NCBI RefSeq assembly: GCF_002192255.1
Contig: NZ_CP021768.1
Span: forward strand, 1,816,001 to 1,880,000
Reading direction: 5' to 3'
DNA: 64,000 bases
Source: Stenotrophomonas sp. WZN-1
GTDB taxonomy: Bacteria; Pseudomonadota; Gammaproteobacteria; Xanthomonadales; Xanthomonadaceae
Shown: in pieces, positions 1 through 64,000 of the stretch
Layout: each line of letters begins with the position of its first letter
Position numbering within the stretch: position 1 is the first letter of the stretch
The notes under the pieces: model-generated
Database searches by the model: none
The model's input: the letters and a program-made list of their open reading frames with translations, nothing else
What the model was told of the DNA's origin: nothing
Translations under genes and position numbers: made by a program

Positions 1-67
1 CGAGCTGCTGCGCCCGTTGCTGGCCGATCCCAAGGACAACCGCCGGCGTCGCGCGCTCGGCGGTTGA
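1..67 (+). CDS. RnfH/RatB-family protein, C-terminal fragment
   Basis: Only the last 21 codons are inside the window (frame beginning at base 2, TGA at 65-67). They read ELLRPLLADPKDNRRRRALGG in two parts, ELLRPLLADPK then DNRRRRALGG. The core RPLLADPKxxRRxRA matches the C-terminal signature of the RnfH/RatB (UPF0125) family, whose E. coli member carries RPLIADPKELRRQRA. In this group of bacteria the gene usually faces bamE convergently, as it does here. The family is a small ubiquitin-like fold of unsettled role, often next to ratA. The call rests on a short tail, so it is moderately sure. Confidence 0.6.
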   Translation, partial: ELLRPLLADPKDNRRRRALGG

Positions 68-102
68 TCCCGGCAACCCGTCCTTGCGGACGGGCAGGGG
101 CC

Positions 103-495
103 TCAGCGGCCCTTCTTCTTCTTGTCCTTCGGCAGGTTACGGCCGAACTGGCGCACGGTCTGCTGGGCCAGGGCCTTGTCGTTACCCGGGAAGTAGTCGC
201 CTTCCCAACGGGTCACGGCGTCATTCTCGAAGAACACCACGAAGTTCTTCACTTCGGTACGGCCCAGGCGGTTCACGCGCTGGCTGGAGGTGTAGTCCCA
301 GCGCTGGGCGTGGAACGGGTCGGGAATGGACGGGGTGCCCAGCAGCGCGGTGACCTGCTGCTTGCTCTGCCCGACCTGCAGCTTGGCCACGGCATCTTCC
401 CGGATCAGGTTGCCCTGATAGATGGGTTGCTTGTAGATGATGCCGCACCCGGTGGTGGACAGGGCGACGGCGGCGACCAACAGGAGATTGCGCAT
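103..495 (-). CDS. bamE: Outer membrane assembly factor BamE (OmlA/SmpA lipoprotein)
   Basis: A 130-residue lipoprotein. The N-terminus is a lipoprotein signal with lipobox LSTTGC, so Cys17 is the predicted lipidated residue. The body carries the SmpA/OmlA signature: KLQVGQSKQQVTALLGTPS, then a WDY segment, then a FFENDAVTRWEGD strand. A lysine-rich tail (KDKKKKGR) ends the protein. BamE is the small accessory lipoprotein of the BAM complex that inserts beta-barrel proteins into the outer membrane. The gene is transcribed away from fur, and this bamE-fur pairing is typical of Xanthomonadaceae. Roughly 100 bp separates the two starts and must hold both promoters. A second small protein with a related motif lies at 61173-61502. 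Confidence 0.95.
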   Translation of the reverse strand: MRNLLLVAAVALSTTGCGIIYKQPIYQGNLIREDAVAKLQVGQSKQQVTALLGTPSIPDPFHAQRWDYTSSQRVNRLGRTEVKNFVVFFENDAVTRWEGDYFPGNDKALAQQTVRQFGRNLPKDKKKKGR

Positions 496-598
496 CGGGA
501 CTGGCGGTTGGGGAAATCAAACCGATGATACACTCCCGGCGTGCCACCGCGACCCAATCCGAGGCAGCTGGCGCTAAATCGCCAATGAACGGAGACCT

Positions 599-1006
599 AT
601 GGAAACCCACGACCTGCGTAAAGTCGGCCTGAAGGTGACCCATCCGCGGATGCGGATCCTGGCGCTGCTCGAGCAGCGCAATGCCCAGCACCACATGACC
701 GCCGAAGACATCTACCGCCAGCTGCTGGAGCACGGCGACGAGATCGGCCTGGCCACGGTGTACCGGGTGCTGACCCAGTTCGAGGCCGCCGGCCTCGTGC
801 TCAAGCACAATTTCGAAGGCGGCCAGGCCGTCTACGAGCTGGACCGTGGCGGCCACCACGACCACATGGTTGACGTGGACAGCGGCAAGATCATCGAGTT
901 CGAAAGCCACGAGATCGAGGAGCTGCAGCGCAAGATCGCGGCCGACCACGGTTACGAGCTGGAAGAGCATTCGCTGGTGCTGTACGTGCGCAAGAAGCGC
1001 AAGTAA
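599..1006 (+). CDS. fur: Ferric uptake regulator Fur
   Basis: A 135-residue Fur. The N-terminal winged helix includes the DNA-reading helix with GLATVYRVLTQFEAAGL. The metal-sensing domain follows with GGHHDHMVDVD and the conserved C-terminal histidine/glutamate ligands (EEHSLVLYV). The start at 599 is preceded by GGAG. Fur is the iron-dependent repressor of iron-uptake genes. An oddity: the protein contains no cysteine at all. The CxxC that normally follows HHDH in E. coli-type Fur is replaced by V-D-V-D-S, so a structural cysteine-zinc site cannot form. Family context suggests this is usual for Xanthomonadaceae Fur rather than damage. Confidence 0.97.
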   Translation: METHDLRKVGLKVTHPRMRILALLEQRNAQHHMTAEDIYRQLLEHGDEIGLATVYRVLTQFEAAGLVLKHNFEGGQAVYELDRGGHHDHMVDVDSGKIIEFESHEIEELQRKIAADHGYELEEHSLVLYVRKKRK

Positions 1007-1032
1007 GCCGTTCCAGCCAGCTGGATGCGACG

Positions 1033-1058
1033 AAACCCCGGGCTTGCCCGGGGTTTTT
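1033..1058. terminator. Terminator after fur (possibly bidirectional)
   Basis: A perfect 10-bp stem, AAACCCCGGG (1033-1042) with CCCGGGGTTT (1047-1056) and loop CTTG, followed by T residues. It lies 27 bases after the fur stop and just before the convergent esterase stop, so it may serve both strands. Confidence 0.9.
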
Positions 1059-1064
1059 CGTTGT

Positions 1065-2309
1065 TCACAGTAGATCCACGCCATGCGTGGAGGGCCCCAT
1101 CACCACCTCCAGATCCACCGCCTCGGCCATGGCCCGGTTACCCGCATCGCCCGGATGCAGGTGGTCGCCGGAGTCGTAGGCGACGGCCATCCGTGACGGA
1201 TCGGCAGGGTCGCGCAGCGCCGCATCCAGGTCGATCACCGCATCGAACGGGCTGTCGCTGCGCAGCCAGGTATTGAGCTGTTGGCGCAGGGCCTCCTTTT
1301 CCGGCTGGTAGTAGTTGTCCAGCGGTGTGCCGGGCAGGGCGCCGGCGAACGGCGTCAGGGTGGCGCCGAGGATGCGCAGGCCCCGCCGATGGGCCTGTTC
1401 GGCCAGGGCGCGATAGCCGGCCTGCAGTTCGGCCAGGCTGGGCCGGGGCTGCGCGCGGGCAAAGGCGGTGCCGGGCCAGCTGATGTCGTTGATGCCGATC
1501 AGCACGATCACACTGTCCACGCCGGGCTGATCCAGTGCGTCGCGCTGCAGGCGGGCCAGAACCGACTCGCCCATGCCGTCGCGCAGCAGCCGGCCGCCGG
1601 AGATGCCGGCGTTGACCACCGCCACGCCCCTCGGTGCCAGGCGTGCGGCCAGGTGGTCGGTCCAGCGCTGGTCCAGGTCGAGGCTGGCGGTGGCGCCGTC
1701 GGTGATCGAATCGCCGATCACCACCACACTGCGCGCGCTGGCGGCGGCCTCGACCTCGATCCCGGTCAGGAACAGGCGTGCGGTCGTGGAACTGGAACCC
1801 TGCAGGTTGCGCGCGCGGGTCTGGTTGCCGCTGGCGATCCAGCTGGTCTGGCGCCCCTCCCAATGGAAGGTCTGCAGTGGCGTCGGCCCCGGCACAAAGA
1901 CATTGACCTGCAACGCCTGGCGATTTTCCGTGGCCAGCGCCAGTGGATCGCTCAGCCGCTCCTGTCCGGGCTCGATCGATACGCCGGGCTGGCCGTCGAA
2001 GCTGAGCGGCTGCGGGGAGGCGCCTGCGTGGGCGGCCACGCTGGCCGCGCCGATCCGCAGCGGTTGGGTGCCGTAGGCATTGCTCAGCCGCACCCGCAGC
2101 CGGGGCCCGCCCAGGCTGATGCGTGCGGTCTGGCGGAAGGTCTGGTCCTGCAGCGTGGCCGGGACCAGGGTCGGGAACAGGAAATCGGCGCCCCAGACCG
2201 GTTGCGGACTGGCCTGCCAGCTGGCGACCCAGTGCTGGTCCGGGGCGGCGCTGGCTGCGCTGGACAGGGCGATCAAGGCGGTCGCGGTGAGCTGGCTGAA
2301 GCGGTTCAT
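1065..2309 (-). CDS. Secreted SGNH/GDSL-type esterase
   Basis: A 414-residue protein with a Sec signal peptide (TALIALSSAASAA, cleavage near residue 20). All SGNH blocks are visible: block I VVVIGDSITDG (catalytic Ser), block II NAGISGGRLL (Gly), block III LIGINDISW (Asn) and block V DHLHPGDAGN (Asp and His). This is the layout of the longer extracellular GDSL esterases, with an N-terminal beta domain of about 190 residues before the hydrolase domain. The substrate cannot be told. The start at 2309 was chosen because it begins the signal peptide. The last residues (THGVDLL) and the stop are encoded inside a GTAG hairpin repeat, so the C-terminus was probably shaped by a repeat insertion. It diverges from a LysR gene that may control it. 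Confidence 0.9.
   Translation of the reverse strand: MNRFSQLTATALIALSSAASAAPDQHWVASWQASPQPVWGADFLFPTLVPATLQDQTFRQTARISLGGPRLRVRLSNAYGTQPLRIGAASVAAHAGASPQPLSFDGQPGVSIEPGQERLSDPLALATENRQALQVNVFVPGPTPLQTFHWEGRQTSWIASGNQTRARNLQGSSSTTARLFLTGIEVEAAASARSVVVIGDSITDGATASLDLDQRWTDHLAARLAPRGVAVVNAGISGGRLLRDGMGESVLARLQRDALDQPGVDSVIVLIGINDISWPGTAFARAQPRPSLAELQAGYRALAEQAHRRGLRILGATLTPFAGALPGTPLDNYYQPEKEALRQQLNTWLRSDSPFDAVIDLDAALRDPADPSRMAVAYDSGDHLHPGDAGNRAMAEAVDLEVVMGPSTHGVDLL
1070..1091 (+). repeat. GTAG (SMAG-type) hairpin repeat in the end of the esterase gene
   Basis: GTAG, then TCCACGC (1075-1081), loop CAT, and GCGTGGA (1085-1091). The same stem occurs near 41516-41534, 41579-41597 and 46120-46140. 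This copy overlaps the last codons of the convergent esterase gene. Confidence 0.75.
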
Positions 2310-2352
2310 CGGGCAATCCCGGGAGGAGGGAGGGCCATGGTGATTCCCCGTC

Positions 2353-2397
2353 CATCTGTGAACTAGACTGCGCATGGATAATCATCTGTGAACTGGA
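2353..2397. promoter_or_regulatory. Direct repeat in the esterase/LysR divergent promoter region
   Basis: CATCTGTGAACTAGA at 2353-2367 is repeated as CATCTGTGAACTGGA at 2383-2397, 14 of 15 bases identical and 30 bp start to start (about three helical turns). It lies between the two divergent starts (2309 and 2407). It is a candidate operator, but it is not the T-N11-A palindrome usual for LysR proteins. Confidence 0.45.
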
Positions 2398-2406
2398 TTC
2401 ATCGCC

Positions 2407-3324
2407 ATGGCGCGACCCGACATCAACCGATCCGGCGAACTGGAAGTGTTCGTGCGGGTGATCGAGACCGGTGGCTTCTCCGCCGCGGCCCGCACCCTGG
2501 ACATGACGCCCTCGGCGGTCAGCAAGCTGGTGGCGCGGCTGGAGCAGCGGCTGGGTACGCGCCTGCTGCAACGCTCCACCCGCCAGTTGCAGCTGACCCC
2601 GGAAGGCTGCGCGTTCTACGAGCGCGGCCTGCGCGTGCTGGCCGACCTGGAGGAGGCCGAGCGCTGTGCCAGTGCCCATGCCGAGCCGCGCGGACGGTTG
2701 CGGGTCAACTCCAATGTGCCATTCGGCCAGCATTTCCTGTTGCCGCTGCTGCCGGCGTTCCTCGAACGCAACCCGCAGGTAGGCGTGGACCTGACCCTCA
2801 ACGACGAGGTGATCGACCTGCTTGAGCAGCGCACTGACGTGGCGGTGCGGGCAGGCCCGCTGAAGAGCTCCAGCCTGGTGGCGCGGCGGCTGGGTGCGAC
2901 GCGGATGATGATCGTGGCTGCGCCGGCCTACGCGCAGCGGCATGGGCTGCCGCGCACGGCCGAGGAACTGCAGTCGCACAACCGGCTGGACATCGGCCAT
3001 GCGCGTGCGATGCAGGGTTGGCCGCTGTTGCAGGACGGTCGCGAACGCATGCTGCTGCCCAGTGGCAATGCGCGCGCCAGCAACGGCGATGCGCTGCGCC
3101 AGCTGGTGCTGGGTGGGCTGGGCATGGCGCGTTTGGCAGCGTTCCAGGTGCAGCAGGATATTGCCGCCGGGCGCTTGCTGCCGGTGCTGGAGGAAGCCAA
3201 CCCCGGTGACCTTGAAGAGGTGCACGCGGTGTTCCTGGGGCAGGGCGGCTACCTGCCGCTGCGGGTGCGCGCCTTCCTCGATTTCCTGGTGGAGAACGTC
3301 GATCTGACGCAGCCACGGGGGTAG
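2407..3324 (+). CDS. LysR-family transcriptional regulator
   Basis: A 305-residue LysR-type regulator. The N-terminal winged helix-turn-helix reads FVRVIETGGFSAAARTLDMTPSAVSKLVARLE, with the typical LGTRLLQRSTRQLQLTPEG wing. A periplasmic-binding-like effector domain follows (about residues 90-300). The sequence resembles the CrgA/DhcR-like group that often controls a neighbouring oxidoreductase or hydrolase gene. The start at ATG 2407 places it 97 bp from the divergent esterase start, suggesting it controls that gene and itself. The stop codon TAG is supplied by the GTAG head of an adjoining repeat. The effector is unknown. Confidence 0.92.
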   Translation: MARPDINRSGELEVFVRVIETGGFSAAARTLDMTPSAVSKLVARLEQRLGTRLLQRSTRQLQLTPEGCAFYERGLRVLADLEEAERCASAHAEPRGRLRVNSNVPFGQHFLLPLLPAFLERNPQVGVDLTLNDEVIDLLEQRTDVAVRAGPLKSSSLVARRLGATRMMIVAAPAYAQRHGLPRTAEELQSHNRLDIGHARAMQGWPLLQDGRERMLLPSGNARASNGDALRQLVLGGLGMARLAAFQVQQDIAAGRLLPVLEEANPGDLEEVHAVFLGQGGYLPLRVRAFLDFLVENVDLTQPRG

Positions 3325-3397
3325 TGCCAGCCGCTGGCCGGCAACCTCACGATCTTCGCCGCCCCGCATCGGGCTGCCGGCCGGCGGCCGGCACTAC
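3321..3397. repeat. Inverted pair of GTAG (SMAG-type) repeats between LysR and recN
   Basis: One copy starts GTAGTGCCAGCC at 3321 and the opposite copy ends GGCCGGCACTAC at 3397, so the two face each other across about 30 bp. Each is itself a GGCCGGC-rich hairpin. The pair lies between convergent genes, where it could also terminate transcription. Confidence 0.8.
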
Positions 3398-3434
3398 CGC
3401 GCGGAAGCCGGGCCCATGCTCGGCTCGGCCGGCA

Positions 3435-5096
3435 TCAGACCTGCAGCAGCTTGCGGGCGGCGGCGCGCGCTTCCTTGCTGACTTCCACGCCGCCGAGCAT
3501 GCGCGCCAGTTCTTCCTCGCGCGCCTTGCTGTCCAGCTTTTCCACTGCGCTCTGGGTCATGCCTTCCACCGGGGCCTTGCTGACGCGGTAATGGGCATGG
3601 CCCTTGGAGGCGACCTGCGGCAGGTGGGTCACGCACAGCACCTGGCGCTTCTCGCCAAGTGCGCGCAGCTTCTGGCCGACGATGTCCGCCACCGCGCCAC
3701 CGATGCCGGAGTCGACTTCGTCGAACACCATGGTCGGCACCGCATCCAGATCCAGCGCGGCCACTTCGATGGCCAGCGAGATGCGCGACAGTTCGCCACC
3801 CGAGGCCACCTTGCGCAGGGCGCGCGGCGGCTGGCCGGCGTTGGCCGCCACCAGGAATTCCACGCGCTCGGCACCCTGCGGGTCGGGCTTGCCGGCGTCC
3901 TGCGGTTCCAGCTCGATCAGGAACTGGCCGCCGCCCATGCCCAGCTCGGCGATGATGCCGGTGGTGGTGGCCGACAGCTCGGCAGCGGCCCTGCGGCGGC
4001 TGGCGGTCAGTACCTCGGCCTGCACGTGCCAGGCCGCAGCGGCCTTGTCGATCTCGCCGGCCAGGCGCTGCAGGCGTTCGTCAGCACCACGCAGCTGTTC
4101 CACTTCGGCATGCATGCGCTCGCGCTGGGCGCCCAGCTCGTCCATCGGCACGCGGTGCTTGCGGGCCAGGTCGTGCAGGCGGCCGAGGCGACGCTCGTTC
4201 TCCTCGAACTGCTCCGGGTCGGCGTCGAGGTCGTCATGCACGCGGTCCAGCAGCGACAGGGCTTCGTGCAGCTGGATCGAGGCGTTTTCGATCAGGCCGT
4301 CCACCTCGCCGAGGCGCGGGTCGTGTTCGATCAGGCGCGACAGTTCGTGGCGCACCTGCTGCAGCAGGTCCAGCGCGGAACTGCCGTCGTCACCATTGAG
4401 CTGGTTGCTGGCCGCCTGGCAGGCGCTCAGCAGGGCGCTGGCATGGGCCTGGCGGCGGTGGCTGGCACCGAGTGCGACGATCGACTCTGGTTCCAGGTCT
4501 TCGCGGTCCAGCTCGCGCAGCTGGTGTTCCAGGAAGCCGATCCGGTCACTGACGTCGCCCTGTTGCGACAGCGCCAGCGATTCGTCGACCAGCGCCTGCC
4601 ATGCGGCAGCGGCGCGGCGCACCTGGCGGCGCTCGACCGCGTTGCCGGCATAGGCATCCAGCAGGGCCAGCTGCGATGGGCGCGCCAGCAGGGCCTGCTG
4701 TTCGTGCTGGCCATGGATCTCCACCAGCAGAGAGGCCAGGTCGCCCAGCTGCGCCAGGGTCACCGGGCGGCCATTGATCCAGGCCCGCGAGCCGCCGTCG
4801 GCACGGATCACCCGGCGCAGCTGGCATTGTTCCTCGTCGTCCAGCTCGTTGTCGGCCAGCCACTGGCGCGCAGCCTGCAGCTGCTCCAGCGCGAACTCGG
4901 CCGAAAGCTCGGCGCGCGCGGCACCGTGGCGGACCACGCCGCTGTCGGCGCGCAGGCCGGACAGAAAGCCCAGGGCGTCGACCATCAGCGACTTGCCGGC
5001 GCCGGTCTCGCCTGAAACCACGGTCATGCCTGGCCCGAACTCCAGTTCGGTGGCGCGGACGACGGCGAAATCCTTGATCGAAAGATGTCTGAGCAT
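3435..5096 (-). CDS. recN: DNA repair ATPase RecN
   Basis: A 553-residue SMC-like protein. Walker A is GETGAGKSLM near residue 30. A long coiled-coil middle (about residues 150-370) is rich in Glu, Leu and Arg. The C-terminal half of the ATPase has the signature LRKVASGGELSRISLA and Walker B MVFDEVDSGIGG. RecN helps hold and process DNA ends in recombinational repair of double-strand breaks and is normally SOS-induced. Length and domain order are those of the family. It diverges from hrcA; the short 115-bp gap holds both promoters. I did not see a clear LexA box. Confidence 0.97.
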   Translation of the reverse strand: MLRHLSIKDFAVVRATELEFGPGMTVVSGETGAGKSLMVDALGFLSGLRADSGVVRHGAARAELSAEFALEQLQAARQWLADNELDDEEQCQLRRVIRADGGSRAWINGRPVTLAQLGDLASLLVEIHGQHEQQALLARPSQLALLDAYAGNAVERRQVRRAAAAWQALVDESLALSQQGDVSDRIGFLEHQLRELDREDLEPESIVALGASHRRQAHASALLSACQAASNQLNGDDGSSALDLLQQVRHELSRLIEHDPRLGEVDGLIENASIQLHEALSLLDRVHDDLDADPEQFEENERRLGRLHDLARKHRVPMDELGAQRERMHAEVEQLRGADERLQRLAGEIDKAAAAWHVQAEVLTASRRRAAAELSATTTGIIAELGMGGGQFLIELEPQDAGKPDPQGAERVEFLVAANAGQPPRALRKVASGGELSRISLAIEVAALDLDAVPTMVFDEVDSGIGGAVADIVGQKLRALGEKRQVLCVTHLPQVASKGHAHYRVSKAPVEGMTQSAVEKLDSKAREEELARMLGGVEVSKEARAAARKLLQV

Positions 5097-5155
5097 GGGT
5101 AAGGGGGTGTCAGCAGCCGCGCAAAGCTAGCACGCGGGCGCGGGAGGTCCAATGA

Positions 5156-5181
5156 CTTGCCAAGGCGATGCGCCGCCATTA
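5156..5181 (+). promoter_or_regulatory. Candidate sigma-32 promoter for hrcA
   Basis: CTTGCCA (5156-5162) and CGCCATTA (5174-5181) resemble the heat-shock sigma consensus CTTGAAA / CCCCATNT with an 11-base gap between the quoted boxes. The site lies 31 bases before the ATG at 5212 and overlaps an earlier possible ATG at 5152, which argues for the later start. Confidence 0.5.
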
Positions 5182-5211
5182 TCTAGTGTCCGTGTCTCAC
5201 AGGTTGATTCC

Positions 5212-6276
5212 ATGCACGGTTCTCCCGACCAGCTTGCCCCGCGTGCGCGCCATCTGTTGCGCACGCTGATCGCGCGCTACATCCAGGACGGTGAGCCGGT
5301 CGGCTCGCAGACGCTGGCGCGCGTGGCCGGCCTGGAGGTCAGCCCGGCCACCATCCGCAACATCCTCGGTGACCTGGAAGACCTGGGGCTGCTGGCCTCG
5401 CCGCATACCTCGGCCGGGCGCATCCCGACCGCGCATGGTTACCGGGTGTTCGTCGACAGCCTGTTGCAGATGCAGCCGCCGGGCGAGGGCGAGCTGGCCA
5501 GGTTGCGCCAGGAACTGGCCGGCGGCGGCAGCACCCAGGCACTGCTCGGCAGCGCCTCGGAGCTGCTGTCGGCGATGAGCCACTTCGTCGGCGTGGTCAG
5601 CGCCCCGCGGCGCGAGCAGTTCGCCTTCCGCCAGATCGATTTCGTGGCGCTGGACGGGCGCCGGGTGCTGGCGATCCTGGTGTTTGCCGACAACGAGGTG
5701 CAGAACCGCGTCATCGAGACCCGCCAGGAGTTCGCGCCGGGGCAGCTGGAACAGGTGGCCAACTACCTCAATGCCCATTTCGCCGGCCTGCCGATGGCCG
5801 AGATCCGTACCCGCCTGCTGCTGGAGCTGCGTGATGCCCGCTCGGAGCTGGAGCAGCTGCTGGCGCACAGCATCGAACTGGCCGAGCAGGCCCTGCAGCC
5901 GGCGGCCGACGACATGCTGGTGGCCGGCCAGACCCGCCTGATGGGGGTGCAGGACCTGTCCGACCTGGAGCGCCTGCGCGAGCTGTTCGAGCTGTTCTCC
6001 AGCAAGCGCGAGATCCTGCAGTTGCTGGAGCGCACCATCCAGGCCCCAGGGGTGCGCATCTTCATTGGCGAAGAGACCGGGATGATGCCGTTGCAGGGCG
6101 TCTCGCTGGTCACCGCCCCCTATACCGCCAATGGCCAGGTGCTGGGCGTGCTGGGCGTGATCGGCCCCAAGCGGATGGCCTACGACCGCATGATCCCGCT
6201 GGTCCAGGCCACCGCCGATGTGCTTGGCGCGGCCTTTTCGCCGGCCGGGCGCACTCCCGGAACATCCGACGCTTGA
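5212..6276 (+). CDS. hrcA: Heat-inducible transcription repressor HrcA
   Basis: A 354-residue HrcA. The N-terminal winged helix contains RHLLRTLIARYIQDGEPVGS and SPATIRNILGDLEDLGLL, followed by SPHTSAGRIPTAHGYRVFVD, which is diagnostic. GAF-like and insertion domains follow, with the C-terminal GVIGPKRMAYDRMIPLV. HrcA represses chaperone genes by binding CIRCE elements. No CIRCE palindrome was seen in this window, so its target is probably elsewhere (for example groESL). It is first in the hrcA-grpE-dnaK-dnaJ cluster. I chose ATG 5212 rather than 5152 because homology starts there and a sigma-32-like promoter covers the earlier codon. Confidence 0.95.
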   Translation: MHGSPDQLAPRARHLLRTLIARYIQDGEPVGSQTLARVAGLEVSPATIRNILGDLEDLGLLASPHTSAGRIPTAHGYRVFVDSLLQMQPPGEGELARLRQELAGGGSTQALLGSASELLSAMSHFVGVVSAPRREQFAFRQIDFVALDGRRVLAILVFADNEVQNRVIETRQEFAPGQLEQVANYLNAHFAGLPMAEIRTRLLLELRDARSELEQLLAHSIELAEQALQPAADDMLVAGQTRLMGVQDLSDLERLRELFELFSSKREILQLLERTIQAPGVRIFIGEETGMMPLQGVSLVTAPYTANGQVLGVLGVIGPKRMAYDRMIPLVQATADVLGAAFSPAGRTPGTSDA

Positions 6277-6298
6277 AACGCAGCATCCCGCCCACACT
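6272..6298 (+). promoter_or_regulatory. Candidate sigma-32 promoter for grpE
   Basis: CTTGAAA (6272-6278) is a perfect heat-shock -35 and overlaps the hrcA stop codon. Eleven or twelve bases later comes GCCCACACT (6290-6298), close to CCCCATNT. It would let grpE be induced independently of hrcA. Confidence 0.65.
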
Positions 6299-6339
6299 AG
6301 GGTGGGTGGAGGCGGAGACTGACCGCCAGGGACCCAGAC

Positions 6340-6855
6340 ATGAACCACGAACATCCAGATATCGAATCCCAGCAGACTGCCGCCGATGCGGCCGCCGCCG
6401 CCGGCATCAACGACGAAGTGGAGCGCCTGCGCGGCGAAATCGAGCAGATCAAGGCCGATGCGCTGCGTGAGCGCGCCGACCTCGAGAACCAGCGCAAGCG
6501 CGTTGCCCGTGACATCGAGCAGGCCCGCAAGTTCGCCAACGAGAAGCTGCTGGGCGAGCTGCTGCCGGTATTCGACAGCCTGGATGCCGGCCTGAAGGCT
6601 GCCGGCGATGACCCGCATCCGCTGCGCGAGGGCCTGGAGCTGACCTACAAGCAGCTGCTGAAGGTTGCCGCCGACAATGGCCTGGTCCTGCTGGACCCGA
6701 CCGGCCAGCCGTTCAACCCGGAGCACCACCAGGCGATCAGCCAGGTGCCGGCCCCGGGCGCCGCTCCCGGCACCGTGGTGACCGTGTTCCAGAAGGGCTA
6801 CCTGCTCAACGAGCGCCTGCTGCGGCCGGCGCTGGTGGTGGTGGCCGCCGACTGA
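6340..6855 (+). CDS. grpE: Nucleotide exchange factor GrpE
   Basis: A 171-residue GrpE. The N-terminal third is a charged, Ala-rich coiled coil ([20 protein letters not shown]), then the hallmark [20 protein letters not shown]. The C-terminal beta domain has [13 protein letters not shown] and the closing motif [20 protein letters not shown]. GrpE releases ADP from DnaK and acts in the cytoplasm as a dimer. It lies 63 bp after hrcA with its own sigma-32-like promoter. The gap to dnaK contains a GTAG repeat and another heat-shock promoter. Confidence 0.97.
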
Positions 6856-6889
6856 CCCGGCCGGGCCAGCGACGGCCCACCGCGATCGG

Positions 6890-6916
6890 GTAGCGCCGGG
6901 CCATGCCCGGCGAACC
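6890..6916 (+). repeat. GTAG (SMAG-type) hairpin between grpE and dnaK
   Basis: GTAGCGCCGGGCCATGCCCGGCG starts at 6890 (GTAGCGCCGGGC, loop CAT, GCCCGGCG). Its stem could weaken read-through from grpE or stabilise an RNA end. It sits just before the dnaK heat-shock promoter. Confidence 0.8.
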
Positions 6917-6948
6917 TTGAACGGTTGAACACAGCGTTCGGGAGATGG

Positions 6949-6977
6949 CTTGAATGTTCCACGAGCCTCCCCCACAT
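6949..6977 (+). promoter_or_regulatory. Candidate sigma-32 promoter for dnaK
   Basis: CTTGAAT (6949-6955), a 14-base spacer and CCCCACAT (6970-6977) fit the heat-shock promoter consensus closely. It lies 63 bp upstream of the dnaK ATG. Confidence 0.7.
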
Positions 6978-7040
6978 CGTATTCATCCGCCGGCCGAACG
7001 GCCGGACTGACCCCAACAAGCATCCTCAGGAGTCTCCCCC

Positions 7041-8963
7041 ATGGGCAAGATCATTGGTATCGACCTCGGCACCACCAACTCGTGCGTGGCGATCATGGAC
7101 GGCGGCAAGGCCCGCGTCATCGAGAATTCGGAAGGCGATCGCACCACCCCGTCGATCGTCGCCTACACCAAGGACGGCGAAGTCCTGGTGGGCGCCTCGG
7201 CCAAGCGCCAGGCCGTCACCAACCCGAAGAACACCTTCTACGCGGTGAAGCGCCTGATCGGCCGCAAGTTCACCGACGCCGAAGTGCAGAAGGACATCGC
7301 CCACGTCCCGTACGGCATCCTGGCCCATGACAACGGCGACGCCTGGGTGTCGACCAGCGACGGCAAGAAGATGGCCCCGCAGGAAATCTCGGCCAAGGTG
7401 CTGGAAAAGATGAAGAAGACCGCCGAGGACTTCCTCGGTGAGAAGGTCACCGAAGCGGTCATCACCGTGCCGGCCTACTTCAACGACAGCCAGCGCCAGG
7501 CGACCAAGGACGCCGGCCGCATCGCCGGCCTGGACGTCAAGCGCATCATCAACGAGCCGACCGCGGCCGCGCTGGCCTATGGCCTGGACAAGGGCGACAA
7601 CAAGGATCGCAAGATCGTGGTGTACGACCTGGGCGGCGGCACCTTCGACGTCTCGGTGATCGAGATCGCCAACGTCGACGGTGAGAAGCAGTTCGAAGTG
7701 CTGGCCACCAACGGCGACACCTTCCTGGGCGGCGAAGACTTCGACAACCGCGTCATCGAGTACCTGGTTGAAGAGTTCAACAAGGACCAGGGCATCGACC
7801 TGCGCAAGGATCCGCTGGCCCTGCAGCGCCTGAAGGACGCTGCCGAGCGCGCCAAGATCGAGCTGTCCAGCGCCCAGCAGACCGAAGTGAACCTGCCGTA
7901 CGTCACCGCTGACGCCTCGGGCCCGAAGCACCTGAACATCAAGCTGACCCGCGCCAAGCTGGAAGCGCTGGTGGACGACCTGATCAAGAAGTCGATCGAG
8001 CCGTGCCGCGTCGCCCTGAACGATGCCGGCCTGCGTTCGAGCGACATCAGCGAAGTGATCCTGGTCGGCGGCCAGACCCGCATGCCGAAGGTGCAGCAGG
8101 CGGTGACCGAGTTCTTCGGCAAGGAACCGCGCAAGGACGTCAACCCGGACGAAGCCGTGGCACTGGGTGCGGCGATCCAGGGCGGCGTGCTCGGCGGTGA
8201 CGTCAAGGACGTGCTGCTGCTGGACGTGACCCCGCTGTCGCTGGGCATCGAGACCATGGGCGGCGTGTTCACCAAGATCATCGAGAAGAACACCACCATC
8301 CCGACCAAGGCCTCGCAGGTGTTCTCCACCGCCGAGGACAACCAGTCTGCCGTGACCGTGCACGTGCTGCAGGGTGAGCGCGAACAGGCCCGCTTCAACA
8401 AGTCGCTGGCCAAGTTCGACCTGTCCGGCATCGAGCCGGCCCCGCGTGGCCTGCCGCAGGTGGAAGTGTCCTTCGACATCGACGCCAACGGCATCCTGCA
8501 CGTGTCGGCCAAGGACAAGAAGACCAACAAGGAACAGAAGGTCGAGATCAAGGCCGGTTCGGGCCTGTCCGAAGAAGAGATCGCGCGCATGGTCGCCGAC
8601 GCGGAAGCCAACCGCGAAGAAGACAAGAAGTTCCAGGAGCTGGTGCAGGCCCGCAACCAGGCCGACGCCCTGATCCACGGCACCCGCAGCGCCATCACCG
8701 AACACGGCAGCAAGGTTGGCGGCGATGTGATCGGCAAGGTCGAGGCGGCCCTGGCCGACCTGGAAACCGCGATGAAGGGTGACGACAAGGCGCAGATCGA
8801 AGCCAAGTCGAAGGCACTGGAAGAAGCCGGTCAGTCGCTGTTCGCCGCTGCGTCTGCCGACCAGGGCGGTGCCCCGGGTGCCGACGCCGGCAACGCCGGC
8901 AAGGCGCAGGACGACGTGGTCGACGCCGAGTTCACCGAAGTCAAGGACGACAAGAAGTCCTGA
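7041..8963 (+). CDS. dnaK: Molecular chaperone DnaK (Hsp70)
   Basis: A 640-residue Hsp70. Start [16 protein letters not shown] carries the phosphate-1 loop. Other signatures are [16 protein letters not shown] (phosphate 2), [13 protein letters not shown] (adenosine motif), the interdomain linker region [15 protein letters not shown], the substrate-binding beta domain, and a C-terminal helical lid ending [16 protein letters not shown]. It folds and protects proteins with DnaJ and GrpE in the cytoplasm. The length is standard. The codon choice is strongly biased to C/G third positions, as expected for a highly expressed gene. A 154-bp spacer with several hairpins separates it from dnaJ. Confidence 0.99.
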
Positions 8964-8974
8964 TCCGGACCGAC

Positions 8975-9075
8975 ACGGGACGCTGGCCATCAGCGTCCCG
9001 TTGTCGCATCAGGGTCCTGACCGCCCACCGGCGTGTCGGGGCGCCCGACGCAAGAGCGGACCTGGTTCCGCTCTT
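8975..9075 (+). promoter_or_regulatory. Three consecutive hairpins in the dnaK-dnaJ spacer
   Basis: Perfect stems: ACGGGACGCTG with CAGCGTCCCGT (8975-8985/8991-9001), GTCGGG with CCCGAC (9035-9040/9044-9049), and AAGAGCGGA with TCCGCTCTT (9052-9060/9067-9075). None is followed by a long T run. They look more like partial terminators or RNA-processing and stability stems that lower dnaJ relative to dnaK than a full stop. Confidence 0.6.
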
Positions 9076-9117
9076 CCGCTTTGACGAATCCCGACTTTCC
9101 GGAACCAGATTCACGAT

Positions 9118-10242
9118 ATGAGCAAGCGCGATTACTACGAAGTGCTGGGCGTTGCCCGCACCGCCACCGACGACGAGCTGAAGAAGGCCTACCGTCGCTG
9201 CGCGATGAAGTTCCACCCGGACCGCAACCCGGGTGATGCGGCGGCCGAAGCCTCCTTCAAGGAGTGCAAGGAAGCCTACGAAGTGCTGTCCGACGGCAAC
9301 AAGCGCCGCATGTATGACAGCCACGGGCACGCCGCGTTCGAACACGGCATGGGCGGCGGTGGTCCGGGCGGCCCGGACATGAACGATATCTTCGGCGATA
9401 TCTTCGGCAACATCTTTGGCGGTGGCGGCGGTGGTCCGCGCCAGGCCCGTCGCGGCGCCGACATCGGCTACGTGATGGAACTGGACCTGGAAGAGGCCGT
9501 GCGCGGCGTCGAGCGCCGCATCGAGATTCCGACCCTGGCCGAGTGCGGCGACTGCGATGGCAGTGGCTCGGAGGATGGCAAGGTCGAGACCTGCAACGTG
9601 TGCCATGGCCGTGGCCAGGTGCGCATCCAGCGCGGCATCTTCGCCATGCAGCAGGCCTGCCACAACTGCGGCGGCCGTGGCCAGATCATCGCCAAGCCCT
9701 GCAAGACCTGCCACGGCAACGGCCGTGTCGAGGAAGACAAGGTGCTGTCGGTGAAGGTGCCGGCGGGCGTTGATACCGGCGACCGCATCCGCCTGCAGGG
9801 CGAGGGCGAGGCCGGTCCGGCCGGCACGCCGCCAGGCGACCTGTACGTGGAAGTGCGCGTGCGCGAGCACGCCATCTTCCAGCGCGATGGCGACGACCTG
9901 CACTGCGAAGTGCCGATCCGCATCTCGCAGGCCGCATTGGGCGACACCGTGCGCGTGGCCACCCTGGGCGGCGAGGCGGAGATCCGCATCCCGGCCGAGA
10001 CCCAGACCGGCAAGCTGTTCCGCCTGCGTGGCAAGGGCGTACGTTCGGTGCGCAGCCGCAGCGAGGGCGACCTGTACTGCCGCGTGGTGGTGGAGACCCC
10101 GGTCAACCTCACCAACGAGCAACGCAAGCTGCTGGAGCAGTTCGAAGCCACCTTCGTCGGCGAGGAAGCGCGCAAGCATTCGCCGAAGTCGGCCACCTTC
10201 ATGGATGGCGTGAAGGGCTTCTGGGACCGGATGACGTCCTGA
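9118..10242 (+). CDS. dnaJ: Co-chaperone DnaJ (Hsp40)
   Basis: A 374-residue type I DnaJ. The J domain (residues 1-70) has [20 protein letters not shown] and the HPD triad in [11 protein letters not shown] Gly/Phe-rich segment follows ([20 protein letters not shown]). The zinc domain has all four CxxCxGxG-type repeats ([36 protein letters not shown]). C-terminal substrate-binding domains complete it. It delivers substrates to DnaK and stimulates ATP hydrolysis. It is the last gene of the heat-shock cluster and is followed by a terminator formed by a GTAG repeat. Confidence 0.99.
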
Positions 10243-10266
10243 GTTTTTCAACGGACGCGTTGAACG

Positions 10267-10293
10267 GTAGCGCCGGGCCAAGCCCGGCGTTTT
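10267..10293 (+). terminator. GTAG repeat acting as dnaJ terminator
   Basis: GTAGCGCCGGGCCAAGCCCGGCG (10267 onward; stem CGCCGGGC / GCCCGGCG) is followed directly by TTTT. A smaller TTCAACG/CGTTGAA dyad lies just upstream. This is a SMAG-type repeat doing the job of an intrinsic terminator. Confidence 0.7.
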
Positions 10294-10302
10294 CGTATGC
10301 GA

Positions 10303-11100
10303 TCATCGGAAAAATGCCGCCGGGGTCTGTCCCAACTGGCGTTTGAACATGCTGGTGAACGCGCTCGGGCTGTCGTAGCCCATCGCCAGCGCCACATCGA
10401 TGACCTTGTCGCCGACCGCCAGTCGCTCCAGGGCGGCCAGAAGCCGCGCCTGCTGCCGCCACTGCCCGAAGGTCATGCCCAGTTCGCTGGCGAAATGGCG
10501 CTGGATGGTCTTCACGTCCACCTGCAGCGCCTGCGCCCAGTCCTGCAGCGTGGCGTCGTCGCCGGGATGCTTCTGGATGTGCTGGCAGATCCGCTGCAGG
10601 CGTGGGTCGGTGGGCGAGGGCAGGTGCAGCGGCAGCACGTCCATGCGGTGCAGTTCGTCCAGCAGCAGGCGCACCACGCGGCCGTCACGGCTGTCGTCCA
10701 CATGCGCGGACTCGATCAGGCTGGCGGCCAGCAGCAGTTCGCGCAGCAGTGGCGCCACCTGCACTGCGAACGCCCCATCCGGCAGCTGCGGTGCAAAGTC
10801 CGGTTCCACGTAGAGGCTGCGCATGTGCACTTCGGCAATGCAGTCCACCGCATGCGCCATGCCGGCCGGAACCCAGATCGCGCGGGTGGAGGGCACGACC
10901 CAGCGGCCGCCGTCCGCACGCACCACCATCAGGCCGGACATGGCGAACACCAGCTGGTGACGGCGGTGCCGGTGTGGCGCGATGTGGGTGCCGGGCTTGT
11001 AGTGGCGGGCGCGGCAGGTCACTGGGCGGTGCACCGGAACCTCGTTCCACGGCGCAGTCTCGCGGACCGGGCAGGGGATGTCCTTTTTGCGATATGCCAT
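10303..11100 (-). CDS. AraC-family transcriptional regulator
   Basis: A 265-residue regulator with an N-terminal cupin sensor (HIAPHRHRRHQLVFAMSG; a histidine cluster that could bind metal) and a C-terminal double helix-turn-helix: ATLQDWAQALQVDVKTIQRH and KVIDVALAMGYDSPSAFTSMFKRQLGQTP, ending PAAFFR. The plan matches the NimR/YeaM group, whose members control an adjacent efflux gene. Here it diverges from the Fsr-type transporter with about 70 bp between starts, so it most likely regulates that pump. The inducer is unknown. Confidence 0.9.
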   Translation of the reverse strand: MAYRKKDIPCPVRETAPWNEVPVHRPVTCRARHYKPGTHIAPHRHRRHQLVFAMSGLMVVRADGGRWVVPSTRAIWVPAGMAHAVDCIAEVHMRSLYVEPDFAPQLPDGAFAVQVAPLLRELLLAASLIESAHVDDSRDGRVVRLLLDELHRMDVLPLHLPSPTDPRLQRICQHIQKHPGDDATLQDWAQALQVDVKTIQRHFASELGMTFGQWRQQARLLAALERLAVGDKVIDVALAMGYDSPSAFTSMFKRQLGQTPAAFFR

Positions 11101-11172
11101 GACCCGAACGCGGCAGAAGGGAGGGGGAGGTCACCGTAGCATGCGTGGCTCGCCCCCAACCTGACTGTGTCC

Positions 11173-12372
11173 ATGTCGACCCTGGCTTCTCCCGCAACGA
11201 CCTCACGCCCGGTGGCTCCCGGCGTGCTGGCGGCCATCTCCACCTCGCATGTCGTCAACGACATGATGCAGTCGCTGATCCTGGCCATCTATCCGGTGAT
11301 CAAGGGCGGCTTCAATCTCAGCTTCACCCAGATCGGCCTGATCACGCTGACCTACCAGCTCACCGCGTCGATCTTCCAGCCGTTGATCGGCATGGCCACC
11401 GACCGTCGACCGGCACCGTATTCGCTGCCGATCGGCATGGCCTCGACCCTGTGCGGCATGCTGCTGCTGGGCTTCGCACCGAACTACGCGGTGGTGCTGA
11501 TGGCGGCGGCGATGGTCGGCATTGGTTCGGCCATCTTCCATCCGGAGGCCTCGCGCATTGCGCGACTGGCTTCTGGCGGCCGTCACGGCTTCGCGCAGTC
11601 GGTGTTCCAGGTCGGCGGCAACTTCGGTACCGCGCTGGGTCCGTTGATCGCCGCGGCCGTGATCGTGCCGTATGGCCAGCACGCCGCCTCGTGGTTCGCC
11701 GGCGCCGCCCTGATCGGCATCGGCCTGCTGACCTATGTCGGCCGCTGGTACGCGTTGCATCTGGGCGCGCCGCGCCCGGCCAGTACCGCTGCAATGGTGC
11801 CGCGGCATCCGCCGCGCACCGTGGCCAAGGTACTGGCGATCCTGCTGGTGCTGATCTTCAGCAAGTACTTCTACATGGCCAGCATCGGCAGCTACTTCAC
11901 CTTCTACCTGATCCACCACTTCGGCATTCCGGTGGCGCAGGCGCAGCTGCACCTGTTCGCGTTCCTGGTGGCGTCCGCCGCTGGCGGCTTCCTCGGCGGC
12001 CCGCTGGGTGACCGCATCGGCCGCAAGCCGATCATCTGGACATCGATCCTGGGCGTGGCCCCGTTTGCGTTGATGCTGCCGCATGCGGACCTGCTATGGA
12101 CAACGGTGCTGGCGGTGCTGATCGGCTTCGTACTGTCCTCGGCGTTCTCGGCGATCGTGGTGTATGCACAGGAAATGATGCCGCACCGCATCGGCATGGT
12201 GTCCGGCCTGTTCTTCGGCTTTGCCTTCGGCATGGGCGGGCTGGGTGCTGCCGTGCTCGGCCTGCTGGCGGACAAGACCAGCATTGAGTACGTCTACCAG
12301 CTGACCGCGTTCCTGCCGCTGCTCGGGATCGTCGCGGCGTGGCTGCCACCGTCGCGGCCTGCCGCTCACTGA
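11173..12372 (+). CDS. fsr: MFS efflux pump, fosmidomycin-resistance (Fsr) family
   Basis: A 399-residue, 12-helix major facilitator. It follows E. coli Fsr closely through its length: SHVVNDMMQSLILAIYP, ASGGRHGFAQSVFQVGGNFG, LIFSKYFYMASIGSYFTFYL, GDRIGRKPIIWTSILGVAPF and GMVSGLFFGFAFGMGGLGAA. Family knowledge: inner-membrane proton-driven export of fosmidomycin and some other compounds. I prefer ATG 11173; a GTG two codons earlier is possible. It diverges from an AraC-type gene that probably controls it. A composite palindromic repeat begins 15 bp after its stop. Confidence 0.88.
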   Translation: MSTLASPATTSRPVAPGVLAAISTSHVVNDMMQSLILAIYPVIKGGFNLSFTQIGLITLTYQLTASIFQPLIGMATDRRPAPYSLPIGMASTLCGMLLLGFAPNYAVVLMAAAMVGIGSAIFHPEASRIARLASGGRHGFAQSVFQVGGNFGTALGPLIAAAVIVPYGQHAASWFAGAALIGIGLLTYVGRWYALHLGAPRPASTAAMVPRHPPRTVAKVLAILLVLIFSKYFYMASIGSYFTFYLIHHFGIPVAQAQLHLFAFLVASAAGGFLGGPLGDRIGRKPIIWTSILGVAPFALMLPHADLLWTTVLAVLIGFVLSSAFSAIVVYAQEMMPHRIGMVSGLFFGFAFGMGGLGAAVLGLLADKTSIEYVYQLTAFLPLLGIVAAWLPPSRPAAH

Positions 12373-12451
12373 GGGGTTTTTGGTTTGCAGGGCTTGCAGC
12401 CCTGCACCCGCAGAGGCAACGTCAACAGCAGAAGCGGGCTATCCGTGGGTG

Positions 12452-12712
12452 GGCGGGGTGGGTCCGGTTGACGGGGACGCTGCAAGTCCCCCTCCGGGGC
12501 CCGGCCCAGCCGCTGGCGGCTGTGCGTTCGGGCGCTTGCGAAGCGGTGCTTCGCAAGCAAAGCGCCCTCACCCATGTAAGCTCGGTCGCCGCTTGCTCGT
12601 GTGCGCGTTCCTGCGCACACGGCAAGACCGGGGTTGGGCGTCCTGCCCAACCCGCCCGAGGCATGCCTCGGGCCCATGCGGCTCACGCCCCCTCGACCGG
12701 ACCCACCCCGCC
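12452..12712. repeat. Type I long-arm palindrome, copy A1
   Basis: Outer arms of 25 nt (12452-12476 and 12688-12712) pair at 23 positions; the arm core is GGTGGGTCCGGTTGA. Inside are nested perfect palindromes: an 11-bp stem GCTTGCGAAGC (12534-12558), CGTGTGCGC stem (12598-12621), GGGTTGGGC stem (12631-12653) and the 18-bp palindrome CCCGAGGCATGCCTCGGG (12655-12672). The right half is nearly the reverse complement of copy B2 at 31185-31365. A1 carries about 80 bp of extra apical sequence. Confidence 0.85.
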
Positions 12713-12749
12713 TTCGACAGTTTTCCGTGATCTGTCGGAACAGCTCTTG

Positions 12750-12796
12750 GGGGTCAGATCCGTTTTCCGGAGGAAAACGGATCTGACCCCATTTTT
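12750..12796. repeat. Perfect 19-bp dyad inside element A
   Basis: Arms at 12750-12768 and 12772-12790 (each beginning or ending with the GGGGTCAGATCC core) with loop GGA, followed by ATTTTT on the plus strand. It can act as an intrinsic terminator. It is absent from elements B and C, so it looks like a separate repeat inserted into the centre of element A. Confidence 0.75.
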
Positions 12797-12881
12797 GTAT
12801 ATCGATATCTCACAGATGTGTCGACCAAGGTCGTCACCTACCAACAGCCGCAGTTACCAGCAGCCGCGTGAATCTGTCAGA

Positions 12882-12985
12882 GGCGGGGCGGTGTGGGTGG
12901 GCAGGACCGTTGGCGCCATGGATGGCGCCATCGAGCCCCCATGGATGGGTTTACGGCGTGTCCTGCCCACCCACACCGTCCCGCC
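12882..12985. repeat. Type II long-arm palindrome, copy A2
   Basis: Outer arms of 26 nt (12882-12907 and 12960-12985) pair throughout with a single G-T wobble; core GGTGTGGGTGGGCAGGAC. Inside is an inner stem GGCGCC-ATGGAT-GGCGCC and then the conserved string GGGTTTACGGCGT. B1 (30929-31025) has the same interior but different, still self-complementary, arms. Confidence 0.85.
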
Positions 12986-13089
12986 AACTCACGGAAGGCC
13001 GCTTTGGCTTTGCCGTTGCCGTTGCCGTTGCCGTTGCTTGAAGCTTCGGCAGGTGCAGGGCGCAGCCCTGCCGAACCCTCCACCGCGCG

Positions 13090-13095
13090 TAGAAT
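13090..13095 (+). promoter_or_regulatory. -10 box of pdxY, predicted leaderless start
   Basis: TAGAAT lies six bases before the pdxY ATG (13102). If it is the -10 box, transcription starts at or next to the A of the ATG, and no Shine-Dalgarno sequence is present. The -35 region would fall in the end of the composite repeat. uup shows the same spacing. Confidence 0.5.
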
Positions 13096-13101
13096 GCGGG
13101 C

Positions 13102-14010
13102 ATGAGCGAATCCCTCGATACCCACCTGGTCCACGGCCGCCGCCAGCGGCCCGACGGCCCGTCGCCGATCGATGTCATCTCGGTCCAGTCGCAACTTGTC
13201 TACGGTCACGCCGGCAACAGCGCCGCCGTACCGCCGATGCGTGCGCTCGGCGTGCGCGTCGCCGAAATCCCGACCGTGTTGCTGAGCAATGCGCCGTTCT
13301 ACGTCACCACGCGCGGTCGGGTGCTGCCCGCCGACTGGTTCGCCGACCTGCTGCTGGGCACCCACGAGCGCGGCCTGCCGCAGCGGGCGAAGATGCTGGT
13401 GTCCGGCTACTTCGGCAGCACCGCCAACGGTGCCGCCTTCGCCGACTGGCTGGACGATATCCTGCCGGCCTGCCCGCAGCTTCGCTACTGCCTGGACCCA
13501 GTGATCGGTGACACCCACACTGGCCCCTACGTCGAACCGGGCTTGGAAGCGATCTTCGCCGAGCGCCTGCTGCCGCATGCCTGGCTGGTGACGCCGAACG
13601 CTTTCGAACTGAACCGCCTGACCGGCATGCCGGCGCTGGCCGAGGTCGATGCCATCGCCGCCGCGCGCACGCTGCTGGACCGCGGCCCGCACTGGGTGAT
13701 CGCGCACAGCGTGGGCGGCAACCCGGGTGAACTGGTGACTCTGGCGGTCGGCCGCGAGGAGACCTGGCGCTGGACCTCGCCGCTGCTGCCGGTGGATGTG
13801 GCAGGTACCGGTGATGTGCTGATGTCGCTGGCGGTGTCGTTCCTGCTGCGCGGCGAATCGATGCAGCAGGCGATTTCGCGCGCGATTGCCGGCACCCATG
13901 CGGCGCTGGAGGCGACCCTGGACAACGGCTTCGAGGAGTTCGATGTGATCGCTGCCGCGCCGGCGGCGCTGGCCGAAGGAGCGCGCTTCCGCGCTGAACG
14001 CGTGGCATGA
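13102..14010 (+). CDS. pdxY: Pyridoxal kinase PdxY
   Basis: A 302-residue ribokinase-fold kinase. Signatures: VISVQSQLVYGHAGNSAAV at the N-terminus, CLDPVIGDTHTGPYV, NAFELNRLTG, and the catalytic anion-hole motif PVDVAGTGDVLMS (Asp of GTGD is the base). It phosphorylates pyridoxal to pyridoxal 5'-phosphate in the vitamin B6 salvage pathway in the cytoplasm. The stop overlaps the start of the next gene (ATGA, 14007-14010), so the two are translationally coupled. The start is ATG with no visible ribosome-binding site but a -10 box six bases upstream. Confidence 0.93.
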   Translation: MSESLDTHLVHGRRQRPDGPSPIDVISVQSQLVYGHAGNSAAVPPMRALGVRVAEIPTVLLSNAPFYVTTRGRVLPADWFADLLLGTHERGLPQRAKMLVSGYFGSTANGAAFADWLDDILPACPQLRYCLDPVIGDTHTGPYVEPGLEAIFAERLLPHAWLVTPNAFELNRLTGMPALAEVDAIAAARTLLDRGPHWVIAHSVGGNPGELVTLAVGREETWRWTSPLLPVDVAGTGDVLMSLAVSFLLRGESMQQAISRAIAGTHAALEATLDNGFEEFDVIAAAPAALAEGARFRAERVA

Positions 14011-15131
14011 GCGGCCTGGACCCACGCACGCCGCGCATGGTCGGCATCATCGGCAGCGCCGGTGCCTATGGGCGCTGGCTGAGCCGTTTCTTCCAGCAGC
14101 ACCTGCAGCTGCAGGTGATCGGCCACGACCCGGCGGACCCGGACTCGCACACGCCGGAACAGCTGCTGGCGCAGGCCGACGTGCTGGTGTTCTCGGCACC
14201 GATCCGGCACACGCCGGCGTTGATCGCCGAGTACGTGCGGCAATCGGCGGGCCGAGAGCAGGGCAGGCTATGGCTGGATGTGACCTCGGTAAAGGAGGCG
14301 CCGGTACAGGCGATGCTGGCCTCGCAGGCCGAAGTGGTCGGCCTGCACCCGATGACCGCGCCGCCGAAGGCGCCGACGCTGAAGGGCCGGGTGATGGTGG
14401 TCTGCGAAGCGCGGCTGCAGCACTGGCAGCCGTGGGTCGATACGCTGTGCACGGCGCTGCAGGCCGAGTGCGTGCGGGCTACGCCGCAGCATCACGACCA
14501 GATGATGGCGCTGGTGCAGGCGATGGTGCATGCCACCCACTTGGCCCAGGCCGGCGTGCTGCGCCAGTACCAGCCGCAGCTGGGTGATCTGGCCGCGATG
14601 ATGCCGTACCGCTCGGCGTCGTTCGAGTTGGACACGGCGATCATCTCGCGCATCCTGTCGCTCAACCCGGCGATCTACGAAGACATCCAGTTCGGTAACC
14701 CGTACGTGGCGCCGATGCTGGAGCGGCTGGTCGGCCAGCTGCAGGCCCTGCAAGCGCAGGTCGGGCAGGGCGACGACCGTGCGCGCGGTGAATTCCGCGA
14801 ACAGCTGCTGTCAGCCAATCGCAGTGCCTTCGGCGAGCAGGCGCTGGCGGATGGCAACTACACGTTCGAACGCGTGGGCTATCTGCTGGCTGACCTGACC
14901 GAGCGCAACGCGCTGTCGGTGCACCTGCCGGAGGACCGGCCTGGCTCGCTGCGCGAGCTGCTGAACGTGTTCGAGCAGCATGGCATCAGCCTGGCTTCGA
15001 TCCATTCCTCGCGTACGCCCGGCGGTGAAGTGCACTTCCGCATCGGATTCGTGGCCGGCAGCGATCCGGCGGCGATCACCCGGGCGGCAGCCGACGTGGA
15101 CGCCAGCGGCATCGGGCGGGTGCTGGGCTGA
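14007..15131 (+). CDS. tyrA: Prephenate dehydrogenase with C-terminal ACT-like domain
   Basis: A 374-residue protein. The NAD(P)-binding N-terminus is VGIIGSAGAYGRW; catalytic-domain motifs include VFSAPIRHTPALI, WLDVTSVKEAPVQAM and VVGLHPMTAPPKAPTLKGR. The last roughly 75 residues form an ACT-like regulatory domain (HLPEDRPGSLRELLNVFEQHGISLASIHSS). It oxidatively decarboxylates prephenate to 4-hydroxyphenylpyruvate for tyrosine synthesis; the ACT part suggests tyrosine feedback. Substrate choice between prephenate and arogenate cannot be told. It overlaps pdxY by four bases. A 12-bp hairpin begins in its stop codon. Confidence 0.88.
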   Translation: MSGLDPRTPRMVGIIGSAGAYGRWLSRFFQQHLQLQVIGHDPADPDSHTPEQLLAQADVLVFSAPIRHTPALIAEYVRQSAGREQGRLWLDVTSVKEAPVQAMLASQAEVVGLHPMTAPPKAPTLKGRVMVVCEARLQHWQPWVDTLCTALQAECVRATPQHHDQMMALVQAMVHATHLAQAGVLRQYQPQLGDLAAMMPYRSASFELDTAIISRILSLNPAIYEDIQFGNPYVAPMLERLVGQLQALQAQVGQGDDRARGEFREQLLSANRSAFGEQALADGNYTFERVGYLLADLTERNALSVHLPEDRPGSLRELLNVFEQHGISLASIHSSRTPGGEVHFRIGFVAGSDPAAITRAAADVDASGIGRVLG

Positions 15132-15159
15132 ATCCATCCACAGGCGGTGTGGATGGATT
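15131..15159 (+). terminator. Hairpin at the tyrA stop codon
   Basis: AATCCATCCACA (15131-15142) pairs perfectly with TGTGGATGGATT (15148-15159), loop of five. There is no T run after it, so it may stabilise the RNA 3' end rather than terminate strongly. Confidence 0.5.
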
Positions 15160-15247
15160 CTGAGCAAACGTGTGGATAACCCTGCCCAGCCCTTGTCAGG
15201 CAAGGCTGTCAAGATGCTTGGCGAAAAATTGATCACGCCCTTTTTGT

Positions 15248-15359
15248 GCAGTCGAGCCATGCTCGACTGCCCTTGGCAAAAGGCGTGTCGACCAAGGTCG
15301 ACACCTACCAGAGCGGGGTGATACGAAATCCGGTAGCGCCGGGCCATGCCCGGCGAACC
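15248..15359. repeat. Cluster of three SMAG-type hairpins
   Basis: GCAGTCGAGC-CAT-GCTCGACTGC (about 15248-15270), GTGTCGACC/GGTCGACAC with a trailing CTAC (15285-15308, minus orientation) and GTAGCGCCGGGC-CAT-GCCCGGCG (15333-15357). They belong to different stem families but share the GTAG/CTAC end. They lie between convergent genes. Confidence 0.8.
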
Positions 15360-15554
15360 TCAGATCGTCAGTCGCAGTTCGCCGCCGCTGGTAGTGAATT
15401 CGCGGCCATTGCGAACCAGATGACGCCCGTCATCCAGCTCGTAACGCGGCGTGGCTTCGGAGTGATGCCCGCTGCCATTCGCCTCGGGCTTGAACTCGAT
15501 GATGATGTGGCTTTCGCCATTGCTGTCGACTGCAGGGAACTGACGGAACGACAT
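15360..15554 (-). CDS. Small conserved-looking protein of unknown function
   Basis: A 64-residue protein starting MSFRQFPAVDSNGESH and ending GGELRLTI. The start at 15554 is supported by a strong Shine-Dalgarno GGAGGT five bases upstream; a GTG one codon earlier is too close to it. No signal peptide, membrane helix or cysteine is visible; the composition is polar, with segments that could form a small beta sheet (HIIIEFKPEA, RYELDDGRHLV). I do not recognise the family. It lies 70 bp after an ABC exporter gene on the same strand. The good ribosome-binding site and normal codon use argue that it is real. Confidence 0.7.
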   Translation of the reverse strand: MSFRQFPAVDSNGESHIIIEFKPEANGSGHHSEATPRYELDDGRHLVRNGREFTTSGGELRLTI

Positions 15555-15624
15555 CACGTACCTCCTTCAGCGGATGCTGCTGATGCGAGGCCAGCTTGGT
15601 CCGGCCGATGTTAGCCGGCCGTCA

Positions 15625-17397
15625 TCAATCGATGAACTGCAGTCGTGCCAGTTCAGCGTACAGTCCGCCTTCGGCCAAAAGCTGGGCATGGGTGCCTTCG
15701 GCGACGATACGACCCTGGTCCATCACCACGATGCGGTCGGCCTTGAGCACGGTGGCGAGGCGATGGGCGATGACCAGCGTGGTGCGACCGGCCATCAGCC
15801 GCTCAAGCGCCTGCTGCACGCCATGCTCGCTCTGCGCATCCAGCGCGCTGGTGGCTTCGTCCAGCAGCAGGATCGGCGCATCCTTCAGCAATGCGCGGGC
15901 AATCGCCACGCGCTGCTGCTGGCCACCGGACAGGCGCGCACCGCGTTCGCCCAGCTCACTGTCGTAGCCCTGCGGCAACGCACGCAGGAAGCCATCGGCC
16001 TCGGCCGCACGCGCGGCAGCTTCGACCTCGGCGTCACTGGCCTGCAGGCGGCCGTATCGGATGTTGTCGCGCGCACTGGCCGCGAACAGCGTCGGCTGCT
16101 GCGGCACCAGCGCCAGCTGCGCGCGCAGCTCGGCCGGATCGACCTGGCGCACGTCGATGCCATCCACGCAGATGCGGCCGCTGGCCGGATCGTGGAAGCG
16201 CAGCAGCATCGACAGCACCGTGCTCTTGCCCGCGCCCGACGGGCCGACCAGGGCCACGGTCTCGCCAGGGCGCACGTGCAGGTTGAAGTGGTCCAGCGCG
16301 GCCTGGTCCGGGCGCTGCGGGTAGTGGAACACCACGTCGTCGAACTGGATGTCGCCGCGCAGCGGTTGCGGTAGTGCGTGCGGCTGCGCCGGCGCACGGA
16401 TCTCGATGTCTTCCTGCAGCAGCTCGCCAATGCGGCCCATGCCACCGGCGGCACGCTGCAGTTCGTTCCACACTTCGGCCAGCGCACCCACCGAGCCACC
16501 GCCGATTAGCGCGTACAGCACGAACTGGCCCAGCGTGCCGGCACTGAGGCGCCCGTCGATGACATCGTGCGCGCCCAGCCACAGCACGCCAACGATGGCA
16601 CCGAATACCAGCAGGATGGCGCTGGCGGTGACCAGTGACTGCGCACCGATGCGACGGCGCGCGGCACTGATGGCATCGCCCAGTGCCTTGTCGAAGCGTC
16701 CGCGCTCATAGGGCTCGCGTGCATGCGCCTGCACCGTGCGCACGGCGCCCAGCGTCTCGCTGGCCAGGCTGTTGGCATCGGCGATGCGGTCCTGGCTGCT
16801 GCGTGCAACCGTGCGCAGCTTGCGCGCGCCGATGATGATCGGCAGCACCGCCAGCGGGATGCCGAGCAGCGACCATGCCGCCAGCCGCGGGCTGGTGACG
16901 AACAGCATGGCCAGGCTGCCGACCACGGTGACGCTGCTGCGCAGGGCGACCGACATGGTCGAGCCGACCACGCTGCGCAGCAGTTCGCTGTCAGCGGTCA
17001 GGCGGGAGACCAGTTCGCCGCTGCGGCTGCGGTCGTGGAATCCAGCACCGAGCTGGATCAGGTGTGCGTACAGGCGGCTGCGCAGGTCGGCGACGACCTT
17101 TTCGCCCAGCAGCGACACGAAGAAGAACCGTGCGGCCGTGGCCAGTGCCAGCACCACCGCCACCAGCATCAGCAGGGCGAACGCACGGTTGATCTGGCCA
17201 CCGCTGGTGAAGCCGTGGTCGATCATCTGCTTCACGGCGGGGGGCAGGCTCAGCGTGGCGGCTGAAGACACCGCCAGCGCCAGCAGCCAGGCGGTGAACA
17301 GCCCGCTGTGGCGGCGCACGAACGGCCACAACGTCCGCAGGCTGCCGAGGCGGCGCAGCGGTGGGGTCGAGGCGGGGGCGTCGTCCTTGTCAGTCAT
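15625..17397 (-). CDS. ABC exporter, fused membrane and ATPase domains (MsbA/BmrA type)
   Basis: A 590-residue half-transporter. Six transmembrane helices occupy about residues 30-310. The nucleotide-binding domain has Walker A GPSGAGKST, signature LSGGQQQRVAIARALL, Walker B ILLLDEATSALD and the switch histidine in LVIAHRLATV. It works as a homodimer in the inner membrane exporting lipid or drug-like compounds; the substrate cannot be told. It is not clearly the essential lipid A flippase, since lpxK is not adjacent. The start ATG at 17397 overlaps the yigZ stop by eight bases (ATGACTGA), which favours this start and suggests coupling. Confidence 0.88.
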   Translation of the reverse strand: MTDKDDAPASTPPLRRLGSLRTLWPFVRRHSGLFTAWLLALAVSSAATLSLPPAVKQMIDHGFTSGGQINRAFALLMLVAVVLALATAARFFFVSLLGEKVVADLRSRLYAHLIQLGAGFHDRSRSGELVSRLTADSELLRSVVGSTMSVALRSSVTVVGSLAMLFVTSPRLAAWSLLGIPLAVLPIIIGARKLRTVARSSQDRIADANSLASETLGAVRTVQAHAREPYERGRFDKALGDAISAARRRIGAQSLVTASAILLVFGAIVGVLWLGAHDVIDGRLSAGTLGQFVLYALIGGGSVGALAEVWNELQRAAGGMGRIGELLQEDIEIRAPAQPHALPQPLRGDIQFDDVVFHYPQRPDQAALDHFNLHVRPGETVALVGPSGAGKSTVLSMLLRFHDPASGRICVDGIDVRQVDPAELRAQLALVPQQPTLFAASARDNIRYGRLQASDAEVEAAARAAEADGFLRALPQGYDSELGERGARLSGGQQQRVAIARALLKDAPILLLDEATSALDAQSEHGVQQALERLMAGRTTLVIAHRLATVLKADRIVVMDQGRIVAEGTHAQLLAEGGLYAELARLQFID

Positions 17398-17986
17398 CCT
17401 GGTCGTCGTCTTGTATGCGGATACGGTCACGGGTGGCGTCGCGCAGGCGGATTTTCAATGCATCGACCTGATCGGCCGGCAATTCGACCCGCAGGCACAC
17501 GCCATTGGCATCGAACTGTTCATCGCGCTTTTCGGCGCCGAAGGTGGGCAGGGTGGCGTGCAGGGTGCCCAGATCCTCGAAGCCGGCCAGCAGCTGCAGC
17601 CGGGCCATCGCCACCAGCGGCAAGCGCGGGGCGGTACGCAGGCATTCGGCGGCAGCGCCGCCGTAGGCGCGCACCAGGCCACCGGCGCCGAGCTTGATAC
17701 CGCCGAACCAGCGCGTGACCACCACCATCACCCGGTCGAAGCCCTGGCCGTCGATCGCAGCCAGGATCGGCCGGCCAGCGGTGCCGGCGGGCTCGCCATC
17801 ATCGCTGGAGCGGTAGTCCTGGCCGTGCCGGTAGGCCCAGCAGTTGTGGGTCGCATCGGCTACGGCCACCTGCTGCAGGAACGCCAATGCTGCCGCGGCG
17901 CCATCGATCGGCGCGGCATGGGCAATGAAGCGGCTGTGTTTGACTTCCAGCGTGTGGCTGACCGGCTGGGCGAGGGTATCGGGCAT
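17390..17986 (-). CDS. yigZ: YigZ/IMPACT-family protein
   Basis: A 198-residue protein of the UPF0029/IMPACT family. Diagnostic motifs are KHSRFIAHAAPI, ATHNCWAYR, SSDDGEPAGTAGRPIL and VVTRWFGGIKLGAGGLVRAYGGA. The N-terminal domain is ribosomal-protein-like; the C-terminal domain is related to EF-G domain V. The bacterial function is unsettled; the eukaryotic relative IMPACT affects translation control. ATG 17986 is preferred, with an in-frame ATG three codons upstream as an alternative. It overlaps the ABC exporter gene by eight bases. Confidence 0.9.
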   Translation of the reverse strand: MPDTLAQPVSHTLEVKHSRFIAHAAPIDGAAAALAFLQQVAVADATHNCWAYRHGQDYRSSDDGEPAGTAGRPILAAIDGQGFDRVMVVVTRWFGGIKLGAGGLVRAYGGAAAECLRTAPRLPLVAMARLQLLAGFEDLGTLHATLPTFGAEKRDEQFDANGVCLRVELPADQVDALKIRLRDATRDRIRIQDDDQDD

Positions 17987-18026
17987 CCCCGCCATTCTAC
18001 GGGGTTGCCGGAGGTCGCTGTCCGCT

Positions 18027-19055
18027 TCAGTCGTCCAGCAACGGGCGCAGGTCGCGCGGCAGGCGCGCTTCCGGATACTGCTGCACGTAGCGCTCCAGGC
18101 TGGCGCGGGCCAGGTCGCGCTGGCCGTCGTCGCGCCGCGCGCGGATTTTCTGCAGCCACTGCCGTCGCGGCAGCTGTGCATCCGCGTCCACCTCGGCCTG
18201 CACGGCATCCGCACTGAGCCCCGCGTCGGCACCGCGGCGCATGACGCCGGGAGCGGAGCGGCTCGGGGCCTGGCGCTTCATCGACGTGATCTCTACCCGA
18301 TCCAGCGCTTGCGCCCGTTCGGCATCGGCAGCGTTGGCCACTGGCGCCTCGGCAGTGCGTGCTTTCAATGCCCCTGCCGGGGCTGGCGCCAAGGCCGGTG
18401 CAGGTGCCGAGTAGGCAGCCGGTGCAGGAGGTGCGGGCGGTGCCGCTGCCGGTGCGGGAGGCAGCGCGGCAAAGGAGGTGTCGGCGGCCACTTCTGCAAC
18501 CCTCGATCGTGCTGCCGATGGTGCCGTCGGAGGCGCAGCAGCAGTGGCCTCGGCCGGCGCCGGTGCCGGCGCGCGCGCGATGGCCGGGGCGGCAGCGGCG
18601 GGTGCCGGCGCAGCAACCGGGGCAGTCGGAGACGCTGCCGGGGCAGGGGCCGGTTCTGCGGCCGCAGCGGCGCTGTCTGCAGCATTGCTGTCATCGGCCG
18701 CACTCCTTTCCGCCATCTGCGCCGTGGCCGCGTCATCGGCCACGGCTGGAGCTGCCGCCACCTGGGCCTCGCCTGCCGGAACCGGTGGCGGTTCCGGGCG
18801 CAGCTGCCAGGCGATGCCGATGGCGAACACCATCGAGGCGGCGATGCCGAATACCGCCGGCCAGCGTGGGCGCGTGCGCTGCGTGCGTGGCGCGTCCGGC
18901 GAGGCGACGGCCTCGGCAGCCGGTGCGTCCACGGCAGCGCGCGCCGCGGCCAGGATGGTGGCGTCCAGTGTGGCCGGTGGGGCCTGTTCGACGCGACGGC
19001 CGAGCAGGCGCGCCAGCTCGCGTTCTTCCGGCGTCAGCGGTTCGTCTCGGTTCAT
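18027..19055 (-). CDS. Probable anti-sigma factor, single-pass membrane protein with Ala/Pro-rich linker
   Basis: A 342-residue protein. A short cytoplasmic part (MNRDEPLTPEERELARLLGR) precedes one transmembrane helix (AVFGIAASMVFAIGIAW, about residues 83-99). A periplasmic stretch of about 170 residues follows that is extremely rich in Ala, Pro and Val. A conserved-looking C-terminal segment (LPRRQWLQKIRARRDDGQRD) ends the protein. Its start overlaps the stop of the upstream ECF sigma gene by ATGA, the usual arrangement for a sigma/anti-sigma pair. I infer that it holds the sigma factor at the membrane; no ZAS-type zinc motif is visible, so the role rests on context. Confidence 0.65.
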   Translation of the reverse strand: MNRDEPLTPEERELARLLGRRVEQAPPATLDATILAAARAAVDAPAAEAVASPDAPRTQRTRPRWPAVFGIAASMVFAIGIAWQLRPEPPPVPAGEAQVAAAPAVADDAATAQMAERSAADDSNAADSAAAAAEPAPAPAASPTAPVAAPAPAAAAPAIARAPAPAPAEATAAAPPTAPSAARSRVAEVAADTSFAALPPAPAAAPPAPPAPAAYSAPAPALAPAPAGALKARTAEAPVANAADAERAQALDRVEITSMKRQAPSRSAPGVMRRGADAGLSADAVQAEVDADAQLPRRQWLQKIRARRDDGQRDLARASLERYVQQYPEARLPRDLRPLLDD

Positions 19056-19675
19056 GCGTTCAGTCCCGCACGCAGCTTGTCCATCGCATAGCGCAGCCGC
19101 GATTTCACGGTTTCCCGGCCTACGCCGGTGATCTGGCCGATCTCCTCCAGGCTCAGTTCCTGATCCAGCCGCAACTGCAGCACTTCGCGCTGCTCGGGCG
19201 GCAGTTGCTCCATCGCCAGCTGGATGCGGCGACGTTGTTCGAATTCGGAAAGCTCGGCTTCCGGGGTCTGCCCGTCCTCGATCGCGGCCAGGCGCAGGTC
19301 GGCGTCGGCCGGTGCGGCGGGGCGATGGCGGGCGGCGCGCCAATGGTCGTTCAGGCGGTTGTGGGCGATGCGGAACAGCCAGGTGCTGAATGCAGCTTCA
19401 GGCTGCCAGCCCGCGCGGGCGCTGATCACCCGTTGCCAGACATCCTGGAAGATCTCCTCGGCCAGCGCGTTGTCGCGCAGTTGCCGCAGCAGGAAGCCGA
19501 ACAGGCGCTTGCGATGGCGCGCATACAGGCTTTCGAACGCGCGCAGGTCGCCACCGGCCCAGGCCAGCATCAAGGCTTCATCGGTTGGCAGTGCGCTGGC
19601 TTCCACGGCGTACAGGGTAAGGCCTGCAGGCGGTGGCGCATAGCCGGTGACGGGGGCGGGCAGGGCGAGGTTCAT
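19052..19675 (-). CDS. RNA polymerase sigma factor, ECF subfamily
   Basis: A 207-residue ECF sigma factor. Region 2 reads AFESLYARHRKRLFGFLLRQ and AEEIFQDVWQRVI, followed by FSTWLFRIAHNRLNDHWRA. Region 4 is EQLPPEQREVLQLRLDQELS and LEEIGQITGVGRETVKSRLRYAMDKLR. It directs RNA polymerase to a small stress regulon, probably including its own operon. An upstream ATG at 19744 would add 23 residues without family similarity, so I prefer 19675. It is translationally coupled to the membrane protein downstream (ATGA overlap) and diverges from the GGDEF/EAL gene. Confidence 0.88.
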   Translation of the reverse strand: MNLALPAPVTGYAPPPAGLTLYAVEASALPTDEALMLAWAGGDLRAFESLYARHRKRLFGFLLRQLRDNALAEEIFQDVWQRVISARAGWQPEAAFSTWLFRIAHNRLNDHWRAARHRPAAPADADLRLAAIEDGQTPEAELSEFEQRRRIQLAMEQLPPEQREVLQLRLDQELSLEEIGQITGVGRETVKSRLRYAMDKLRAGLNA

Positions 19676-19817
19676 GGCGTGGAAGCGGCTACGGACAGCA
19701 GGAAAAACGTACGGGCGCACGATTCGGGGTTTACGGGCTTCCATTGCCCCCCGGGTGGCGCGCTATGCTCGGCGGCTCAGGGGAGGCGACGCACAGACGG
19801 CGCCAAGAGATTGTCAT

Positions 19818-22658
19818 TTGTCCACGCACGTTGAACCGGCGGAAGAGCCACCACACGAGGCCGTGCTGAGCACGGCGCTGGTGCGCGCATTGCATGCGCT
19901 GCTGCCGGAATCCGCCGTGGTCCGCGTTGGCTGGGACGACCCGCAGCTGGGCCGCGGCCAGGGCGGCTGGCCGGCTGTCCTGGCGGCTGGGGCGGTCACG
20001 GCGCCGGGCGCCGGCGACGGTTGCCATGGCTGGGAATACGACGGTGCCCGCCTGCAGTTGTCGGTGGAAGGCGCCGTGCCTTCCGCAGCGTGGTGGGGAC
20101 TGGCCCGGCAGGCCATGGAGCTGGCGTTGCAGCGCGGTCGCCAGGCCGGGCAGATCAAGGCGCTGGAAGAGGCTGAACGGCTGCAGCAGGCGCTGTTCCA
20201 GATCGCCGATCTGGCCGGCGCCGACCTGGAGATGCCGGAGATGCTGCGCCACGTGCACGGCGTGCTCGGCACGCTGATGTATGCGGAAAACTGCTACATC
20301 GTCGAGTACGACGACGTTCGCGACCAGATCCGCTTCCTGTACTTCGCCGACCAGGTCGACGACTTCGTCGCCGATCCGTCGCAGAGCCATGATGCCGGCG
20401 AGATGCCGCGCAGCCTGACCGTGGCGTTGCTGCGCCACGGCAAGCCGCTCAGTGGCCCCTCGCGCGAGCTGCTGGCGCGCGTGGTCGAGCAGGAGCACGA
20501 CCCGCAGCGTGGCCCGGAGAGCCTGGACTGGCTGGGCGTGCCGATGCTGCGCGATGGCCGGGTCTGCGGCGCCATCGTAGTGCAGAGCTATGAGCTGGCG
20601 GCCCGCTATGGCGAGGCCGAGCGGGCGCTGCTGGGCTTTGTCGCGCAGCATGTGCAGACCGCGATGGACCGGCGCCAGGCGCAGGTCCGGCTGGAACAAC
20701 AGGTGGAGCGGCGCACGCTGGAGCTGCAGCGCGCCAATCGCAGCCTGCAGGATGAAGTGGCCGAGCGCCGCCGCGCCGAGCAGCTGCAGACCGCGCTGTA
20801 CAACATCGCCGAGATGGCGATGTCGGCCGACAGCCTGGCCCAGTTCTACGGGCAGGTGCATGGCGTGGTCGGGCGCCTGCTTGACGCGCGCAATTTCTAC
20901 ATCGCGCTGGTGAACGGGGCCGGCAACGGCCTGGACTTCGTCTATTCGGTGGACGAACACAACGCCAGCCGCGCGCCACGCGCGTTCAGCCGCGGCCTGA
21001 CCGAGTACGTCGTGCGCAACCGGCGCCCGTTGCTGGCTTCGCGGCAACAGATCGACGCACTGCTGGCCAGCGGCGAAGTGCGCGAATCGGGCGCACGTTC
21101 GCATTGCTGGTTGGGCGTGCCGCTGCTGCGCGACGACGAGGTGGTCGGCGCGATCGTGGTGCAGAGCTACAGCGAGAACAGCACGTTCAGCGTGCACGAT
21201 CAGCGCTTGTTGACCTTCGTTGCACAGAACATCGGAACCGGGCTGGCGCGCCAGCGCGACCAGCAGCAGTTGCGCTCGGCGCATGCCGAGCTGGAAAAGC
21301 GCGTGGAGGAACGTACCCGCGAGCTGGCCGAAGTCAACGAAAAATTGCTCGGGCAGATCGGCGAGCGCCTGCGTGCCGAGCAGCGCCTGACCCATCAGGC
21401 CATGCACGATGCACTGACCGGCCTGCCCAACCGCCTGCACCTGCTTGATCGCCTGCAGGATGCGCTGGCGCTGGCCAAACGCGAGGGTGGGCCGGTGTTC
21501 GCCGTGCTGTTCCTCGATCTGGATCGCTTCAAGCTGGTCAACGACAGCATCGGCCACGCCGCCGGTGATCGGATGCTGGTGGAGGTGGCCAAGCGCATCG
21601 TATCGATGGCTGGCACCGAGGACGTGGTGGCGCGGCTGGGCGGTGATGAGTTCGCGGTGCTGCTGCAGTGTCCGCAGGGATTGGCACAGGCGCTGGATTT
21701 CGGCCAGCGGCTGTTGCTGGCACTGCAGGAATCGATGTGGATCGCCGGGCGCGAGCTGTTCCCGTCCGGCAGCCTGGGCATCGCCTTGTGGAATCCGCGC
21801 TACCGCACCGGTGAAGAGCTGTTGCGCGACGCCGACGCGGCGATGTACCGGGCCAAGGCGCAGGGCCATGACCGCTGCGCGATCTTCGACGAAGACATGC
21901 GCGAGCAGGCCATGCGCAGCCTCGATCTGGAAGCCGACCTGCGCCGTGCGATCAACAACCGCGATTTCGTCCCGTTCTATCAGCCCATCGTGCGCCTGTC
22001 CGATGGCGAGGTGGTGGGGCATGAGGCCTTGCTGCGCTGGCAGCACGAGCGTCGTGGCCTGCTGCTGCCCGGGGCGTTCCTGGAACTTGGCGAGGAAAGT
22101 GGCCTGATCGAACAGGTCGACTGGCTGATCTACGAACAGGTCATCGCGGGACTGGCCGAAGGCGGCCACGGCTATGTCTCGGTGAACGTATCGCCACGCC
22201 ATTTCCGTTCGGCCGAGTTCAGTGGTCGCCTGTTCGGTCTGCTCGATGCATGCGGCGCCGATCCGCGCCGGCTACGCCTGGAGATTACCGAGGTGGCGCT
22301 GCTGGATGATGGCCCGCACACGCTGCGCATCCTGCAGGGCCTGCGCGAGCGTGGCATCCAGGTACAGCTGGACGATTTCGGTACCGGCTTCTCGGCGCTG
22401 TCCTACCTGCACCGTTTCCCGATCAGCACGTTGAAGATCGACCAGAGCTTCATCGCTGGCCTGCATGGGCCGGAAGTGCAGAGCACGCGCGCGCTGGTTG
22501 AGGGCGTGCTGTCACTGGCCCGCACCCTGGGCATTGAAACCATCGGCGAAGGCATCGAGACCGAGGCGCAGCGGCAGACGCTGCGCGAACTCGGGTGCGA
22601 CTACGGCCAGGGCTACCTGCTGGGCCGTCCGGCACCGTGGGAGCGTGCGGTGGCCTGA
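19818..22658 (+). CDS. c-di-GMP turnover protein, GAF-GAF-GGDEF-EAL
   Basis: A large cytoplasmic signalling protein, about 946 residues from a TTG start at 19818 (MSTHVEPAEEPPHEA); the upstream in-frame ATG would lie inside the divergent sigma gene. Two GAF-like domains (about 100-260 and 305-460) are joined by a coiled coil and followed by another (EKRVEERTRELAEVNEKL). GGDEF domain: LTGLPNRLHLLDRL and RLGGDEFAV, intact. EAL domain: HEALLRW, EITEVALLDDG, LDDFGTGFSALSYL, LKIDQSF and EGIETEAQ, intact. Both cyclase and phosphodiesterase sites look complete. The protein could switch activity according to ligands sensed by the GAF domains. No membrane segment is visible. Confidence 0.9.
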   Translation: MSTHVEPAEEPPHEAVLSTALVRALHALLPESAVVRVGWDDPQLGRGQGGWPAVLAAGAVTAPGAGDGCHGWEYDGARLQLSVEGAVPSAAWWGLARQAMELALQRGRQAGQIKALEEAERLQQALFQIADLAGADLEMPEMLRHVHGVLGTLMYAENCYIVEYDDVRDQIRFLYFADQVDDFVADPSQSHDAGEMPRSLTVALLRHGKPLSGPSRELLARVVEQEHDPQRGPESLDWLGVPMLRDGRVCGAIVVQSYELAARYGEAERALLGFVAQHVQTAMDRRQAQVRLEQQVERRTLELQRANRSLQDEVAERRRAEQLQTALYNIAEMAMSADSLAQFYGQVHGVVGRLLDARNFYIALVNGAGNGLDFVYSVDEHNASRAPRAFSRGLTEYVVRNRRPLLASRQQIDALLASGEVRESGARSHCWLGVPLLRDDEVVGAIVVQSYSENSTFSVHDQRLLTFVAQNIGTGLARQRDQQQLRSAHAELEKRVEERTRELAEVNEKLLGQIGERLRAEQRLTHQAMHDALTGLPNRLHLLDRLQDALALAKREGGPVFAVLFLDLDRFKLVNDSIGHAAGDRMLVEVAKRIVSMAGTEDVVARLGGDEFAVLLQCPQGLAQALDFGQRLLLALQESMWIAGRELFPSGSLGIALWNPRYRTGEELLRDADAAMYRAKAQGHDRCAIFDEDMREQAMRSLDLEADLRRAINNRDFVPFYQPIVRLSDGEVVGHEALLRWQHERRGLLLPGAFLELGEESGLIEQVDWLIYEQVIAGLAEGGHGYVSVNVSPRHFRSAEFSGRLFGLLDACGADPRRLRLEITEVALLDDGPHTLRILQGLRERGIQVQLDDFGTGFSALSYLHRFPISTLKIDQSFIAGLHGPEVQSTRALVEGVLSLARTLGIETIGEGIETEAQRQTLRELGCDYGQGYLLGRPAPWERAVA

Positions 22659-22677
22659 GCCACCGCGCCGGGGTGCC

Positions 22678-23271
22678 TCAGCGCAGGGCGGAGCGACGCT
22701 TCTCGTCGATCCACTTCGAGGCCTGGGCCGGCTGGTAGTTCTGCATCCACTCCAGCATTTCCTCGATGTCCGAGCCGTACCACAGGTCCTGGCGCTGGTC
22801 CGGATGCAGGAAGCGCTCCTCCACCATGCGATCGATCATGCCGATCAGCGGGGCGTAGAAGCCTTCCACGTCGAGGAAGGCGCACGGCTTGTTGCCGATG
22901 CCCAGCTGGCGCCAGGTCAGCATCTCGAAGATCTCTTCCATGGTGCCGAAGCCGCCGGGCAGGGCGACGAAGCCATCGGCAAGGTCGAACATGCGCGACT
23001 TGCGCTCATGCATCGAACCGACGATCTCCAGCTCGGTCAGGCCGCGGTGGGCCACTTCCCAGTCGGCCAGCTGGCGCGGGATCACGCCGGTCACCTCGCC
23101 GCCGGCGGCGAGCACGGCATTGGCCACGGTTCCCATCAGGCCGACGTTGCCCCCGCCATACACCAGGCGCAGGCCGTCACGGGCGATGCGATCACCCAGG
23201 GCAATGGCGCGTTCGGTGTAGGCGGGCTTGCTGCCAGCGTTGGAACCACAGTAGACGCAGATCGACTTCAT
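22678..23271 (-). CDS. LOG-family protein (putative cytokinin riboside 5'-monophosphate phosphoribohydrolase)
   Basis: A 197-residue Rossmann-fold protein of the TIGR00730/LOG family. Motifs: KSICVYCGSNAGSKPAY at the start, LVYGGGNVGLMGTVANAVL, the substrate motif VALPGGFGTMEEIFEMLTW (PGGxGTxxE) and MIDRMVEERFL. Plant LOG enzymes release free cytokinin bases from their nucleotides, and bacterial members hydrolyse nucleoside monophosphates such as AMP. The name lysine decarboxylase, often attached to this family, is wrong. It follows the GGDEF/EAL gene convergently and precedes an aminotransferase on the same strand. Confidence 0.9.
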   Translation of the reverse strand: MKSICVYCGSNAGSKPAYTERAIALGDRIARDGLRLVYGGGNVGLMGTVANAVLAAGGEVTGVIPRQLADWEVAHRGLTELEIVGSMHERKSRMFDLADGFVALPGGFGTMEEIFEMLTWRQLGIGNKPCAFLDVEGFYAPLIGMIDRMVEERFLHPDQRQDLWYGSDIEEMLEWMQNYQPAQASKWIDEKRRSALR

Positions 23272-23388
23272 GGGGGGGCTTGTCTCTTGGTGCGGAAACG
23301 AAAACGCCCCGCCGGCAACCGGGTCAGCGGTTGCGGGCGGGGTGCGGGTGGATTATCCCTTTCTGTAGCGCCGAAGCGAAGCGGCCGC

Positions 23389-24885
23389 TTACGCCGCCGC
23401 AGCCTGCTCGCGGCGCGGGCCCTCACGCAGGGCGCGGCCCACCATGCCGACCAGCAGGTCCAGCTCGTCGCTGTCCATGCCGAAGTGCGGGGTGAAGCGC
23501 AGCGAGTTCTCGCCACCATGGATCACGTTGATGCCGTGTTGGCGCAGCCATTCCTCGGTGGAGTTGGCGCCGTAGCACTTGAACTGCGGGGCCAGCTCGC
23601 ACGAGAACAGCAGGCCGGTACCCTGCACCTTGGTGATCAGGCCGCCCAGCTCGCTCTTGAGCTGTTCCAGCTTGCGCACGGCCTCGGCACCTCGGTCGGC
23701 GATGTTGGCACGCACCTGCGGGGTCAGCTGCGCCAGGGTGGCGCAGGCCACGTCCAGCGCGCGCGGGTTGCTGGTCATGGTGTTGCCGTAGATGCCCTTG
23801 CGGTACAGCTGCGCGGCATGCTCGGTCACCGCCAGCACCGACAGCGGGTACTGCGCGGCGTTGAGCGCCTTGGAGTAGGTCTCCATGTCCGGCGGATCCA
23901 GACCTTCGAAGCCCGGGTAATCGACTACCGACAGCACGCCATGCGCGCGCAGGCCAGCCTGGATCGAATCCAGCAGCAGCAGGCTGCCGTGCGCATGGGT
24001 CAATTCACGGGCCACGGCATAGAACGCCGGCGGCACCGAACGGCCCGGGTCGCCTTCGCCCATTACCGGTTCCAGGAACACCGCCTCGATGAACCACTGG
24101 TTGCGTGCAGCGTCCTCGAACACCTTGCGCAGGCCGGCCTCATCGTACGGCGCCACGGTGATCACCGAATCCTCACCGCGGTAGCTGGCCAGGTGCTGCA
24201 TGTAGCTCTTGCGGCTGGAATCGGAATACAGGGCGGGGCGGTCGGTACGGCCATGGAAGCTGCCCTTGACCACCACGCGCTTGATCGTGGCGCCGGCGTG
24301 GCGGGCGCCCGGGTCGGTCTGCAGCTTGGCGTTGACGTCGGCGATGCGTGCGGCCAGGCCAACCGCCTCGGAGCCGGAATTCAGGCACATGAAGCGCGCG
24401 AACGGGCAGCCGCCACGGCGGTGGCCGATCTCGGCCTGCAGGGCGGTGACGAAGCGCTGCTGCGACAGGCTGGGGGTCATGATGTTGGCCATCACCTGTG
24501 GGCGTGCCATCGCCTCCAGCACGGCATCCGGGGTGTGCCCGAAGCCGAGCATGCCGTAGCCGCCGGCGTCGTACAGCACGGCGCCCTTCAGGGTGACCAC
24601 CCAGGGGCCGCGCGCGGCCAGTGCCACGTATGGGGTGACTGCATCATCGGCATAGAAATTGACGAAGCCGTCCTGCATCGCGTCGATCTGCGCCTGTTCG
24701 TCCTGCGCCAGCAGCGGCCCCAGGTCGGCCTGCACGCGCGCGAATTCCCCGGCGGCGGCGTCCACCGCGGCGATCAGCTGCGGGTGGTTGGCGGACAGGG
24801 CGGTCAGGGTGGCATCGTCCAGACCGGAGGTGAGGCGGGTGCCGGGCTGGTTGCGCAGGGGGGCGAGGCGTTCGATGAAGCTCAT
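23389..24885 (-). CDS. Class III pyridoxal-phosphate aminotransferase
   Basis: A 498-residue class III (ornithine aminotransferase-like) enzyme. PLP-binding features: GSEAVGLAARIADV, SFHGRT, LLLLDSIQAGLRAHG (Asp contacts the pyridine nitrogen; the usual following DEVQ is DSIQ) and ETYSKALNAAQYPLSVL, where Lys would form the internal aldimine. The C-terminus has LRFTPHFGMDSDELDLLV. Related proteins are often called lysine 6-aminotransferase, but the substrate cannot be read from sequence. The start 24885 is preceded by GGAGA at a good distance. The N-terminal roughly 90 residues are longer than in ordinary family members. Confidence 0.82.
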   Translation of the reverse strand: MSFIERLAPLRNQPGTRLTSGLDDATLTALSANHPQLIAAVDAAAGEFARVQADLGPLLAQDEQAQIDAMQDGFVNFYADDAVTPYVALAARGPWVVTLKGAVLYDAGGYGMLGFGHTPDAVLEAMARPQVMANIMTPSLSQQRFVTALQAEIGHRRGGCPFARFMCLNSGSEAVGLAARIADVNAKLQTDPGARHAGATIKRVVVKGSFHGRTDRPALYSDSSRKSYMQHLASYRGEDSVITVAPYDEAGLRKVFEDAARNQWFIEAVFLEPVMGEGDPGRSVPPAFYAVARELTHAHGSLLLLDSIQAGLRAHGVLSVVDYPGFEGLDPPDMETYSKALNAAQYPLSVLAVTEHAAQLYRKGIYGNTMTSNPRALDVACATLAQLTPQVRANIADRGAEAVRKLEQLKSELGGLITKVQGTGLLFSCELAPQFKCYGANSTEEWLRQHGINVIHGGENSLRFTPHFGMDSDELDLLVGMVGRALREGPRREQAAAA

Positions 24886-25092
24886 TGCAGATCTCCTGAA
24901 ACGATGGGTCGCACGGGCCTTCAAAAGCAAAACGCGCGTCATCACGCGCGCTTGGGGGCAGGCTCGTGCAGCGGACTTCCGACTCGATGCTAGCACTTGT
25001 TTTTTTGCGCGATAACCCCGCAGAAACCTGCTGCATAGCAGCATTTTGCGCGACGTTCGCCGCGAAGCGCGCCGGCTCGCAGACGCTGGACG

Positions 25093-25098
25093 TACAAT
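25093..25098 (+). promoter_or_regulatory. Candidate -10 box upstream of queA
   Basis: TACAAT at 25093-25098 overlaps the in-frame ATG at 25097. If used as -10, the transcript would begin near 25105 and would exclude that ATG, favouring the TTG start at 25133. Confidence 0.4.
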
Positions 25099-25132
25099 GC
25101 GCGCCATTGTCGACCCGTTGCCGCCCACTGCC

Positions 25133-26164
25133 TTGAAGAAGTCCGATTTCAACTACGACCTGCCGGCCGAACTGATCGCGCAGGCGCCCTTGGCCGAACG
25201 TTCCGCCAGCCGCCTGCTGCTGGTGCCTCCGGCGCCCGATGCTTTCACCGATCTGCAGGTGCGCGACCTGCCGTCGCTGCTGCAGCCGGGCGATCTGCTG
25301 GTGTTCAACGACACCCGGGTGATCCCGGCGCGCCTGTTTGGGCAGAAGGCCAGTGGCGGCCGCGTCGAGATCCTGATCGAGCGCCTGCTCGGTGGCCAGC
25401 AGGCCCGCGCGCAGGTGGGGGCCAGCAAATCGCCGAAGGCCGGCAGCCGCATCGCGTTGGACGCCGGCGGTGAAGCCGAGGTGCTGGGCCGTGATGGCGA
25501 GTTCTACGTGCTGCAGTTCCATGTGCCCGAGTCGCTGGAGCAGTGGCTGCTGCATGCCGGTCGCCTGCCGCTGCCGCCCTACATCCAGCGCGAGCCGGGC
25601 GTGGATGACCGCGAGCGCTACCAGACTGTGTTCGCGCGTGAAGTGGGGGCGGTGGCCGCACCGACCGCAGGCCTGCATTTCGACGAACCGTTGCTGGCCG
25701 CGCTGAAGGACAAGGGCGTGGACTTCGGCCACGTCACCCTGCACGTGGGGGCGGGTACCTTCCAGCCGGTGCGTGCCGATGACCTGAAGGACCACGTGAT
25801 GCACCGCGAGTGGCTGAACGTCGGTGCCGAACTGGTGCAGCAGGTGCGGCGCACGCGCGCCGCGGGCGGCCGCGTGATCGGCGTTGGAACGACCGTGGTG
25901 CGCGCGCTGGAAAGCGCGATGCGCGATGGTGAGCTGCTGCCGTTCGCGGGTGAAACGCAGATCTTCATCACCCCGGGCTACCGCATCCGCAGCGTCGACG
26001 CGATGGTGACCAACTTCCACCTGCCGGAAAGCACGCTGCTGATGATGATTTCCGCGTTCGCTGGCAAGGAGCGCGTGTTCGAGGCCTACCAGCACGCGAT
26101 CGAGCAGCGCTATCGCTTCTTCAGCTACGGCGACGCGATGCTGCTGTTCCCGCAGGCGGGGTGA
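25133..26164 (+). CDS. queA: tRNA preQ1(34) S-adenosylmethionine ribosyltransferase-isomerase QueA
   Basis: A 343-residue QueA from a TTG start (MKKSDFNYDLPAELIAQAP), which lines up with the usual beginning MxxxDFxxxLP. An ATG 12 codons upstream (25097) would give 355 residues but overlaps a -10-like box. Conserved stretches: ARLFGQKASGGRVEILIERL, GAVAAPTAGLHF, HVTLHVGAGTFQPVR and AMVTNFHLPESTLLMM. The enzyme transfers and rearranges the ribosyl group of S-adenosylmethionine onto preQ1 in tRNA, making epoxyqueuosine. It lies 105 bp before tgt, which performs the preceding step. Confidence 0.95.
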   Translation: MKKSDFNYDLPAELIAQAPLAERSASRLLLVPPAPDAFTDLQVRDLPSLLQPGDLLVFNDTRVIPARLFGQKASGGRVEILIERLLGGQQARAQVGASKSPKAGSRIALDAGGEAEVLGRDGEFYVLQFHVPESLEQWLLHAGRLPLPPYIQREPGVDDRERYQTVFAREVGAVAAPTAGLHFDEPLLAALKDKGVDFGHVTLHVGAGTFQPVRADDLKDHVMHREWLNVGAELVQQVRRTRAAGGRVIGVGTTVVRALESAMRDGELLPFAGETQIFITPGYRIRSVDAMVTNFHLPESTLLMMISAFAGKERVFEAYQHAIEQRYRFFSYGDAMLLFPQAG

Positions 26165-26269
26165 GGCGGCAGGGTAGCCCGGGAGGGCAGGGGCCCCTGT
26201 GGGTGCGCACCTTGGTGCGCACGCCTTCTTGGGAGACAATGGGCGACTATTTGCCTGAATGACCGCTCC

Positions 26270-27400
26270 ATGTCCCGACTGCAGTTCCAGCTCCAGACCC
26301 GCGACGGCCGTGCCCGCCGTGGCCGCCTGACCTTCCCGCGTGGCACGGTGGAAACGCCGGCCTTCATGCCGGTGGGGACCTATGGCTCGGTCAAGGGCAT
26401 CCTGCCGGATCAGGTGCGTGCGCTGGGCGCCGAGATCATCCTCGGCAACACGTTCCACCTGTACCTGCGCCCGGGCCTGGACATCATCGCCGACCACGGC
26501 GGCCTGCACGGCTTCTGCCGTTGGGATGGCCCGATCCTGACCGACTCGGGCGGTTTCCAGGTGTTCTCGCTGGCCCACCGCCGCAAGATCACTGAGCAGG
26601 GCGTGACGTTCGCCTCGCCGACCGACGGCGCCCGGGTGTTCCTGGGCCCCGAGGAGAGCATGAAGATCCAGAAAGTGCTCGATTCGGACGTGGTGATGAT
26701 CTTCGACGAGTGCACCCCGTACCCGGCTACCGAGGATGTTGCCCGCCATTCGATGGAGCTGAGCCTGCGCTGGGCCCAGCGCAGCCGCAACGCGCATGAC
26801 GAGCTGGGCAACGACGCGGCCCTGTTCGGCATCGTCCAGGGCGGGGTGCACACCGACCTGCGCAGCCGCTCGGCCGAGGCCCTGCAGGCGATCGGCTTCG
26901 ACGGCTACGCCATCGGCGGCCTGGCCGTGGGCGAGCCGGAGCACGAGCGCAATGCCATGCTCGACCACCTGGACCCGGAACTGCCGGGCGACCGCCCGCG
27001 CTACCTGATGGGCGTGGGCCGGCCGGAGGACCTGGTCGAGGGTGTCGCACGTGGCGTGGACATGTTCGACTGCGTGATGCCCACCCGCAACGCCCGCAAC
27101 GGCCACTATTTCACCTCGTTCGGCACCGTCCGCATCCGCAACTCCCAGTACGCGCGCGACATGGACCCGATCGAGCCGGGCTGCGGCTGCGTGGCCTGCA
27201 CCGGCGGCTACACCCGTTCCTACCTGCGCCACCTGGACCGCTGCAACGAGATGCTGGCGCCGATGCTGGGCACCCTGCACAACCTGTTCTATTACGAAAA
27301 GCTCATGGCCGACATCCGTGCGGCCATCGAGGCGGGAACCTTCCTGGCCTTCCGTGAGTCCTTCTACGCAGCACGCGGGGCGGTACCCCCGCCGCTGTAA
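26270..27400 (+). CDS. tgt: tRNA-guanine transglycosylase Tgt
   Basis: A 376-residue TIM-barrel enzyme. Active-site stretches: [51 protein letters not shown], and [13 protein letters not shown] with the nucleophilic Asp. The zinc site is [18 protein letters not shown] (Cys-x-Cys-x2-Cys then His). It exchanges guanine 34 of tRNAs with GUN anticodons for preQ1; QueA then acts on the product. The gene order queA-tgt-yajC-secD-secF is common in gammaproteobacteria. Confidence 0.98.
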
Positions 27401-27533
27401 CCCGAACGCCCCCTGCCAAACGGCCCAAGGACGAACGCCCGGGGCCGTGGCATACTTCAAGGCTGACCCAGATCCGCGGTCGCGACCGTGGCACCTGATG
27501 GTGCCGGGGCGCCGCCCAACCAAAGGACCAACG

Positions 27534-27878
27534 ATGAACCTGCTTGCCTTCCTGATTCCCGCCGCCCACGCCCAGGCCGCCGGCGGCCAACCGCAGGGCA
27601 TGGGCCTGACCACGCTGCTGTTCCCGATCATCCTGATCGCCATCATGTACTTCCTGATGATCCGCCCGCAGATGAAGCGGCAGAAGGAGCACAAGGCCAT
27701 GCTGGAGAAGATCAAGCGCGGCGACGAAGTGCTGACCAACGGTGGCATCGCCGGCAAGGTCACCGACATCGGCGACAACTTCATCACCATCGAAGTGGCC
27801 GAGAACGTGCGCATCCGCGTGCAGAAGGGCGCTGTCGGCAGCGTGCTGCCGACCGGCACCCTGGATTCGGCCAAGTAA
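27534..27878 (+). CDS. yajC: Preprotein translocase subunit YajC
   Basis: A 114-residue protein with one N-terminal membrane helix (TTLLFPIILIAIMYFLMIRP, about residues 26-45) and the family motif RPQMKRQKEHKAMLEKIKRG followed by DEVLTNGGIAGKV. The SH3-like cytoplasmic part ends near VLPTGTLDSAK. YajC associates with SecDF in the holotranslocon. The ATG at 27534 follows AAAGGA at normal spacing. secD begins 62 bp later. Confidence 0.96.
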   Translation: MNLLAFLIPAAHAQAAGGQPQGMGLTTLLFPIILIAIMYFLMIRPQMKRQKEHKAMLEKIKRGDEVLTNGGIAGKVTDIGDNFITIEVAENVRIRVQKGAVGSVLPTGTLDSAK

Positions 27879-27939
27879 GCCACTCCCTTTCCGAAGCACA
27901 ACCGCGGCGCCGGGGATGGCGCCGCGCGGGACCCAAGCA

Positions 27940-29796
27940 ATGCTCGAATTTCCACGCTGGAAGTACGTCGTCATCCTGATCGTACTGGCGCTCAGTGCGC
28001 TGTACGCGCTGCCCAACATCTACCAGAAGGACCCGGCCCTCCAGATCACCGCCAACCGTGGCGGCCAGATCGACGATGCGCTGCGCGACCGTGTGCTGGC
28101 CGACCTGAAGACGGCCGGTATCGCCACCATCGGTGTCGAGAAGGAAGGGGAGAGCCTGATCGTCCGCCTGCCGGACCTGAAGGCGCAGTCCGCTGCCAGC
28201 GACGCCCTGCGTGACACCGTCGGCGAGAAGTACACCGTGGCCCTGAACCTGGCCTCGACCGTGCCGGACTGGCTGGCCAAACTCGGTGGCCGCCCGATGG
28301 TGCTGGGCCTGGACCTGCAGGGTGGTGTGCACTTCGTGCTGCAGGTCGACCAGAAGGCCGCCCTCGACAAGCGCCTGGATGCCTACACCGAAGACGTGCG
28401 CAGCACCCTGCGTGACGCGCGCATTGCCTACCAGTCGGTGGAACGACGCGCTGACAACAGCATCGTGGCCAACCTGAGCCCGTCTGCCGGCGATGACGCC
28501 GCGCAGCGTGCCCGTACCGCCCTGGTCAAGGCGCAGCCGACCCTCGGCTACGACGTCAGCGGCAACCGCATCACGGTCACCGTGCCCGATACCGAGATCG
28601 CGCAGATCTCCAATGGCGCCATCGAGCAGAACATCAACACCCTGCGCAACCGCGTGAACCAGCTCGGCGTGGCCGAGCCGATCATCCAGCGCCAGGGTGC
28701 CGACCGCGTGGTCGTGCAGCTTCCGGGCGTGCAGGACACTGCCGAAGCCAAGCGCATGATCGGCGCCACCGCAACCCTGGAATACCGTGCGGTGGTTGAA
28801 GGCAATGCGCAGGACGCCATCAACTCCGGCCGCATCCCGCCGGAAGCGAAGGTCTACCAGCAGCGTGACGGCCGCGGCCCGATCCTGCTGAACAAGCGCG
28901 TGATCGTCACCGGCGACCAGATGGTCGGTGCGCAGGCGGTGACCGATTCGAACAGCGGCTCCCCGGCCGTCAGCGTGACGCTGAACAACGTCGGTGGCCA
29001 GCGGATGTTCGACTTCACCAGCGCCAACGTGAACAAGCCGATGGCGGTGGTCTACACCGAGCGCGTGCCGACCGTGACCGTCGTCGACGGCCAGGAAGTG
29101 CGTGGCTTCAAGGTCAACGAGGAAGTGATCTCGGTGGCCAACATCAACGGCGTGTTCGGCAAGAACTTCCAGACCACCGGCCTGCAGAAGAAGGAAGCCG
29201 AGGACCTGGCCAAGCTGCTGAAGTCGGGCTCGCTGGCCGCGCCGATGGACTTCGTCGAAGAGCGCGTGGTCGGCCCGAGCCTGGGCGCCGAGAACGTCAA
29301 GAACGGTATGCGCGCGGTGGTGTTCGCGTTCCTGTTCACCCTGGTGTTCTTCAGCGTCTACTACCGCATGTTCGGTGTGATCACCTCGATCGCGATGCTG
29401 TTCAACCTGCTGATCGTGGTGGCGGTGATGTCGCTGTTCGGAGCGACCATGACCCTGCCGGGCTTTGCTGGCCTGGCATTGTCGGTCGGCCTGTCGGTGG
29501 ACGCCAACGTGCTGATCAACGAGCGTATCCGTGAAGAGCTGCGTGCCGGCGTGCCGGGCAAGACCGCGATCGTGACCGGTTACGAGCGTGCCTCGGGCAC
29601 CATCCTCGACGCCAACCTGACCGGCCTGATCGTCGGTGTGGCGCTGTTCGCATTCGGTACCGGTCCGCTGAAGGGCTTCGCGCTGACCATGATCATCGGT
29701 ATTTTCGCCTCCATGTTCACCGCGATCACCGTGTCGCGTGCGCTGGCGACGCTGATCTACGGCCGCCGCAAGAAGCTCCAGAACGTGGCCATCTGA
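27940..29796 (+). CDS. secD: Protein translocase subunit SecD
   Basis: A 618-residue membrane protein. An N-terminal helix (YVVILIVLALSALYALPNIY) is followed by a large periplasmic region with PMVLGLDLQGGVHFVLQVD and NRVNQLGVAEPIIQRQG. Five C-terminal helices carry the RND-like core, with ALSVGLSVDANVLINERIRE and GTILDANLTGLIVGVALF. With SecF it uses the proton gradient to help pull proteins through SecYEG. The length matches the family. It is separated from secF by only 15 bp. Confidence 0.98.
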   Translation: MLEFPRWKYVVILIVLALSALYALPNIYQKDPALQITANRGGQIDDALRDRVLADLKTAGIATIGVEKEGESLIVRLPDLKAQSAASDALRDTVGEKYTVALNLASTVPDWLAKLGGRPMVLGLDLQGGVHFVLQVDQKAALDKRLDAYTEDVRSTLRDARIAYQSVERRADNSIVANLSPSAGDDAAQRARTALVKAQPTLGYDVSGNRITVTVPDTEIAQISNGAIEQNINTLRNRVNQLGVAEPIIQRQGADRVVVQLPGVQDTAEAKRMIGATATLEYRAVVEGNAQDAINSGRIPPEAKVYQQRDGRGPILLNKRVIVTGDQMVGAQAVTDSNSGSPAVSVTLNNVGGQRMFDFTSANVNKPMAVVYTERVPTVTVVDGQEVRGFKVNEEVISVANINGVFGKNFQTTGLQKKEAEDLAKLLKSGSLAAPMDFVEERVVGPSLGAENVKNGMRAVVFAFLFTLVFFSVYYRMFGVITSIAMLFNLLIVVAVMSLFGATMTLPGFAGLALSVGLSVDANVLINERIREELRAGVPGKTAIVTGYERASGTILDANLTGLIVGVALFAFGTGPLKGFALTMIIGIFASMFTAITVSRALATLIYGRRKKLQNVAI

Positions 29797-29811
29797 CGGG
29801 ACGACACGCAC

Positions 29812-30792
29812 ATGAAACTGTTTCCGCTGCACATCCTCCCGAACGACACCAAGATCGACTTCATGCGCTGGCGCCATGTCGCGATGGTCGTCACGGTCAT
29901 CGTGTTCCTGGCCTCGGTCGCCATCATCGGCGTCAAGGGCTTCAACTACGCCCTGGACTTCACCGGTGGCACCCTGATCGAAGCTCGCTTCGACAAGGCA
30001 GTGGACGTCGAGCAGGTCCGCACCAAGCTCGAGCAGAGCGGCTTTGAAGGCGCGCAGGTACAGAGCGTCGGTGGCAACACCGACCTGCTGATCCGCCTGG
30101 CCCCGCATGGCGAGCACGCGGCCGGTACCGGCGACGCCGCGCACGAGGACAAGGCCACCGCCGCCGCCGTGGTGAAGGCACTGTCCACCGCCGACAACCA
30201 GGCCACCGTGCTCCGCAACGAGTTCGTGGGCCCGCAGATCGGCAAGGACCTGGCGATGAATGGCCTGTACGCCACCATCTTCATGCTGGCTGGCTTCCTG
30301 ATCTACATCGCGGCGCGCTTCGAATGGAAGTTCGCGGTCACCGCCAGCATCGTGGCGATGTTCGACCTGATCGTGACGGTGGCTTACGTGTCCCTGCTGG
30401 GCCGTGAGTTCGACCTGACCGTGCTGGCCGGCCTGCTGTCGGTGATGGGCTTTGCGATCAACGACCTGATCGTGGTCTTCGACCGCGTCCGCGAGAACTT
30501 CCGCAGCCTGCGCGTGGACTCGATGGAAGTGCTGAACCGTTCGATCAACCAGACGCTGTCGCGTACGGTGATCACTGCGGTGATGTTCTTCCTGTCCGCG
30601 CTTGCCCTGTACATGTACGGCGGCAGCTCGATGGAAGGCCTGGCCGAGACGCACATGATCGGTGCGGTGATCGTGGTGCTGTCCTCGATCCTGGTGGCGG
30701 TGCCGATGCTGACGATCGGTTTCCTGCGCGTCAGCAAGCAGGACCTGCTGCCGAAGGCGAAGGACGTCGAGGCCCTGGCCCGTCGCCCGTAA
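29812..30792 (+). CDS. secF: Protein translocase subunit SecF
   Basis: A 326-residue membrane protein. Helix 1 is VAMVVTVIVFLASVAIIG-like, then GFNYALDFTGGTLIEARF. C-terminal helices hold VMGFAINDLIVVFDRVREN and LNRSINQTLSRTVITAVMFF, the SecF signatures (Asp and Arg of the proton path). It pairs with SecD as one six-plus-six helix unit. An insertion rich in His, Glu and Ala (GEHAAGTGDAAHEDKATAAA, about residues 102-121) lies in the periplasmic loop and is low complexity. A strong terminator follows. Confidence 0.98.
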   Translation: MKLFPLHILPNDTKIDFMRWRHVAMVVTVIVFLASVAIIGVKGFNYALDFTGGTLIEARFDKAVDVEQVRTKLEQSGFEGAQVQSVGGNTDLLIRLAPHGEHAAGTGDAAHEDKATAAAVVKALSTADNQATVLRNEFVGPQIGKDLAMNGLYATIFMLAGFLIYIAARFEWKFAVTASIVAMFDLIVTVAYVSLLGREFDLTVLAGLLSVMGFAINDLIVVFDRVRENFRSLRVDSMEVLNRSINQTLSRTVITAVMFFLSALALYMYGGSSMEGLAETHMIGAVIVVLSSILVAVPMLTIGFLRVSKQDLLPKAKDVEALARRP

Positions 30793-30818
30793 GCAACTGC
30801 TGCACGCAGCACACAGAG

Positions 30819-30842
30819 AACCCCGCGCAAGCGGGGTTTTTT
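30819..30842 (+). terminator. Intrinsic terminator of the yajC-secD-secF operon
   Basis: AACCCCGC (30819-30826), loop GCAA, GCGGGGTT (30831-30838), then a run of six T. It lies 27 bases after the secF stop and only a few bases before composite element B. Confidence 0.93.
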
Positions 30843-30928
30843 GTTGGCAGGGCTTGCAGCCCTGCACCCGCTCAATGCAACGGCAACGGCAACGTCAAAG
30901 GCCGGAGCTGGCTTTCTGCTGGTTGGGC

Positions 30929-31025
30929 GGGGCCATGTGGGTTGGTAGGACACGCCGTAAACCCGTCCTTGGGGCTCGATGGCGCCATCCATGGCGCCAA
31001 CGGTCCTGCCAACCCACATGGCCCC
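30929..31025. repeat. Type II long-arm palindrome, copy B1
   Basis: Arms of 23 nt (30929-30951 and 31003-31025) pair fully with one T-G wobble; core GGCCATGTGGGTTGG. Compared with A2, several arm bases differ, and the opposite arm carries the matching changes. The interior (inner stem GGCGCC around ATGGAT, then the TTTACGGCGT string) is nearly that of A2 in reverse complement. Confidence 0.85.
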
Positions 31026-31184
31026 ACCTCCGACAGATTCCGGCGGCTGTTGGTGGGTGCCGACCTTGGTCGACACATCTGCCGGATATCGATAATCAAA
31101 CTGGAATCAGATCTACCGTGTCGACCAAGGTCGACACCCACCAGAGCAGAATGCGGTCCTGACAGATCGCGGAAGTCTGTCGAA

Positions 31185-31365
31185 GGCGGGGTGGGTCCGG
31201 TTGAGGGGGCGTGAGCCGCATGGGCCCGAGGCATGCCTCGGGCGGGTTGGGCAGGACGCCCAACCCCGGTCTTGCCGTGTGCGCAGGACTGCGCACACGA
31301 GCAAGCGGCGACCGAGCTTACATGGACGTACTTGCAGCGTCCCCCTCAACCGGATCCACCCCACC
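31185..31365. repeat. Type I long-arm palindrome, copy B2
   Basis: Arms of 25 nt (31185-31209 and 31341-31365) pair at 23 positions; core GGTGGGTCCGGTTGAGGGGG. The interior is the reverse complement of the right half of A1, including CCCGAGGCATGCCTCGGG and the GTGTGCGC stem, but lacks about 80 bp of A1's apical part. Confidence 0.85.
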
Positions 31366-31575
31366 GACCCGCAGGAAACCAGCTTTTGCTGTTGCTTCGG
31401 CACTGGCTTTTAGCGGGTGCAGGGCGCAGCCCTGAAAAAAGAAACCCCACCCTACGCCAGCGTCGGTTGTGCAATCTTCCCCCGCGCACTACGATCCTGC
31501 GGTTCGCGCGCGCAGGCGCGCACCCGTATTCCTGCTGAGCGCCCCGTGCGCCGCATCTGCCAACCCGAGGTATCC

Positions 31576-32835
31576 ATGGTCATCAAACCGCGCGTCCGCG
31601 GCTTCATCTGCGTCACCACCCACCCGACCGGCTGCGAGGCCGCGGTCAAGCAGCAGATCGACTACATTCGCGCGCGCCCGCCGATCCAGAACGGCCCCAA
31701 GCGCGTGCTGGTGATCGGCGCCTCGACCGGCTACGGCCTGGCTGCGCGCATCACGGCCGCCTTCGGCAGCGGCGCTGCCACCCTCGGCATCTTCTTCGAA
31801 CGCCCGGGCAGCGAAACCAAGCCGGGTACTGCGGGTTGGTACAACTCGGCTGCGTTCCACAAGTATGCCGAGGAAGCCGGCCTGTACGCCAAGAGCATCA
31901 ACGGCGATGCCTTCTCCGATGAAGTGAAGGCGAAGACCATCGAAATGATCAAGGCCGATCTCGGCCAGGTCGACCAGGTCGTCTACAGCCTGGCCGCGCC
32001 GCGCCGCAAGCACCCGAAGACCGGCGAGATCATCAGCTCCACGCTGAAGCCGATCGGCGAGCCGATCACGCTGCGAGGCCTGGATACCGACAAGGAAGTG
32101 CTGACCGAAACCCATCTGCAGCCGGCGACCCCGGAAGAAATCGCCGGCACCGTCGCGGTGATGGGCGGCGAGGACTGGCAGATGTGGATCGATGCGCTGG
32201 CCGATGCTGGCGTGCTGGCCAACGGCTGCACCACCACCGCCTTCACCTACGTGGGCGAAGAAATCACCCAGGCGATCTACTGGAATGGCTCGATCGGTGC
32301 CGCCAAGAAGGACCTGGACACCAAGGTGCTGGGCCTGCGCGAGAAGCTGGCCAAGATTGGTGGCGACGCACGCGTATCGGTGCTGAAGGCGGTGGTCACC
32401 CAGGCCAGCTCGGCCATTCCGACCATGCCGCTGTACCTGTCGCTGCTGTTCAAGGTGATGAAGGAAAAGGGCACCCACGAAGGCTGCATCGAACAGCTCG
32501 ACGTGCTGTACGACATCCTCTACGGCGGCAAGGCAGATGGCGTCGCGGTCGATCGCCTGCGCCACGATCTGGTCGATGGCGATGGCCACACCGTGGCGCT
32601 GGTCGACGAGGAAGGCCGCCTGCGTGCCGACTACAAGGAGATGGCGGCGGACGTGCAGGGCAAGGTGGTGGCGCTGTGGCCGCAGGTCACCAACGAGAAC
32701 CTGTACGAGATCAGCGACCTGGCCGGCTACAAGGCCGACTTCCTGCGCCTGTTCGGTTTCGGCGTGGAGGGTGTCGACTACGAGGCCGACGTCAATCCCG
32801 ACGTGAAGATCGACAACCTGGTCGATCTGACCTGA
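31576..32835 (+). CDS. fabV: NADH-dependent trans-2-enoyl-ACP reductase FabV
   Basis: A 419-residue FabV. The N-terminus [20 protein letters not shown] is typical. The nucleotide site is [17 protein letters not shown]. The catalytic Tyr-x8-Lys is present in [14 protein letters not shown]. Other family stretches include [15 protein letters not shown] and [18 protein letters not shown]. It performs the last reduction of each fatty-acid elongation cycle. FabV enzymes are longer than FabI and are insensitive to triclosan, so this gene may give intrinsic tolerance. The ATG at 31576 follows GAGG. A terminator and a SMAG repeat follow. Confidence 0.97.
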
Positions 32836-32841
32836 TCAAGC

Positions 32842-32872
32842 AGAAGGCCGGCGAAAGCCGGCCTTCTCTTTT
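32842..32872 (+). terminator. Intrinsic terminator of fabV
   Basis: AGAAGGCCGGC (32842-32852), loop GAAA, GCCGGCCTTCT (32857-32867), then CTTTT. A perfect 11-bp stem. Confidence 0.92.
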
Positions 32873-32873
32873 G

Positions 32874-32900
32874 GTAGTGCCGGCCAGCGGCCGGCACTAC
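32874..32900. repeat. GTAG (SMAG-type) perfect palindrome
   Basis: GTAGTGCCGGCC (32874-32885), AGC, GGCCGGCACTAC (to 32900). It lies immediately after the fabV terminator and before the stop of the convergent gene. Confidence 0.85.
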
Positions 32901-32906
32901 CTTCGG

Positions 32907-34976
32907 TTACCCGAACTCGAAGCCCATCTCCGCCAGCGCGGGGCCGACGAAGTCGCCCTGCACGTAATCCACGCCAGCACTGAACAGCAGCGTCATCGAA
33001 TTGGCATCGCTGACGAACTCGGCAATGGTGCGGATGCCGGCTTCCTGCGCACGCGCGGTGATCTGGCTGATGCGGTCGATGTTCTCGCGGGTGGCCGCCA
33101 GGTCACTGGTGAAGCCGCGGTCCAGCTTGAGGAACTGCGGCTGGAAGTGGGCCAGCAACTGGAACGAATCCAGCCCCGAGCCGAACTGCTCCAGGCCGAT
33201 CCGGCAACCCAGCGGTGCCACTTCGGCAAGGAACTGCTGGGCGCTGCGCAGGTGGGTGAATACCTTCGATTCCGGCGCATGCAGCCACAGCCGCTCGCCA
33301 GGCACACCCTGTGCCTGCAGCTCGCGGCGAAGGGTGGCGATCATCTGCGGGTCGTCGAACGACTCCGGGGTCACCTTCACCAGCATCTGGGTGGCATGCC
33401 CTTCGCGGGCGCGCTGGCCAAGCACGGCGATCGCCTGCGAGACCACCCAGCGGTTGATGTCGGCCAGCAGGCCGTGCTCCTCGGCGATGCCCAGGAACGC
33501 GGTCGGGCTCAGCAGCTCGCCATTGTTCTCCAGACGCAGATAGGCCTCGTACAGCTCCAGTGGCTCGCCCTGCAGGTTCAGCACCGGCTGGTAGTGCAGC
33601 TGGAAGCCGTCGCCTGCAAGCGCTTCGCGGATGCGCGCAACCCAGCGCTGCACACGTTCTTCCTCGACGCGGTCGGCGGCAGCCGGGTCGAAGATGCGGC
33701 AGGTGTTGCCCAGTTCGGCGGCGGCCTGGGTGCATTCGCTGGCGCGCGCCAGCACTTGGCCGATGCTGGCGATCTTCTCGCCCACCTGCACGCCACCGAT
33801 GCTGACGGTCACCGTGGCCGAGCGTGCGCCGATGCTGAAGACGTGTGCGGCGTAGGCTTCGCGGATGCGCTCGGCCAGCGCCACGGTCTGCGCGTAGGGC
33901 CCGGCCTGCAGCACGGCGAAATTGTGTTCGCCGAAGCGGGCCAGTTGCGCGTCCTCGCCGACCACCTCGGCCAGCAGGGCGGCGAGGGCGCCGATCAGGG
34001 TGTCGGCCGACGCCAGGCCGATGTCCGGCAGCAGGCGCGCGTAGTGGTCCGGTTCGATCAGCAGCAGGCCGAACTGGCCCTCGCTGCGCCCGGCCTGGGC
34101 CACCGCGCTTTCCAGCTGCAGCATGAAGGTCGGGCGATTGAGCAGGCCGGTGACCTGGTCGCGCTGGCGCAGGTCCTCGACCTCGCGCGCCAGCTCCGGG
34201 TCGAACTCCATGCGGCGACGGAGCACCACCTGCAGGCAGGACTCGCCTTCGTAGGTCGCCACAGCAAACTCCATGGTCGCCGGGAACGCACTGCCGTCCT
34301 CGTGGCGCGCGTCGAGCTGGTACTGCGGCGGCGGCGCCTCGCCACGGCTGAGGCCCTTCAGCAGCTGCTTGAAGCCCTCCACGTGCTGGGCCGCCACCAT
34401 GTCCAGCAGCGAAATGCCTTCGATGTCGTCGAAATGCTCGTAGCCGAACATCTCCAGGTAGGCGTCGTTGGCGCGGATGTGCATGCCTTCATGCACGTAG
34501 GCGATGGGGTCGCGCGAGGAGGCGATCAGCGCGTCGCAGCGGCGCTCGGTCTCGCGCATCTGCGCCTCGATCCGGCGCAGGCCGCGACGCGCCTGCAGGT
34601 CCACCCACTGGTCGCGGACCACGGCGAGCAGGTGCTCGGGGCGCTGGCGCAGGGCGAGGGCGCGGATGCCATGGCTGCTGGCCTGCACCAGTTCGTCCTC
34701 GTCGATGCGCTCGGCCAGCAGCACCAGCGGGATGTCCTTGCCGCTGGCGGCAATGTGCTGGGCCGCCAGCTGCAGCGGGATGCCCTGCGAAGGCGAGGCC
34801 AGCACCAGGTCGATGGCCTGGCTGGTCAGCACCTGGGCCAGCTCGGCCGCGTCCTGCGGGCGCCACGGGCGCACCGCGATGCCGCTGTTGCGCAGGGTGC
34901 TGACGATGGCTTCGGCATTCTCGCCGCTGTCATCGACGATCAGCAGGCGGATGGTGATGTCGTTCGCGTTCTGCAT
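32907..34976 (-). CDS. FimX/FilP-like degenerate GGDEF-EAL protein (likely c-di-GMP receptor)
   Basis: A 689-residue protein, close to the size of FimX. Order: REC-like N-terminus (IRLLIVDDSGENAEAI), PAS domain (about 145-250, PIAYVHEGMHIRANDAYLEM), GGDEF-like domain and EAL-like domain. Both catalytic motifs are lost: the GGDEF site reads RFGEHNF, the EAL site is YEAYLRLE, and DDFGTG is EQFGSG. So it should not make or break c-di-GMP. The same layout with the same kind of decay is seen in FimX of Pseudomonas and FilP of Xanthomonas, which bind c-di-GMP and control type IV pili. ATG 34976 follows GGGAG. Confidence 0.82.
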   Translation of the reverse strand: MQNANDITIRLLIVDDSGENAEAIVSTLRNSGIAVRPWRPQDAAELAQVLTSQAIDLVLASPSQGIPLQLAAQHIAASGKDIPLVLLAERIDEDELVQASSHGIRALALRQRPEHLLAVVRDQWVDLQARRGLRRIEAQMRETERRCDALIASSRDPIAYVHEGMHIRANDAYLEMFGYEHFDDIEGISLLDMVAAQHVEGFKQLLKGLSRGEAPPPQYQLDARHEDGSAFPATMEFAVATYEGESCLQVVLRRRMEFDPELAREVEDLRQRDQVTGLLNRPTFMLQLESAVAQAGRSEGQFGLLLIEPDHYARLLPDIGLASADTLIGALAALLAEVVGEDAQLARFGEHNFAVLQAGPYAQTVALAERIREAYAAHVFSIGARSATVTVSIGGVQVGEKIASIGQVLARASECTQAAAELGNTCRIFDPAAADRVEEERVQRWVARIREALAGDGFQLHYQPVLNLQGEPLELYEAYLRLENNGELLSPTAFLGIAEEHGLLADINRWVVSQAIAVLGQRAREGHATQMLVKVTPESFDDPQMIATLRRELQAQGVPGERLWLHAPESKVFTHLRSAQQFLAEVAPLGCRIGLEQFGSGLDSFQLLAHFQPQFLKLDRGFTSDLAATRENIDRISQITARAQEAGIRTIAEFVSDANSMTLLFSAGVDYVQGDFVGPALAEMGFEFG

Positions 34977-35067
34977 GCACTGCTCCCCAATCTGCGAATC
35001 TAGATACACGATGCGCGACGAACCGTCCATGCGCGCACCCCTTGCGCGCGTCGAACGGCGAAGTGGT

Positions 35068-36252
35068 TCACACCACGCCGCCCGCTGCGTGGCCGCTGGC
35101 CCAGGCCCATTGGAAGTTGTAGCCGCCCAGCCAGCCGGTCACGTCCAGCACCTCGCCAACGAAGTGCAGGCCGGGCACGCGCTTGGACTCCATCGTCGAG
35201 GATGACACTTCGGCGGTGTCCACGCCGCCCAGGGTGACCTCGGCGGTGCGGTAGCCTTCGGTGCCGCTGGCCACCAGCGGGAATGCGCCCAGCAGCTGCG
35301 CGGCCTGGCGCAGCACCGGCTCGTCCAGCTGGCGCACCGGGCGGTCGGGCAGCCAGTGCTCGCACAGGCGCTGCGCCAGCCGCTTCGGCAGTACCTCGCC
35401 CAGCACCGTGCGCAGCTCGGCGGCGGGGCGGTCGCGCTTCATCTGGCGCAGCCACTCGCCCGCATCCTGGCCCGGCAGCAGGTCCAGCTCCAGCGCATCG
35501 CCGGGCTGCCAGAACGAAGAGATCTGCAGGATGGCCGGGCCGCTCACGCCACGGTGGGTCAGCAGCATGAAGTTCTGGAAACTCTTTCCGTTGCAGCGCG
35601 CCTCGATCGGCAGTGCGACGCCGCTGAGGTCGGCCAGCCGCTCCTGGTGCTTGCCGCTGAGGGTCAGCGGCACCAGGCCGGGGCGGGTCGGCAGCACCTG
35701 GTGGCCGAACTGGCGGGCCACTTCATAGCCAAAGCCGCTGGCACCCATGCTGGGAATCGACAGGCCACCGCTGGCAACCACCAGCGAGGCGCAATGGAAC
35801 AGGCCCTGCGTGGTGTGCACGCGGAAACCATCGCTGCCGTGCTCGATGCGCTGCACGCTGCAGCCGGTACGGATCTGCACGCCCGCCGCCTGGCATTCGT
35901 CCACCAGCATCTTCACGATCTGCTTGGACGAGACATCGCAGAACAGCTGCCCCAGTTCCTTTTCGTGATAGGCGATGCCGTGCTTGTGCACCAGCTCGAT
36001 GAAATGCCAGGGCGTGTAGCGGGCCAGCGCCGACTTGCAGAAGTGCGGGTTGGCCGACAGGAAGTTGGCCGGGGCGGTGCCGGTGTTGGTGAAGTTGCAG
36101 CGGCCACCGCCGGACATCAGGATCTTCTTGCCGACCTTGTTGGCATGGTCGATCACCTGCACCTGGCGGCCGCGCTGGCCGGCAGTGATCGCGGTCATCA
36201 GCCCGGCTGCGCCGGCACCGATGACCACCACATCGCAACGGATCGTGCTCAT
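35068..36252 (-). CDS. HI0933/YhiN-family FAD-dependent flavoprotein
   Basis: A 394-residue flavoprotein. The N-terminal FAD-binding motif is CDVVVIGAGAAGLMTAITAG, followed by the family hallmark KKILMSGGGRCNFTN. The C-terminal FAD segment is GLHFVGEVLDVTGWLGGYNF with QWAWASGHAAG. The family is annotated as NAD(P)/FAD-dependent oxidoreductase or aminoacetone oxidase-like; the real substrate is not established. Its start overlaps the yaeQ stop by four bases (ATGA at 36249-36252), so the two are co-translated. Confidence 0.9.
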   Translation of the reverse strand: MSTIRCDVVVIGAGAAGLMTAITAGQRGRQVQVIDHANKVGKKILMSGGGRCNFTNTGTAPANFLSANPHFCKSALARYTPWHFIELVHKHGIAYHEKELGQLFCDVSSKQIVKMLVDECQAAGVQIRTGCSVQRIEHGSDGFRVHTTQGLFHCASLVVASGGLSIPSMGASGFGYEVARQFGHQVLPTRPGLVPLTLSGKHQERLADLSGVALPIEARCNGKSFQNFMLLTHRGVSGPAILQISSFWQPGDALELDLLPGQDAGEWLRQMKRDRPAAELRTVLGEVLPKRLAQRLCEHWLPDRPVRQLDEPVLRQAAQLLGAFPLVASGTEGYRTAEVTLGGVDTAEVSSSTMESKRVPGLHFVGEVLDVTGWLGGYNFQWAWASGHAAGGVV

Positions 36253-36797
36253 GCCTTGGCGCGCTTGCGCCAGTTCGGGATCACATCGAGCTGGATCTGG
36301 TCGTTGAGCAGCTGCACTTCGCCGTCCTGGATCAGCACGCTCCAGCGCATGGCACGCTGGACCTGCTGGCCCCAGCGCTCGACGAATTCGCCGTCCAGAT
36401 CGACCACCGAGAGATTGTCGAACCGTGCCAGGCCCTTGCCCTGCTTGCCCCACCAGATGTCCGAGGCGTTGCCGCCGTAGTTGACCACCTGCACCTGACG
36501 GCTGCGGTTGCTGGCCTTGCGGATGCGCGATTCGTCCGGATGGCCCAGGTCGATCCACTGCAGGATGTCGCCGGTGTAGTCGTGCTCCCACAGATCGGGC
36601 TCGTCGTCGGTGCTCAGGCCGCGACCGAACTCCAGGCGGTCGCCGGCGTTCAGCGCGAAGGCGAGCAGGCGCACCATCAGGCGCTCGTCGGTCTCGGACG
36701 GATGCTGGGCCAGGGTCAGGTTGTGGGTCGCGTAGTAGCCGCGATCCATGTCGCTGATCTGCAGTTCGGCCTTGCGGATGGTGGCGGTAAGAGCCAT
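36249..36797 (-). CDS. yaeQ: YaeQ family protein
   Basis: A 182-residue member of the YaeQ family (PD-(D/E)xK-like fold). It begins MALTATIRKAELQISDMDRG with YYATHNLTLAQHPSETDERL, and has FGRGLSTDDEPDLW and WIDLGHPDESRIRKASNR, all typical. The E. coli relative was once reported to compensate for loss of RfaH, but its biochemical role is unclear. It is the first gene of a two-gene unit with the flavoprotein and diverges from a pseudouridine synthase gene. Confidence 0.93.
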   Translation of the reverse strand: MALTATIRKAELQISDMDRGYYATHNLTLAQHPSETDERLMVRLLAFALNAGDRLEFGRGLSTDDEPDLWEHDYTGDILQWIDLGHPDESRIRKASNRSRQVQVVNYGGNASDIWWGKQGKGLARFDNLSVVDLDGEFVERWGQQVQRAMRWSVLIQDGEVQLLNDQIQLDVIPNWRKRAKA

Positions 36798-36921
36798 GGG
36801 GGATCCGTGGACTAAAGACGACAATGATAGAGGTTTGCTCCGGGGGTGTCCGTGGCTGGGCTGTCTGCATGCCGTCAACGATGGCACTCTTGCAGTCTTT
36901 CCCGTGGCCGGAGTGGACGCC

Positions 36922-37791
36922 ATGAGCTTGCCCAGCCGGTTGCAGCTGCCGCCCGGCCCCTGGGCCACCCTGCTGGACGGCCTGTGTGCACGTTTCCCGC
37001 GCATCGCGCGCGCGCAATGGCAGGATCGCTTCGCGCGCGGCCGTGTGCTGGATGCACAGGGCAGGGCGCTCGCACCTGGCATGCCCTGGCAGGTCGGGCG
37101 GGAGATCCAGTATTTCCGCGAGGTGGCCGACGAGCCGGTGATTCCCTTCACCGAAACCCTCGTCCATCTGGATGCGCACCTGCTGGTGACCGACAAGCCG
37201 CATTTCCTGCCGGTGACACCCGCGGGTGGGCATGTGCGCGAGACGCTGCTGGCGCGGCTGGTCGCCCGCACCGGCAATGCCGATCTGGTGCCGCTGCACC
37301 GGCTGGATCGGCTGACGGCCGGGTTGGTGCTGTTCTCGACCCAGCGTGCGTCGCGTGATGCATACCAGCGCCTGTTCCGTGAGCGGCGCATCGAAAAGAC
37401 CTATGAAGCCCTGGCACCGGCGCTGCCGGGGCGGGAGTTCCCGTTGCAGCGGGACAGCCGTCTGGTGACGGGCGAGCCGTTCTTCCGGATGGCCGAGGTG
37501 CCCGGTGAGCCCAATGCGCGCAGCCGGATCGAGCTGATCGAGGCCGAAGGACCGATCTGGCGCTACCGGCTGCTGCCGGAAACCGGCCGCAAGCATCAGT
37601 TGCGCGTGCACATGGCCATGCTGGGGGCGCCGATCGTGGGTGACGACCTGTACCCGCAGCTTCGGCAGCGTCCGCCGAACGTGGCCGAGGCGCCGCTGCA
37701 GCTGCTGGCGCGGGCCCTGGCCTTCGACGACCCGTTGAGCGGCGCACGACGGATGTTCAGCAGCGGCCGCAGCCTCAGCCCGCCGGCTTAG
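36922..37791 (+). CDS. RluA-family RNA pseudouridine synthase
   Basis: A 289-residue enzyme. Catalytic motif VPLHRLDRLTAGLVLFS contains the HRLDxxTxG signature with the nucleophilic Asp. Other family motifs are VHLDAHLLVTDKPHFLPVTP and RYRLLPETGRKHQLRVHMAMLGAPIVGDDLYP (split here by function rather than position). It converts uridine to pseudouridine in rRNA or tRNA; the target site cannot be told. ATG 36922 follows GGAG at suitable spacing. The gene stands alone on the plus strand, convergent with the UPF0178 gene. Confidence 0.88.
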   Translation: MSLPSRLQLPPGPWATLLDGLCARFPRIARAQWQDRFARGRVLDAQGRALAPGMPWQVGREIQYFREVADEPVIPFTETLVHLDAHLLVTDKPHFLPVTPAGGHVRETLLARLVARTGNADLVPLHRLDRLTAGLVLFSTQRASRDAYQRLFRERRIEKTYEALAPALPGREFPLQRDSRLVTGEPFFRMAEVPGEPNARSRIELIEAEGPIWRYRLLPETGRKHQLRVHMAMLGAPIVGDDLYPQLRQRPPNVAEAPLQLLARALAFDDPLSGARRMFSSGRSLSPPA

Positions 37792-37804
37792 GGCGGCCAG
37801 GTGC

Positions 37805-38293
37805 TCAGCGGGCCGGGCGTCGCGCCAGCCAGCGGTCCAGCTCGGCGGCGAACAGCTGCCGGTCACGAGGGCCCAACGGCGGCGGTCCGCCGGTCTGGAC
37901 CCCGGCGCCGCGCAGCTCCTCCATGAAATTGCGCATCGACAGTCGCTCGGCCATGTTGTTCGGCGTGTACAACTGGCCGCGCGGGTTCAGCGCGACGGCT
38001 TTCTTCTCCAGCACCAGCGCGGCCAGCGGGATGTCCTGGGTGACCACCAGGTCGCCCGCAGCGACCCGCTCGACGATGGCGCTGTCGGCTACGTCCAGCC
38101 CCTGCGGCACCTGGATCGAGCGTAGCCAGCGCGAGGGCGGGGTGCGGATCCACTGGTTGGCGACCAGGGTCAGTTCGATCCCGACCCGTTCAGCTGCGCG
38201 GAACAGGATGTCGCGAATGACGGTGGGACAGGCGTCGGCATCCACCCATATGCGGGGGGAGGCGTGTTCAGCGGGGGTTTCAGCTTCAGTCAT
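37805..38293 (-). CDS. UPF0178 (YaiI/YqxD, DUF188) family protein
   Basis: A 162-residue protein. The family signature [20 protein letters not shown] opens the protein, followed by [29 protein letters not shown] and [16 protein letters not shown]. The fold is PIN-like, with acidic residues (DAD, D in VTQDIP) placed like those of metal-dependent nucleases, but no activity has been assigned to the family with confidence. It is monocistronic here. A 302-bp gap follows before the cold-shock gene. Confidence 0.92.
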
Positions 38294-38595
38294 TTACCCA
38301 GTGTAGGGTAGGAAAAACCTGAATGGGGACTCGGAGTTAGCCGCGAAAGGCTGCCAACCCTTGTCACGCCTAGCGGGTGACGTGTTCCCATGAACGTCGG
38401 GACTATCGCTTTTTGCAGAAAACACGCGTATCGTGCGACCCACTGTGTTTGCTAGGGTCACCGTGAATCGTGGCCTGGTGCAGTTGATCTCACGATCCGC
38501 TCATCGATCCGCTTTACCAACGCCTGCAACTCAGTCTCGGCCCCGATACCCGGTGGCTGCGATTTTTTTCAACATGTGTTTCAGGAGTTAGTAAA
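38294..38595 (+). promoter_or_regulatory. Long upstream region/possible 5' leader of the cold-shock gene
   Basis: No gene is seen in this 302-bp stretch. It is less GC-rich than its neighbours and contains several short dyads, for example TGTCACGCCTAGCGGGTGACG near 38373. A strong AGGAG lies eight bases before the csp ATG. Cold-shock genes often carry long structured leaders that act as thermosensors; I infer this as a possibility only. Confidence 0.35.
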
Positions 38596-38805
38596 ATGTC
38601 TGAACGTCAGACCGGCACCGTCAAGTGGTTCAACGACGCCAAGGGCTTCGGCTTCATCACCCCGGAAAGCGGCCCGGACCTGTTCGTGCACTTCCGCGCG
38701 ATCCAGGGCACCGGCTTCAAGACCCTGCAGGAAGGCCAGAAGGTTACCTTCATCGCCGTCCAGGGTCAGAAGGGTATGCAGGCTGACCAGGTGCAGGCGG
38801 TCTAA
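38596..38805 (+). CDS. Cold-shock domain protein (CspA family)
   Basis: A 69-residue single cold-shock domain. RNP-1 is KGFGFITPE and RNP-2 is LFVHFRAI; the protein begins [20 protein letters not shown]. It binds single-stranded nucleic acids and acts as an RNA chaperone or antiterminator. It is not possible to say whether this copy is cold-induced. A strong terminator follows 27 bases after the stop, so it is monocistronic. Confidence 0.96.
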
Positions 38806-38831
38806 TCCGTCTGCTACCGTTGGGTAGCCAG

Positions 38832-38863
38832 AACGCCGGAAGCGAGAGCTTCCGGCGTTTTTT
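38832..38863 (+). terminator. Intrinsic terminator of the cold-shock gene
   Basis: AACGCCGGAAGC (38832-38843), loop GAGA, GCTTCCGGCGTT (38848-38859), then a T run. A perfect 12-bp stem. Confidence 0.94.
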
Positions 38864-38880
38864 ATTGCCCGCCGTTTTTT

Positions 38881-38940
38881 TGTAGAGTCGAGCCATGCTC
38901 GACTGTTCTCAAAGCCAGTCGAGCATGGCTCGACTCTACA
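38881..38940. repeat. Perfect inverted pair of SMAG-type hairpins
   Basis: Arms of 25 nt at 38881-38905 and 38916-38940 are exact reverse complements around a 10-nt spacer. Each arm is itself a hairpin (GTCGAGC-CAT-GCTCGAC) with the TGTAGA/TCTACA ends outward. The GST-like gene starts 55 bp downstream. Confidence 0.88.
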
Positions 38941-38994
38941 AAGGGCATGCACTGCGCGCGGTACGATGCGCATCTCCCCAAGGGATCACCCCCC

Positions 38995-39684
38995 ATGCGC
39001 ATCGTCCACCACCTGGAAAACTCCCGTTCGCTGCGCGTGCTGTGGATGCTGGAGGAGCTGGCGTTGGACTACGAACTGCGCCGCTATCCGCGCGATCCGA
39101 AGACGCTGCTGGCGCCGCCGGAACTGCGCAACGTGCATCCGCTCGGCAAGTCGCCGGTACTGCAGGATGGTGAGCTGGTACTGGCCGAGTCCGGCGCGAT
39201 CCTCGACTACCTCGCGGACCGTTACGACACGCAACGCCAGCTGTCGCCGTCACCGATGCCGGCCGACGGGGCCGAGCGCATCGCCTACCGCTACTGGCTG
39301 CACTACGCCGAAGGCTCGGCGATGCCGCCGCTGCTGCTGACCCTGGTGATGGGTCGCATCCGCAACGCGCCGATGCCCTTCTTTGCCCGCCCGATCGCGC
39401 GCAGCATCGCCGACAAGGCCGAGCGCGGCTTCATCGGTCCACAGCGGCGCCTGCATCTGGACTGGATGGAGCGCCGCTTGTCCGAAAGCCCGTGGTTTGC
39501 CGGCGAGCGCTTCAGTGCGGCCGACATCCAGATGAGCTTCCCGATCCAGGCCGCTGCCGCGCGTGGCGGTGGTCTCGACGACAAGCCGGCGCTGCGCGGC
39601 TTCCTCAAGCGCATCGGTGAACGCCCGGCCTACCAGCGTGCCGAGGCCCACGGCGGCCACCTGCAGGCGCTCAGCGGCAATTGA
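38995..39684 (+). CDS. Glutathione S-transferase-like protein
   Basis: A 229-residue GST. The thioredoxin-fold N-terminus begins MRIVHHLENSRSLRVLWMLE, where the Ser of SRS is a plausible glutathione-activating residue. GKSPVLQDGELVLAESGAIL carries the cis-Pro and the ES motif binding gamma-glutamyl. The all-helical C-terminal domain includes WFAGERFSAADIQMSFP with the N-capping box. Substrates are unknown. It is followed after 32 bp by selO, another thiol/redox-related gene. Confidence 0.9.
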   Translation: MRIVHHLENSRSLRVLWMLEELALDYELRRYPRDPKTLLAPPELRNVHPLGKSPVLQDGELVLAESGAILDYLADRYDTQRQLSPSPMPADGAERIAYRYWLHYAEGSAMPPLLLTLVMGRIRNAPMPFFARPIARSIADKAERGFIGPQRRLHLDWMERRLSESPWFAGERFSAADIQMSFPIQAAAARGGGLDDKPALRGFLKRIGERPAYQRAEAHGGHLQALSGN

Positions 39685-39716
39685 GGCGGGCGGTCGTCGC
39701 CCCCATCTTCAGCACC

Positions 39717-41282
39717 ATGGATACCGACAGCCCCCGTTTCGACAACCGCCTGCTGCATACCCTGCCGGGCGACCCCGAATCCGGCCCGCGCCGGCGCGAC
39801 GTGCTGGGCGCAGCCTGGTCGCCAGTGATGCCGACCCCGGTGACGGCGCCTACACTGTTGGCCTGGGCGCCGGACGTCGCCGCGATGCTTGGCTTCGATA
39901 CCGCTGAGGTCGAGAGCGAAGGCTTCGCGCAGGTGTTTGGCGGCAATGCACTGTACGCCGGCATGCAGCCTTGGGCGGCCAACTACGGTGGTCATCAGTT
40001 TGGTCACTGGGCTGGCCAGCTCGGCGATGGCCGTGCGATCTCGCTGGGTGAACTGGTCGCGCCGGATGGCCGCCACTGGGAGCTGCAGCTGAAGGGGGCC
40101 GGCCCCACGCCTTATTCGCGCGGCGCCGATGGGCGCGCAGTGCTGCGCTCGTCCATCCGCGAATTCCTGTGCAGCGAAGCGATGCACCAACTGGGCGTGC
40201 CGACCACGCGCGCGTTGTCGCTGGTCGGCACCGGCGAGGACGTGGTGCGTGACATGTTCTACGACGGCCATCCGCGCGCCGAGCCTGGCGCCATCGTATG
40301 CCGGGTCTCGCCGTCGTTCCTGCGCTTTGGTTCCTTCGAACTGCCGGCCTCGCGTGGCGAGACCGCCCTGCTGCAACAGCTGGTGGACACCTGCATCGCC
40401 CGTGATTTCCCCGAACTGGAGGGGCAGGGGGAGGTGCTGTACGGCGACTGGTTCGCGCAGATCGCAGTGCGCACCGCCGAGATGATCGCGCACTGGATGC
40501 GCGTCGGCTTCGTGCACGGCGTGATGAACACCGACAACCTGTCCGTGCTCGGCCTGACGCTGGATTACGGTCCCTATGGCTGGGTCGAGGACTTCGATCC
40601 GGACTGGACACCGAACACCACCGACGCACAGGGTCGTCGCTACCGCTTCGGCACCCAGCCGCAGGTGGCTTACTGGAACCTGAGCCGATTGGCGCAGGCG
40701 TTGTCGCCGTTGTTTGCTGATGTGGCACCGCTGCAGGCGGGCCTGGCGGCCTACCAGTCCACCTTCGTGGCCTGCACGCGCCGTGATGCCGCAGCCAAGC
40801 TGGGCCTGGCCGCGGCCGACGATGACGACCTGCAGCTCTACCAGCGCTGGCAGCAGCTGATGCAGGACGGTGCCATGGACATGACCCTGGCCTGGCGCGC
40901 GCTGATGCGCCTCGATCAGGCGGCACCGGATGCGGCGCTGCTGGACGCGGTGTACTACGACGAGGCGCGGCGACAGGCAGTGCAGGCACCGTTGCAGCAG
41001 TGGCTGCAGGACTACTCGGCGCGCCTGCGCAGCGATCCGTTGTCGGCTGGCGAACGCCTGGCGAAGATGACAGCGGCCAATCCGCTGTACGTGCTGCGCA
41101 ACTGGCTTGCCCAGGAGGCGATCGACCGCGCAGAGCAGGGCGACCTCGGCGGTGTGCATGCGCTGCAGGACGTGCTGCGCGATCCATACACCGAGCGCCC
41201 GGGGCTTGAACACTTCGCCGGCAAGCGCCCGGCGTGGGCCGACAACCGCGCCGGCTGCTCGATGCTGTCCTGCAGTTCCTGA
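39717..41282 (+). CDS. selO: Protein adenylyltransferase SelO (YdiU/UPF0061)
   Basis: A 521-residue pseudokinase-fold protein. Family motifs: NYGGHQFGHWAGQLGDGRAI, LQLKGAGPTPYSRGADGRAV, VGFVHGVMNTDNLSVLGLT and TIDYGPYGW-like LDYGPYGWVEDFDP. It ends CSMLSCSS, so Cys occupies the place of the selenocysteine found three residues from the end in animal SelO. SelO transfers AMP to protein Ser, Thr or Tyr residues, with redox-related targets. ATG 39717 was chosen by family alignment. Composite repeat element C begins 12 bp after the stop. Confidence 0.95.
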   Translation: MDTDSPRFDNRLLHTLPGDPESGPRRRDVLGAAWSPVMPTPVTAPTLLAWAPDVAAMLGFDTAEVESEGFAQVFGGNALYAGMQPWAANYGGHQFGHWAGQLGDGRAISLGELVAPDGRHWELQLKGAGPTPYSRGADGRAVLRSSIREFLCSEAMHQLGVPTTRALSLVGTGEDVVRDMFYDGHPRAEPGAIVCRVSPSFLRFGSFELPASRGETALLQQLVDTCIARDFPELEGQGEVLYGDWFAQIAVRTAEMIAHWMRVGFVHGVMNTDNLSVLGLTLDYGPYGWVEDFDPDWTPNTTDAQGRRYRFGTQPQVAYWNLSRLAQALSPLFADVAPLQAGLAAYQSTFVACTRRDAAAKLGLAAADDDDLQLYQRWQQLMQDGAMDMTLAWRALMRLDQAAPDAALLDAVYYDEARRQAVQAPLQQWLQDYSARLRSDPLSAGERLAKMTAANPLYVLRNWLAQEAIDRAEQGDLGGVHALQDVLRDPYTERPGLEHFAGKRPAWADNRAGCSMLSCSS

Positions 41283-41365
41283 GGGTGGGTGTTGGCAGGG
41301 CTGCGCCCTGCACCCGCAGAGGCCAGGTCAACGGCCAGAGCAAAAGCTGGATTCCCTGGCTTGGC

Positions 41366-41460
41366 GGGGCGGTGTCGGAGTGCGGGGACGCCGCAAGTAC
41401 GTCCCTGTGGCTTGGCAGCCGCATCCATGCGGCTGACACCCCGCACTCCGACACCGCCCC
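41366..41460. repeat. Type II long-arm palindrome, copy C1
   Basis: Perfect 22-bp arms (41366-41387 and 41439-41460), core GGTGTCGGAGTGCGGGG, different from A2 and B1. In the head-to-tail reading the inner stem is AGCCGC-ATGGAT-GCGGCT, again around ATGGAT. Confidence 0.85.
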
Positions 41461-41626
41461 ACCTCCGACAGATTCCCGCTGCTGCGGGTGGGTGTCGACC
41501 TTGGTCGACACGGTAGATCCACGCCATGCGTGGATGCTCTTCGTTCAATCTTCGAAATACTCGATTTCGATTGAGATTCATCCACGCATGGCGTGGATTC
41601 GCGACAGATCGCAGGAATCTGTCGAA

Positions 41627-41728
41627 GGCGGGGTGGGTCCGGTTGCGGGAGTGTCCGCGGCATGGATGCCGCGGCCAAGCCCCCATGGACGGGTTTACGG
41701 CGTCTCCCGCAACCGGACCCACCTCGCC
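41627..41728. repeat. Type I long-arm palindrome, copy C2
   Basis: Arms of 25 nt (41627-41651 and 41704-41728) pair with one G-T wobble; core GGTGGGTCCGGTTGCGGGAG. The interior is short like type II: inner stem CCGCGGC-ATGGAT-GCCGCGG, then GGGTTTACGGCGT. Confidence 0.85.
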
Positions 41729-41866
41729 ATCCCACGGAATGCCGCTCTTGCCGTTGCCTTGGCTTGAAGCCTCTGCAGGTGCCGGGCGCAGCCCGGCCGA
41801 CACCCCCATCAGGCAGGCGGCGCCCGGAACAGGTACCCTATGCCGCCATCAGATAGCCAATGTGAC

Positions 41867-42403
41867 ATGACCGACGCCATCGTCGCTCCGCAGTGGGCCT
41901 CCCGCCTGCGCGACATCGCCGACTTCCCCAAGCCCGGCATCCTGTTCAAGGACATCATGCCGCTGCTCGCCCACGGCGAGGACTTCCGCGGCGCGATCAC
42001 CGCGATGGCCGACCGCTGGCGCGACCAGAAGCTGGACGCAGTGGTCGGCATCGAATCGCGTGGGTTCATCCTCGGTGCCGCGATGGCACTGGAGCTGGGC
42101 GTCGGCTTCGTACCGGTGCGCAAGCCGGGCAAGCTGCCGGGCCAGGTGCTGCGCGAGGAATACACGCTGGAATACCGCAGCGACTGCATCGAAGTGCACG
42201 CCGATGCGCTGCCGGCGGGCGCCCGCGTCGCGATCATCGATGACGTGCTGGCCACCGGCGGCACGCTGGTCGCTGCGATGTCGCTGGTGCGCCGCCTGGG
42301 CGTCGACGTGGTCGGTGCCGGCGTGCTGGTCGAGCTCGACGGCCTCGGCGGCCGCGCCCGCTGGGAAGCGGAGCTGCCACTGCACACCGAACTGGTGTTC
42401 TGA
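41867..42403 (+). CDS. apt: Adenine phosphoribosyltransferase
   Basis: A 178-residue type I phosphoribosyltransferase. Signatures: IADFPKPGILFKDIMPLL, VVGIESRGFILGAAMA, FVPVRKPGKLPG and the PRPP-binding loop VAIIDDVLATGGTLVAA. It makes AMP from adenine and phosphoribosyl pyrophosphate in purine salvage. The start ATG 41867 has no strong Shine-Dalgarno (GTGA only). The gene is flanked by composite element C upstream and by a cluster of SMAG-type repeats downstream. Confidence 0.96.
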   Translation: MTDAIVAPQWASRLRDIADFPKPGILFKDIMPLLAHGEDFRGAITAMADRWRDQKLDAVVGIESRGFILGAAMALELGVGFVPVRKPGKLPGQVLREEYTLEYRSDCIEVHADALPAGARVAIIDDVLATGGTLVAAMSLVRRLGVDVVGAGVLVELDGLGGRARWEAELPLHTELVF

Positions 42404-42415
42404 TCGAAGGGCGGG

Positions 42416-42567
42416 TGCCAACCAAGGTTGGCATCTACCAGAGCGAATGGCCGGGAGCCGGTAGTTGCCAACCTGGGTTGGCATCGCCTTTCGCAACCGA
42501 CGCCATGGACGGGCCAACCAAGGTTGGTCACTACCAGGTCAGATCGTTGCCAACCGTGGTTGGCAAC
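42416..42567. repeat. Cluster of four SMAG-type hairpins with GCCAACC stems
   Basis: Four hairpins share the stem GCCAACC/GGTTGGC: 42416-42438 (ending CTAC), 42461-42483 (starting GTAG), 42513-42535 (ending CTAC) and 42546-42567. Orientation alternates, forming a BIME-like array between the convergent apt and dbpA genes. Confidence 0.85.
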
Positions 42568-42577
42568 GCTGCTTCAA

Positions 42578-43954
42578 TCACATCATCCGTACGCGGAAAC
42601 GACGGCCCTTGATCTTGCCGGCTTCCAGCCTGGCTACGGCCTTGTTGGCCTGCTCACGCGCGATCGCCACATAGGAGCGGGTCGGGAAGATCGCGATCTT
42701 GCCGATGTACTTGCTCGACAGCCCGGCGTCGCCGGTCAGTGCGCCGAGGATGTCGCCCGGGCGCAGCTTGTCGGTCTTGCCGCCGTCGATCCGCAGGGTG
42801 CGCATCGCCGCCTGCGGCAGCTCGGCCGGGCGCGAGGTCGCCAGCGGCGTCTTCTGCCAGTCCAGTGGCTGCCCCATCTGCGCTTCAATGGCTTCGGCGC
42901 GGGTCTTCTCGCGGCCGGCCACCAGGCTGATCGCCAGGCCACTGGCACCGGCACGACCGGTACGGCCGACGCGGTGCTGGTAGCTCTCCACGTCGGTCGG
43001 CAGTTCGTAGTTGATCACCGCCGCCAGTTCTTCCACGTCCAGGCCGCGTGCGGCCACGTCGCTGGCCACCAGCACGTTGCAGCTGCGGTTGGCCAGCAGC
43101 AACAGCACTTCCTCGCGGTCGCGCTGTTCCATGTCACCGTGCAGGGCCAGTGCGGAGAAGCCGAACTGCTGCAGCGAGTTGGCCACTTCGTCCACGTCCT
43201 TGCGGGTGTTGCAGAACACCACCGCCGATTCCGGCGTGTACTTCAGCAGCAGGCCGGCAAGCGCCTTCTGGCGATGCGCCGGCTCCACCTCGCAGAACAT
43301 GTGGCGGATGGCCGGGGCCTGGTCGGCGCCTTCCACGGTCACTTCCACTGCGTCGCGCAGCAGGTCACGCGCCATGGCGCGGATGCTGTCGGGGAAGGTG
43401 GCGGAGAACAGCAGGCTCTGCCGGTCCCTGTGGGTGCGGCCGGCGATCTCGCGGATCGGCTCTTCGAAGCCCATGTCGAGCATGCGGTCGGCCTCATCCA
43501 GCACCAGCGCGCGCACCGCGCCCAGGTTCAGCGCACGCTTGCGTGCCAGCTCCTGCACGCGGCCGGGCGTGCCGACCACCACATGCGGATCGTGGCCTTC
43601 CAGCGATGCCAGCTGCGGTCCCAGCGGCACGCCGCCAACCAGCAGCAGCAGCTTCAGGTTGGGAATGCCAGTGGCCAGCTTGCGGATCTGCTTGCCGACC
43701 TGGTCGGCCAGTTCGCGGGTCGGGCACAGCACCAGCGCCTGCACGCGGATCAGGCTGGGGTCGATGGCCTGCAGCAGGCCCAGGCCGAAGGCGGCGGTCT
43801 TGCCGCTGCCGGTCGGTGCCTGTGCGATCACATCGCGGCCATCGAGGATGGCCGGCAGGCTCTGCGCCTGCACGGGGGTAAGGGTGGTGTAGCCGAGGGC
43901 ATCCAGGCCGGGCTGCAGGGCCGGGCTCAGCGGCAGGGTCGAGAAGTCAGTCAT
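42578..43954 (-). CDS. dbpA: ATP-dependent RNA helicase DbpA
   Basis: A 458-residue DEAD-box helicase. Motifs: Q motif YTTLTPVQAQSLP, Walker A APTGSGKT, PTRELA, VGTPGR, VLDEADRMLDMGF, SATFP, ARGLDV and HRVGRTGRAG. The C-terminal roughly 75 residues (LRIDGGKTDKLRPGDILGAL, VAIAREQANKAV) are the DbpA RNA-binding domain, which targets hairpin 92 of 23S rRNA in large-subunit assembly. Length equals that of E. coli DbpA. It is monocistronic and ends next to a SMAG array. Confidence 0.95.
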   Translation of the reverse strand: MTDFSTLPLSPALQPGLDALGYTTLTPVQAQSLPAILDGRDVIAQAPTGSGKTAAFGLGLLQAIDPSLIRVQALVLCPTRELADQVGKQIRKLATGIPNLKLLLLVGGVPLGPQLASLEGHDPHVVVGTPGRVQELARKRALNLGAVRALVLDEADRMLDMGFEEPIREIAGRTHRDRQSLLFSATFPDSIRAMARDLLRDAVEVTVEGADQAPAIRHMFCEVEPAHRQKALAGLLLKYTPESAVVFCNTRKDVDEVANSLQQFGFSALALHGDMEQRDREEVLLLLANRSCNVLVASDVAARGLDVEELAAVINYELPTDVESYQHRVGRTGRAGASGLAISLVAGREKTRAEAIEAQMGQPLDWQKTPLATSRPAELPQAAMRTLRIDGGKTDKLRPGDILGALTGDAGLSSKYIGKIAIFPTRSYVAIAREQANKAVARLEAGKIKGRRFRVRMM

Positions 43955-44011
43955 GGCGCATTGTACCCGTCCGCGCGGCCGCTCCTTGCCCCGGGACCGG
44001 CATGCTCCTGC

Positions 44012-45091
44012 TCAGCCCAGCACCGCCAGCACGCCCTGGTGGATCGCCAGCCCACCGAACAGCAGCCAGGCAAACAGGATCAGCGCCAGCAGCAGTGGCT
44101 TCAGCCCGGCCTGGCGCAGCGCCGAGACGTGGGTGGTCAGGCCCAGCGCGGCCATCGCCATCGCCAGCAGCACGGTATCCAGCTGCACCAGTCCGGCCTG
44201 CAGGCCGGCTGGCAGCAGATGCAGCGAGTTGAACCCGGCCACCGCCACGAAACCGAACGCAAACCAAGGCACCACGATGCGCGCCTTGCTGCCGTCGGCG
44301 CTGGCCCTGCCGCCACGCGCCAGCCACAGCGACAGCGCAACCAGGAACGGCGCCAGCAGCATCACCCGCACCATCTTGGTGATCACTGCCGTATCAGCCG
44401 CCGCTTCGTTGACCGCGCGGCCGGCCGCCACCACCTGTGCCACTTCATGCACCGTCGCACCGGTGAACAGGCCGTACTGCTGCGCGTCCATCGCCAGCCA
44501 GCCGTGCGACTGCACCAGCGCATACAGGGCGGGATACAGGAACATCGCCAACGTGCCGAACACCACCACCGTCGACACCGCCACCGTGACCTGCGCAGCA
44601 CGGCCGCGCACCACTGGTTCGGCGGCCATCACCGCCGCCGCGCCGCAGATCGCACTGCCCGCGCCGATCAGCATGGCCGCTTCGCGCTCCATCTTGAACA
44701 CGCGCACGCCCAGCCAGCAGGCCAGCCCGAAGGTGCTGGCGACCACCAGCACGTCCATCAGTACGCCGGTGACGCCGACATGGCCGATGTCCTGGAAGGT
44801 CAGGCGCAGGCCATACAGCACGATGCCGGCGCGCAGCAGCCAGTGCTTGGAGAAGCCAACACCGGCCGCGCTGCTTGGTGCCAGCCGTGGGTAGAACGTA
44901 TTGCCGACCACGATGCCGGCGACGATAGCCACGGTCAGCGCGCTCAGGCCGTGCGCCTGAAGCCAGGGCAGCTCGGCCAGGTACAGCGACGCCGCCGCGA
45001 TCAGGCCCACCAGGAGAAGGCCGGGCAGGCGCGGCTGCCAGCGTTGGCGCAGGGCGGGCAGGGACCAGGGGGAGAGAGCGGGGGCGTTCAT
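44012..45091 (-). CDS. YeiH/UPF0324 family membrane protein (putative sulfate exporter family)
   Basis: A 359-residue membrane protein with about ten hydrophobic helices. Family stretches: AIVAGIVVGNTFYPRLAP, GIVLYGLRLTFQDIGHVG, LIGAGSAICGAAAVMAAEPV and GATVHEVAQVVAAGRAVNE. The family is named putative sulfate exporter in annotations, though direct proof for this branch is lacking. It diverges from a CysB-like LysR gene, matching the yeiE-yeiH pairing of E. coli, which suggests control by that regulator. Confidence 0.87.
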   Translation of the reverse strand: MNAPALSPWSLPALRQRWQPRLPGLLLVGLIAAASLYLAELPWLQAHGLSALTVAIVAGIVVGNTFYPRLAPSSAAGVGFSKHWLLRAGIVLYGLRLTFQDIGHVGVTGVLMDVLVVASTFGLACWLGVRVFKMEREAAMLIGAGSAICGAAAVMAAEPVVRGRAAQVTVAVSTVVVFGTLAMFLYPALYALVQSHGWLAMDAQQYGLFTGATVHEVAQVVAAGRAVNEAAADTAVITKMVRVMLLAPFLVALSLWLARGGRASADGSKARIVVPWFAFGFVAVAGFNSLHLLPAGLQAGLVQLDTVLLAMAMAALGLTTHVSALRQAGLKPLLLALILFAWLLFGGLAIHQGVLAVLG

Positions 45092-45192
45092 GGCAGGGCA
45101 GGACTGGAGTGATTCGGCAAGCGTGCGCCTCTGTCGCTGACCTGTAAAACGAATAATATGGGTGAAACCTACCTATCAAGCGAGTAAATGCC

Positions 45193-46068
45193 ATGCGCCT
45201 GACCTTGCGCCAGCTGCAGGTCTTCGTCGCCATCGCCGACCACGGAAGCACCACTGCCGCCGGCCAGGCCATCGCCCTCTCGCAGTCGGCCAGCAGCGCC
45301 GCCCTGCAGGAGCTGGAGGCGCACTTCGGCACCCCGCTGTTCGACCGCATCGGCCGTCGCCTGGCCCTGAACGGGCACGGCCGCGCGCTGCTGGAGCCGG
45401 CGCGCACGTTGCTGGTCAACGCCGCCGACCTGGAGCGGCAGCTGGCCGCTGGCGGCGACCCGTCGCAGGGTGCACCGCTGCGGCTGGTGCTGGCGGCCAG
45501 TACCACCATCGGCAACTACCTGTTGCCACCGCGCATCGCCGATCTGCTGCGGCAGGCGCCGCAGGCCGAAGTCGACCTGCGCATCGACAACAGTGCCGGC
45601 GTGGTTGCCGCGGTGCAGCGCCTGGACGTCGACGCCGGCCTGATCGAAGGCCCGTGCCACGAGCGTGGCCTGCAGGTCACCGCCTGGCAGCAGGACCCGC
45701 TGGTGATCGTGGCTGCCGCCGATGCGCCCGCGCGCTGGTCGCTGGACGAACTACGCCGCGCTCGCTGGCTGCTGCGCGAACCGGGCTCCGGCACCCGCGA
45801 AGCGGTCGAACAGGCGCTGTTGCCGCATCTGCGCGGCTTCGCCCAGACCCTGCAGCTGGGCAATACCGAAGCGATCAAGCAGGCCGCAATCGCCGGTCTC
45901 GGCCTGGCCTGTCTTTCGCGCCACGCACTGGAAGAGCCGCTGGCCCTGGGACGCCTGCGCGTGCTGGAGACCCCGCTGCCCGCCCTGCAGCGCACCCTGT
46001 GGCTGGTGCGCCACCCCGGCAAGCAATGGCTGCCGGGGTTGCAGGCGTTGTTGGGGGAGGTGGGGTAA
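45193..46068 (+). CDS. LysR-family regulator divergent from the YeiH-type gene
   Basis: A 291-residue LysR regulator. The winged helix is MRLTLRQLQVFVAIADHGST followed by TAAGQAIALSQSASSAALQE and HFGTPLFDRIGRRLALNGHG. The effector domain has LAASTTIGNYLLPPRIADLL and REPGSGTREAVEQALLP, typical of the YeiE/CysL group of sulfur-related regulators. It lies 101 bp from the divergent yeiH-like gene and most likely controls it. The TAATAT-like sequence near 45155 could be part of either promoter. Confidence 0.9.
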   Translation: MRLTLRQLQVFVAIADHGSTTAAGQAIALSQSASSAALQELEAHFGTPLFDRIGRRLALNGHGRALLEPARTLLVNAADLERQLAAGGDPSQGAPLRLVLAASTTIGNYLLPPRIADLLRQAPQAEVDLRIDNSAGVVAAVQRLDVDAGLIEGPCHERGLQVTAWQQDPLVIVAAADAPARWSLDELRRARWLLREPGSGTREAVEQALLPHLRGFAQTLQLGNTEAIKQAAIAGLGLACLSRHALEEPLALGRLRVLETPLPALQRTLWLVRHPGKQWLPGLQALLGEVG

Positions 46069-46119
46069 GCGATCAGATTCCCCGTCGATTCCATCCATCG
46101 ACAGTCCTTGCAGCGCTCC

Positions 46120-46263
46120 TCCACGCATGGCGTGGATCTACTGCGTCGACCAAGGTCGACACCCACCAGAGCAGAATCCCGCCCCGCCATCCCTCAGAAA
46201 ACCGGCTTTGGTTATTGCTTCGGCCGTTGCCGTTGCCTCCGCGGGTGCCGGGTGCAACCCGGC
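46120..46263. repeat. Decayed composite element D (SMAG hairpins plus one tail)
   Basis: In the 223-bp gap before uup: a TCCACGC-type SMAG hairpin ending CTAC (46120-46142), a GTCGACC hairpin followed by CACCCACCAGAGCAGAAT (46144-46178), a remnant of a right arm (CCGCCCCGCC near 46179-46188), a GCCGTTGCCGTTGCC stretch and the tail hairpin GCCGGGT-GCA-ACCCGGC (46247-46263). No long-arm palindrome is left. The tail is that of elements A-C. Confidence 0.7.
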
Positions 46264-46279
46264 CGACGCCCCCAACCCG

Positions 46280-46285
46280 TACAAT
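46280..46285 (+). promoter_or_regulatory. -10 box of uup, predicted leaderless start
   Basis: TACAAT ends six bases before the uup ATG (46292), the same spacing as for pdxY. It directly follows the tail hairpin of element D. No Shine-Dalgarno sequence is visible. Confidence 0.5.
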
Positions 46286-46291
46286 ATCCGG

Positions 46292-48169
<1,878 letters not shown>

Positions 48170-48184
48170 TCATTGATCTGCGCC

Positions 48185-48329
48185 CGCCGGGCACGGCCCG
48201 GCGCTACCGGGGCGCAGGATGCTGGTAGCGCGGGGCCATGCCCCGCGAGCGCGCAGCGCGGCGCTCCTGCATTCCGCCGGGCATGGCCAGGAGCTACCGC
48301 AAAGCAGCCGGGCATGGGCCCGGGGCTAC
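48185..48329. repeat. Array of four SMAG-type hairpins
   Basis: Units with GCCGGGC-type stems: 48185-48207 (ends CTAC), 48225-48250 (starts GTAG), 48276-48298 (ends CTAC) and 48307-48329 (ends CTAC). They lie between convergent uup and the cytochrome gene; the last overlaps that gene's final codons or lies at its stop. Confidence 0.82.
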
Positions 48330-48787
48330 TTCACCCCGTGCAGGTCCCGCAGCTGGCTCGGCCGGCTGCCGAAGTACGCCGCCAGATCGGCAATGTCCTG
48401 ATCACTCAGGTCCTTTGCCTGCGGCGTCATCAGCGCGTGCTGGCGGTCACCGGCGCGGTAGGCCTGCAGCGCATGCGCCAGATAATCGCCGTACTGCCCA
48501 CCCAGTTTCGGATAGGTCGGGTCGATCGGCGCATTGCCGTCGGCCCCGTGGCAGTCGATGCAGCTCTGGTTGGTGGCCTTGCCCTTCACCTTGGCGCGGG
48601 CTTCACCGGCGGCCTCGCGGCCTGCCGGCAGGCCAGCGGAGGACGAAGAACCGTGTTCGCCGCTGGCATGGCCCGGGTCGGCGGCGGATTTCTCGCTGTT
48701 TTCCACCTGCGACTGTGAACAGGCCGCCAGCAGCAGGGCAACGGACAGGGCGATGGCGTGACGCATCGGATGCGCGGCTTTCGACAT
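48326..48787 (-). CDS. Small c-type cytochrome lipoprotein
   Basis: A 153-residue protein. The signal ends in lipobox LLAAC (Cys23), so it is probably membrane-anchored by lipid. A Ser/Gly/Ala-rich linker leads to a single class I cytochrome c domain with heme motif CIDCH near residue 76 and a probable Met ligand in ALMTPQAKDLSDQDIADLAAYF. This resembles one half of cytochrome c4. It likely carries electrons in the periplasm. A second cytochrome gene lies nine bp upstream in the same direction. A shorter start at the internal Met8 is possible. Confidence 0.88.
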   Translation of the reverse strand: MSKAAHPMRHAIALSVALLLAACSQSQVENSEKSAADPGHASGEHGSSSSAGLPAGREAAGEARAKVKGKATNQSCIDCHGADGNAPIDPTYPKLGGQYGDYLAHALQAYRAGDRQHALMTPQAKDLSDQDIADLAAYFGSRPSQLRDLHGVK

Positions 48788-48796
48788 GGGCGGGCC

Positions 48797-49186
48797 TTAC
48801 TTGACGGTGGACAGGTAAACAGAGAGATCGGCGATCTCCTGTTCGCTGAAACTCATCGACTGCGCCTGCATCGTCGGATGCCGGCGCTTGCCCTGGCGGT
48901 ACTCGGTCAGGGCCTGGGCCAGGTATTGCTGGGTCTGGCCGCCGATCTTCGGCACCCGGTAACTGGGGTAGGCGTTCTTGTAGCCGGTGATCCCGTGGCA
49001 GCCCTGGCAGGTGTAGGCCAGCACGCGGCCATTGTCGAAGTTGCCGGTGGGTGCGGCGGGCGCCGGCGCAGCGGCGGGAGCCGGGGCCGGGGCGGGTGTG
49101 GCAGGAGCAGGAGCGGGCTGTGCGGCGGCCCCAAGGGGCAGGAGGACGGCCAGAGCGAGACAAGCGGCGAGCGGCTGCGGGCGCAT
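48797..49186 (-). CDS. Small periplasmic c-type cytochrome (c4-like half)
   Basis: A 129-residue protein. The Sec signal peptide ends near GAAAQ; a Pro/Ala linker (residues 24-47) follows; then one heme motif CQGCH near residue 60 and the axial Met region HPTMQAQSMSFSEQEIADLS. It is similar in plan to the next gene, and the two together look like the halves of a di-heme cytochrome c4. The start 49186 was chosen because it begins the signal peptide. The pair probably forms an operon (nine-base gap). Confidence 0.88.
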   Translation of the reverse strand: MRPQPLAACLALAVLLPLGAAAQPAPAPATPAPAPAPAAAPAPAAPTGNFDNGRVLAYTCQGCHGITGYKNAYPSYRVPKIGGQTQQYLAQALTEYRQGKRRHPTMQAQSMSFSEQEIADLSVYLSTVK

Positions 49187-49391
49187 GGTGTCGTTTCCGG
49201 GGATTCGGGTCTGGTCGTTCCGGCGTGGGGTACGGAACGCCCCGAGTATAGCCCCAGGTTTCATCTAGCTGAAATGGGGGCGGGCCGACCAGCGGCGTGA
49301 AGACACCATGACCTTTGGGATATGGTGTTGCCGTGAAGTGGTGCATTACTTTGCTACCACACCTGTCCACGCATCCTCCAGGGACCTGACG

Positions 49392-50537
49392 ATGTCGCAC
49401 CCAACCTTCCTGTCCGGCCGTCGCAGCGGAATCTGCGCTGCCGCACTGCTGATCTCCACCTCCCTGCTGCTGGGCGGTTGCGCCGCAGGGCCCAATTCCG
49501 AAGCGAAGGCTGCCGAGACCAAGGAGGAGAAGAAGGTCGACGCCGTCCCCGTCGAAGTCGCGGTGGCCAGCCATCGCGCTGTCGCGGCGAGCTACACCGG
49601 TACCGCCGCGCTGGAGCCACGCGCCGAGTCGCAGGTGGTCGCCAAGACCTCCGGCGTAGCCCTGGCGGTGCTGGTCGAGGAAGGGCAGCGGGTCACCGCC
49701 GGCCAACCGCTGGTGCGGCTGGACCCGGATCGCGCACGCCTGGCCGTTGCGCAGAGCGAAGCGCAGATGCGCAAGCTGGAAAACAACTACCAGCGCGCAC
49801 AGAAGCTGGTCGGCCAGCAGATGGTCAGCGCCGCCGATGTCGACCAGCTGCGCTACGACCTGGAAAACGTCCGCGCGCAGTACCGCCTGGCCACGCTGGA
49901 GCTGTCCTACACCACGGTGGTGGCACCGATCTCCGGCGTGATCGCCTCGCGCTCGATCAAGACCGGCAACTTCGTGCAGATCAACACGCCGATCTTCCGC
50001 ATCGTCGACAACTCGCGGCTGGAAGCCACCCTCAACGTGCCCGAGCGCGAGCTGGCCACCCTGCGCGCCGGCCAGCCGGTGACGCTGGCGGCGGACGCGC
50101 TGCCGGGGCAGAGCTTCACCGGCACCGTCGATCGCATCGCGCCGGTGGTGGATTCGGGCAGCGGCACGTTTCGCGTGGTCAGCGCCTTCGACGGCGCCGC
50201 ACACGCGCTGCAGCCCGGCATGTTCGGTCGCATCCGCATCGACTACGACCAGCGTGCCGATGCGCTGGTCGTACCGCGCCTGGCGTTGCTCGACGACGGT
50301 GAGCCGGCGGTGTTCCGCGTGCGCGAAGGCAAGGTCGCACGCGTTCCGGTCAAGCTGGGTTACGCCGAGGGCCCGTGGGTGGAGATCCGTGATGGCCTGG
50401 CGGCCGGTGATCAGGTGGTCACCGCCGGCAAGGTCGCCCTGCGCGACGGCACCACGGTGCAGGTGATTGCCGACCCGAAGGCGAAGACGGTCGCAGCGGC
50501 CGCCAAGCCGGCAGACAAGGCCGGGAGCAAGCAATGA
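49392..50537 (+). CDS. RND efflux periplasmic adaptor (membrane fusion lipoprotein)
   Basis: A 381-residue adaptor. The lipoprotein signal has LLLGGC (Cys near residue 29). Biotinyl-lipoyl-like segments (AKTSGVALAVLVEEGQRVTAGQ and TTVVAPISGVIASRSIKTGN) flank an alpha-hairpin (residues about 125-175). Beta-barrel and membrane-proximal domains follow. It bridges an inner-membrane RND pump to an outer-membrane channel. Its stop overlaps the first RND gene (ATGA). The order adaptor-RND-RND resembles smeIJK of S. maltophilia, but I cannot prove it is that locus. No outer-membrane channel gene is nearby. Confidence 0.92.
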   Translation: MSHPTFLSGRRSGICAAALLISTSLLLGGCAAGPNSEAKAAETKEEKKVDAVPVEVAVASHRAVAASYTGTAALEPRAESQVVAKTSGVALAVLVEEGQRVTAGQPLVRLDPDRARLAVAQSEAQMRKLENNYQRAQKLVGQQMVSAADVDQLRYDLENVRAQYRLATLELSYTTVVAPISGVIASRSIKTGNFVQINTPIFRIVDNSRLEATLNVPERELATLRAGQPVTLAADALPGQSFTGTVDRIAPVVDSGSGTFRVVSAFDGAAHALQPGMFGRIRIDYDQRADALVVPRLALLDDGEPAVFRVREGKVARVPVKLGYAEGPWVEIRDGLAAGDQVVTAGKVALRDGTTVQVIADPKAKTVAAAAKPADKAGSKQ

Positions 50538-53500
50538 CCGCCCCGGGCCACGACCACGGTGCCTCGCCGGCGAGCGACGGCGCCGCCGCCGGCATGCGCG
50601 GCGGCCTGGTGGAATTCGCCACCCGCCGCCGCGTGACCATCGCCATGTGCACGGTCACGCTGCTGCTGTTCGGCCTGATCGCGCTCGGCAACCTCAAGGT
50701 CAACCTGCTGCCCGACCTGAGCTACCCGACGCTGACCGTGCGCACCGAATACACCGGTGCGGCGCCGACCGAAATCGAAACCCTGATCACCCAGCCGGTC
50801 GAAGAGGCGGTCGGCGTGGTCAAGAACCTGCGCAAGCTGAAGTCGGTCTCGCGCACCGGCCAGAGCGATGTGGTGCTGGAGTTCGCCTGGGGCACCAACA
50901 TGGACCAGGCCAGCCTGGAAGTACGCGACAAGATGGAAGCGCTGAACCTGCCACTGGAGGCCAAGGCCCCGGTGCTGCTGCGCTTCAATCCATCCACCGA
51001 GCCGATCATGCGCCTGGTGCTGTCGAACAAGACAGCGCCGACCAGCGATGCCGATGCGGTCCGCGAGCTGACCGGCCTGCGCCGCTATGCCGATGAAGAC
51101 CTCAAGAAGAAGCTGGAGCCGGTCACCGGCGTGGCAGCCGTCAAGGTGGGCGGTGGCCTGGAGGACGAGATCCAGGTCGACATCGACCAGCAGAAGCTGG
51201 CCCAGCTGAACCTGCCGATCGACACCGTCATCAAGCGCCTGAAGGACGAGAACATCAACATTTCCGGCGGTCGCCTGGAAGAGGGCTCGCAGCGCTTCCT
51301 GGTGCGTACCGTCAACCAGTTCGCCGACCTGGAGGAAATCCGCAACCTGCTGGTCACCACCCAGGCGTCGAACGGCAGCGCGGCCGACTCGGCGTTGCAG
51401 CAGATGTTCAACATCGCCGCGTCGACCGGTTCGGCGGCCGCCATCGCCGCGGCGTCGGCGGCACAGAGCGCATCGTCCGGTGGTGGCTCCAGCGTGGTTG
51501 CCAACGGCGTGCCGGTGCGCCTGAAGGACGTGGCCACCGTGCGCCAGGGCTACAAGGAGCGTGAAGCGATCATCCGCCTGGGCGGCAAGGAATCGGTCGA
51601 GCTGGCCATCTACAAGGAAGGCGACGCCAACACCGTGTCCACCGCCGGAGCGCTGCGCAAGCGCCTGGAGCAGATCAAGGGCACGTTCCCGTCCGATGTC
51701 GAGCTGACCACCATCGAGGACCAGTCGCGCTTCATCGAGCACGCCATCGCCGACGTCAAGAAGGATGCCGTGATCGGCGGCCTGCTGGCGATCCTGATCA
51801 TCTTCCTGTTCCTGCGCGATGGCTGGAGCACGTTCGTGATCAGCCTGTCGCTGCCGGTCTCGATCATCGCCACGTTCTTCTTCATGGGCCAGCTCGGCCT
51901 GAGCTTGAACGTGATGTCGCTGGGTGGCCTGGCATTGGCCACCGGCCTGGTCGTGGATGACTCGATCGTGGTGCTGGAGAGCATCGCCAAGGCCCGCGAG
52001 CGTGGCCTGGGCATCCTGCAGGCGGCCATTGCCGGCACCCGCGAAGTGAGCATGGCCGTGGTCGCCTCGACCCTGACCACCATCGCGGTGTTCCTGCCGC
52101 TGGTGTTCGTCGACGGCATTGCCGGGCAGTTGTTCCGCGACCAGGCGCTGACCGTGGCAATCGCCATCGCGATCTCGCTGCTGGTGTCGATGACCCTGAT
52201 CCCGATGTTGAGCTCGCTGAAGGGGCGGCCGCCGCTGGCGTTCCCGGAAGAGGCGCCGAACGCAGCGTGGCAGCCGCAGAAGCGCTGGCAGAAGCCGGTT
52301 GCACTGGGTCGCCGTGGTGTGGTCGCCAGCGTGCGCTGGAGCTTCTACGCGCTGGCCTGGCTGGTGGTGCGCCTATGGCGCGGCGTGGTGGCGCTGGTCG
52401 GCCCGGTGATGCGCAAGGCCAGTGACCTGGCGATGAAGCCCTATGCCGGTGCCGAGCGTGGCTACCTGCGGCTGCTGCCGAGTGCACTGGCGCATCCGGG
52501 TAAGGTACTGGGCGTTGCGGCGATCATCTTCGTGGCGACCATGGCGCTGGTGCCGATGCTCGGCGCGGACCTGATTCCGCAGCTGGCGCAGGACCGTTTC
52601 GAAATGACGGTGAAGCTGCCGGCCGGCACGCCACTCAAGCAGACCGATGCGCTGGTGCGCGAGCTGCAGCTGGCACACGGCAAGGGCGAAGGCGTGGCCT
52701 CGCTGTATGGCGTCAGTGGCAGCGGCACCCGCCTGGATGCCAGCCCGACCGAAAGCGGCGAGAACATCGGCAAGCTGACCGTGGTGATGGAAGGCGGTGG
52801 CGACGCGCGCACTGAAGCGGCGATCACCGAGCGCCTGCGCGGCACCATGAGCCAGCACCCGGGTGCCCAGGTCGACTTCGCACGGCCGGCGTTGTTCAGC
52901 TTCTCCACACCGCTGGAAATCGAACTGCGCGGGCAGGACATGGCGACCCTGGAAGTTGCGGGCCAGCGCCTGGCGGCCCTGCTGCGCGGCAATGCCCACT
53001 ACGCCGACGTGAAGTCGACGGTGGAAGAAGGCTTCCCGGAAATCCAGATCCGCTTCGACCAGGAGCGCGCCGGTGCGCTGGGCCTGACCACCCGCCAGAT
53101 CGCTGACGTGGTGGTGAAGAAGGTGCGCGGCGACGTCGCCACCCGCTACAGCTTCCGTGATCGCAAGATCGACGTGCTGGTGCGTGCCCAGGAAGGTGAT
53201 CGCGCCAGCGTGGAGAGCATCCGCCGGCTGATCGTCAATCCGGGCAGCACCCGCCCGGTCACCCTGGACGCGGTGGCCGACGTGGTCGCCACTACTGGCC
53301 CCAGCGAGATCCATCGCGCCGACCAGACCCGCGTCGCCGTCGTGTCAGCCAACCTCCGCGACATCGACCTTGGCGCAGCCATGCGCGAAGTGCAGCAGAT
53401 GGTGGCCGAGCAGCCGCTGGGTGCGGGCGTCGGCCTGCACATCGGCGGCCAGGGCGAAGAGCTGGCGCAGGCGGCGAAGTCGCTGATCTTCGCCTTCGGG

Positions 53501-54055
53501 TTGGCGATCTTCCTGGTCTACCTGGTGATGGCCTCGCAGTTCGAGTCGCTGCTGCACCCGTTCGTGATCCTGTTCACCATCCCGCTGGCGCTGGTCGGCG
53601 CGATCCTGGCGCTGATGCTGACCGGCAAGCCCATCTCGGTGGTGGTGTTCATCGGCCTGATCCTGCTGGTCGGCCTGGTCACCAAGAACGCGATCATCCT
53701 GATCGACAAGGTCAACCAGCTGCGCGAGGCCGGCGTGGCCAAGCATGAGGCGCTGGTGGAAGGCGCGCGCTCGCGCCTGCGGCCGATCATCATGACCACT
53801 CTGTGCACGCTGTTCGGCTTCCTGCCGCTTGCGGTGGCGATGGGTGAGGGTGCTGAGGTGCGCGCGCCGATGGCGATCACCGTGATCGGCGGCCTGCTGG
53901 TGTCGACCCTGTTGACGCTGCTGGTGATTCCGGTGGTGTACGACCTGATGGATCGTCGCGGCGACGCTTACTACCGTGAGCGCGGCCGCAAGCACGCCGG
54001 TGAAATCGAGCCGGGCGCAGCAGGCAGCGCGGTGGGGACGGAGGAGCCGGCATGA
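50534..54055 (+). CDS. RND multidrug efflux permease (first of two)
   Basis: A 1173-residue HAE1-type RND pump with 12 helices and two large periplasmic loops. The proton-relay residues are intact: GLVVDDSIVVLE in TM4 (both Asp) and GLVTKNAIILID in TM10 (Lys). It is about 130 residues longer than AcrB. One reason is a low-complexity Ala/Ser/Gly insertion (about residues 275-325, SAAAIAAASAAQSASSGGG) in the porter domain; another is a Trp/Arg-rich stretch in the cytoplasmic middle. It overlaps both neighbours by ATGA, so adaptor and both pumps are co-translated and may form a heteromer. Confidence 0.93.
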   Translation: MTAPGHDHGASPASDGAAAGMRGGLVEFATRRRVTIAMCTVTLLLFGLIALGNLKVNLLPDLSYPTLTVRTEYTGAAPTEIETLITQPVEEAVGVVKNLRKLKSVSRTGQSDVVLEFAWGTNMDQASLEVRDKMEALNLPLEAKAPVLLRFNPSTEPIMRLVLSNKTAPTSDADAVRELTGLRRYADEDLKKKLEPVTGVAAVKVGGGLEDEIQVDIDQQKLAQLNLPIDTVIKRLKDENINISGGRLEEGSQRFLVRTVNQFADLEEIRNLLVTTQASNGSAADSALQQMFNIAASTGSAAAIAAASAAQSASSGGGSSVVANGVPVRLKDVATVRQGYKEREAIIRLGGKESVELAIYKEGDANTVSTAGALRKRLEQIKGTFPSDVELTTIEDQSRFIEHAIADVKKDAVIGGLLAILIIFLFLRDGWSTFVISLSLPVSIIATFFFMGQLGLSLNVMSLGGLALATGLVVDDSIVVLESIAKARERGLGILQAAIAGTREVSMAVVASTLTTIAVFLPLVFVDGIAGQLFRDQALTVAIAIAISLLVSMTLIPMLSSLKGRPPLAFPEEAPNAAWQPQKRWQKPVALGRRGVVASVRWSFYALAWLVVRLWRGVVALVGPVMRKASDLAMKPYAGAERGYLRLLPSALAHPGKVLGVAAIIFVATMALVPMLGADLIPQLAQDRFEMTVKLPAGTPLKQTDALVRELQLAHGKGEGVASLYGVSGSGTRLDASPTESGENIGKLTVVMEGGGDARTEAAITERLRGTMSQHPGAQVDFARPALFSFSTPLEIELRGQDMATLEVAGQRLAALLRGNAHYADVKSTVEEGFPEIQIRFDQERAGALGLTTRQIADVVVKKVRGDVATRYSFRDRKIDVLVRAQEGDRASVESIRRLIVNPGSTRPVTLDAVADVVATTGPSEIHRADQTRVAVVSANLRDIDLGAAMREVQQMVAEQPLGAGVGLHIGGQGEELAQAAKSLIFAFGLAIFLVYLVMASQFESLLHPFVILFTIPLALVGAILALMLTGKPISVVVFIGLILLVGLVTKNAIILIDKVNQLREAGVAKHEALVEGARSRLRPIIMTTLCTLFGFLPLAVAMGEGAEVRAPMAITVIGGLLVSTLLTLLVIPVVYDLMDRRGDAYYRERGRKHAGEIEPGAAGSAVGTEEPA

Positions 54056-57000
54056 GTGTTGCCGAGTTCTCCATCCGCCGCCCGGTCACCACCATCATGT
54101 GCTTTGTGTCGCTGGTGGTGATCGGCCTGATCGCTTCGTTCCGGCTGCCGCTGGAGGCGCTGCCGGACATCTCCGCGCCGTTCCTGTTCGTGCAGATTCC
54201 GTACACCGGCTCGACCCCGGAAGAAGTGGAACGCACCATCATCCGCCCGGTCGAGGAATCGCTGGCGACGATGACCGGCATCAAGCGCATGCGCTCGTCG
54301 GCCACCTCCGAGGCGGCGCTGATCTACATCGAGTTCAGCGACTGGGACCGCGACATTGCGATTGCCGCGTCCGATGCGCGCGAGCGTATCGACGCGATCC
54401 GCAGCGACCTGCCCGACGACCTGCAACGCTACAACGTGTTCAAGTGGTCCAGCAGTGACCAGCCCGTGCTGAAGGTTCGCCTGGCCAGCACCACCGACCT
54501 GACCACCGCCTATGACATGCTCGACCGTGAGTTCAAGCGGCGCATCGAGCGCATCCCGGGTGTGGCAAGGGTCGACATCACCGGTGCGCCGCCGAACGAG
54601 GTCGAGATCGCCATCGATCCGAACCGGCTCAACGCGCATGGGTTGAGCATCAACGAGCTGAGCGAGCGCCTGCGCACGCTGAATTTCTCGATCTCGGCCG
54701 GGCAGATCGACGACAACGGCCAGCGCGTGCGCGTGCAGCCGGTGGGCGAGATCACCGACCTGCAGGAGATGCGCGACCTGGTGATCAACGCCAAGGGCCT
54801 GCGCCTGGGCGATATCGCCGATGTCCGCCTGAAGCCGGCGCGGATGAACTACGGGCGCCGCCTGGACGGCAACCCGGCGGTGGGCCTGGATATCTTCAAG
54901 GAGCGCAGTGCCAATCTGGTGGACGTTTCGCGTGCGGCGCTGGCCGAGGTCGAATCGATCCGCGCGCAGCCATCGATGCGCGACGTGCAGATCAAGGTGA
55001 TCGACAACCAGGGCAAGGCGGTGACGTCCTCACTTCTGGAGCTGGCCGAGGCCGGTGCGGTTGGCCTGATCCTGTCGGTGACGGTGCTGTTCTTCTTCCT
55101 GCGCCATTGGCCGTCGACGCTGATGGTGACGCTGGCCATTCCGATCTGCTTCACCATCACCCTCGGCTTCATGTACTTCGTTGGGGTGACACTGAACATC
55201 CTGACCATGATGGGCCTGCTGCTGGCGGTGGGCATGCTGGTCGACAATGCCGTGGTGGTGGTGGAAAGCATCTACCAGGAGCGCGAGCGCATGCCGGGGC
55301 AGCCACGGCTGGCCTCGATCATCGGCACCCGCAACGTGGCCATTGCGCTCAGCGCCGGTACGCTGTGCCACTGCATCGTGTTCGTGCCGAACCTGTTTGG
55401 CGAGACCAACAACATCAGCATCTTCATGGCGCAGATCGCGATCACCATCTCGGTCTCGCTGCTGGCCTCGTGGCTGGTCGCGGTCAGCCTGATCCCGATG
55501 CTGTCCGCACGCATGGCCACGCCCAAGCTGGTGCACTCGCAGACAGGCCTGATTGCGCGCCTGCAGCGCCGCTATGCGCAGCTGCTGGACTGGTCGCTGC
55601 ATCACCGCGGATGGAGCCTGCTCGGCATCCTGCTGGTGGTGCTGGTCAGCCTGGTACCGATGAAGCTGACCAAGATCGACATGTTCGGTGGTGAGGGCGG
55701 CAAGGACATCTTCATCGGCTACATGTGGAAGGGCGCCTACACCTACCGGCAGATGTCCGAGGAAGTGGCGCGGGTGGAGAACTGGATCGACCAGAACCGC
55801 GAACGCCTGCACGTGAAGCAGGTGTACTCCTGGTACAGCGAGCAGGAAGGCAGCTCCACGGTGGTCACCCTGGACGAAAAATACGCCAAGGACATCAAGG
55901 CGCTGCAGGAAGAGCTGCGCAAGGGCCTGCCGAAGTCGGCCCGCACCGACTACTTCGTCGGCAACCAGGGCGGCGATGGCGGTGGCGGCAGCAACCAGGG
56001 TGTGCAGGTGCAGCTGGTGGGAGATTCCAGCTCGATGCTGCAGGAGATCGGCCAGGAAGTGGTGCCGTTGCTGGCGCAGCGTGCCGAACTGCGTGACGTG
56101 CGCATCGACAACGGAGAGAAGGGCGGCGAGCTGAAGGTGCGTGTTGACCGCGAGCGTGCCGCAGCGTTCGGTTTCAATGCCGAGCAGGTGGCCAGTTTCG
56201 TCGGGCTGGCGCTGCGCGGTGCACCGATGCGCGAGTTCCGCCGCGGTGACAATGAAGTGCCGGTATGGGTGCGCTTCGCTGGCGCCGAGCAGAGCAGCCC
56301 GGAAGACCTCGCCGGTTTCAGCGTGCGCACCGGCGATGGCCGCAGCGTACCGCTGCTGAGCCTGGTCAGCGTGGACGTCGGTTCGTCGGCCACCCAGATC
56401 GGCCGCACCAACCGCCAGACCACCTTGACCATCAAGGCCAACCTGGCCGAGAAGGTCACCGCACCGGACGGGCGCAAGGCGATTGAAGCCGTGCTCAAGC
56501 CGATGAACTTCCCGGCCGGCTATGGTTTCACCTTCGACGGTGGCGACTACGGCAACGATGATGAGGCCATGCAGCAGATGGTGTTCAACCTGCTGATCGC
56601 GCTGGTGATGATCTACGTGGTGATGGCGGCGGTGTTCGAGTCGCTGCTGTTCCCGGCGGCGATCATGAGCGGCGTGCTGTTCTCGATCTTCGGCGTGTTC
56701 TGGCTGTTCTGGATCACCGGCACCTCGTTCGGGATCATGTCCTTCATTGGCATCCTGGTGCTGATGGGCGTGGTGGTGAACAACGGCATCGTGATGATCG
56801 AGCACATCAACAACCTGCGGCGCAGTGGCATGGGCCGCACCCAGGCGCTGGTGGAAGGCTCACGCGAACGCCTGCGCCCGATCATGATGACCATGGGCAC
56901 GGCGATCCTGGCGATGGTGCCGATCTCGCTGACCGACACGCAGATGTTCGGCAATGGCCCGGAGTATTCGCCGATGGCGCGCGCAATCGCGGGTGGCCTG

Positions 57001-57138
57001 GCGTTCTCGACGGTGGTCAGCCTGCTGTTCCTGCCGACGATCTACGCGGTGCTCGATGACCTGCGCACCGCCGTAACTCGGCTGATCCGCCGTGCGCGCG
57101 GCCTGGAGATGGTAGAGCCGGGCGCTGCCCGGCTGTAA
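54052..57138 (+). CDS. RND efflux permease (second of two), altered proton-relay residues
   Basis: A 1028-residue RND pump of normal AcrB-like length. It begins MSVAEFSIRRPVTTIMCFVS. In TM4 the usual Asp-Asp pair reads Asp-Asn (GMLVDNAVVVVE), and in TM10 the usual Lys is Asn (GVVVNNGIVMIE). This D-N/N pattern occurs in a subgroup of RND pumps. Paired with an intact D-D/K pump, as here, it suggests the two may divide work in a mixed trimer, as proposed for MdtBC-type systems. A Gly-rich loop (GGDGGGGSNQG) lies near residue 645. A strong terminator follows. Confidence 0.93.
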   Translation: MSVAEFSIRRPVTTIMCFVSLVVIGLIASFRLPLEALPDISAPFLFVQIPYTGSTPEEVERTIIRPVEESLATMTGIKRMRSSATSEAALIYIEFSDWDRDIAIAASDARERIDAIRSDLPDDLQRYNVFKWSSSDQPVLKVRLASTTDLTTAYDMLDREFKRRIERIPGVARVDITGAPPNEVEIAIDPNRLNAHGLSINELSERLRTLNFSISAGQIDDNGQRVRVQPVGEITDLQEMRDLVINAKGLRLGDIADVRLKPARMNYGRRLDGNPAVGLDIFKERSANLVDVSRAALAEVESIRAQPSMRDVQIKVIDNQGKAVTSSLLELAEAGAVGLILSVTVLFFFLRHWPSTLMVTLAIPICFTITLGFMYFVGVTLNILTMMGLLLAVGMLVDNAVVVVESIYQERERMPGQPRLASIIGTRNVAIALSAGTLCHCIVFVPNLFGETNNISIFMAQIAITISVSLLASWLVAVSLIPMLSARMATPKLVHSQTGLIARLQRRYAQLLDWSLHHRGWSLLGILLVVLVSLVPMKLTKIDMFGGEGGKDIFIGYMWKGAYTYRQMSEEVARVENWIDQNRERLHVKQVYSWYSEQEGSSTVVTLDEKYAKDIKALQEELRKGLPKSARTDYFVGNQGGDGGGGSNQGVQVQLVGDSSSMLQEIGQEVVPLLAQRAELRDVRIDNGEKGGELKVRVDRERAAAFGFNAEQVASFVGLALRGAPMREFRRGDNEVPVWVRFAGAEQSSPEDLAGFSVRTGDGRSVPLLSLVSVDVGSSATQIGRTNRQTTLTIKANLAEKVTAPDGRKAIEAVLKPMNFPAGYGFTFDGGDYGNDDEAMQQMVFNLLIALVMIYVVMAAVFESLLFPAAIMSGVLFSIFGVFWLFWITGTSFGIMSFIGILVLMGVVVNNGIVMIEHINNLRRSGMGRTQALVEGSRERLRPIMMTMGTAILAMVPISLTDTQMFGNGPEYSPMARAIAGGLAFSTVVSLLFLPTIYAVLDDLRTAVTRLIRRARGLEMVEPGAARL

Positions 57139-57161
57139 TGCGCGACAACGTGTTGTGGTGT

Positions 57162-57202
57162 GGGGGAGGCCGGTCGTAGTGGGGCGGCCTCCCCCTTTTT
57201 TT
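57162..57202 (+). terminator. Intrinsic terminator of the efflux operon
   Basis: GGGGGAGGCCG (57162-57172) pairs with CGGCCTCCCCC (57185-57195), followed by seven T. Confidence 0.93.
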
Positions 57203-57238
57203 CGGGCATCGCCCGGCACCACCCATCACCGCATCTCG

Positions 57239-57264
57239 GTAGCGCCGGGCCATGCCCGGCGGGG
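57239..57264 (+). repeat. GTAG (SMAG-type) hairpin
   Basis: GTAGCGCCGGGC-CAT-GCCCGGCG from 57239, between the efflux operon terminator and the stop of the convergent TraB-family gene. Confidence 0.82.
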
Positions 57265-57272
57265 TGTTGCAA

Positions 57273-58493
57273 TCAACCGGCCACCTTGCCCCACACCTTG
57301 AAGGTGGTCAGCCACAGGCCGAGCATGCTACCGATGTTGGTCAGCATGAAGGTCAGCACCACGCGGGTGACCCGGTTGCGGTACCAGCCCTTCAGGCTCT
57401 GCGCATCATCGCGAAGCTTCAGGAAGTCCTCATACGCTGGCTTGCGCAGCCGCGCTTCCACCAGCGCCGAGAATGCGCCGGTCGGGATGCTCAGGCGGAA
57501 CGGTTTGAACGGGGCCACAGCGATCGCGGTGAGGATGCTCAGCGGGTGGCCGCCGGCCAGCAGGCAGCCCAGGCCCGCCAGGCCGCCGGTGTACATCGCC
57601 CAGGTCGCCAGCAGCTCGGTGCCCACGCCCAGGCCGCCGCGGTAGAAGCCCACGCCGATGCCGGTCGCCACGATCGCCAGGATGCCGAGCGTGAACCACG
57701 GAATGTTGCGCTTCTTCGGCACCGCCTCCAGCTCGGCACGCAGCGGTGCCGGCGCCTCGGTGTCGGTTTCCAGGTAGCGGGCCAGCCCGGCCAGGTGGCC
57801 GGCGCCGACCACCGCCAGCACTTCGCGCTGCTGCAGGTCGTGTTCTTCGCGCAGGCGGGTGGCCATGTAACGGTCACGCTCGCCGATGATGGTCTCGTAC
57901 AGCGCCGGGCTCTCGCTGGCGAACTCGCCGAAGCTCGATTCCAGCATGTCGCCCTGCTTGAGCTTCTCGATCTCGTTCTCGCCCACTTCCTCGGACGAGA
58001 ACAGGCCGGCGCCAAGCCCGGCGACCAGCTTCAGCTTGCCGAAGAACCCCAGCCGCTGCGAGGCGCGGCGGAAGGTCAGGCCGACCTCGCGGTCGATCAG
58101 GTGCACGGGCAGGTTGCGTTCGCGTGCCAGTTCCACCGCACGCTTCAGTTCGGCACCCGGCTCGATGTCGAGCTGTTCGGCCAGGCGGCGCTGGTAGGCG
58201 GACAGAGCGAGGTTGGCAGCGAACAGGGCGACGCGGCCCTTGCGGATCACCTCGACCAGGTCGAGCTTGGCCAGCGTATCCGGGTCGCTCAGTGCCTGCA
58301 GGCGCTGCGGGTCCAGTTCGACGGCCACCGCATCGAAGCGGCCGCTGTCGATGGCCTTTTCCACTGCCTCGACGCTCGCGCGTGAGACGTGGGCGGTGCC
58401 CAGCAGGGTATAACGCACGCCGTCGCGTTCGACGACGCGCACCGGCTGGCCGGCGAACAGGTCGTCGCCGGTCTCGGGAAGGGTTTCAGTCAT
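57273..58493 (-). CDS. TraB/GumN-like family membrane protein
   Basis: A 406-residue TraB-family protein. Motifs: YTLLGTAHVSRASVEAVE, AVAVELDPQRLQAL, VHLIDREVGLTFRRA and VLAVVGAGHLAGLARYL; these His, Glu and Asp/Arg positions are the conserved putative metal-binding set of the Tiki/TraB fold. The C-terminal third holds several hydrophobic helices (FTLGILAIVATGIGVGFY, GGLAGLGCLLAGGHPLSIL, VVLTFMLTNIGSMLGLWL). The family is predicted to be metalloprotease-like; bacterial substrates are unknown. It starts four bases after the acetyltransferase stop; an ATG four codons earlier would overlap it. Confidence 0.88.
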   Translation of the reverse strand: MTETLPETGDDLFAGQPVRVVERDGVRYTLLGTAHVSRASVEAVEKAIDSGRFDAVAVELDPQRLQALSDPDTLAKLDLVEVIRKGRVALFAANLALSAYQRRLAEQLDIEPGAELKRAVELARERNLPVHLIDREVGLTFRRASQRLGFFGKLKLVAGLGAGLFSSEEVGENEIEKLKQGDMLESSFGEFASESPALYETIIGERDRYMATRLREEHDLQQREVLAVVGAGHLAGLARYLETDTEAPAPLRAELEAVPKKRNIPWFTLGILAIVATGIGVGFYRGGLGVGTELLATWAMYTGGLAGLGCLLAGGHPLSILTAIAVAPFKPFRLSIPTGAFSALVEARLRKPAYEDFLKLRDDAQSLKGWYRNRVTRVVLTFMLTNIGSMLGLWLTTFKVWGKVAG

Positions 58494-58497
58494 GGAT

Positions 58498-59028
58498 TCA
58501 TTCATTGGAAGGTGCGGTGTCGGCGCCATCGCCGAGCGCGCGCTGCATCTGCACGGTATCCAGCCAGCGGCCGTGCTTGCGGCCAAGGCCACGGAACACG
58601 CCCACCAGCTCGAAGCCGAAGCGTTCGTGCAGCTTGATTGACGCGGTGTTGGTCGGTTCACCGATCACCGCCACCATCTGCCGGTAGCCACGCACCACGC
58701 AGGCGTCGATGAGAGCCTGCAGCAGGCCGGTGCCGACGCCCTGGCCCTGGAAGCGGGCATCGACGTAGACCGAGTTTTCCACGGTCCACTGGTAGGCGAC
58801 GCGGGTGCGGTAAGTATTGGCGTAGGCATAGCCGGCGACCTGGCCGTCGATCTCGGCGACCAGGTAGGGGAAGCCGCGATCGATGATGTCGCGCATGCGG
58901 CGCAGCATCTCGGTCGCATCCGGGATGTCGTACTCGTAGGTGTTGACGAAGTCGGTCACTTCCACCGCATAGATCGCGGTGATCGCGTCGATGTCGGCCG
59001 GGCCGGCATCACGGATGAGGACGGCCAT
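58498..59028 (-). CDS. GNAT-family N-acetyltransferase (phosphinothricin acetyltransferase-like)
   Basis: A 176-residue GNAT protein. It starts MAVLIRDAGPADIDAITAIYA; motif A is VDARFQGQGVGTGLLQALID, which binds acetyl-CoA; LHERFGFELVGVFRGLGRKHGRWLD-type residues (FELVGVFRGLGRKHGRWLD) are typical of the Pat/Bar-like branch that acetylates small amines or amino-acid analogues. It sits in a minus-strand run after aguA and aguB (14-bp gap), so an amine linked to agmatine/putrescine metabolism is conceivable, but this is inference only. Confidence 0.9.
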   Translation of the reverse strand: MAVLIRDAGPADIDAITAIYAVEVTDFVNTYEYDIPDATEMLRRMRDIIDRGFPYLVAEIDGQVAGYAYANTYRTRVAYQWTVENSVYVDARFQGQGVGTGLLQALIDACVVRGYRQMVAVIGEPTNTASIKLHERFGFELVGVFRGLGRKHGRWLDTVQMQRALGDGADTAPSNE

Positions 59029-59042
59029 GCGCGGGCTCCGGC

Positions 59043-59930
59043 TCAGTCGATGTAGCGCTTGAGCAGGTCGCCGTAGGCATCGATGCGGCGATCACGCAGG
59101 AACGGCCAGATGCGGCGCACGTGCTCGCTGCGCTGCAGGTCGACGTCGCACAGCAGCACGGTGGCGTCGGTGCCGGCCTCGGCCAGGAATTCGCCCTGCG
59201 GGCCCAGCACGTGGCTGTTGCCCCAGAACTGGATGCCCGAAGCACCCAGCGGCGAGGCTTCGTGGCCGACGCGGTTGCAGCTCAGCACCGGCAGGCCATT
59301 GGCCACGGCGTGGCCGCGGTGGCTCAGCACCCAGGCGTCGCGCTGGCGGGTCTTCTCGTCCTGCACATCGTCCGGGTCCCAGCCGATCGCGGTCGGGTAC
59401 AGCAGCAGCTCGGCGCCGGCCAGCGCCATCAGGCGGGCCGCTTCCGGATACCACTGGTCCCAGCACACCAGCACGCCGAGGCGACCCACCGAGGTATCGA
59501 TCGGCTTGAAGCCGATGTCACCCGGGGTGAAGTAGAACTTCTCGTAGAAGCCCGGGTCGTCCGGGATGTGCATCTTGCGGTACTTGCCGAGCAGCGTGCC
59601 GTCTTTCTCGAACACCACCGCGGTGTTGTGGTACAGGCCGGCAGCGCGGCGCTCGAACAGCGAGCCGACCAGCACCACGCCATGCTTCTTCGCCAGCGCG
59701 CCCAGGCGCTCGGTGCTCGGGCCTGGAATCGGCTCGGCCAGGTCGAACTCATCGACCGACTCGTGCTGGCAGAAATACGGGCCGTTATGCAGTTCCTGCA
59801 GCAGCACCAGCTTGGCACCCTGCGCAGCCGCCTCGGCCACGCGTGCTTCAATCACCGCCAGGTTGGCGGCGGCATCACCGTGGTTGCGCTCCTGGATCAG
59901 GGCGACGGTAAGGGGGCTGCGCGAGTTCAT
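59043..59930 (-). CDS. aguB: N-carbamoylputrescine amidase
   Basis: A 295-residue nitrilase-fold enzyme. The Glu-Lys-Cys triad is in LVLLQELHNGPYFCQ (Glu), LGKYRKMHIPDDPGFYEK (Lys) and LGVLVCWDQWYPEAARL (Cys). The close spacing and motif ELHNGPYFCQ are typical of AguB. It hydrolyses N-carbamoylputrescine to putrescine, CO2 and ammonia. aguA, which makes the substrate, lies upstream on the same strand. The 165-bp gap between them holds an inverted SMAG pair, which may uncouple the two. Confidence 0.96.
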   Translation of the reverse strand: MNSRSPLTVALIQERNHGDAAANLAVIEARVAEAAAQGAKLVLLQELHNGPYFCQHESVDEFDLAEPIPGPSTERLGALAKKHGVVLVGSLFERRAAGLYHNTAVVFEKDGTLLGKYRKMHIPDDPGFYEKFYFTPGDIGFKPIDTSVGRLGVLVCWDQWYPEAARLMALAGAELLLYPTAIGWDPDDVQDEKTRQRDAWVLSHRGHAVANGLPVLSCNRVGHEASPLGASGIQFWGNSHVLGPQGEFLAEAGTDATVLLCDVDLQRSEHVRRIWPFLRDRRIDAYGDLLKRYID

Positions 59931-60017
59931 GCGGGGCGTTCCTGCGGGGGAAAACCTGCATGTTAGCGCGGATGGACGGCGGCGGCGTGTCGCGCGCTGA
60001 ATGGGTGCACGCAACCG

Positions 60018-60087
60018 GTAGCGCCGGGGCCATGCCCGGCGGATTTTCCAGATGCCGCTGCGCTCGCCGGGCATGGCCCGGCGCTAC
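60018..60087. repeat. Inverted pair of SMAG-type hairpins between aguA and aguB
   Basis: GTAGCGCCGGGGCCATGCCC begins at 60018 and the opposite unit ends GGCCCGGCGCTAC at 60087; about 23 bp lie between. It sits inside what would otherwise be an aguA-aguB operon, just after the aguA stop. Confidence 0.82.
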
Positions 60088-60095
60088 CGCGCGAT

Positions 60096-61133
60096 TTACG
60101 CCTTCAACAGCCCTGCCGGCAGCTGCATGGTGATGCAGTGCAGGCTGCCGTTCTGCCAGATCAGCGAGCGGCAGGGCACCTGCACGATCTCGCGGCCTGG
60201 GTGCGCCTGGGCCAGTACATCGCGGGCCAGGTCGTCGGCCGGATCGCCATAGGCCGGCATCAGCACGGCGCCATTGACGATCAGGTAGTTGGCGTACGAC
60301 GCAGCCAGGCGGCGGCCTTCGTCGATCACTGGCTGTGCCCACGGCAGCGGGAACAGGCGGTACGGCTGGCCATCCTTGGTGCGCAGCGCGGCCAGCTCAT
60401 TGCCCATCGCCTGCAGTTCGGCATAGTGCGAGTCGCTCTCGTCGTCGCAGGCCTGGTAGACGATGCTGTCGGCCGAAGCGAAGCGGGCGAGGGTATCGAT
60501 GTGGGCGTCGGTGTCGTCGCCTTCCAGGTAGCCGTGGTCCAGCCACAGCACGCGGTCCTGCTGCAGCCAGTCGGCCAGGTCGGCGCTCAGGCTGGCGCGG
60601 TCGCGGTCCGGGTGGCGCTCGTGCAGGCACTTCCAGGTGGTCAGCAGGGTGCCTTCGCCATCGGTCTCGATGCCACCGCCTTCCAGCGCGAACGGAATGC
60701 TGCGCACCGGTGCGTCGTTGAACACGCCGGCCTGGTCGAGCACGCCCACCAGCTGGTCATCCAGCGTGGCGTCGAACTTGCCACCCCAGCCGGTGAAGCG
60801 GAAATCCAGCAGCTGGAAACCGCCGTCGGCACGGCGCAGGGTGATCGGGCCGGAGTCGCGCAGCCAGGTATCGTCGTAGGCCGCCGTGGTGAAGTGGACC
60901 TTGTCCATGTCGATGCGGTTGGAGCGCAGCCGCATCTCGGCATAGGTCTCCACATCGTCGTCGGCCACGCAGATCAGCACCGGCTGGAAGCGGGTGATGG
61001 CCGCGACCAGGGCGATGTAGGTCTCTTCCACCTGGCCCAGGCGGTCGGCCCAGTCGGTGTCGGCGGTGGGCCAGGCAATCAGGACGCCGCTCTGGGCTTC
61101 CCACTCGGCAGGAAAACGAAGGGTCTGGTTCAT
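60096..61133 (-). CDS. aguA: Agmatine deiminase
   Basis: A 345-residue peptidylarginine deiminase-fold enzyme. Motifs: FPAEWEAQSGVLIAWPT, DDTWLRDSGPITL, FALEGGGIETDGEGTLL, LDHGYLEGDDTDAHIDTLAR with the catalytic His, and the C-terminal QNGSLHCITMQLPAGL with the nucleophilic Cys. It converts agmatine to N-carbamoylputrescine plus ammonia, the step before AguB. The pair supplies putrescine from arginine-derived agmatine. The start 61133 aligns with the family. Confidence 0.96.
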   Translation of the reverse strand: MNQTLRFPAEWEAQSGVLIAWPTADTDWADRLGQVEETYIALVAAITRFQPVLICVADDDVETYAEMRLRSNRIDMDKVHFTTAAYDDTWLRDSGPITLRRADGGFQLLDFRFTGWGGKFDATLDDQLVGVLDQAGVFNDAPVRSIPFALEGGGIETDGEGTLLTTWKCLHERHPDRDRASLSADLADWLQQDRVLWLDHGYLEGDDTDAHIDTLARFASADSIVYQACDDESDSHYAELQAMGNELAALRTKDGQPYRLFPLPWAQPVIDEGRRLAASYANYLIVNGAVLMPAYGDPADDLARDVLAQAHPGREIVQVPCRSLIWQNGSLHCITMQLPAGLLKA

Positions 61134-61172
61134 GGTCTCGCTACACAGGCCCGCCGACGGCGGGTAATGGGA

Positions 61173-61502
61173 TCAACGGATCGGCGGTTTCGGGCCGATT
61201 TCGTTCGGGTCCGCCTGGTTGGCCACCACGTTGATCACCTTCTGCTTCTCGAAGTAGACGGTGAACTGCGGGTACACCCAGCGGTTGATGGTCGGCCACT
61301 GCCGCTTCTGCCCGCCACGCGGCTGCAGCTGCTCGTTGGGCGCGCCGAACTGCGCCTGCACCTGCTGCATGGTCTGGCCACGCACGGGCACGGCGCCGGC
61401 CGGCTTCTCGCGGGCACGATCAACAAGCAGGGTATCGGCCAGCGCCGGTGTGGCGGAGGCCAGGGTGGCCATCACGGCCAGGGCGGACAGGTAACGCTTC
61501 AT
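61173..61502 (-). CDS. Small periplasmic protein with BamE/SmpA-like motif
   Basis: A 109-residue protein with a clear Sec signal peptide (MKRYLSALAVMATLASATPALA). The mature part has RGQTMQQVQAQFGAPNEQLQ, which matches the VGxxxxQVxxxLGxP motif of the BamE fold, then a tryptophan/aromatic strand region (WVYPQFTVYFEKQKVINVV). No lipobox cysteine is present, so unlike BamE it should be soluble in the periplasm. Function unknown. It precedes aguA by 39 bp on the same strand, possibly co-transcribed, but a link with agmatine is not expected. Confidence 0.8.
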   Translation of the reverse strand: MKRYLSALAVMATLASATPALADTLLVDRAREKPAGAVPVRGQTMQQVQAQFGAPNEQLQPRGGQKRQWPTINRWVYPQFTVYFEKQKVINVVANQADPNEIGPKPPIR

Positions 61503-61570
61503 CTCGATCTACTCCCCAGTGGTCAAGAAAGGCGATTACAGCAAAAACGGCAGGAAAAAGCCGCATAAAC

Positions 61571-61593
61571 AAAAAACCGCCCGAAGGCGGTTT
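61571..61593 (-). terminator. Intrinsic terminator of the L36 gene (minus strand)
   Basis: Read on the minus strand: AAACCGCC, loop TTCG, GGCGGTTT, followed by TTTTG (stem 61574-61581/61586-61593). It lies 55 bases after the L36 stop. Confidence 0.88.
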
Positions 61594-61647
61594 CTTGCAT
61601 CGGGTCGGCCCCGCGTAGGGCCAGCCGCAGCCGGAAGGCTGTGAGGC

Positions 61648-61773
61648 TTAGCGCTGACGCGCCTTGAAACGCGGGTTCGACTTGCAGATGACGAAGATCT
61701 TGCCACGACGACGCACGACCTTGCAGTCACGGTGACGGGCCTTCGCCGACTTCAGGGAGGACAGGACTTTCAT
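61648..61773 (-). CDS. ykgO: 50S ribosomal protein L36, zinc-independent (YkgO/RpmJ2-type)
   Basis: A 41-residue L36 ([20 protein letters not shown], then [21 protein letters not shown]). It matches the C-minus type of E. coli YkgO: the Cys/Cys/Cys/His zinc ligands of ordinary L36 are not all present (Ala and Arg replace the first Cys and later ligand positions). Such paralogs replace zinc L36 when zinc is scarce. An ordinary L36 would be expected in the spc operon elsewhere. It may be the only L36, as in some Xanthomonadaceae. Monocistronic, divergent from cmk. Confidence 0.93.
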
Positions 61774-61970
61774 GGCATACCTCGGCGTAAACAGTAGTTG
61801 TTCGGGTGGAGCGTGGCCGCGATATGCGAAAGACAATCGGCAGTTGACGCTCGTTCAAGCCCGCCATTCTACCGGGCTTTTCCTCGTGGTTTCAAGTGGT
61901 TGCACAAAAGATCCCGCTGGGGGCGTCTGGCAGGGGCTAGAATGGCCTCTTCACACGCTCTGGGACCCCC

Positions 61971-62648
61971 ATGAATCCACTCGCTCCCGTCCTGACCATC
62001 GACGGCCCATCCGGGGCCGGCAAGGGTACCATCAGCCGCATCATCGCGCGCAGGATGGGCTGGCATTACCTGGATTCGGGCGCGCTGTACCGGGCGGTGG
62101 GCGTGGCCGCAAGCTGGGCTGACATCGATACCTCCGACGCCTCGGCGCTGGTCCGTTGCACCTTCGACACCCACGTTCAGTTTGTCGAGCAGGGCGATGC
62201 CATGCGGGTCATGGTCAACGGCACCGATGCCACCGACGAGCTGCGCCTGGAGACCACCGGTGCGCTGGCCTCGGCCATTGCCGCCATTCCGGAGGTCCGG
62301 GCTGCCCTGAAGGAGCGCCAGCGCGCATTCAGGGAGCTGCCGGGGCTGGTTGCTGATGGCCGCGACATGGGTACGGTGATCTTCCCGAACGCCTCCTACA
62401 AGGTCTTCCTGACCGCCAGTGCCGAGGAGCGCGCCGAGCGCCGGCATAAGCAGTTGAAAGACAAGGGGGTTTCTGTTAACTTTGATGACCTCCTGCGCGA
62501 GATCATGGCCCGCGACGCCCGTGATGCTCAGCGTACCGTGGCGCCCCTGAAGCCGGCAGACGATGCTGTCCTCATCGACACCACAGGCATCGGCATCGAT
62601 GATGTCGTTGCCCGAGTGATGGATCTGCTTCCGGTTCCGGCTGCCTGA
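61971..62648 (+). CDS. cmk: Cytidylate kinase
   Basis: A 225-residue nucleoside monophosphate kinase. Walker A is [18 protein letters not shown]; other motifs are [32 protein letters not shown] and [17 protein letters not shown]. It phosphorylates CMP and dCMP. A TAGAAT hexamer at 61938-61943 may be its -10 box. The cmk-rpsA order is conserved in gammaproteobacteria. A 198-bp leader separates it from rpsA. Confidence 0.97.
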
Positions 62649-62846
62649 TCCGTTCGCGCAGGAGCACTGCCAGCAGCATCGGCGGTGGTCGCGCATAGCA
62701 GTGCTGTACCAGCTCCGTCGCGCAATGATGCGTGGCGGTTTTCCTACTACACACGACCTGCGTTTCCGGGGTCGACCAACAGGCGGGCGGTCGCCATTCC
62801 CCTGAAGGGGACGCCACCGACCCATGTGTCCAACAGAGTAAATCTA
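62649..62846 (+). promoter_or_regulatory. rpsA leader region
   Basis: No gene. The stretch contains GGCGGTCGCC and CCCCTGAAGGGG dyads (about 62786-62812) shortly before rpsA. In E. coli, S1 represses its own translation through a structured leader; a similar role here is inference. The ribosome-binding site is weak (AGAG), as in other rpsA genes. Confidence 0.35.
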
Positions 62847-64000
62847 ATGACCGAATCATTTGCCGAACTGTTTGAAGCCAGCCAGGCCAACCTGGCCAAG
62901 CTGAAGCCGGGCGCCATCGTCAGCGGTACCGTTGTTGAAGTCCGCGGCGACGTCGTGGTGATCAACGCTGGCCTGAAGTCCGAAGGCATCGTGCCGATCG
63001 AACAGTTCCGTAACGACGCTGGCGAAATCGACGTCGCCGAAGGCGACATCGTCAAGGTCGCCCTCGACTCGATCGAGAACGGCTTCGGCGAAACCGTCCT
63101 GTCGCGCGAGAAGGCCAAGCGCGCGATGGTGTGGGACGAGCTGGAAGAAGCGTTGGAAAAGAACGAAACCATCACCGGCCGCATCAGCGGCAAGGTCAAG
63201 GGTGGTTTCACCGTGGACATCAAGGATGTCCGCGCCTTCCTGCCGGGTTCCCTGGTCGATGTGCGCCCGGTGCGCGATCCGGCCTACCTGGAAGGCAAGG
63301 AGCTCGAGTTCAAGCTCATCAAGCTGGACCGCAAGCGTAACAACGTCGTGGTCTCGCGCCGCGCTGTCGTCGAAAGCGAGCACTCGGAAGAGCGCGAGCA
63401 GCTGATGGACAAGCTGCAGGAAGGCGCGATCCTGAAGGGTGTCGTCAAGAACCTGACCGATTACGGCGCATTCGTGGACCTGGGCGGTATCGACGGCCTG
63501 CTGCACATCACCGACATGGCGTGGAAGCGCGTGCGTCACCCGTCGGAAGTCGTGAACGTCGGCGACGAGCTGGACGTCCGCGTGCTGAAGTTCGACCGCG
63601 AGCGCAACCGCGTTTCGCTGGGCCTGAAGCAGCTGGGCGAGGATCCGTGGGACAACATCGGCCGTCGTTACCCGGCCAACAGCCGCGTCTTCGGCAAGGT
63701 CTCCAACGTCACCGATTACGGCGCGTTCGTTGAGATCGAGCCGGGCGTCGAAGGCCTGGTGCACGTCTCCGAGATGGATTGGACCAACAAGAACGTCAAC
63801 CCGTCCAAGGTTGTCCAGGTTGGTGATGAAGTCGAAGTGATGGTGCTGGACGTTGATGAAGAGCGTCGCCGTATCTCGCTGGGCATGAAGCAGGTTGCCG
63901 CCAATCCGTGGGAAACCTTCGCTGCCACCCACAAGAAGGGTGACAAGGTGTCGGGCCAGATCAAGTCGATCACCGACTTCGGCATCTTCATCGGCCTGGA
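62847..64000 (+). CDS. rpsA: 30S ribosomal protein S1, N-terminal part (runs off the window)
   Basis: The first 384 codons are present; the gene continues past the window end. It starts [20 protein letters not shown]. Four S1 domains and the beginning of a fifth are visible, with repeated motifs such as [36 protein letters not shown] and [21 protein letters not shown]1 binds mRNA leaders and helps them onto the 30S subunit. Codon bias is strong, as expected for a ribosomal gene. Confidence 0.99.

Follow-up and report, generated by a model that had tools for sequence, protein, structure and literature searches.

The composite elements A, B and C in the window, a 64,000-nt stretch of the Stenotrophomonas sp. 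WZN-1 genome, are head-to-head pairs of one type of repeat unit, in which a variable palindromic stem of approximately 20-30 bp encloses a conserved 52-nt core, giving an overall length of approximately 100-260 bp. The unit model identified at least 138 units in this genome when the best 150 of 5292 candidates were scored; this count is a lower bound because of that sampling and because the expanded unit A1 was missed. The abundance of the family is well beyond chance. The reading that we favor, which we hold tentatively and rate as somewhat short of an even chance, is that the elements are REPIN-like inverted doublets of units of the TwoAYGGAY type, usually located behind stop codons and carrying candidate RsmA-type sites.

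Upon re-measurement, the coordinates and the shared plan of A, B and C given in an earlier note on this DNA held, and the palindromes and tails were located (Table 1). Each composite is bounded on either side by a tail hairpin, and its CTGTC/GACAG heads are directed inward; the heads of the units were mostly [CT]GACAG. When A, B and C are folded as RNA, the two sides also pair through their tails and their (CAACGG)n-like stretches, so that each composite closes into a single fold-back, 503-685 nt long and branched inside. The first 12 bases of the central hairpin of A coincide with the start of an inverted repeat flanking the RAYT-type gene of another locus in this genome (L031). The description of D as a remnant was also sound, as both palindromes were absent and the unit model gave no match in this region.

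Table 1. Features of composites A, B and C and remnant D (window coordinates).
Feature	Position	GGA strand	Arms (nt)	Between arms (nt)	Remarks
A left tail hairpin	12387..12405				14 nt 3' of the MFS gene stop (gene end 12372)
A1, type I palindrome, expanded core	12452..12712	-	25	211	
A central hairpin GGGGTCAGATCCGTTTTCC	12750..12790				
A2, type II palindrome	12882..12985	+	26	52	plus-strand ATGGAT loops 12918-12923 and 12941-12946
A right tail hairpin	13055..13071				
B left tail hairpin	30847..30865				54 nt 3' of secF (end 30792), past a terminator-like hairpin
B1, type II palindrome	30929..31025	-	23	51	plus-strand TCC loops 30965-30970 and 30987-30992 (minus-strand GGA loops)
B central inverted repeat TGGTGGGTGYCGACCTTGGTCGACAC	31051..31143				similar to REP classes SM1/SM2
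B2, type I palindrome, expanded core	31188..31362	+	22	131	plus-strand GGA within loops 31253-31257, 31285-31290 and 31322-31327
B right tail hairpin	31419..31434				
C left tail hairpin	41295..41311				12 nt 3' of the selO stop (41282)
C1, type II palindrome	41366..41460	-	22	51	plus-strand TCC loops 41401-41406 and 41423-41428 (minus-strand GGA loops)
C central REP-type hairpins GTCGACCTTGGTCGAC and ATCCACGCCATGCGTGGAT	41495..41598				ATCCACGCCATGCGTGGAT is REP class SM4
C2, type I palindrome	41627..41728	+	25	52	plus-strand loops ATGGAT 41662-41667 and ATGGAC 41685-41690
C right tail hairpin	41781..41797				
D remnant	46060..46275				one tail hairpin and REP-type hairpins

The earlier note had missed the core, which consists of two short hairpins whose loops, A-N-GGA-Y on one strand, are near-invariant except at N; on the GGA strand, both hairpins take the form C[ANGGAY]G. 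In particular, hairpin 1 of the units in this genome read TCC in all 131 cases on the opposite (TCC) strand, with T after N in 130 of 131 and N being A in 76, C in 40, G in 3 and T in 12, and hairpin 2 contained CCA in 124 of 125 filled positions. In other Stenotrophomonas and 13 further genera, which together supplied 66 distinct units, hairpin 1 was again TCC throughout (66/66; N = A38, C9, G7, T12), and hairpin 2 contained TC in 66/66 with the second C in 65/66. The stem arms showed no relatedness between genera, and their self-complementarity was kept. For this genome and the other-genera sampling, 150 candidates were scored per genome, and 24 in the survey that included genome G029, so that all counts are lower bounds. 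Model R1 was built from units of the WZN-1 genome, and alignments A2 and A3 therefore lean towards its structure; it was run on 66 of 75 relative loci, and 13 of the 75 were taken into alignment A3. The copies are mutually related, so P-values overstate their independence.

Covariation supported the folded form: in an alignment fitted to the structure of the model, 96.7% of 5198 cells paired and the stems covaried strongly, with a covariation score of 0.528 compared with 0.152 after shuffling and 0.045-0.070 when the partner was slid. The two strands were not equivalent. On the GGA strand, G·U-type mismatches outnumbered A·C-type mismatches by 41 to 13 in this genome and by 50 to 6 in the pooled other loci; the GGA strand was also the more stable fold in 116 of 134 units, which overlaps with the mismatch bias and is not independent evidence. 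We considered and rejected a link between this bias and gene direction, as the mismatch ratio at co-directional sites was 9:5 whether the GGA strand was sense or antisense; convergent sites gave 16:3, and divergent sites gave 7:0. An asymmetry that is independent of gene direction is not predicted by a function in mRNA and might instead arise from a single-stranded DNA stage. It is consistent with a different reading of the family, namely selfish, non-autonomous inverted-pair DNA of the MITE or REPIN kind whose single-stranded hairpins are read by an HUH/RAYT-type transposase or other enzyme, with only a coincidental likeness to CsrA sites. We regard this as quite possible, although we incline against it, and the loops themselves are difficult to place in it, since a loop code read in DNA offers no obvious reason for freeing exactly the N of ANGGA.

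Pairing was strict in orientation and loose in type. As the earlier note had observed for the window, the two palindromes stood head to head, and this was so in all 48 close pairs detected in the genome, with the GGA strands of both units directed outward from the center. A transcript entering from either side would consequently carry one GGA-form unit. The fixed pairing of types I and II did not extend beyond the window: only 27 of the 48 close pairs joined type I to a non-I unit, 21 contained no type I unit, and 44 units, including 18 of type I, had no detected close partner. In this typing, the expanded type I units in L107 and L112 were set by hand, as were the partners in L111 and L126. 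The absence of I-I pairs (none among 48, with 3.7 expected) is compatible with a fixed composite copied as one unit, as the earlier note proposed. However, none of 39 measured pairs had arms that were 90% alike, with 4.2 expected; the loss of long, near-perfect inverted repeats accounts for the missing I-I pairs better than co-copying does.

The same sites in other strains bear on this proposal as well. Within the S. maltophilia complex, both palindromes were detected at site B in 10 loci and at site C in 7 loci, and type II was on the left and type I on the right throughout, which again suits a fixed composite. In contrast, the type II palindrome varied among strains, with both arms changing together, while the palindrome of the other type stayed. 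Copying of the whole composite was thus not borne out, and we consider it very improbable. By eye, L169 and L191 carried a central deletion that fused half of the type II palindrome to half of the type I palindrome, and pieces of the element remained at the element-free B sites L231, L182 and L192. Short C sites were found in 13 loci of more distant Stenotrophomonas, where the flanks were too diverged for a target duplication to be read. These copies are best read as long inherited in place and eroded by deletion, with strain differences that involve whole palindromes.

We found that the family prefers 3' ends and that convergent gene pairs are its enriched sites. The setting between co-directional plus-strand genes was correct for A, B and C and did not hold genome-wide: the 92 elements comprised 35 convergent, 48 co-directional and 9 divergent sites, compared with 19, 125 and 47, respectively, among the 191 other adjacent gene pairs at those loci, with genes called by our own codon-usage predictor. 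Perfect hairpins were identified in 59 of the 90 tails facing a gene end, and 56 of these hairpins started 0-17 nt past the stop codon. A possible parallel is the palindromic YPAL element of Yersinia, which is inserted shortly 3' of stop codons. This placement and the very stable folds would suit a structural 3'-end element, that is, a bidirectional barrier or terminator and mRNA stabilizer as for REPs, in which the core serves an RNase or folding; REPs are also described as predominantly 3' of coding regions (Di Nocera 2013, PMC3733652). We nevertheless judge such a role improbable, because it explains neither the conserved ANGGAY loops amid freely changing stems nor the strand asymmetry, and, by eye, no T-run follows the tails of A and C where these point outward. 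Among unpaired units at co-directional sites, a hand count gave no sense preference of the GGA strand (13 versus 12), which counts against the favored RNA reading.

Compared with known repeats, the family resembles the REP, REPIN and BIME elements described in PMC2817692, PMC3686654 and PMC3733652 in forming inverted pairs of intergenic palindromes, many of them heterodimers, near gene 3' ends, and the units show the inverted doublets, intergenic location and high copy number of REPINs. They differ from REP/RAYT repeats in having no GTAG or CGTC tag, in their length and in their internal two-hairpin core, and none of the REP classes SM1-SM13 presented in PMC3686654 includes them. SMAG, described as a short GTAG-tagged palindrome with consensus GTAGTGCCGGCCGCTGGCCGGCA that makes up about 0.5% of the K279a genome (Roscetto 2008, PMC2613905), is a separate family, as the units are not short GTAG-tagged palindromes. 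The suspicion of a repeat family larger than SMAG was well founded; by pattern match, GTAG-tagged SMAG-type REPs form the central hairpins inside many composites. Additionally, the central hairpin GGGGTCAGA fits the GGGGWSAS consensus given in PMC3733652 for the TIR families of S. maltophilia TIRYT genes, whereas the large palindromes do not have this motif.

Several observations favor selfish spread: the fixed head-to-head orientation of many dispersed copies, near-identical copies within the single genome G082, alternating +-+- arrays in another genome (L073) and C sites that are empty in other Stenotrophomonas. A RAYT mobilizer was nevertheless rejected. Unlike the cognate REPs of RAYT genes, no unit lay within 1.5 kb on either side of any of the four Y1 transposase genes (PF01797) in this genome, and 25 Y1 loci in 12 other genomes gave two unit matches, with E values of 2.4e-5 (L255) and 0.08 (L244). 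G029, in which no unit was found among 24 scored candidates, also has Y1-type transposase genes; it has CsrA as well, which counts against the RsmA reading. B had no plasmid match and C no phage match; the 54-nt core had no phage match and matched nine Pantoea agglomerans plasmids across 70% of its length. We also discarded the idea of an autonomous form in which two units enclose a gene, as two of the three wide-gap pairs, L075 and L076, contain ordinary reading frames, one of which appeared KDPG aldolase-like by eye and the other of which had no assignment.

The core itself is known in part. Rfam motif RF01731 (TwoAYGGAY) is described as a probable RNA, not cis-regulatory, from human gut, gamma-Proteobacteria and Clostridiales (Weinberg 2010, PMC2864571), and it shares the clan CL00106 with CsrB. 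The units have the TwoAYGGAY architecture, with two GGA-loop hairpins on one strand within an outer stem, and the matches fall on the GGA strand of the units. C2 matched at 39.2 bits (41620-41735, plus strand). With 150 of 282 candidates scored, the genome gave four matches against a curated cut-off of 43 bits, one above it at 46.9 bits and three at 38.1-39.6 bits; under stricter filters, there was none in this genome, and at the gathering cut-off there was none in the window or in 20 loci drawn from Stenotrophomonas and other genera. The units differ from the Rfam entry in that N is often not Y, in their stem sequences, in their arrangement as tailed inverted doublets and in their number per genome. 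The core appears to be a TwoAYGGAY relative, and to that extent the family is already described.

Several other families of Gammaproteobacteria likewise carry TwoAYGGAY in multiple copies (14 candidates scored per genome, stricter filters). In two of these families, six close neighbors had outward GGA strands; the exceptions were one pair approximately 350 nt apart, whose order was reversed, and one pair 297 nt apart with both members on the same strand. Among five foldable RF01731 loci of other families, three (L317-L319) had the second-hairpin loop ACGAC without GGA. Two GGA sites per unit are therefore not universal, and relatives in which one loop has lost its GGA are a further point for selfish DNA. 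The same 52 nt also aligned, on the opposite (TCC) strand, with the core of RF02770 (Ysr224, Yersinia sRNA 224), whose entry describes an sRNA encoded on that strand; the score was 35.8 bits, with the cut-off at 70, and a Pantoea plasmid matched at 38.9 bits. The remaining Rfam matches, mostly to microRNA families, were set aside because their scores were far under the cut-offs.

RNAs that bind CsrA/RsmA present ANGGA in hairpin loops at more than one site, and CsrB/RsmZ-type decoy RNAs are dedicated RNA genes with repeated hairpins carrying GGA loops. By sequence, the units fit this binding motif, as they offer ANGGA hairpin loops at more than one site; they resemble CsrB/RsmZ-type RNAs in these hairpins and differ in that the sites are scattered behind many genes. 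A CsrA/RsmA gene was found in 15 of 15 genomes, and CsrB was over the cut-off in none of the 15, with two weak matches under it. In the reading that we favor, the GGA strand would be the form read by the cell, as RNA, and the two GGA loops would be putative sites for one RsmA/CsrA dimer. Messenger 3' ends that read through an element may then provide RsmA with scattered decoys or with sites of local action, and head-to-head order would ensure one GGA unit whichever strand is transcribed, while the family would spread by a mobilizer of single-stranded DNA hairpins. Putative RsmA binding is the step likeliest to be correct, and we are less sure of any benefit for the host. A broader form of this proposal, which we consider rather unlikely, is that TwoAYGGAY is the core of dispersed gammaproteobacterial inverted doublets with diverging GGA strands, which in Xanthomonadaceae might supply hundreds of RsmA docking hairpins as a genome-wide sponge or a local control network that takes over where no CsrB-type RNA scored over the cut-off.

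The comparison joins the long palindromes of the Stenotrophomonas group, an Rfam motif to which no function is assigned and a Yersinia entry on the opposite strand. If the favored reading is true, this genome would contain well above 100 built-in RsmA/CsrA decoy sites. Should RsmA bind, a global regulator would be buffered by a spreadable repeat family and models of the RsmA network would change for the group; should it not bind, the conserved loops would point to a hairpin-reading mobilizer of a new kind. As a separate observation, several assembly breaks encountered in this analysis are explained by these elements.

The repeat family to which the composite elements A, B and C of the window belong is real, large and structured, and it is partly known already through its core. 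Re-examination of the window confirmed the plan that the earlier note had drawn for the three elements: a tail hairpin, a long-armed palindrome, a CTGTC head, central hairpins, a second CTGTC head, a second palindrome and a tail hairpin. In the predicted RNA fold, A, B and C each formed one fold-back in which the outer tails and CAACGG-like stretches paired mutually, enclosing a palindrome, the central hairpin(s) and a palindrome in that order. The remnant D retained only a tail hairpin and REP-type hairpins.

Further short REP-type inverted repeats of the window
Feature	Position in window	Found by
short REP-type inverted repeat	3320-3398	inverted-repeat search
short REP-type inverted repeat	38879-38942	inverted-repeat search
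short REP-type inverted repeat	42416-42567	inverted-repeat search
short REP-type inverted repeat	48224-48298	inverted-repeat search

The window covers bases 1,816,001-1,880,000 of a genome that is a single contig of 4.51 Mb; among the records retrieved with one marker gene, S. maltophilia E301 came closest (95% protein identity). A DNA search with B as the query revealed 135 matching pieces in this genome. The repeat unit, a long variable palindromic stem around a conserved two-hairpin core, was also modeled from 33 units as the covariance model R1, which identified at least 138 unit places (best 150 of 5292 candidates scored) in 89 clusters. All 49 two-hit clusters were in the order plus then minus, i.e., head to head; the gap was 877-1447 nt in three of them, and the two of these that were read had ordinary reading frames between the units. 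Two singletons had beside them an expanded partner missed by R1. The close pairs then numbered 48, every one head to head; for the other 44 units no close partner was detected. Under a strict arm test, 27 of the 48 pairs joined a type I arm class to another and 21 lacked type I, I-I pairs were absent (0/48 versus 3.7 expected, P 0.005), and type I occurred in 18 of the 44 lone units. Arms 90% alike were found in none of the 39 pairs with both arms measurable (4.2 expected, P 0.012). Di Nocera 2013 (PMC3733652) states that most REP families prefer heterodimers and suggests that heterodimers escape long-hairpin removal; we adopted this explanation for our pairs. In L169 and L191, two loci equivalent to that of C (site C), half a type II palindrome was, as read by eye, fused to half a type I palindrome with loss of the centre, an accident matching long-hairpin removal. 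At the equivalent of the B position (site B), L183 held one unit in three direct tandem repeats (3908-4486) and no head-to-head pair. In a genus designated g18 (L073, L277, L278), units alternated +-+- in BIME-like arrays that repeated about every 293 nt.

The arms varied among copies yet remained complementary. Covariation analysis of the own-genome units revealed changes on both sides in 36 of 39 stem pairs, with 96.7% of 5198 stem cells paired and a covariation score of 0.528, versus 0.152 for shuffled and at most 0.070 for slid controls. In contrast to the variable arms, the core was nearly fixed. On the tail-first strand of the own-genome units, the hairpin 1 loop was R-TCC-N-T, with TCC in 131/131, the following T in 130/131 and a free N (A76, C40, G3, T12), and the hairpin 2 loop was ATCCAT, with CCA in 124/125 where filled. 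Both core loops read ANGGAY on the opposite (GGA) strand, almost always with a C-G closing pair. The 66 distinct units collected in other Stenotrophomonas and 13 further genera all had TCC in hairpin 1 (66/66; N: A38, C9, G7, T12) and TC in hairpin 2 (66/66), and 65/66 had the second C there. Some expanded cores contained extra hairpins; in the cores caught by pattern, 5/6 and 8/8 loops carried TCC(T), and the sixth loop, AGGACT, may be that loop seen from the opposite strand. The CsrA/RsmA site, known from SELEX and hcnA-type sites, has ANGGA inside a hexaloop with a C-G closing pair. CsrA/RsmA genes were present in 15/15 genomes examined; CsrB reached its cut-off in none of the 15, with weak matches in two.

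The stem mismatches were distributed asymmetrically between the strands. On the tail-first strand, the A·C to G·T ratio was 41:13 in 125 own-genome units, 47:11 in 130 units with slightly different ends, and 50:6 in 78 units at other loci, many of which belong to other Stenotrophomonas. Since these A·C mismatches are G·U/T wobbles on the GGA strand, the GGA strand appears to be the strand whose folding is preserved. It also gave the more stable fold in 116 of 134 units, a measure not independent of the mismatch count. At co-directional sites the bias was 9:5 whether the unit lay sense or antisense to its neighbours, and it was 16:3 at convergent and 7:0 at divergent sites; lone units had no orientation preference (13 versus 12, hand count). 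This independence of gene direction and the absence of a lone-unit preference argue against a simple function in mRNA, and mainly because of this our confidence is moderate. A single-stranded DNA stage would be compatible with the orientation-independent bias.

No Rfam match was found within the window at gathering scores. When an E-value limit was used instead, the GGA strand of C2, the type I palindrome of C, scored 39.2 bits against TwoAYGGAY (RF01731; cut-off 43), and its opposite strand scored 35.8 bits against Ysr224 (RF02770; cut-off 70). At window 41620-41760, TwoAYGGAY and the Yersinia Ysr224 apparently represent opposite strands of one core. The whole genome gave at least four TwoAYGGAY matches, one above the cut-off (46.9), and no match under the stricter filters of a survey of 185 gammaproteobacterial genomes. 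That survey found TwoAYGGAY in 12 genomes (above cut-off in 10), with at least 14 copies in three and 1-10 in the others. Among the matches listed, six opposite-strand neighbours lay less than 300 nt apart by hand count (genomes G305 and G233), all in (-,+) order with the GGA strands pointing outward; thus TwoAYGGAY, too, takes the form of dispersed inverted doublets in two or more further families. The matches listed also included an opposite-strand pair about 350 nt apart in the other order, a same-strand pair 297 nt apart (G237) and matches without close neighbours (G172). The best locus from each of six genomes was taken for folding, one excerpt being too short to fold. L317-L319 each had one hairpin with C[ATGGAC]G or C[ACGGAC]G and another with an ACGAC loop lacking GGA; L320 had GGA in both predicted loops (a GGA triloop and AGGGAT), and L322 had an AGGGAT loop, its ATGGAC being held within a predicted alternative pairing. 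With E. coli K-12 CsrB as a control, TwoAYGGAY and CsrB were found to share clan CL00106; Weinberg 2010 (PMC2864571) rated TwoAYGGAY a probable RNA and not cis-regulatory. In the literature covered, the doublet architecture, the abundance in several Xanthomonadaceae and the RsmA-type loops were unconnected, and we claim no priority.

Of the 16 loci in the S. maltophilia complex (L163-L180 and L225, our own grouping) that were measured at site B, 15 had 600-857 bp and at least one palindrome, and L170 had 211 bp and no palindrome; S. cyclobalanopsidis L185 also had a palindrome there. Site C measured 506-656 bp in 9 of 11 complex loci, one of which, L165, had lost the left palindrome; it was reduced in L169 and L174, and spanned -6 to 114 bp in 13 more distant Stenotrophomonas loci. 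Wherever both palindromes were detected besides the window (10 loci for site B and 7 for site C), type II was on the left and type I on the right, and the type II palindrome varied between strains, both arms together. By eye, the S. rhizophila group had filled (L186, L187) beside emptied B sites, and the emptied sites of L231, L182 and L192 retained pieces of the element. R1 matched in 41 of 149 family genomes and 16 of 54 genera, and had no match in G029, of the same genus; searches of plasmids with B and of phages with C gave no match. L181, a contig whose record bears the name Bacillus subtilis SK7B5, carried a Stenotrophomonas-like secF-fabV region, probably through contamination or mislabelling. 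In genome G082 (L289-L308), near-identical copies were often preceded by decayed half-units, and behind almost every copy stood another, different long palindrome whose loop was of the CATGGATG type (by eye); these copies look like a recent expansion.

REP- or TIR-type sequences occupied the centre of 35 of 48 composites by pattern, so REPs lie inside many of them; one such sequence matched REP class SM4 and another resembled SM1/SM2, as given in Nunvar 2013. Three of the four Y1 transposase genes found in the genome were surrounded by REP-like inverted repeats, and the fourth, of RAYT type (L031), was flanked by GGGGTCAGATCCCTTT inverted repeats; no units surrounded any of the four. The first 12 bases of the GGGGTCAGATCCCTTT repeat equal the first 12 of the A central hairpin. 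At 25 transposase loci from 12 other genomes, unit matches occurred once at E 2.4e-5 and once at 0.08. The transposase loci and composite-centre patterns gave no evidence of REPs as the motor of the composites.

By our own predictor's gene calls, the 92 elements lay between 35 convergent, 48 co-directional and 9 divergent gene pairs, versus 19, 125 and 47 among 191 background pairs, and none overlapped a predicted gene. Where a tail faced a gene end (90 cases), the palindrome began a median of 80 nt past the stop; a perfect tail hairpin was detected in 59 of the 90, and 56 of these began 0-17 nt past the stop. The draft contigs L168 (10,315 bases), L172 (10,664) and L173 (10,104) started and ended inside or beside composites at sites B and C, and a number of other draft-genome unit matches were also at contig ends; short-read assemblies seem to break at these repeats.
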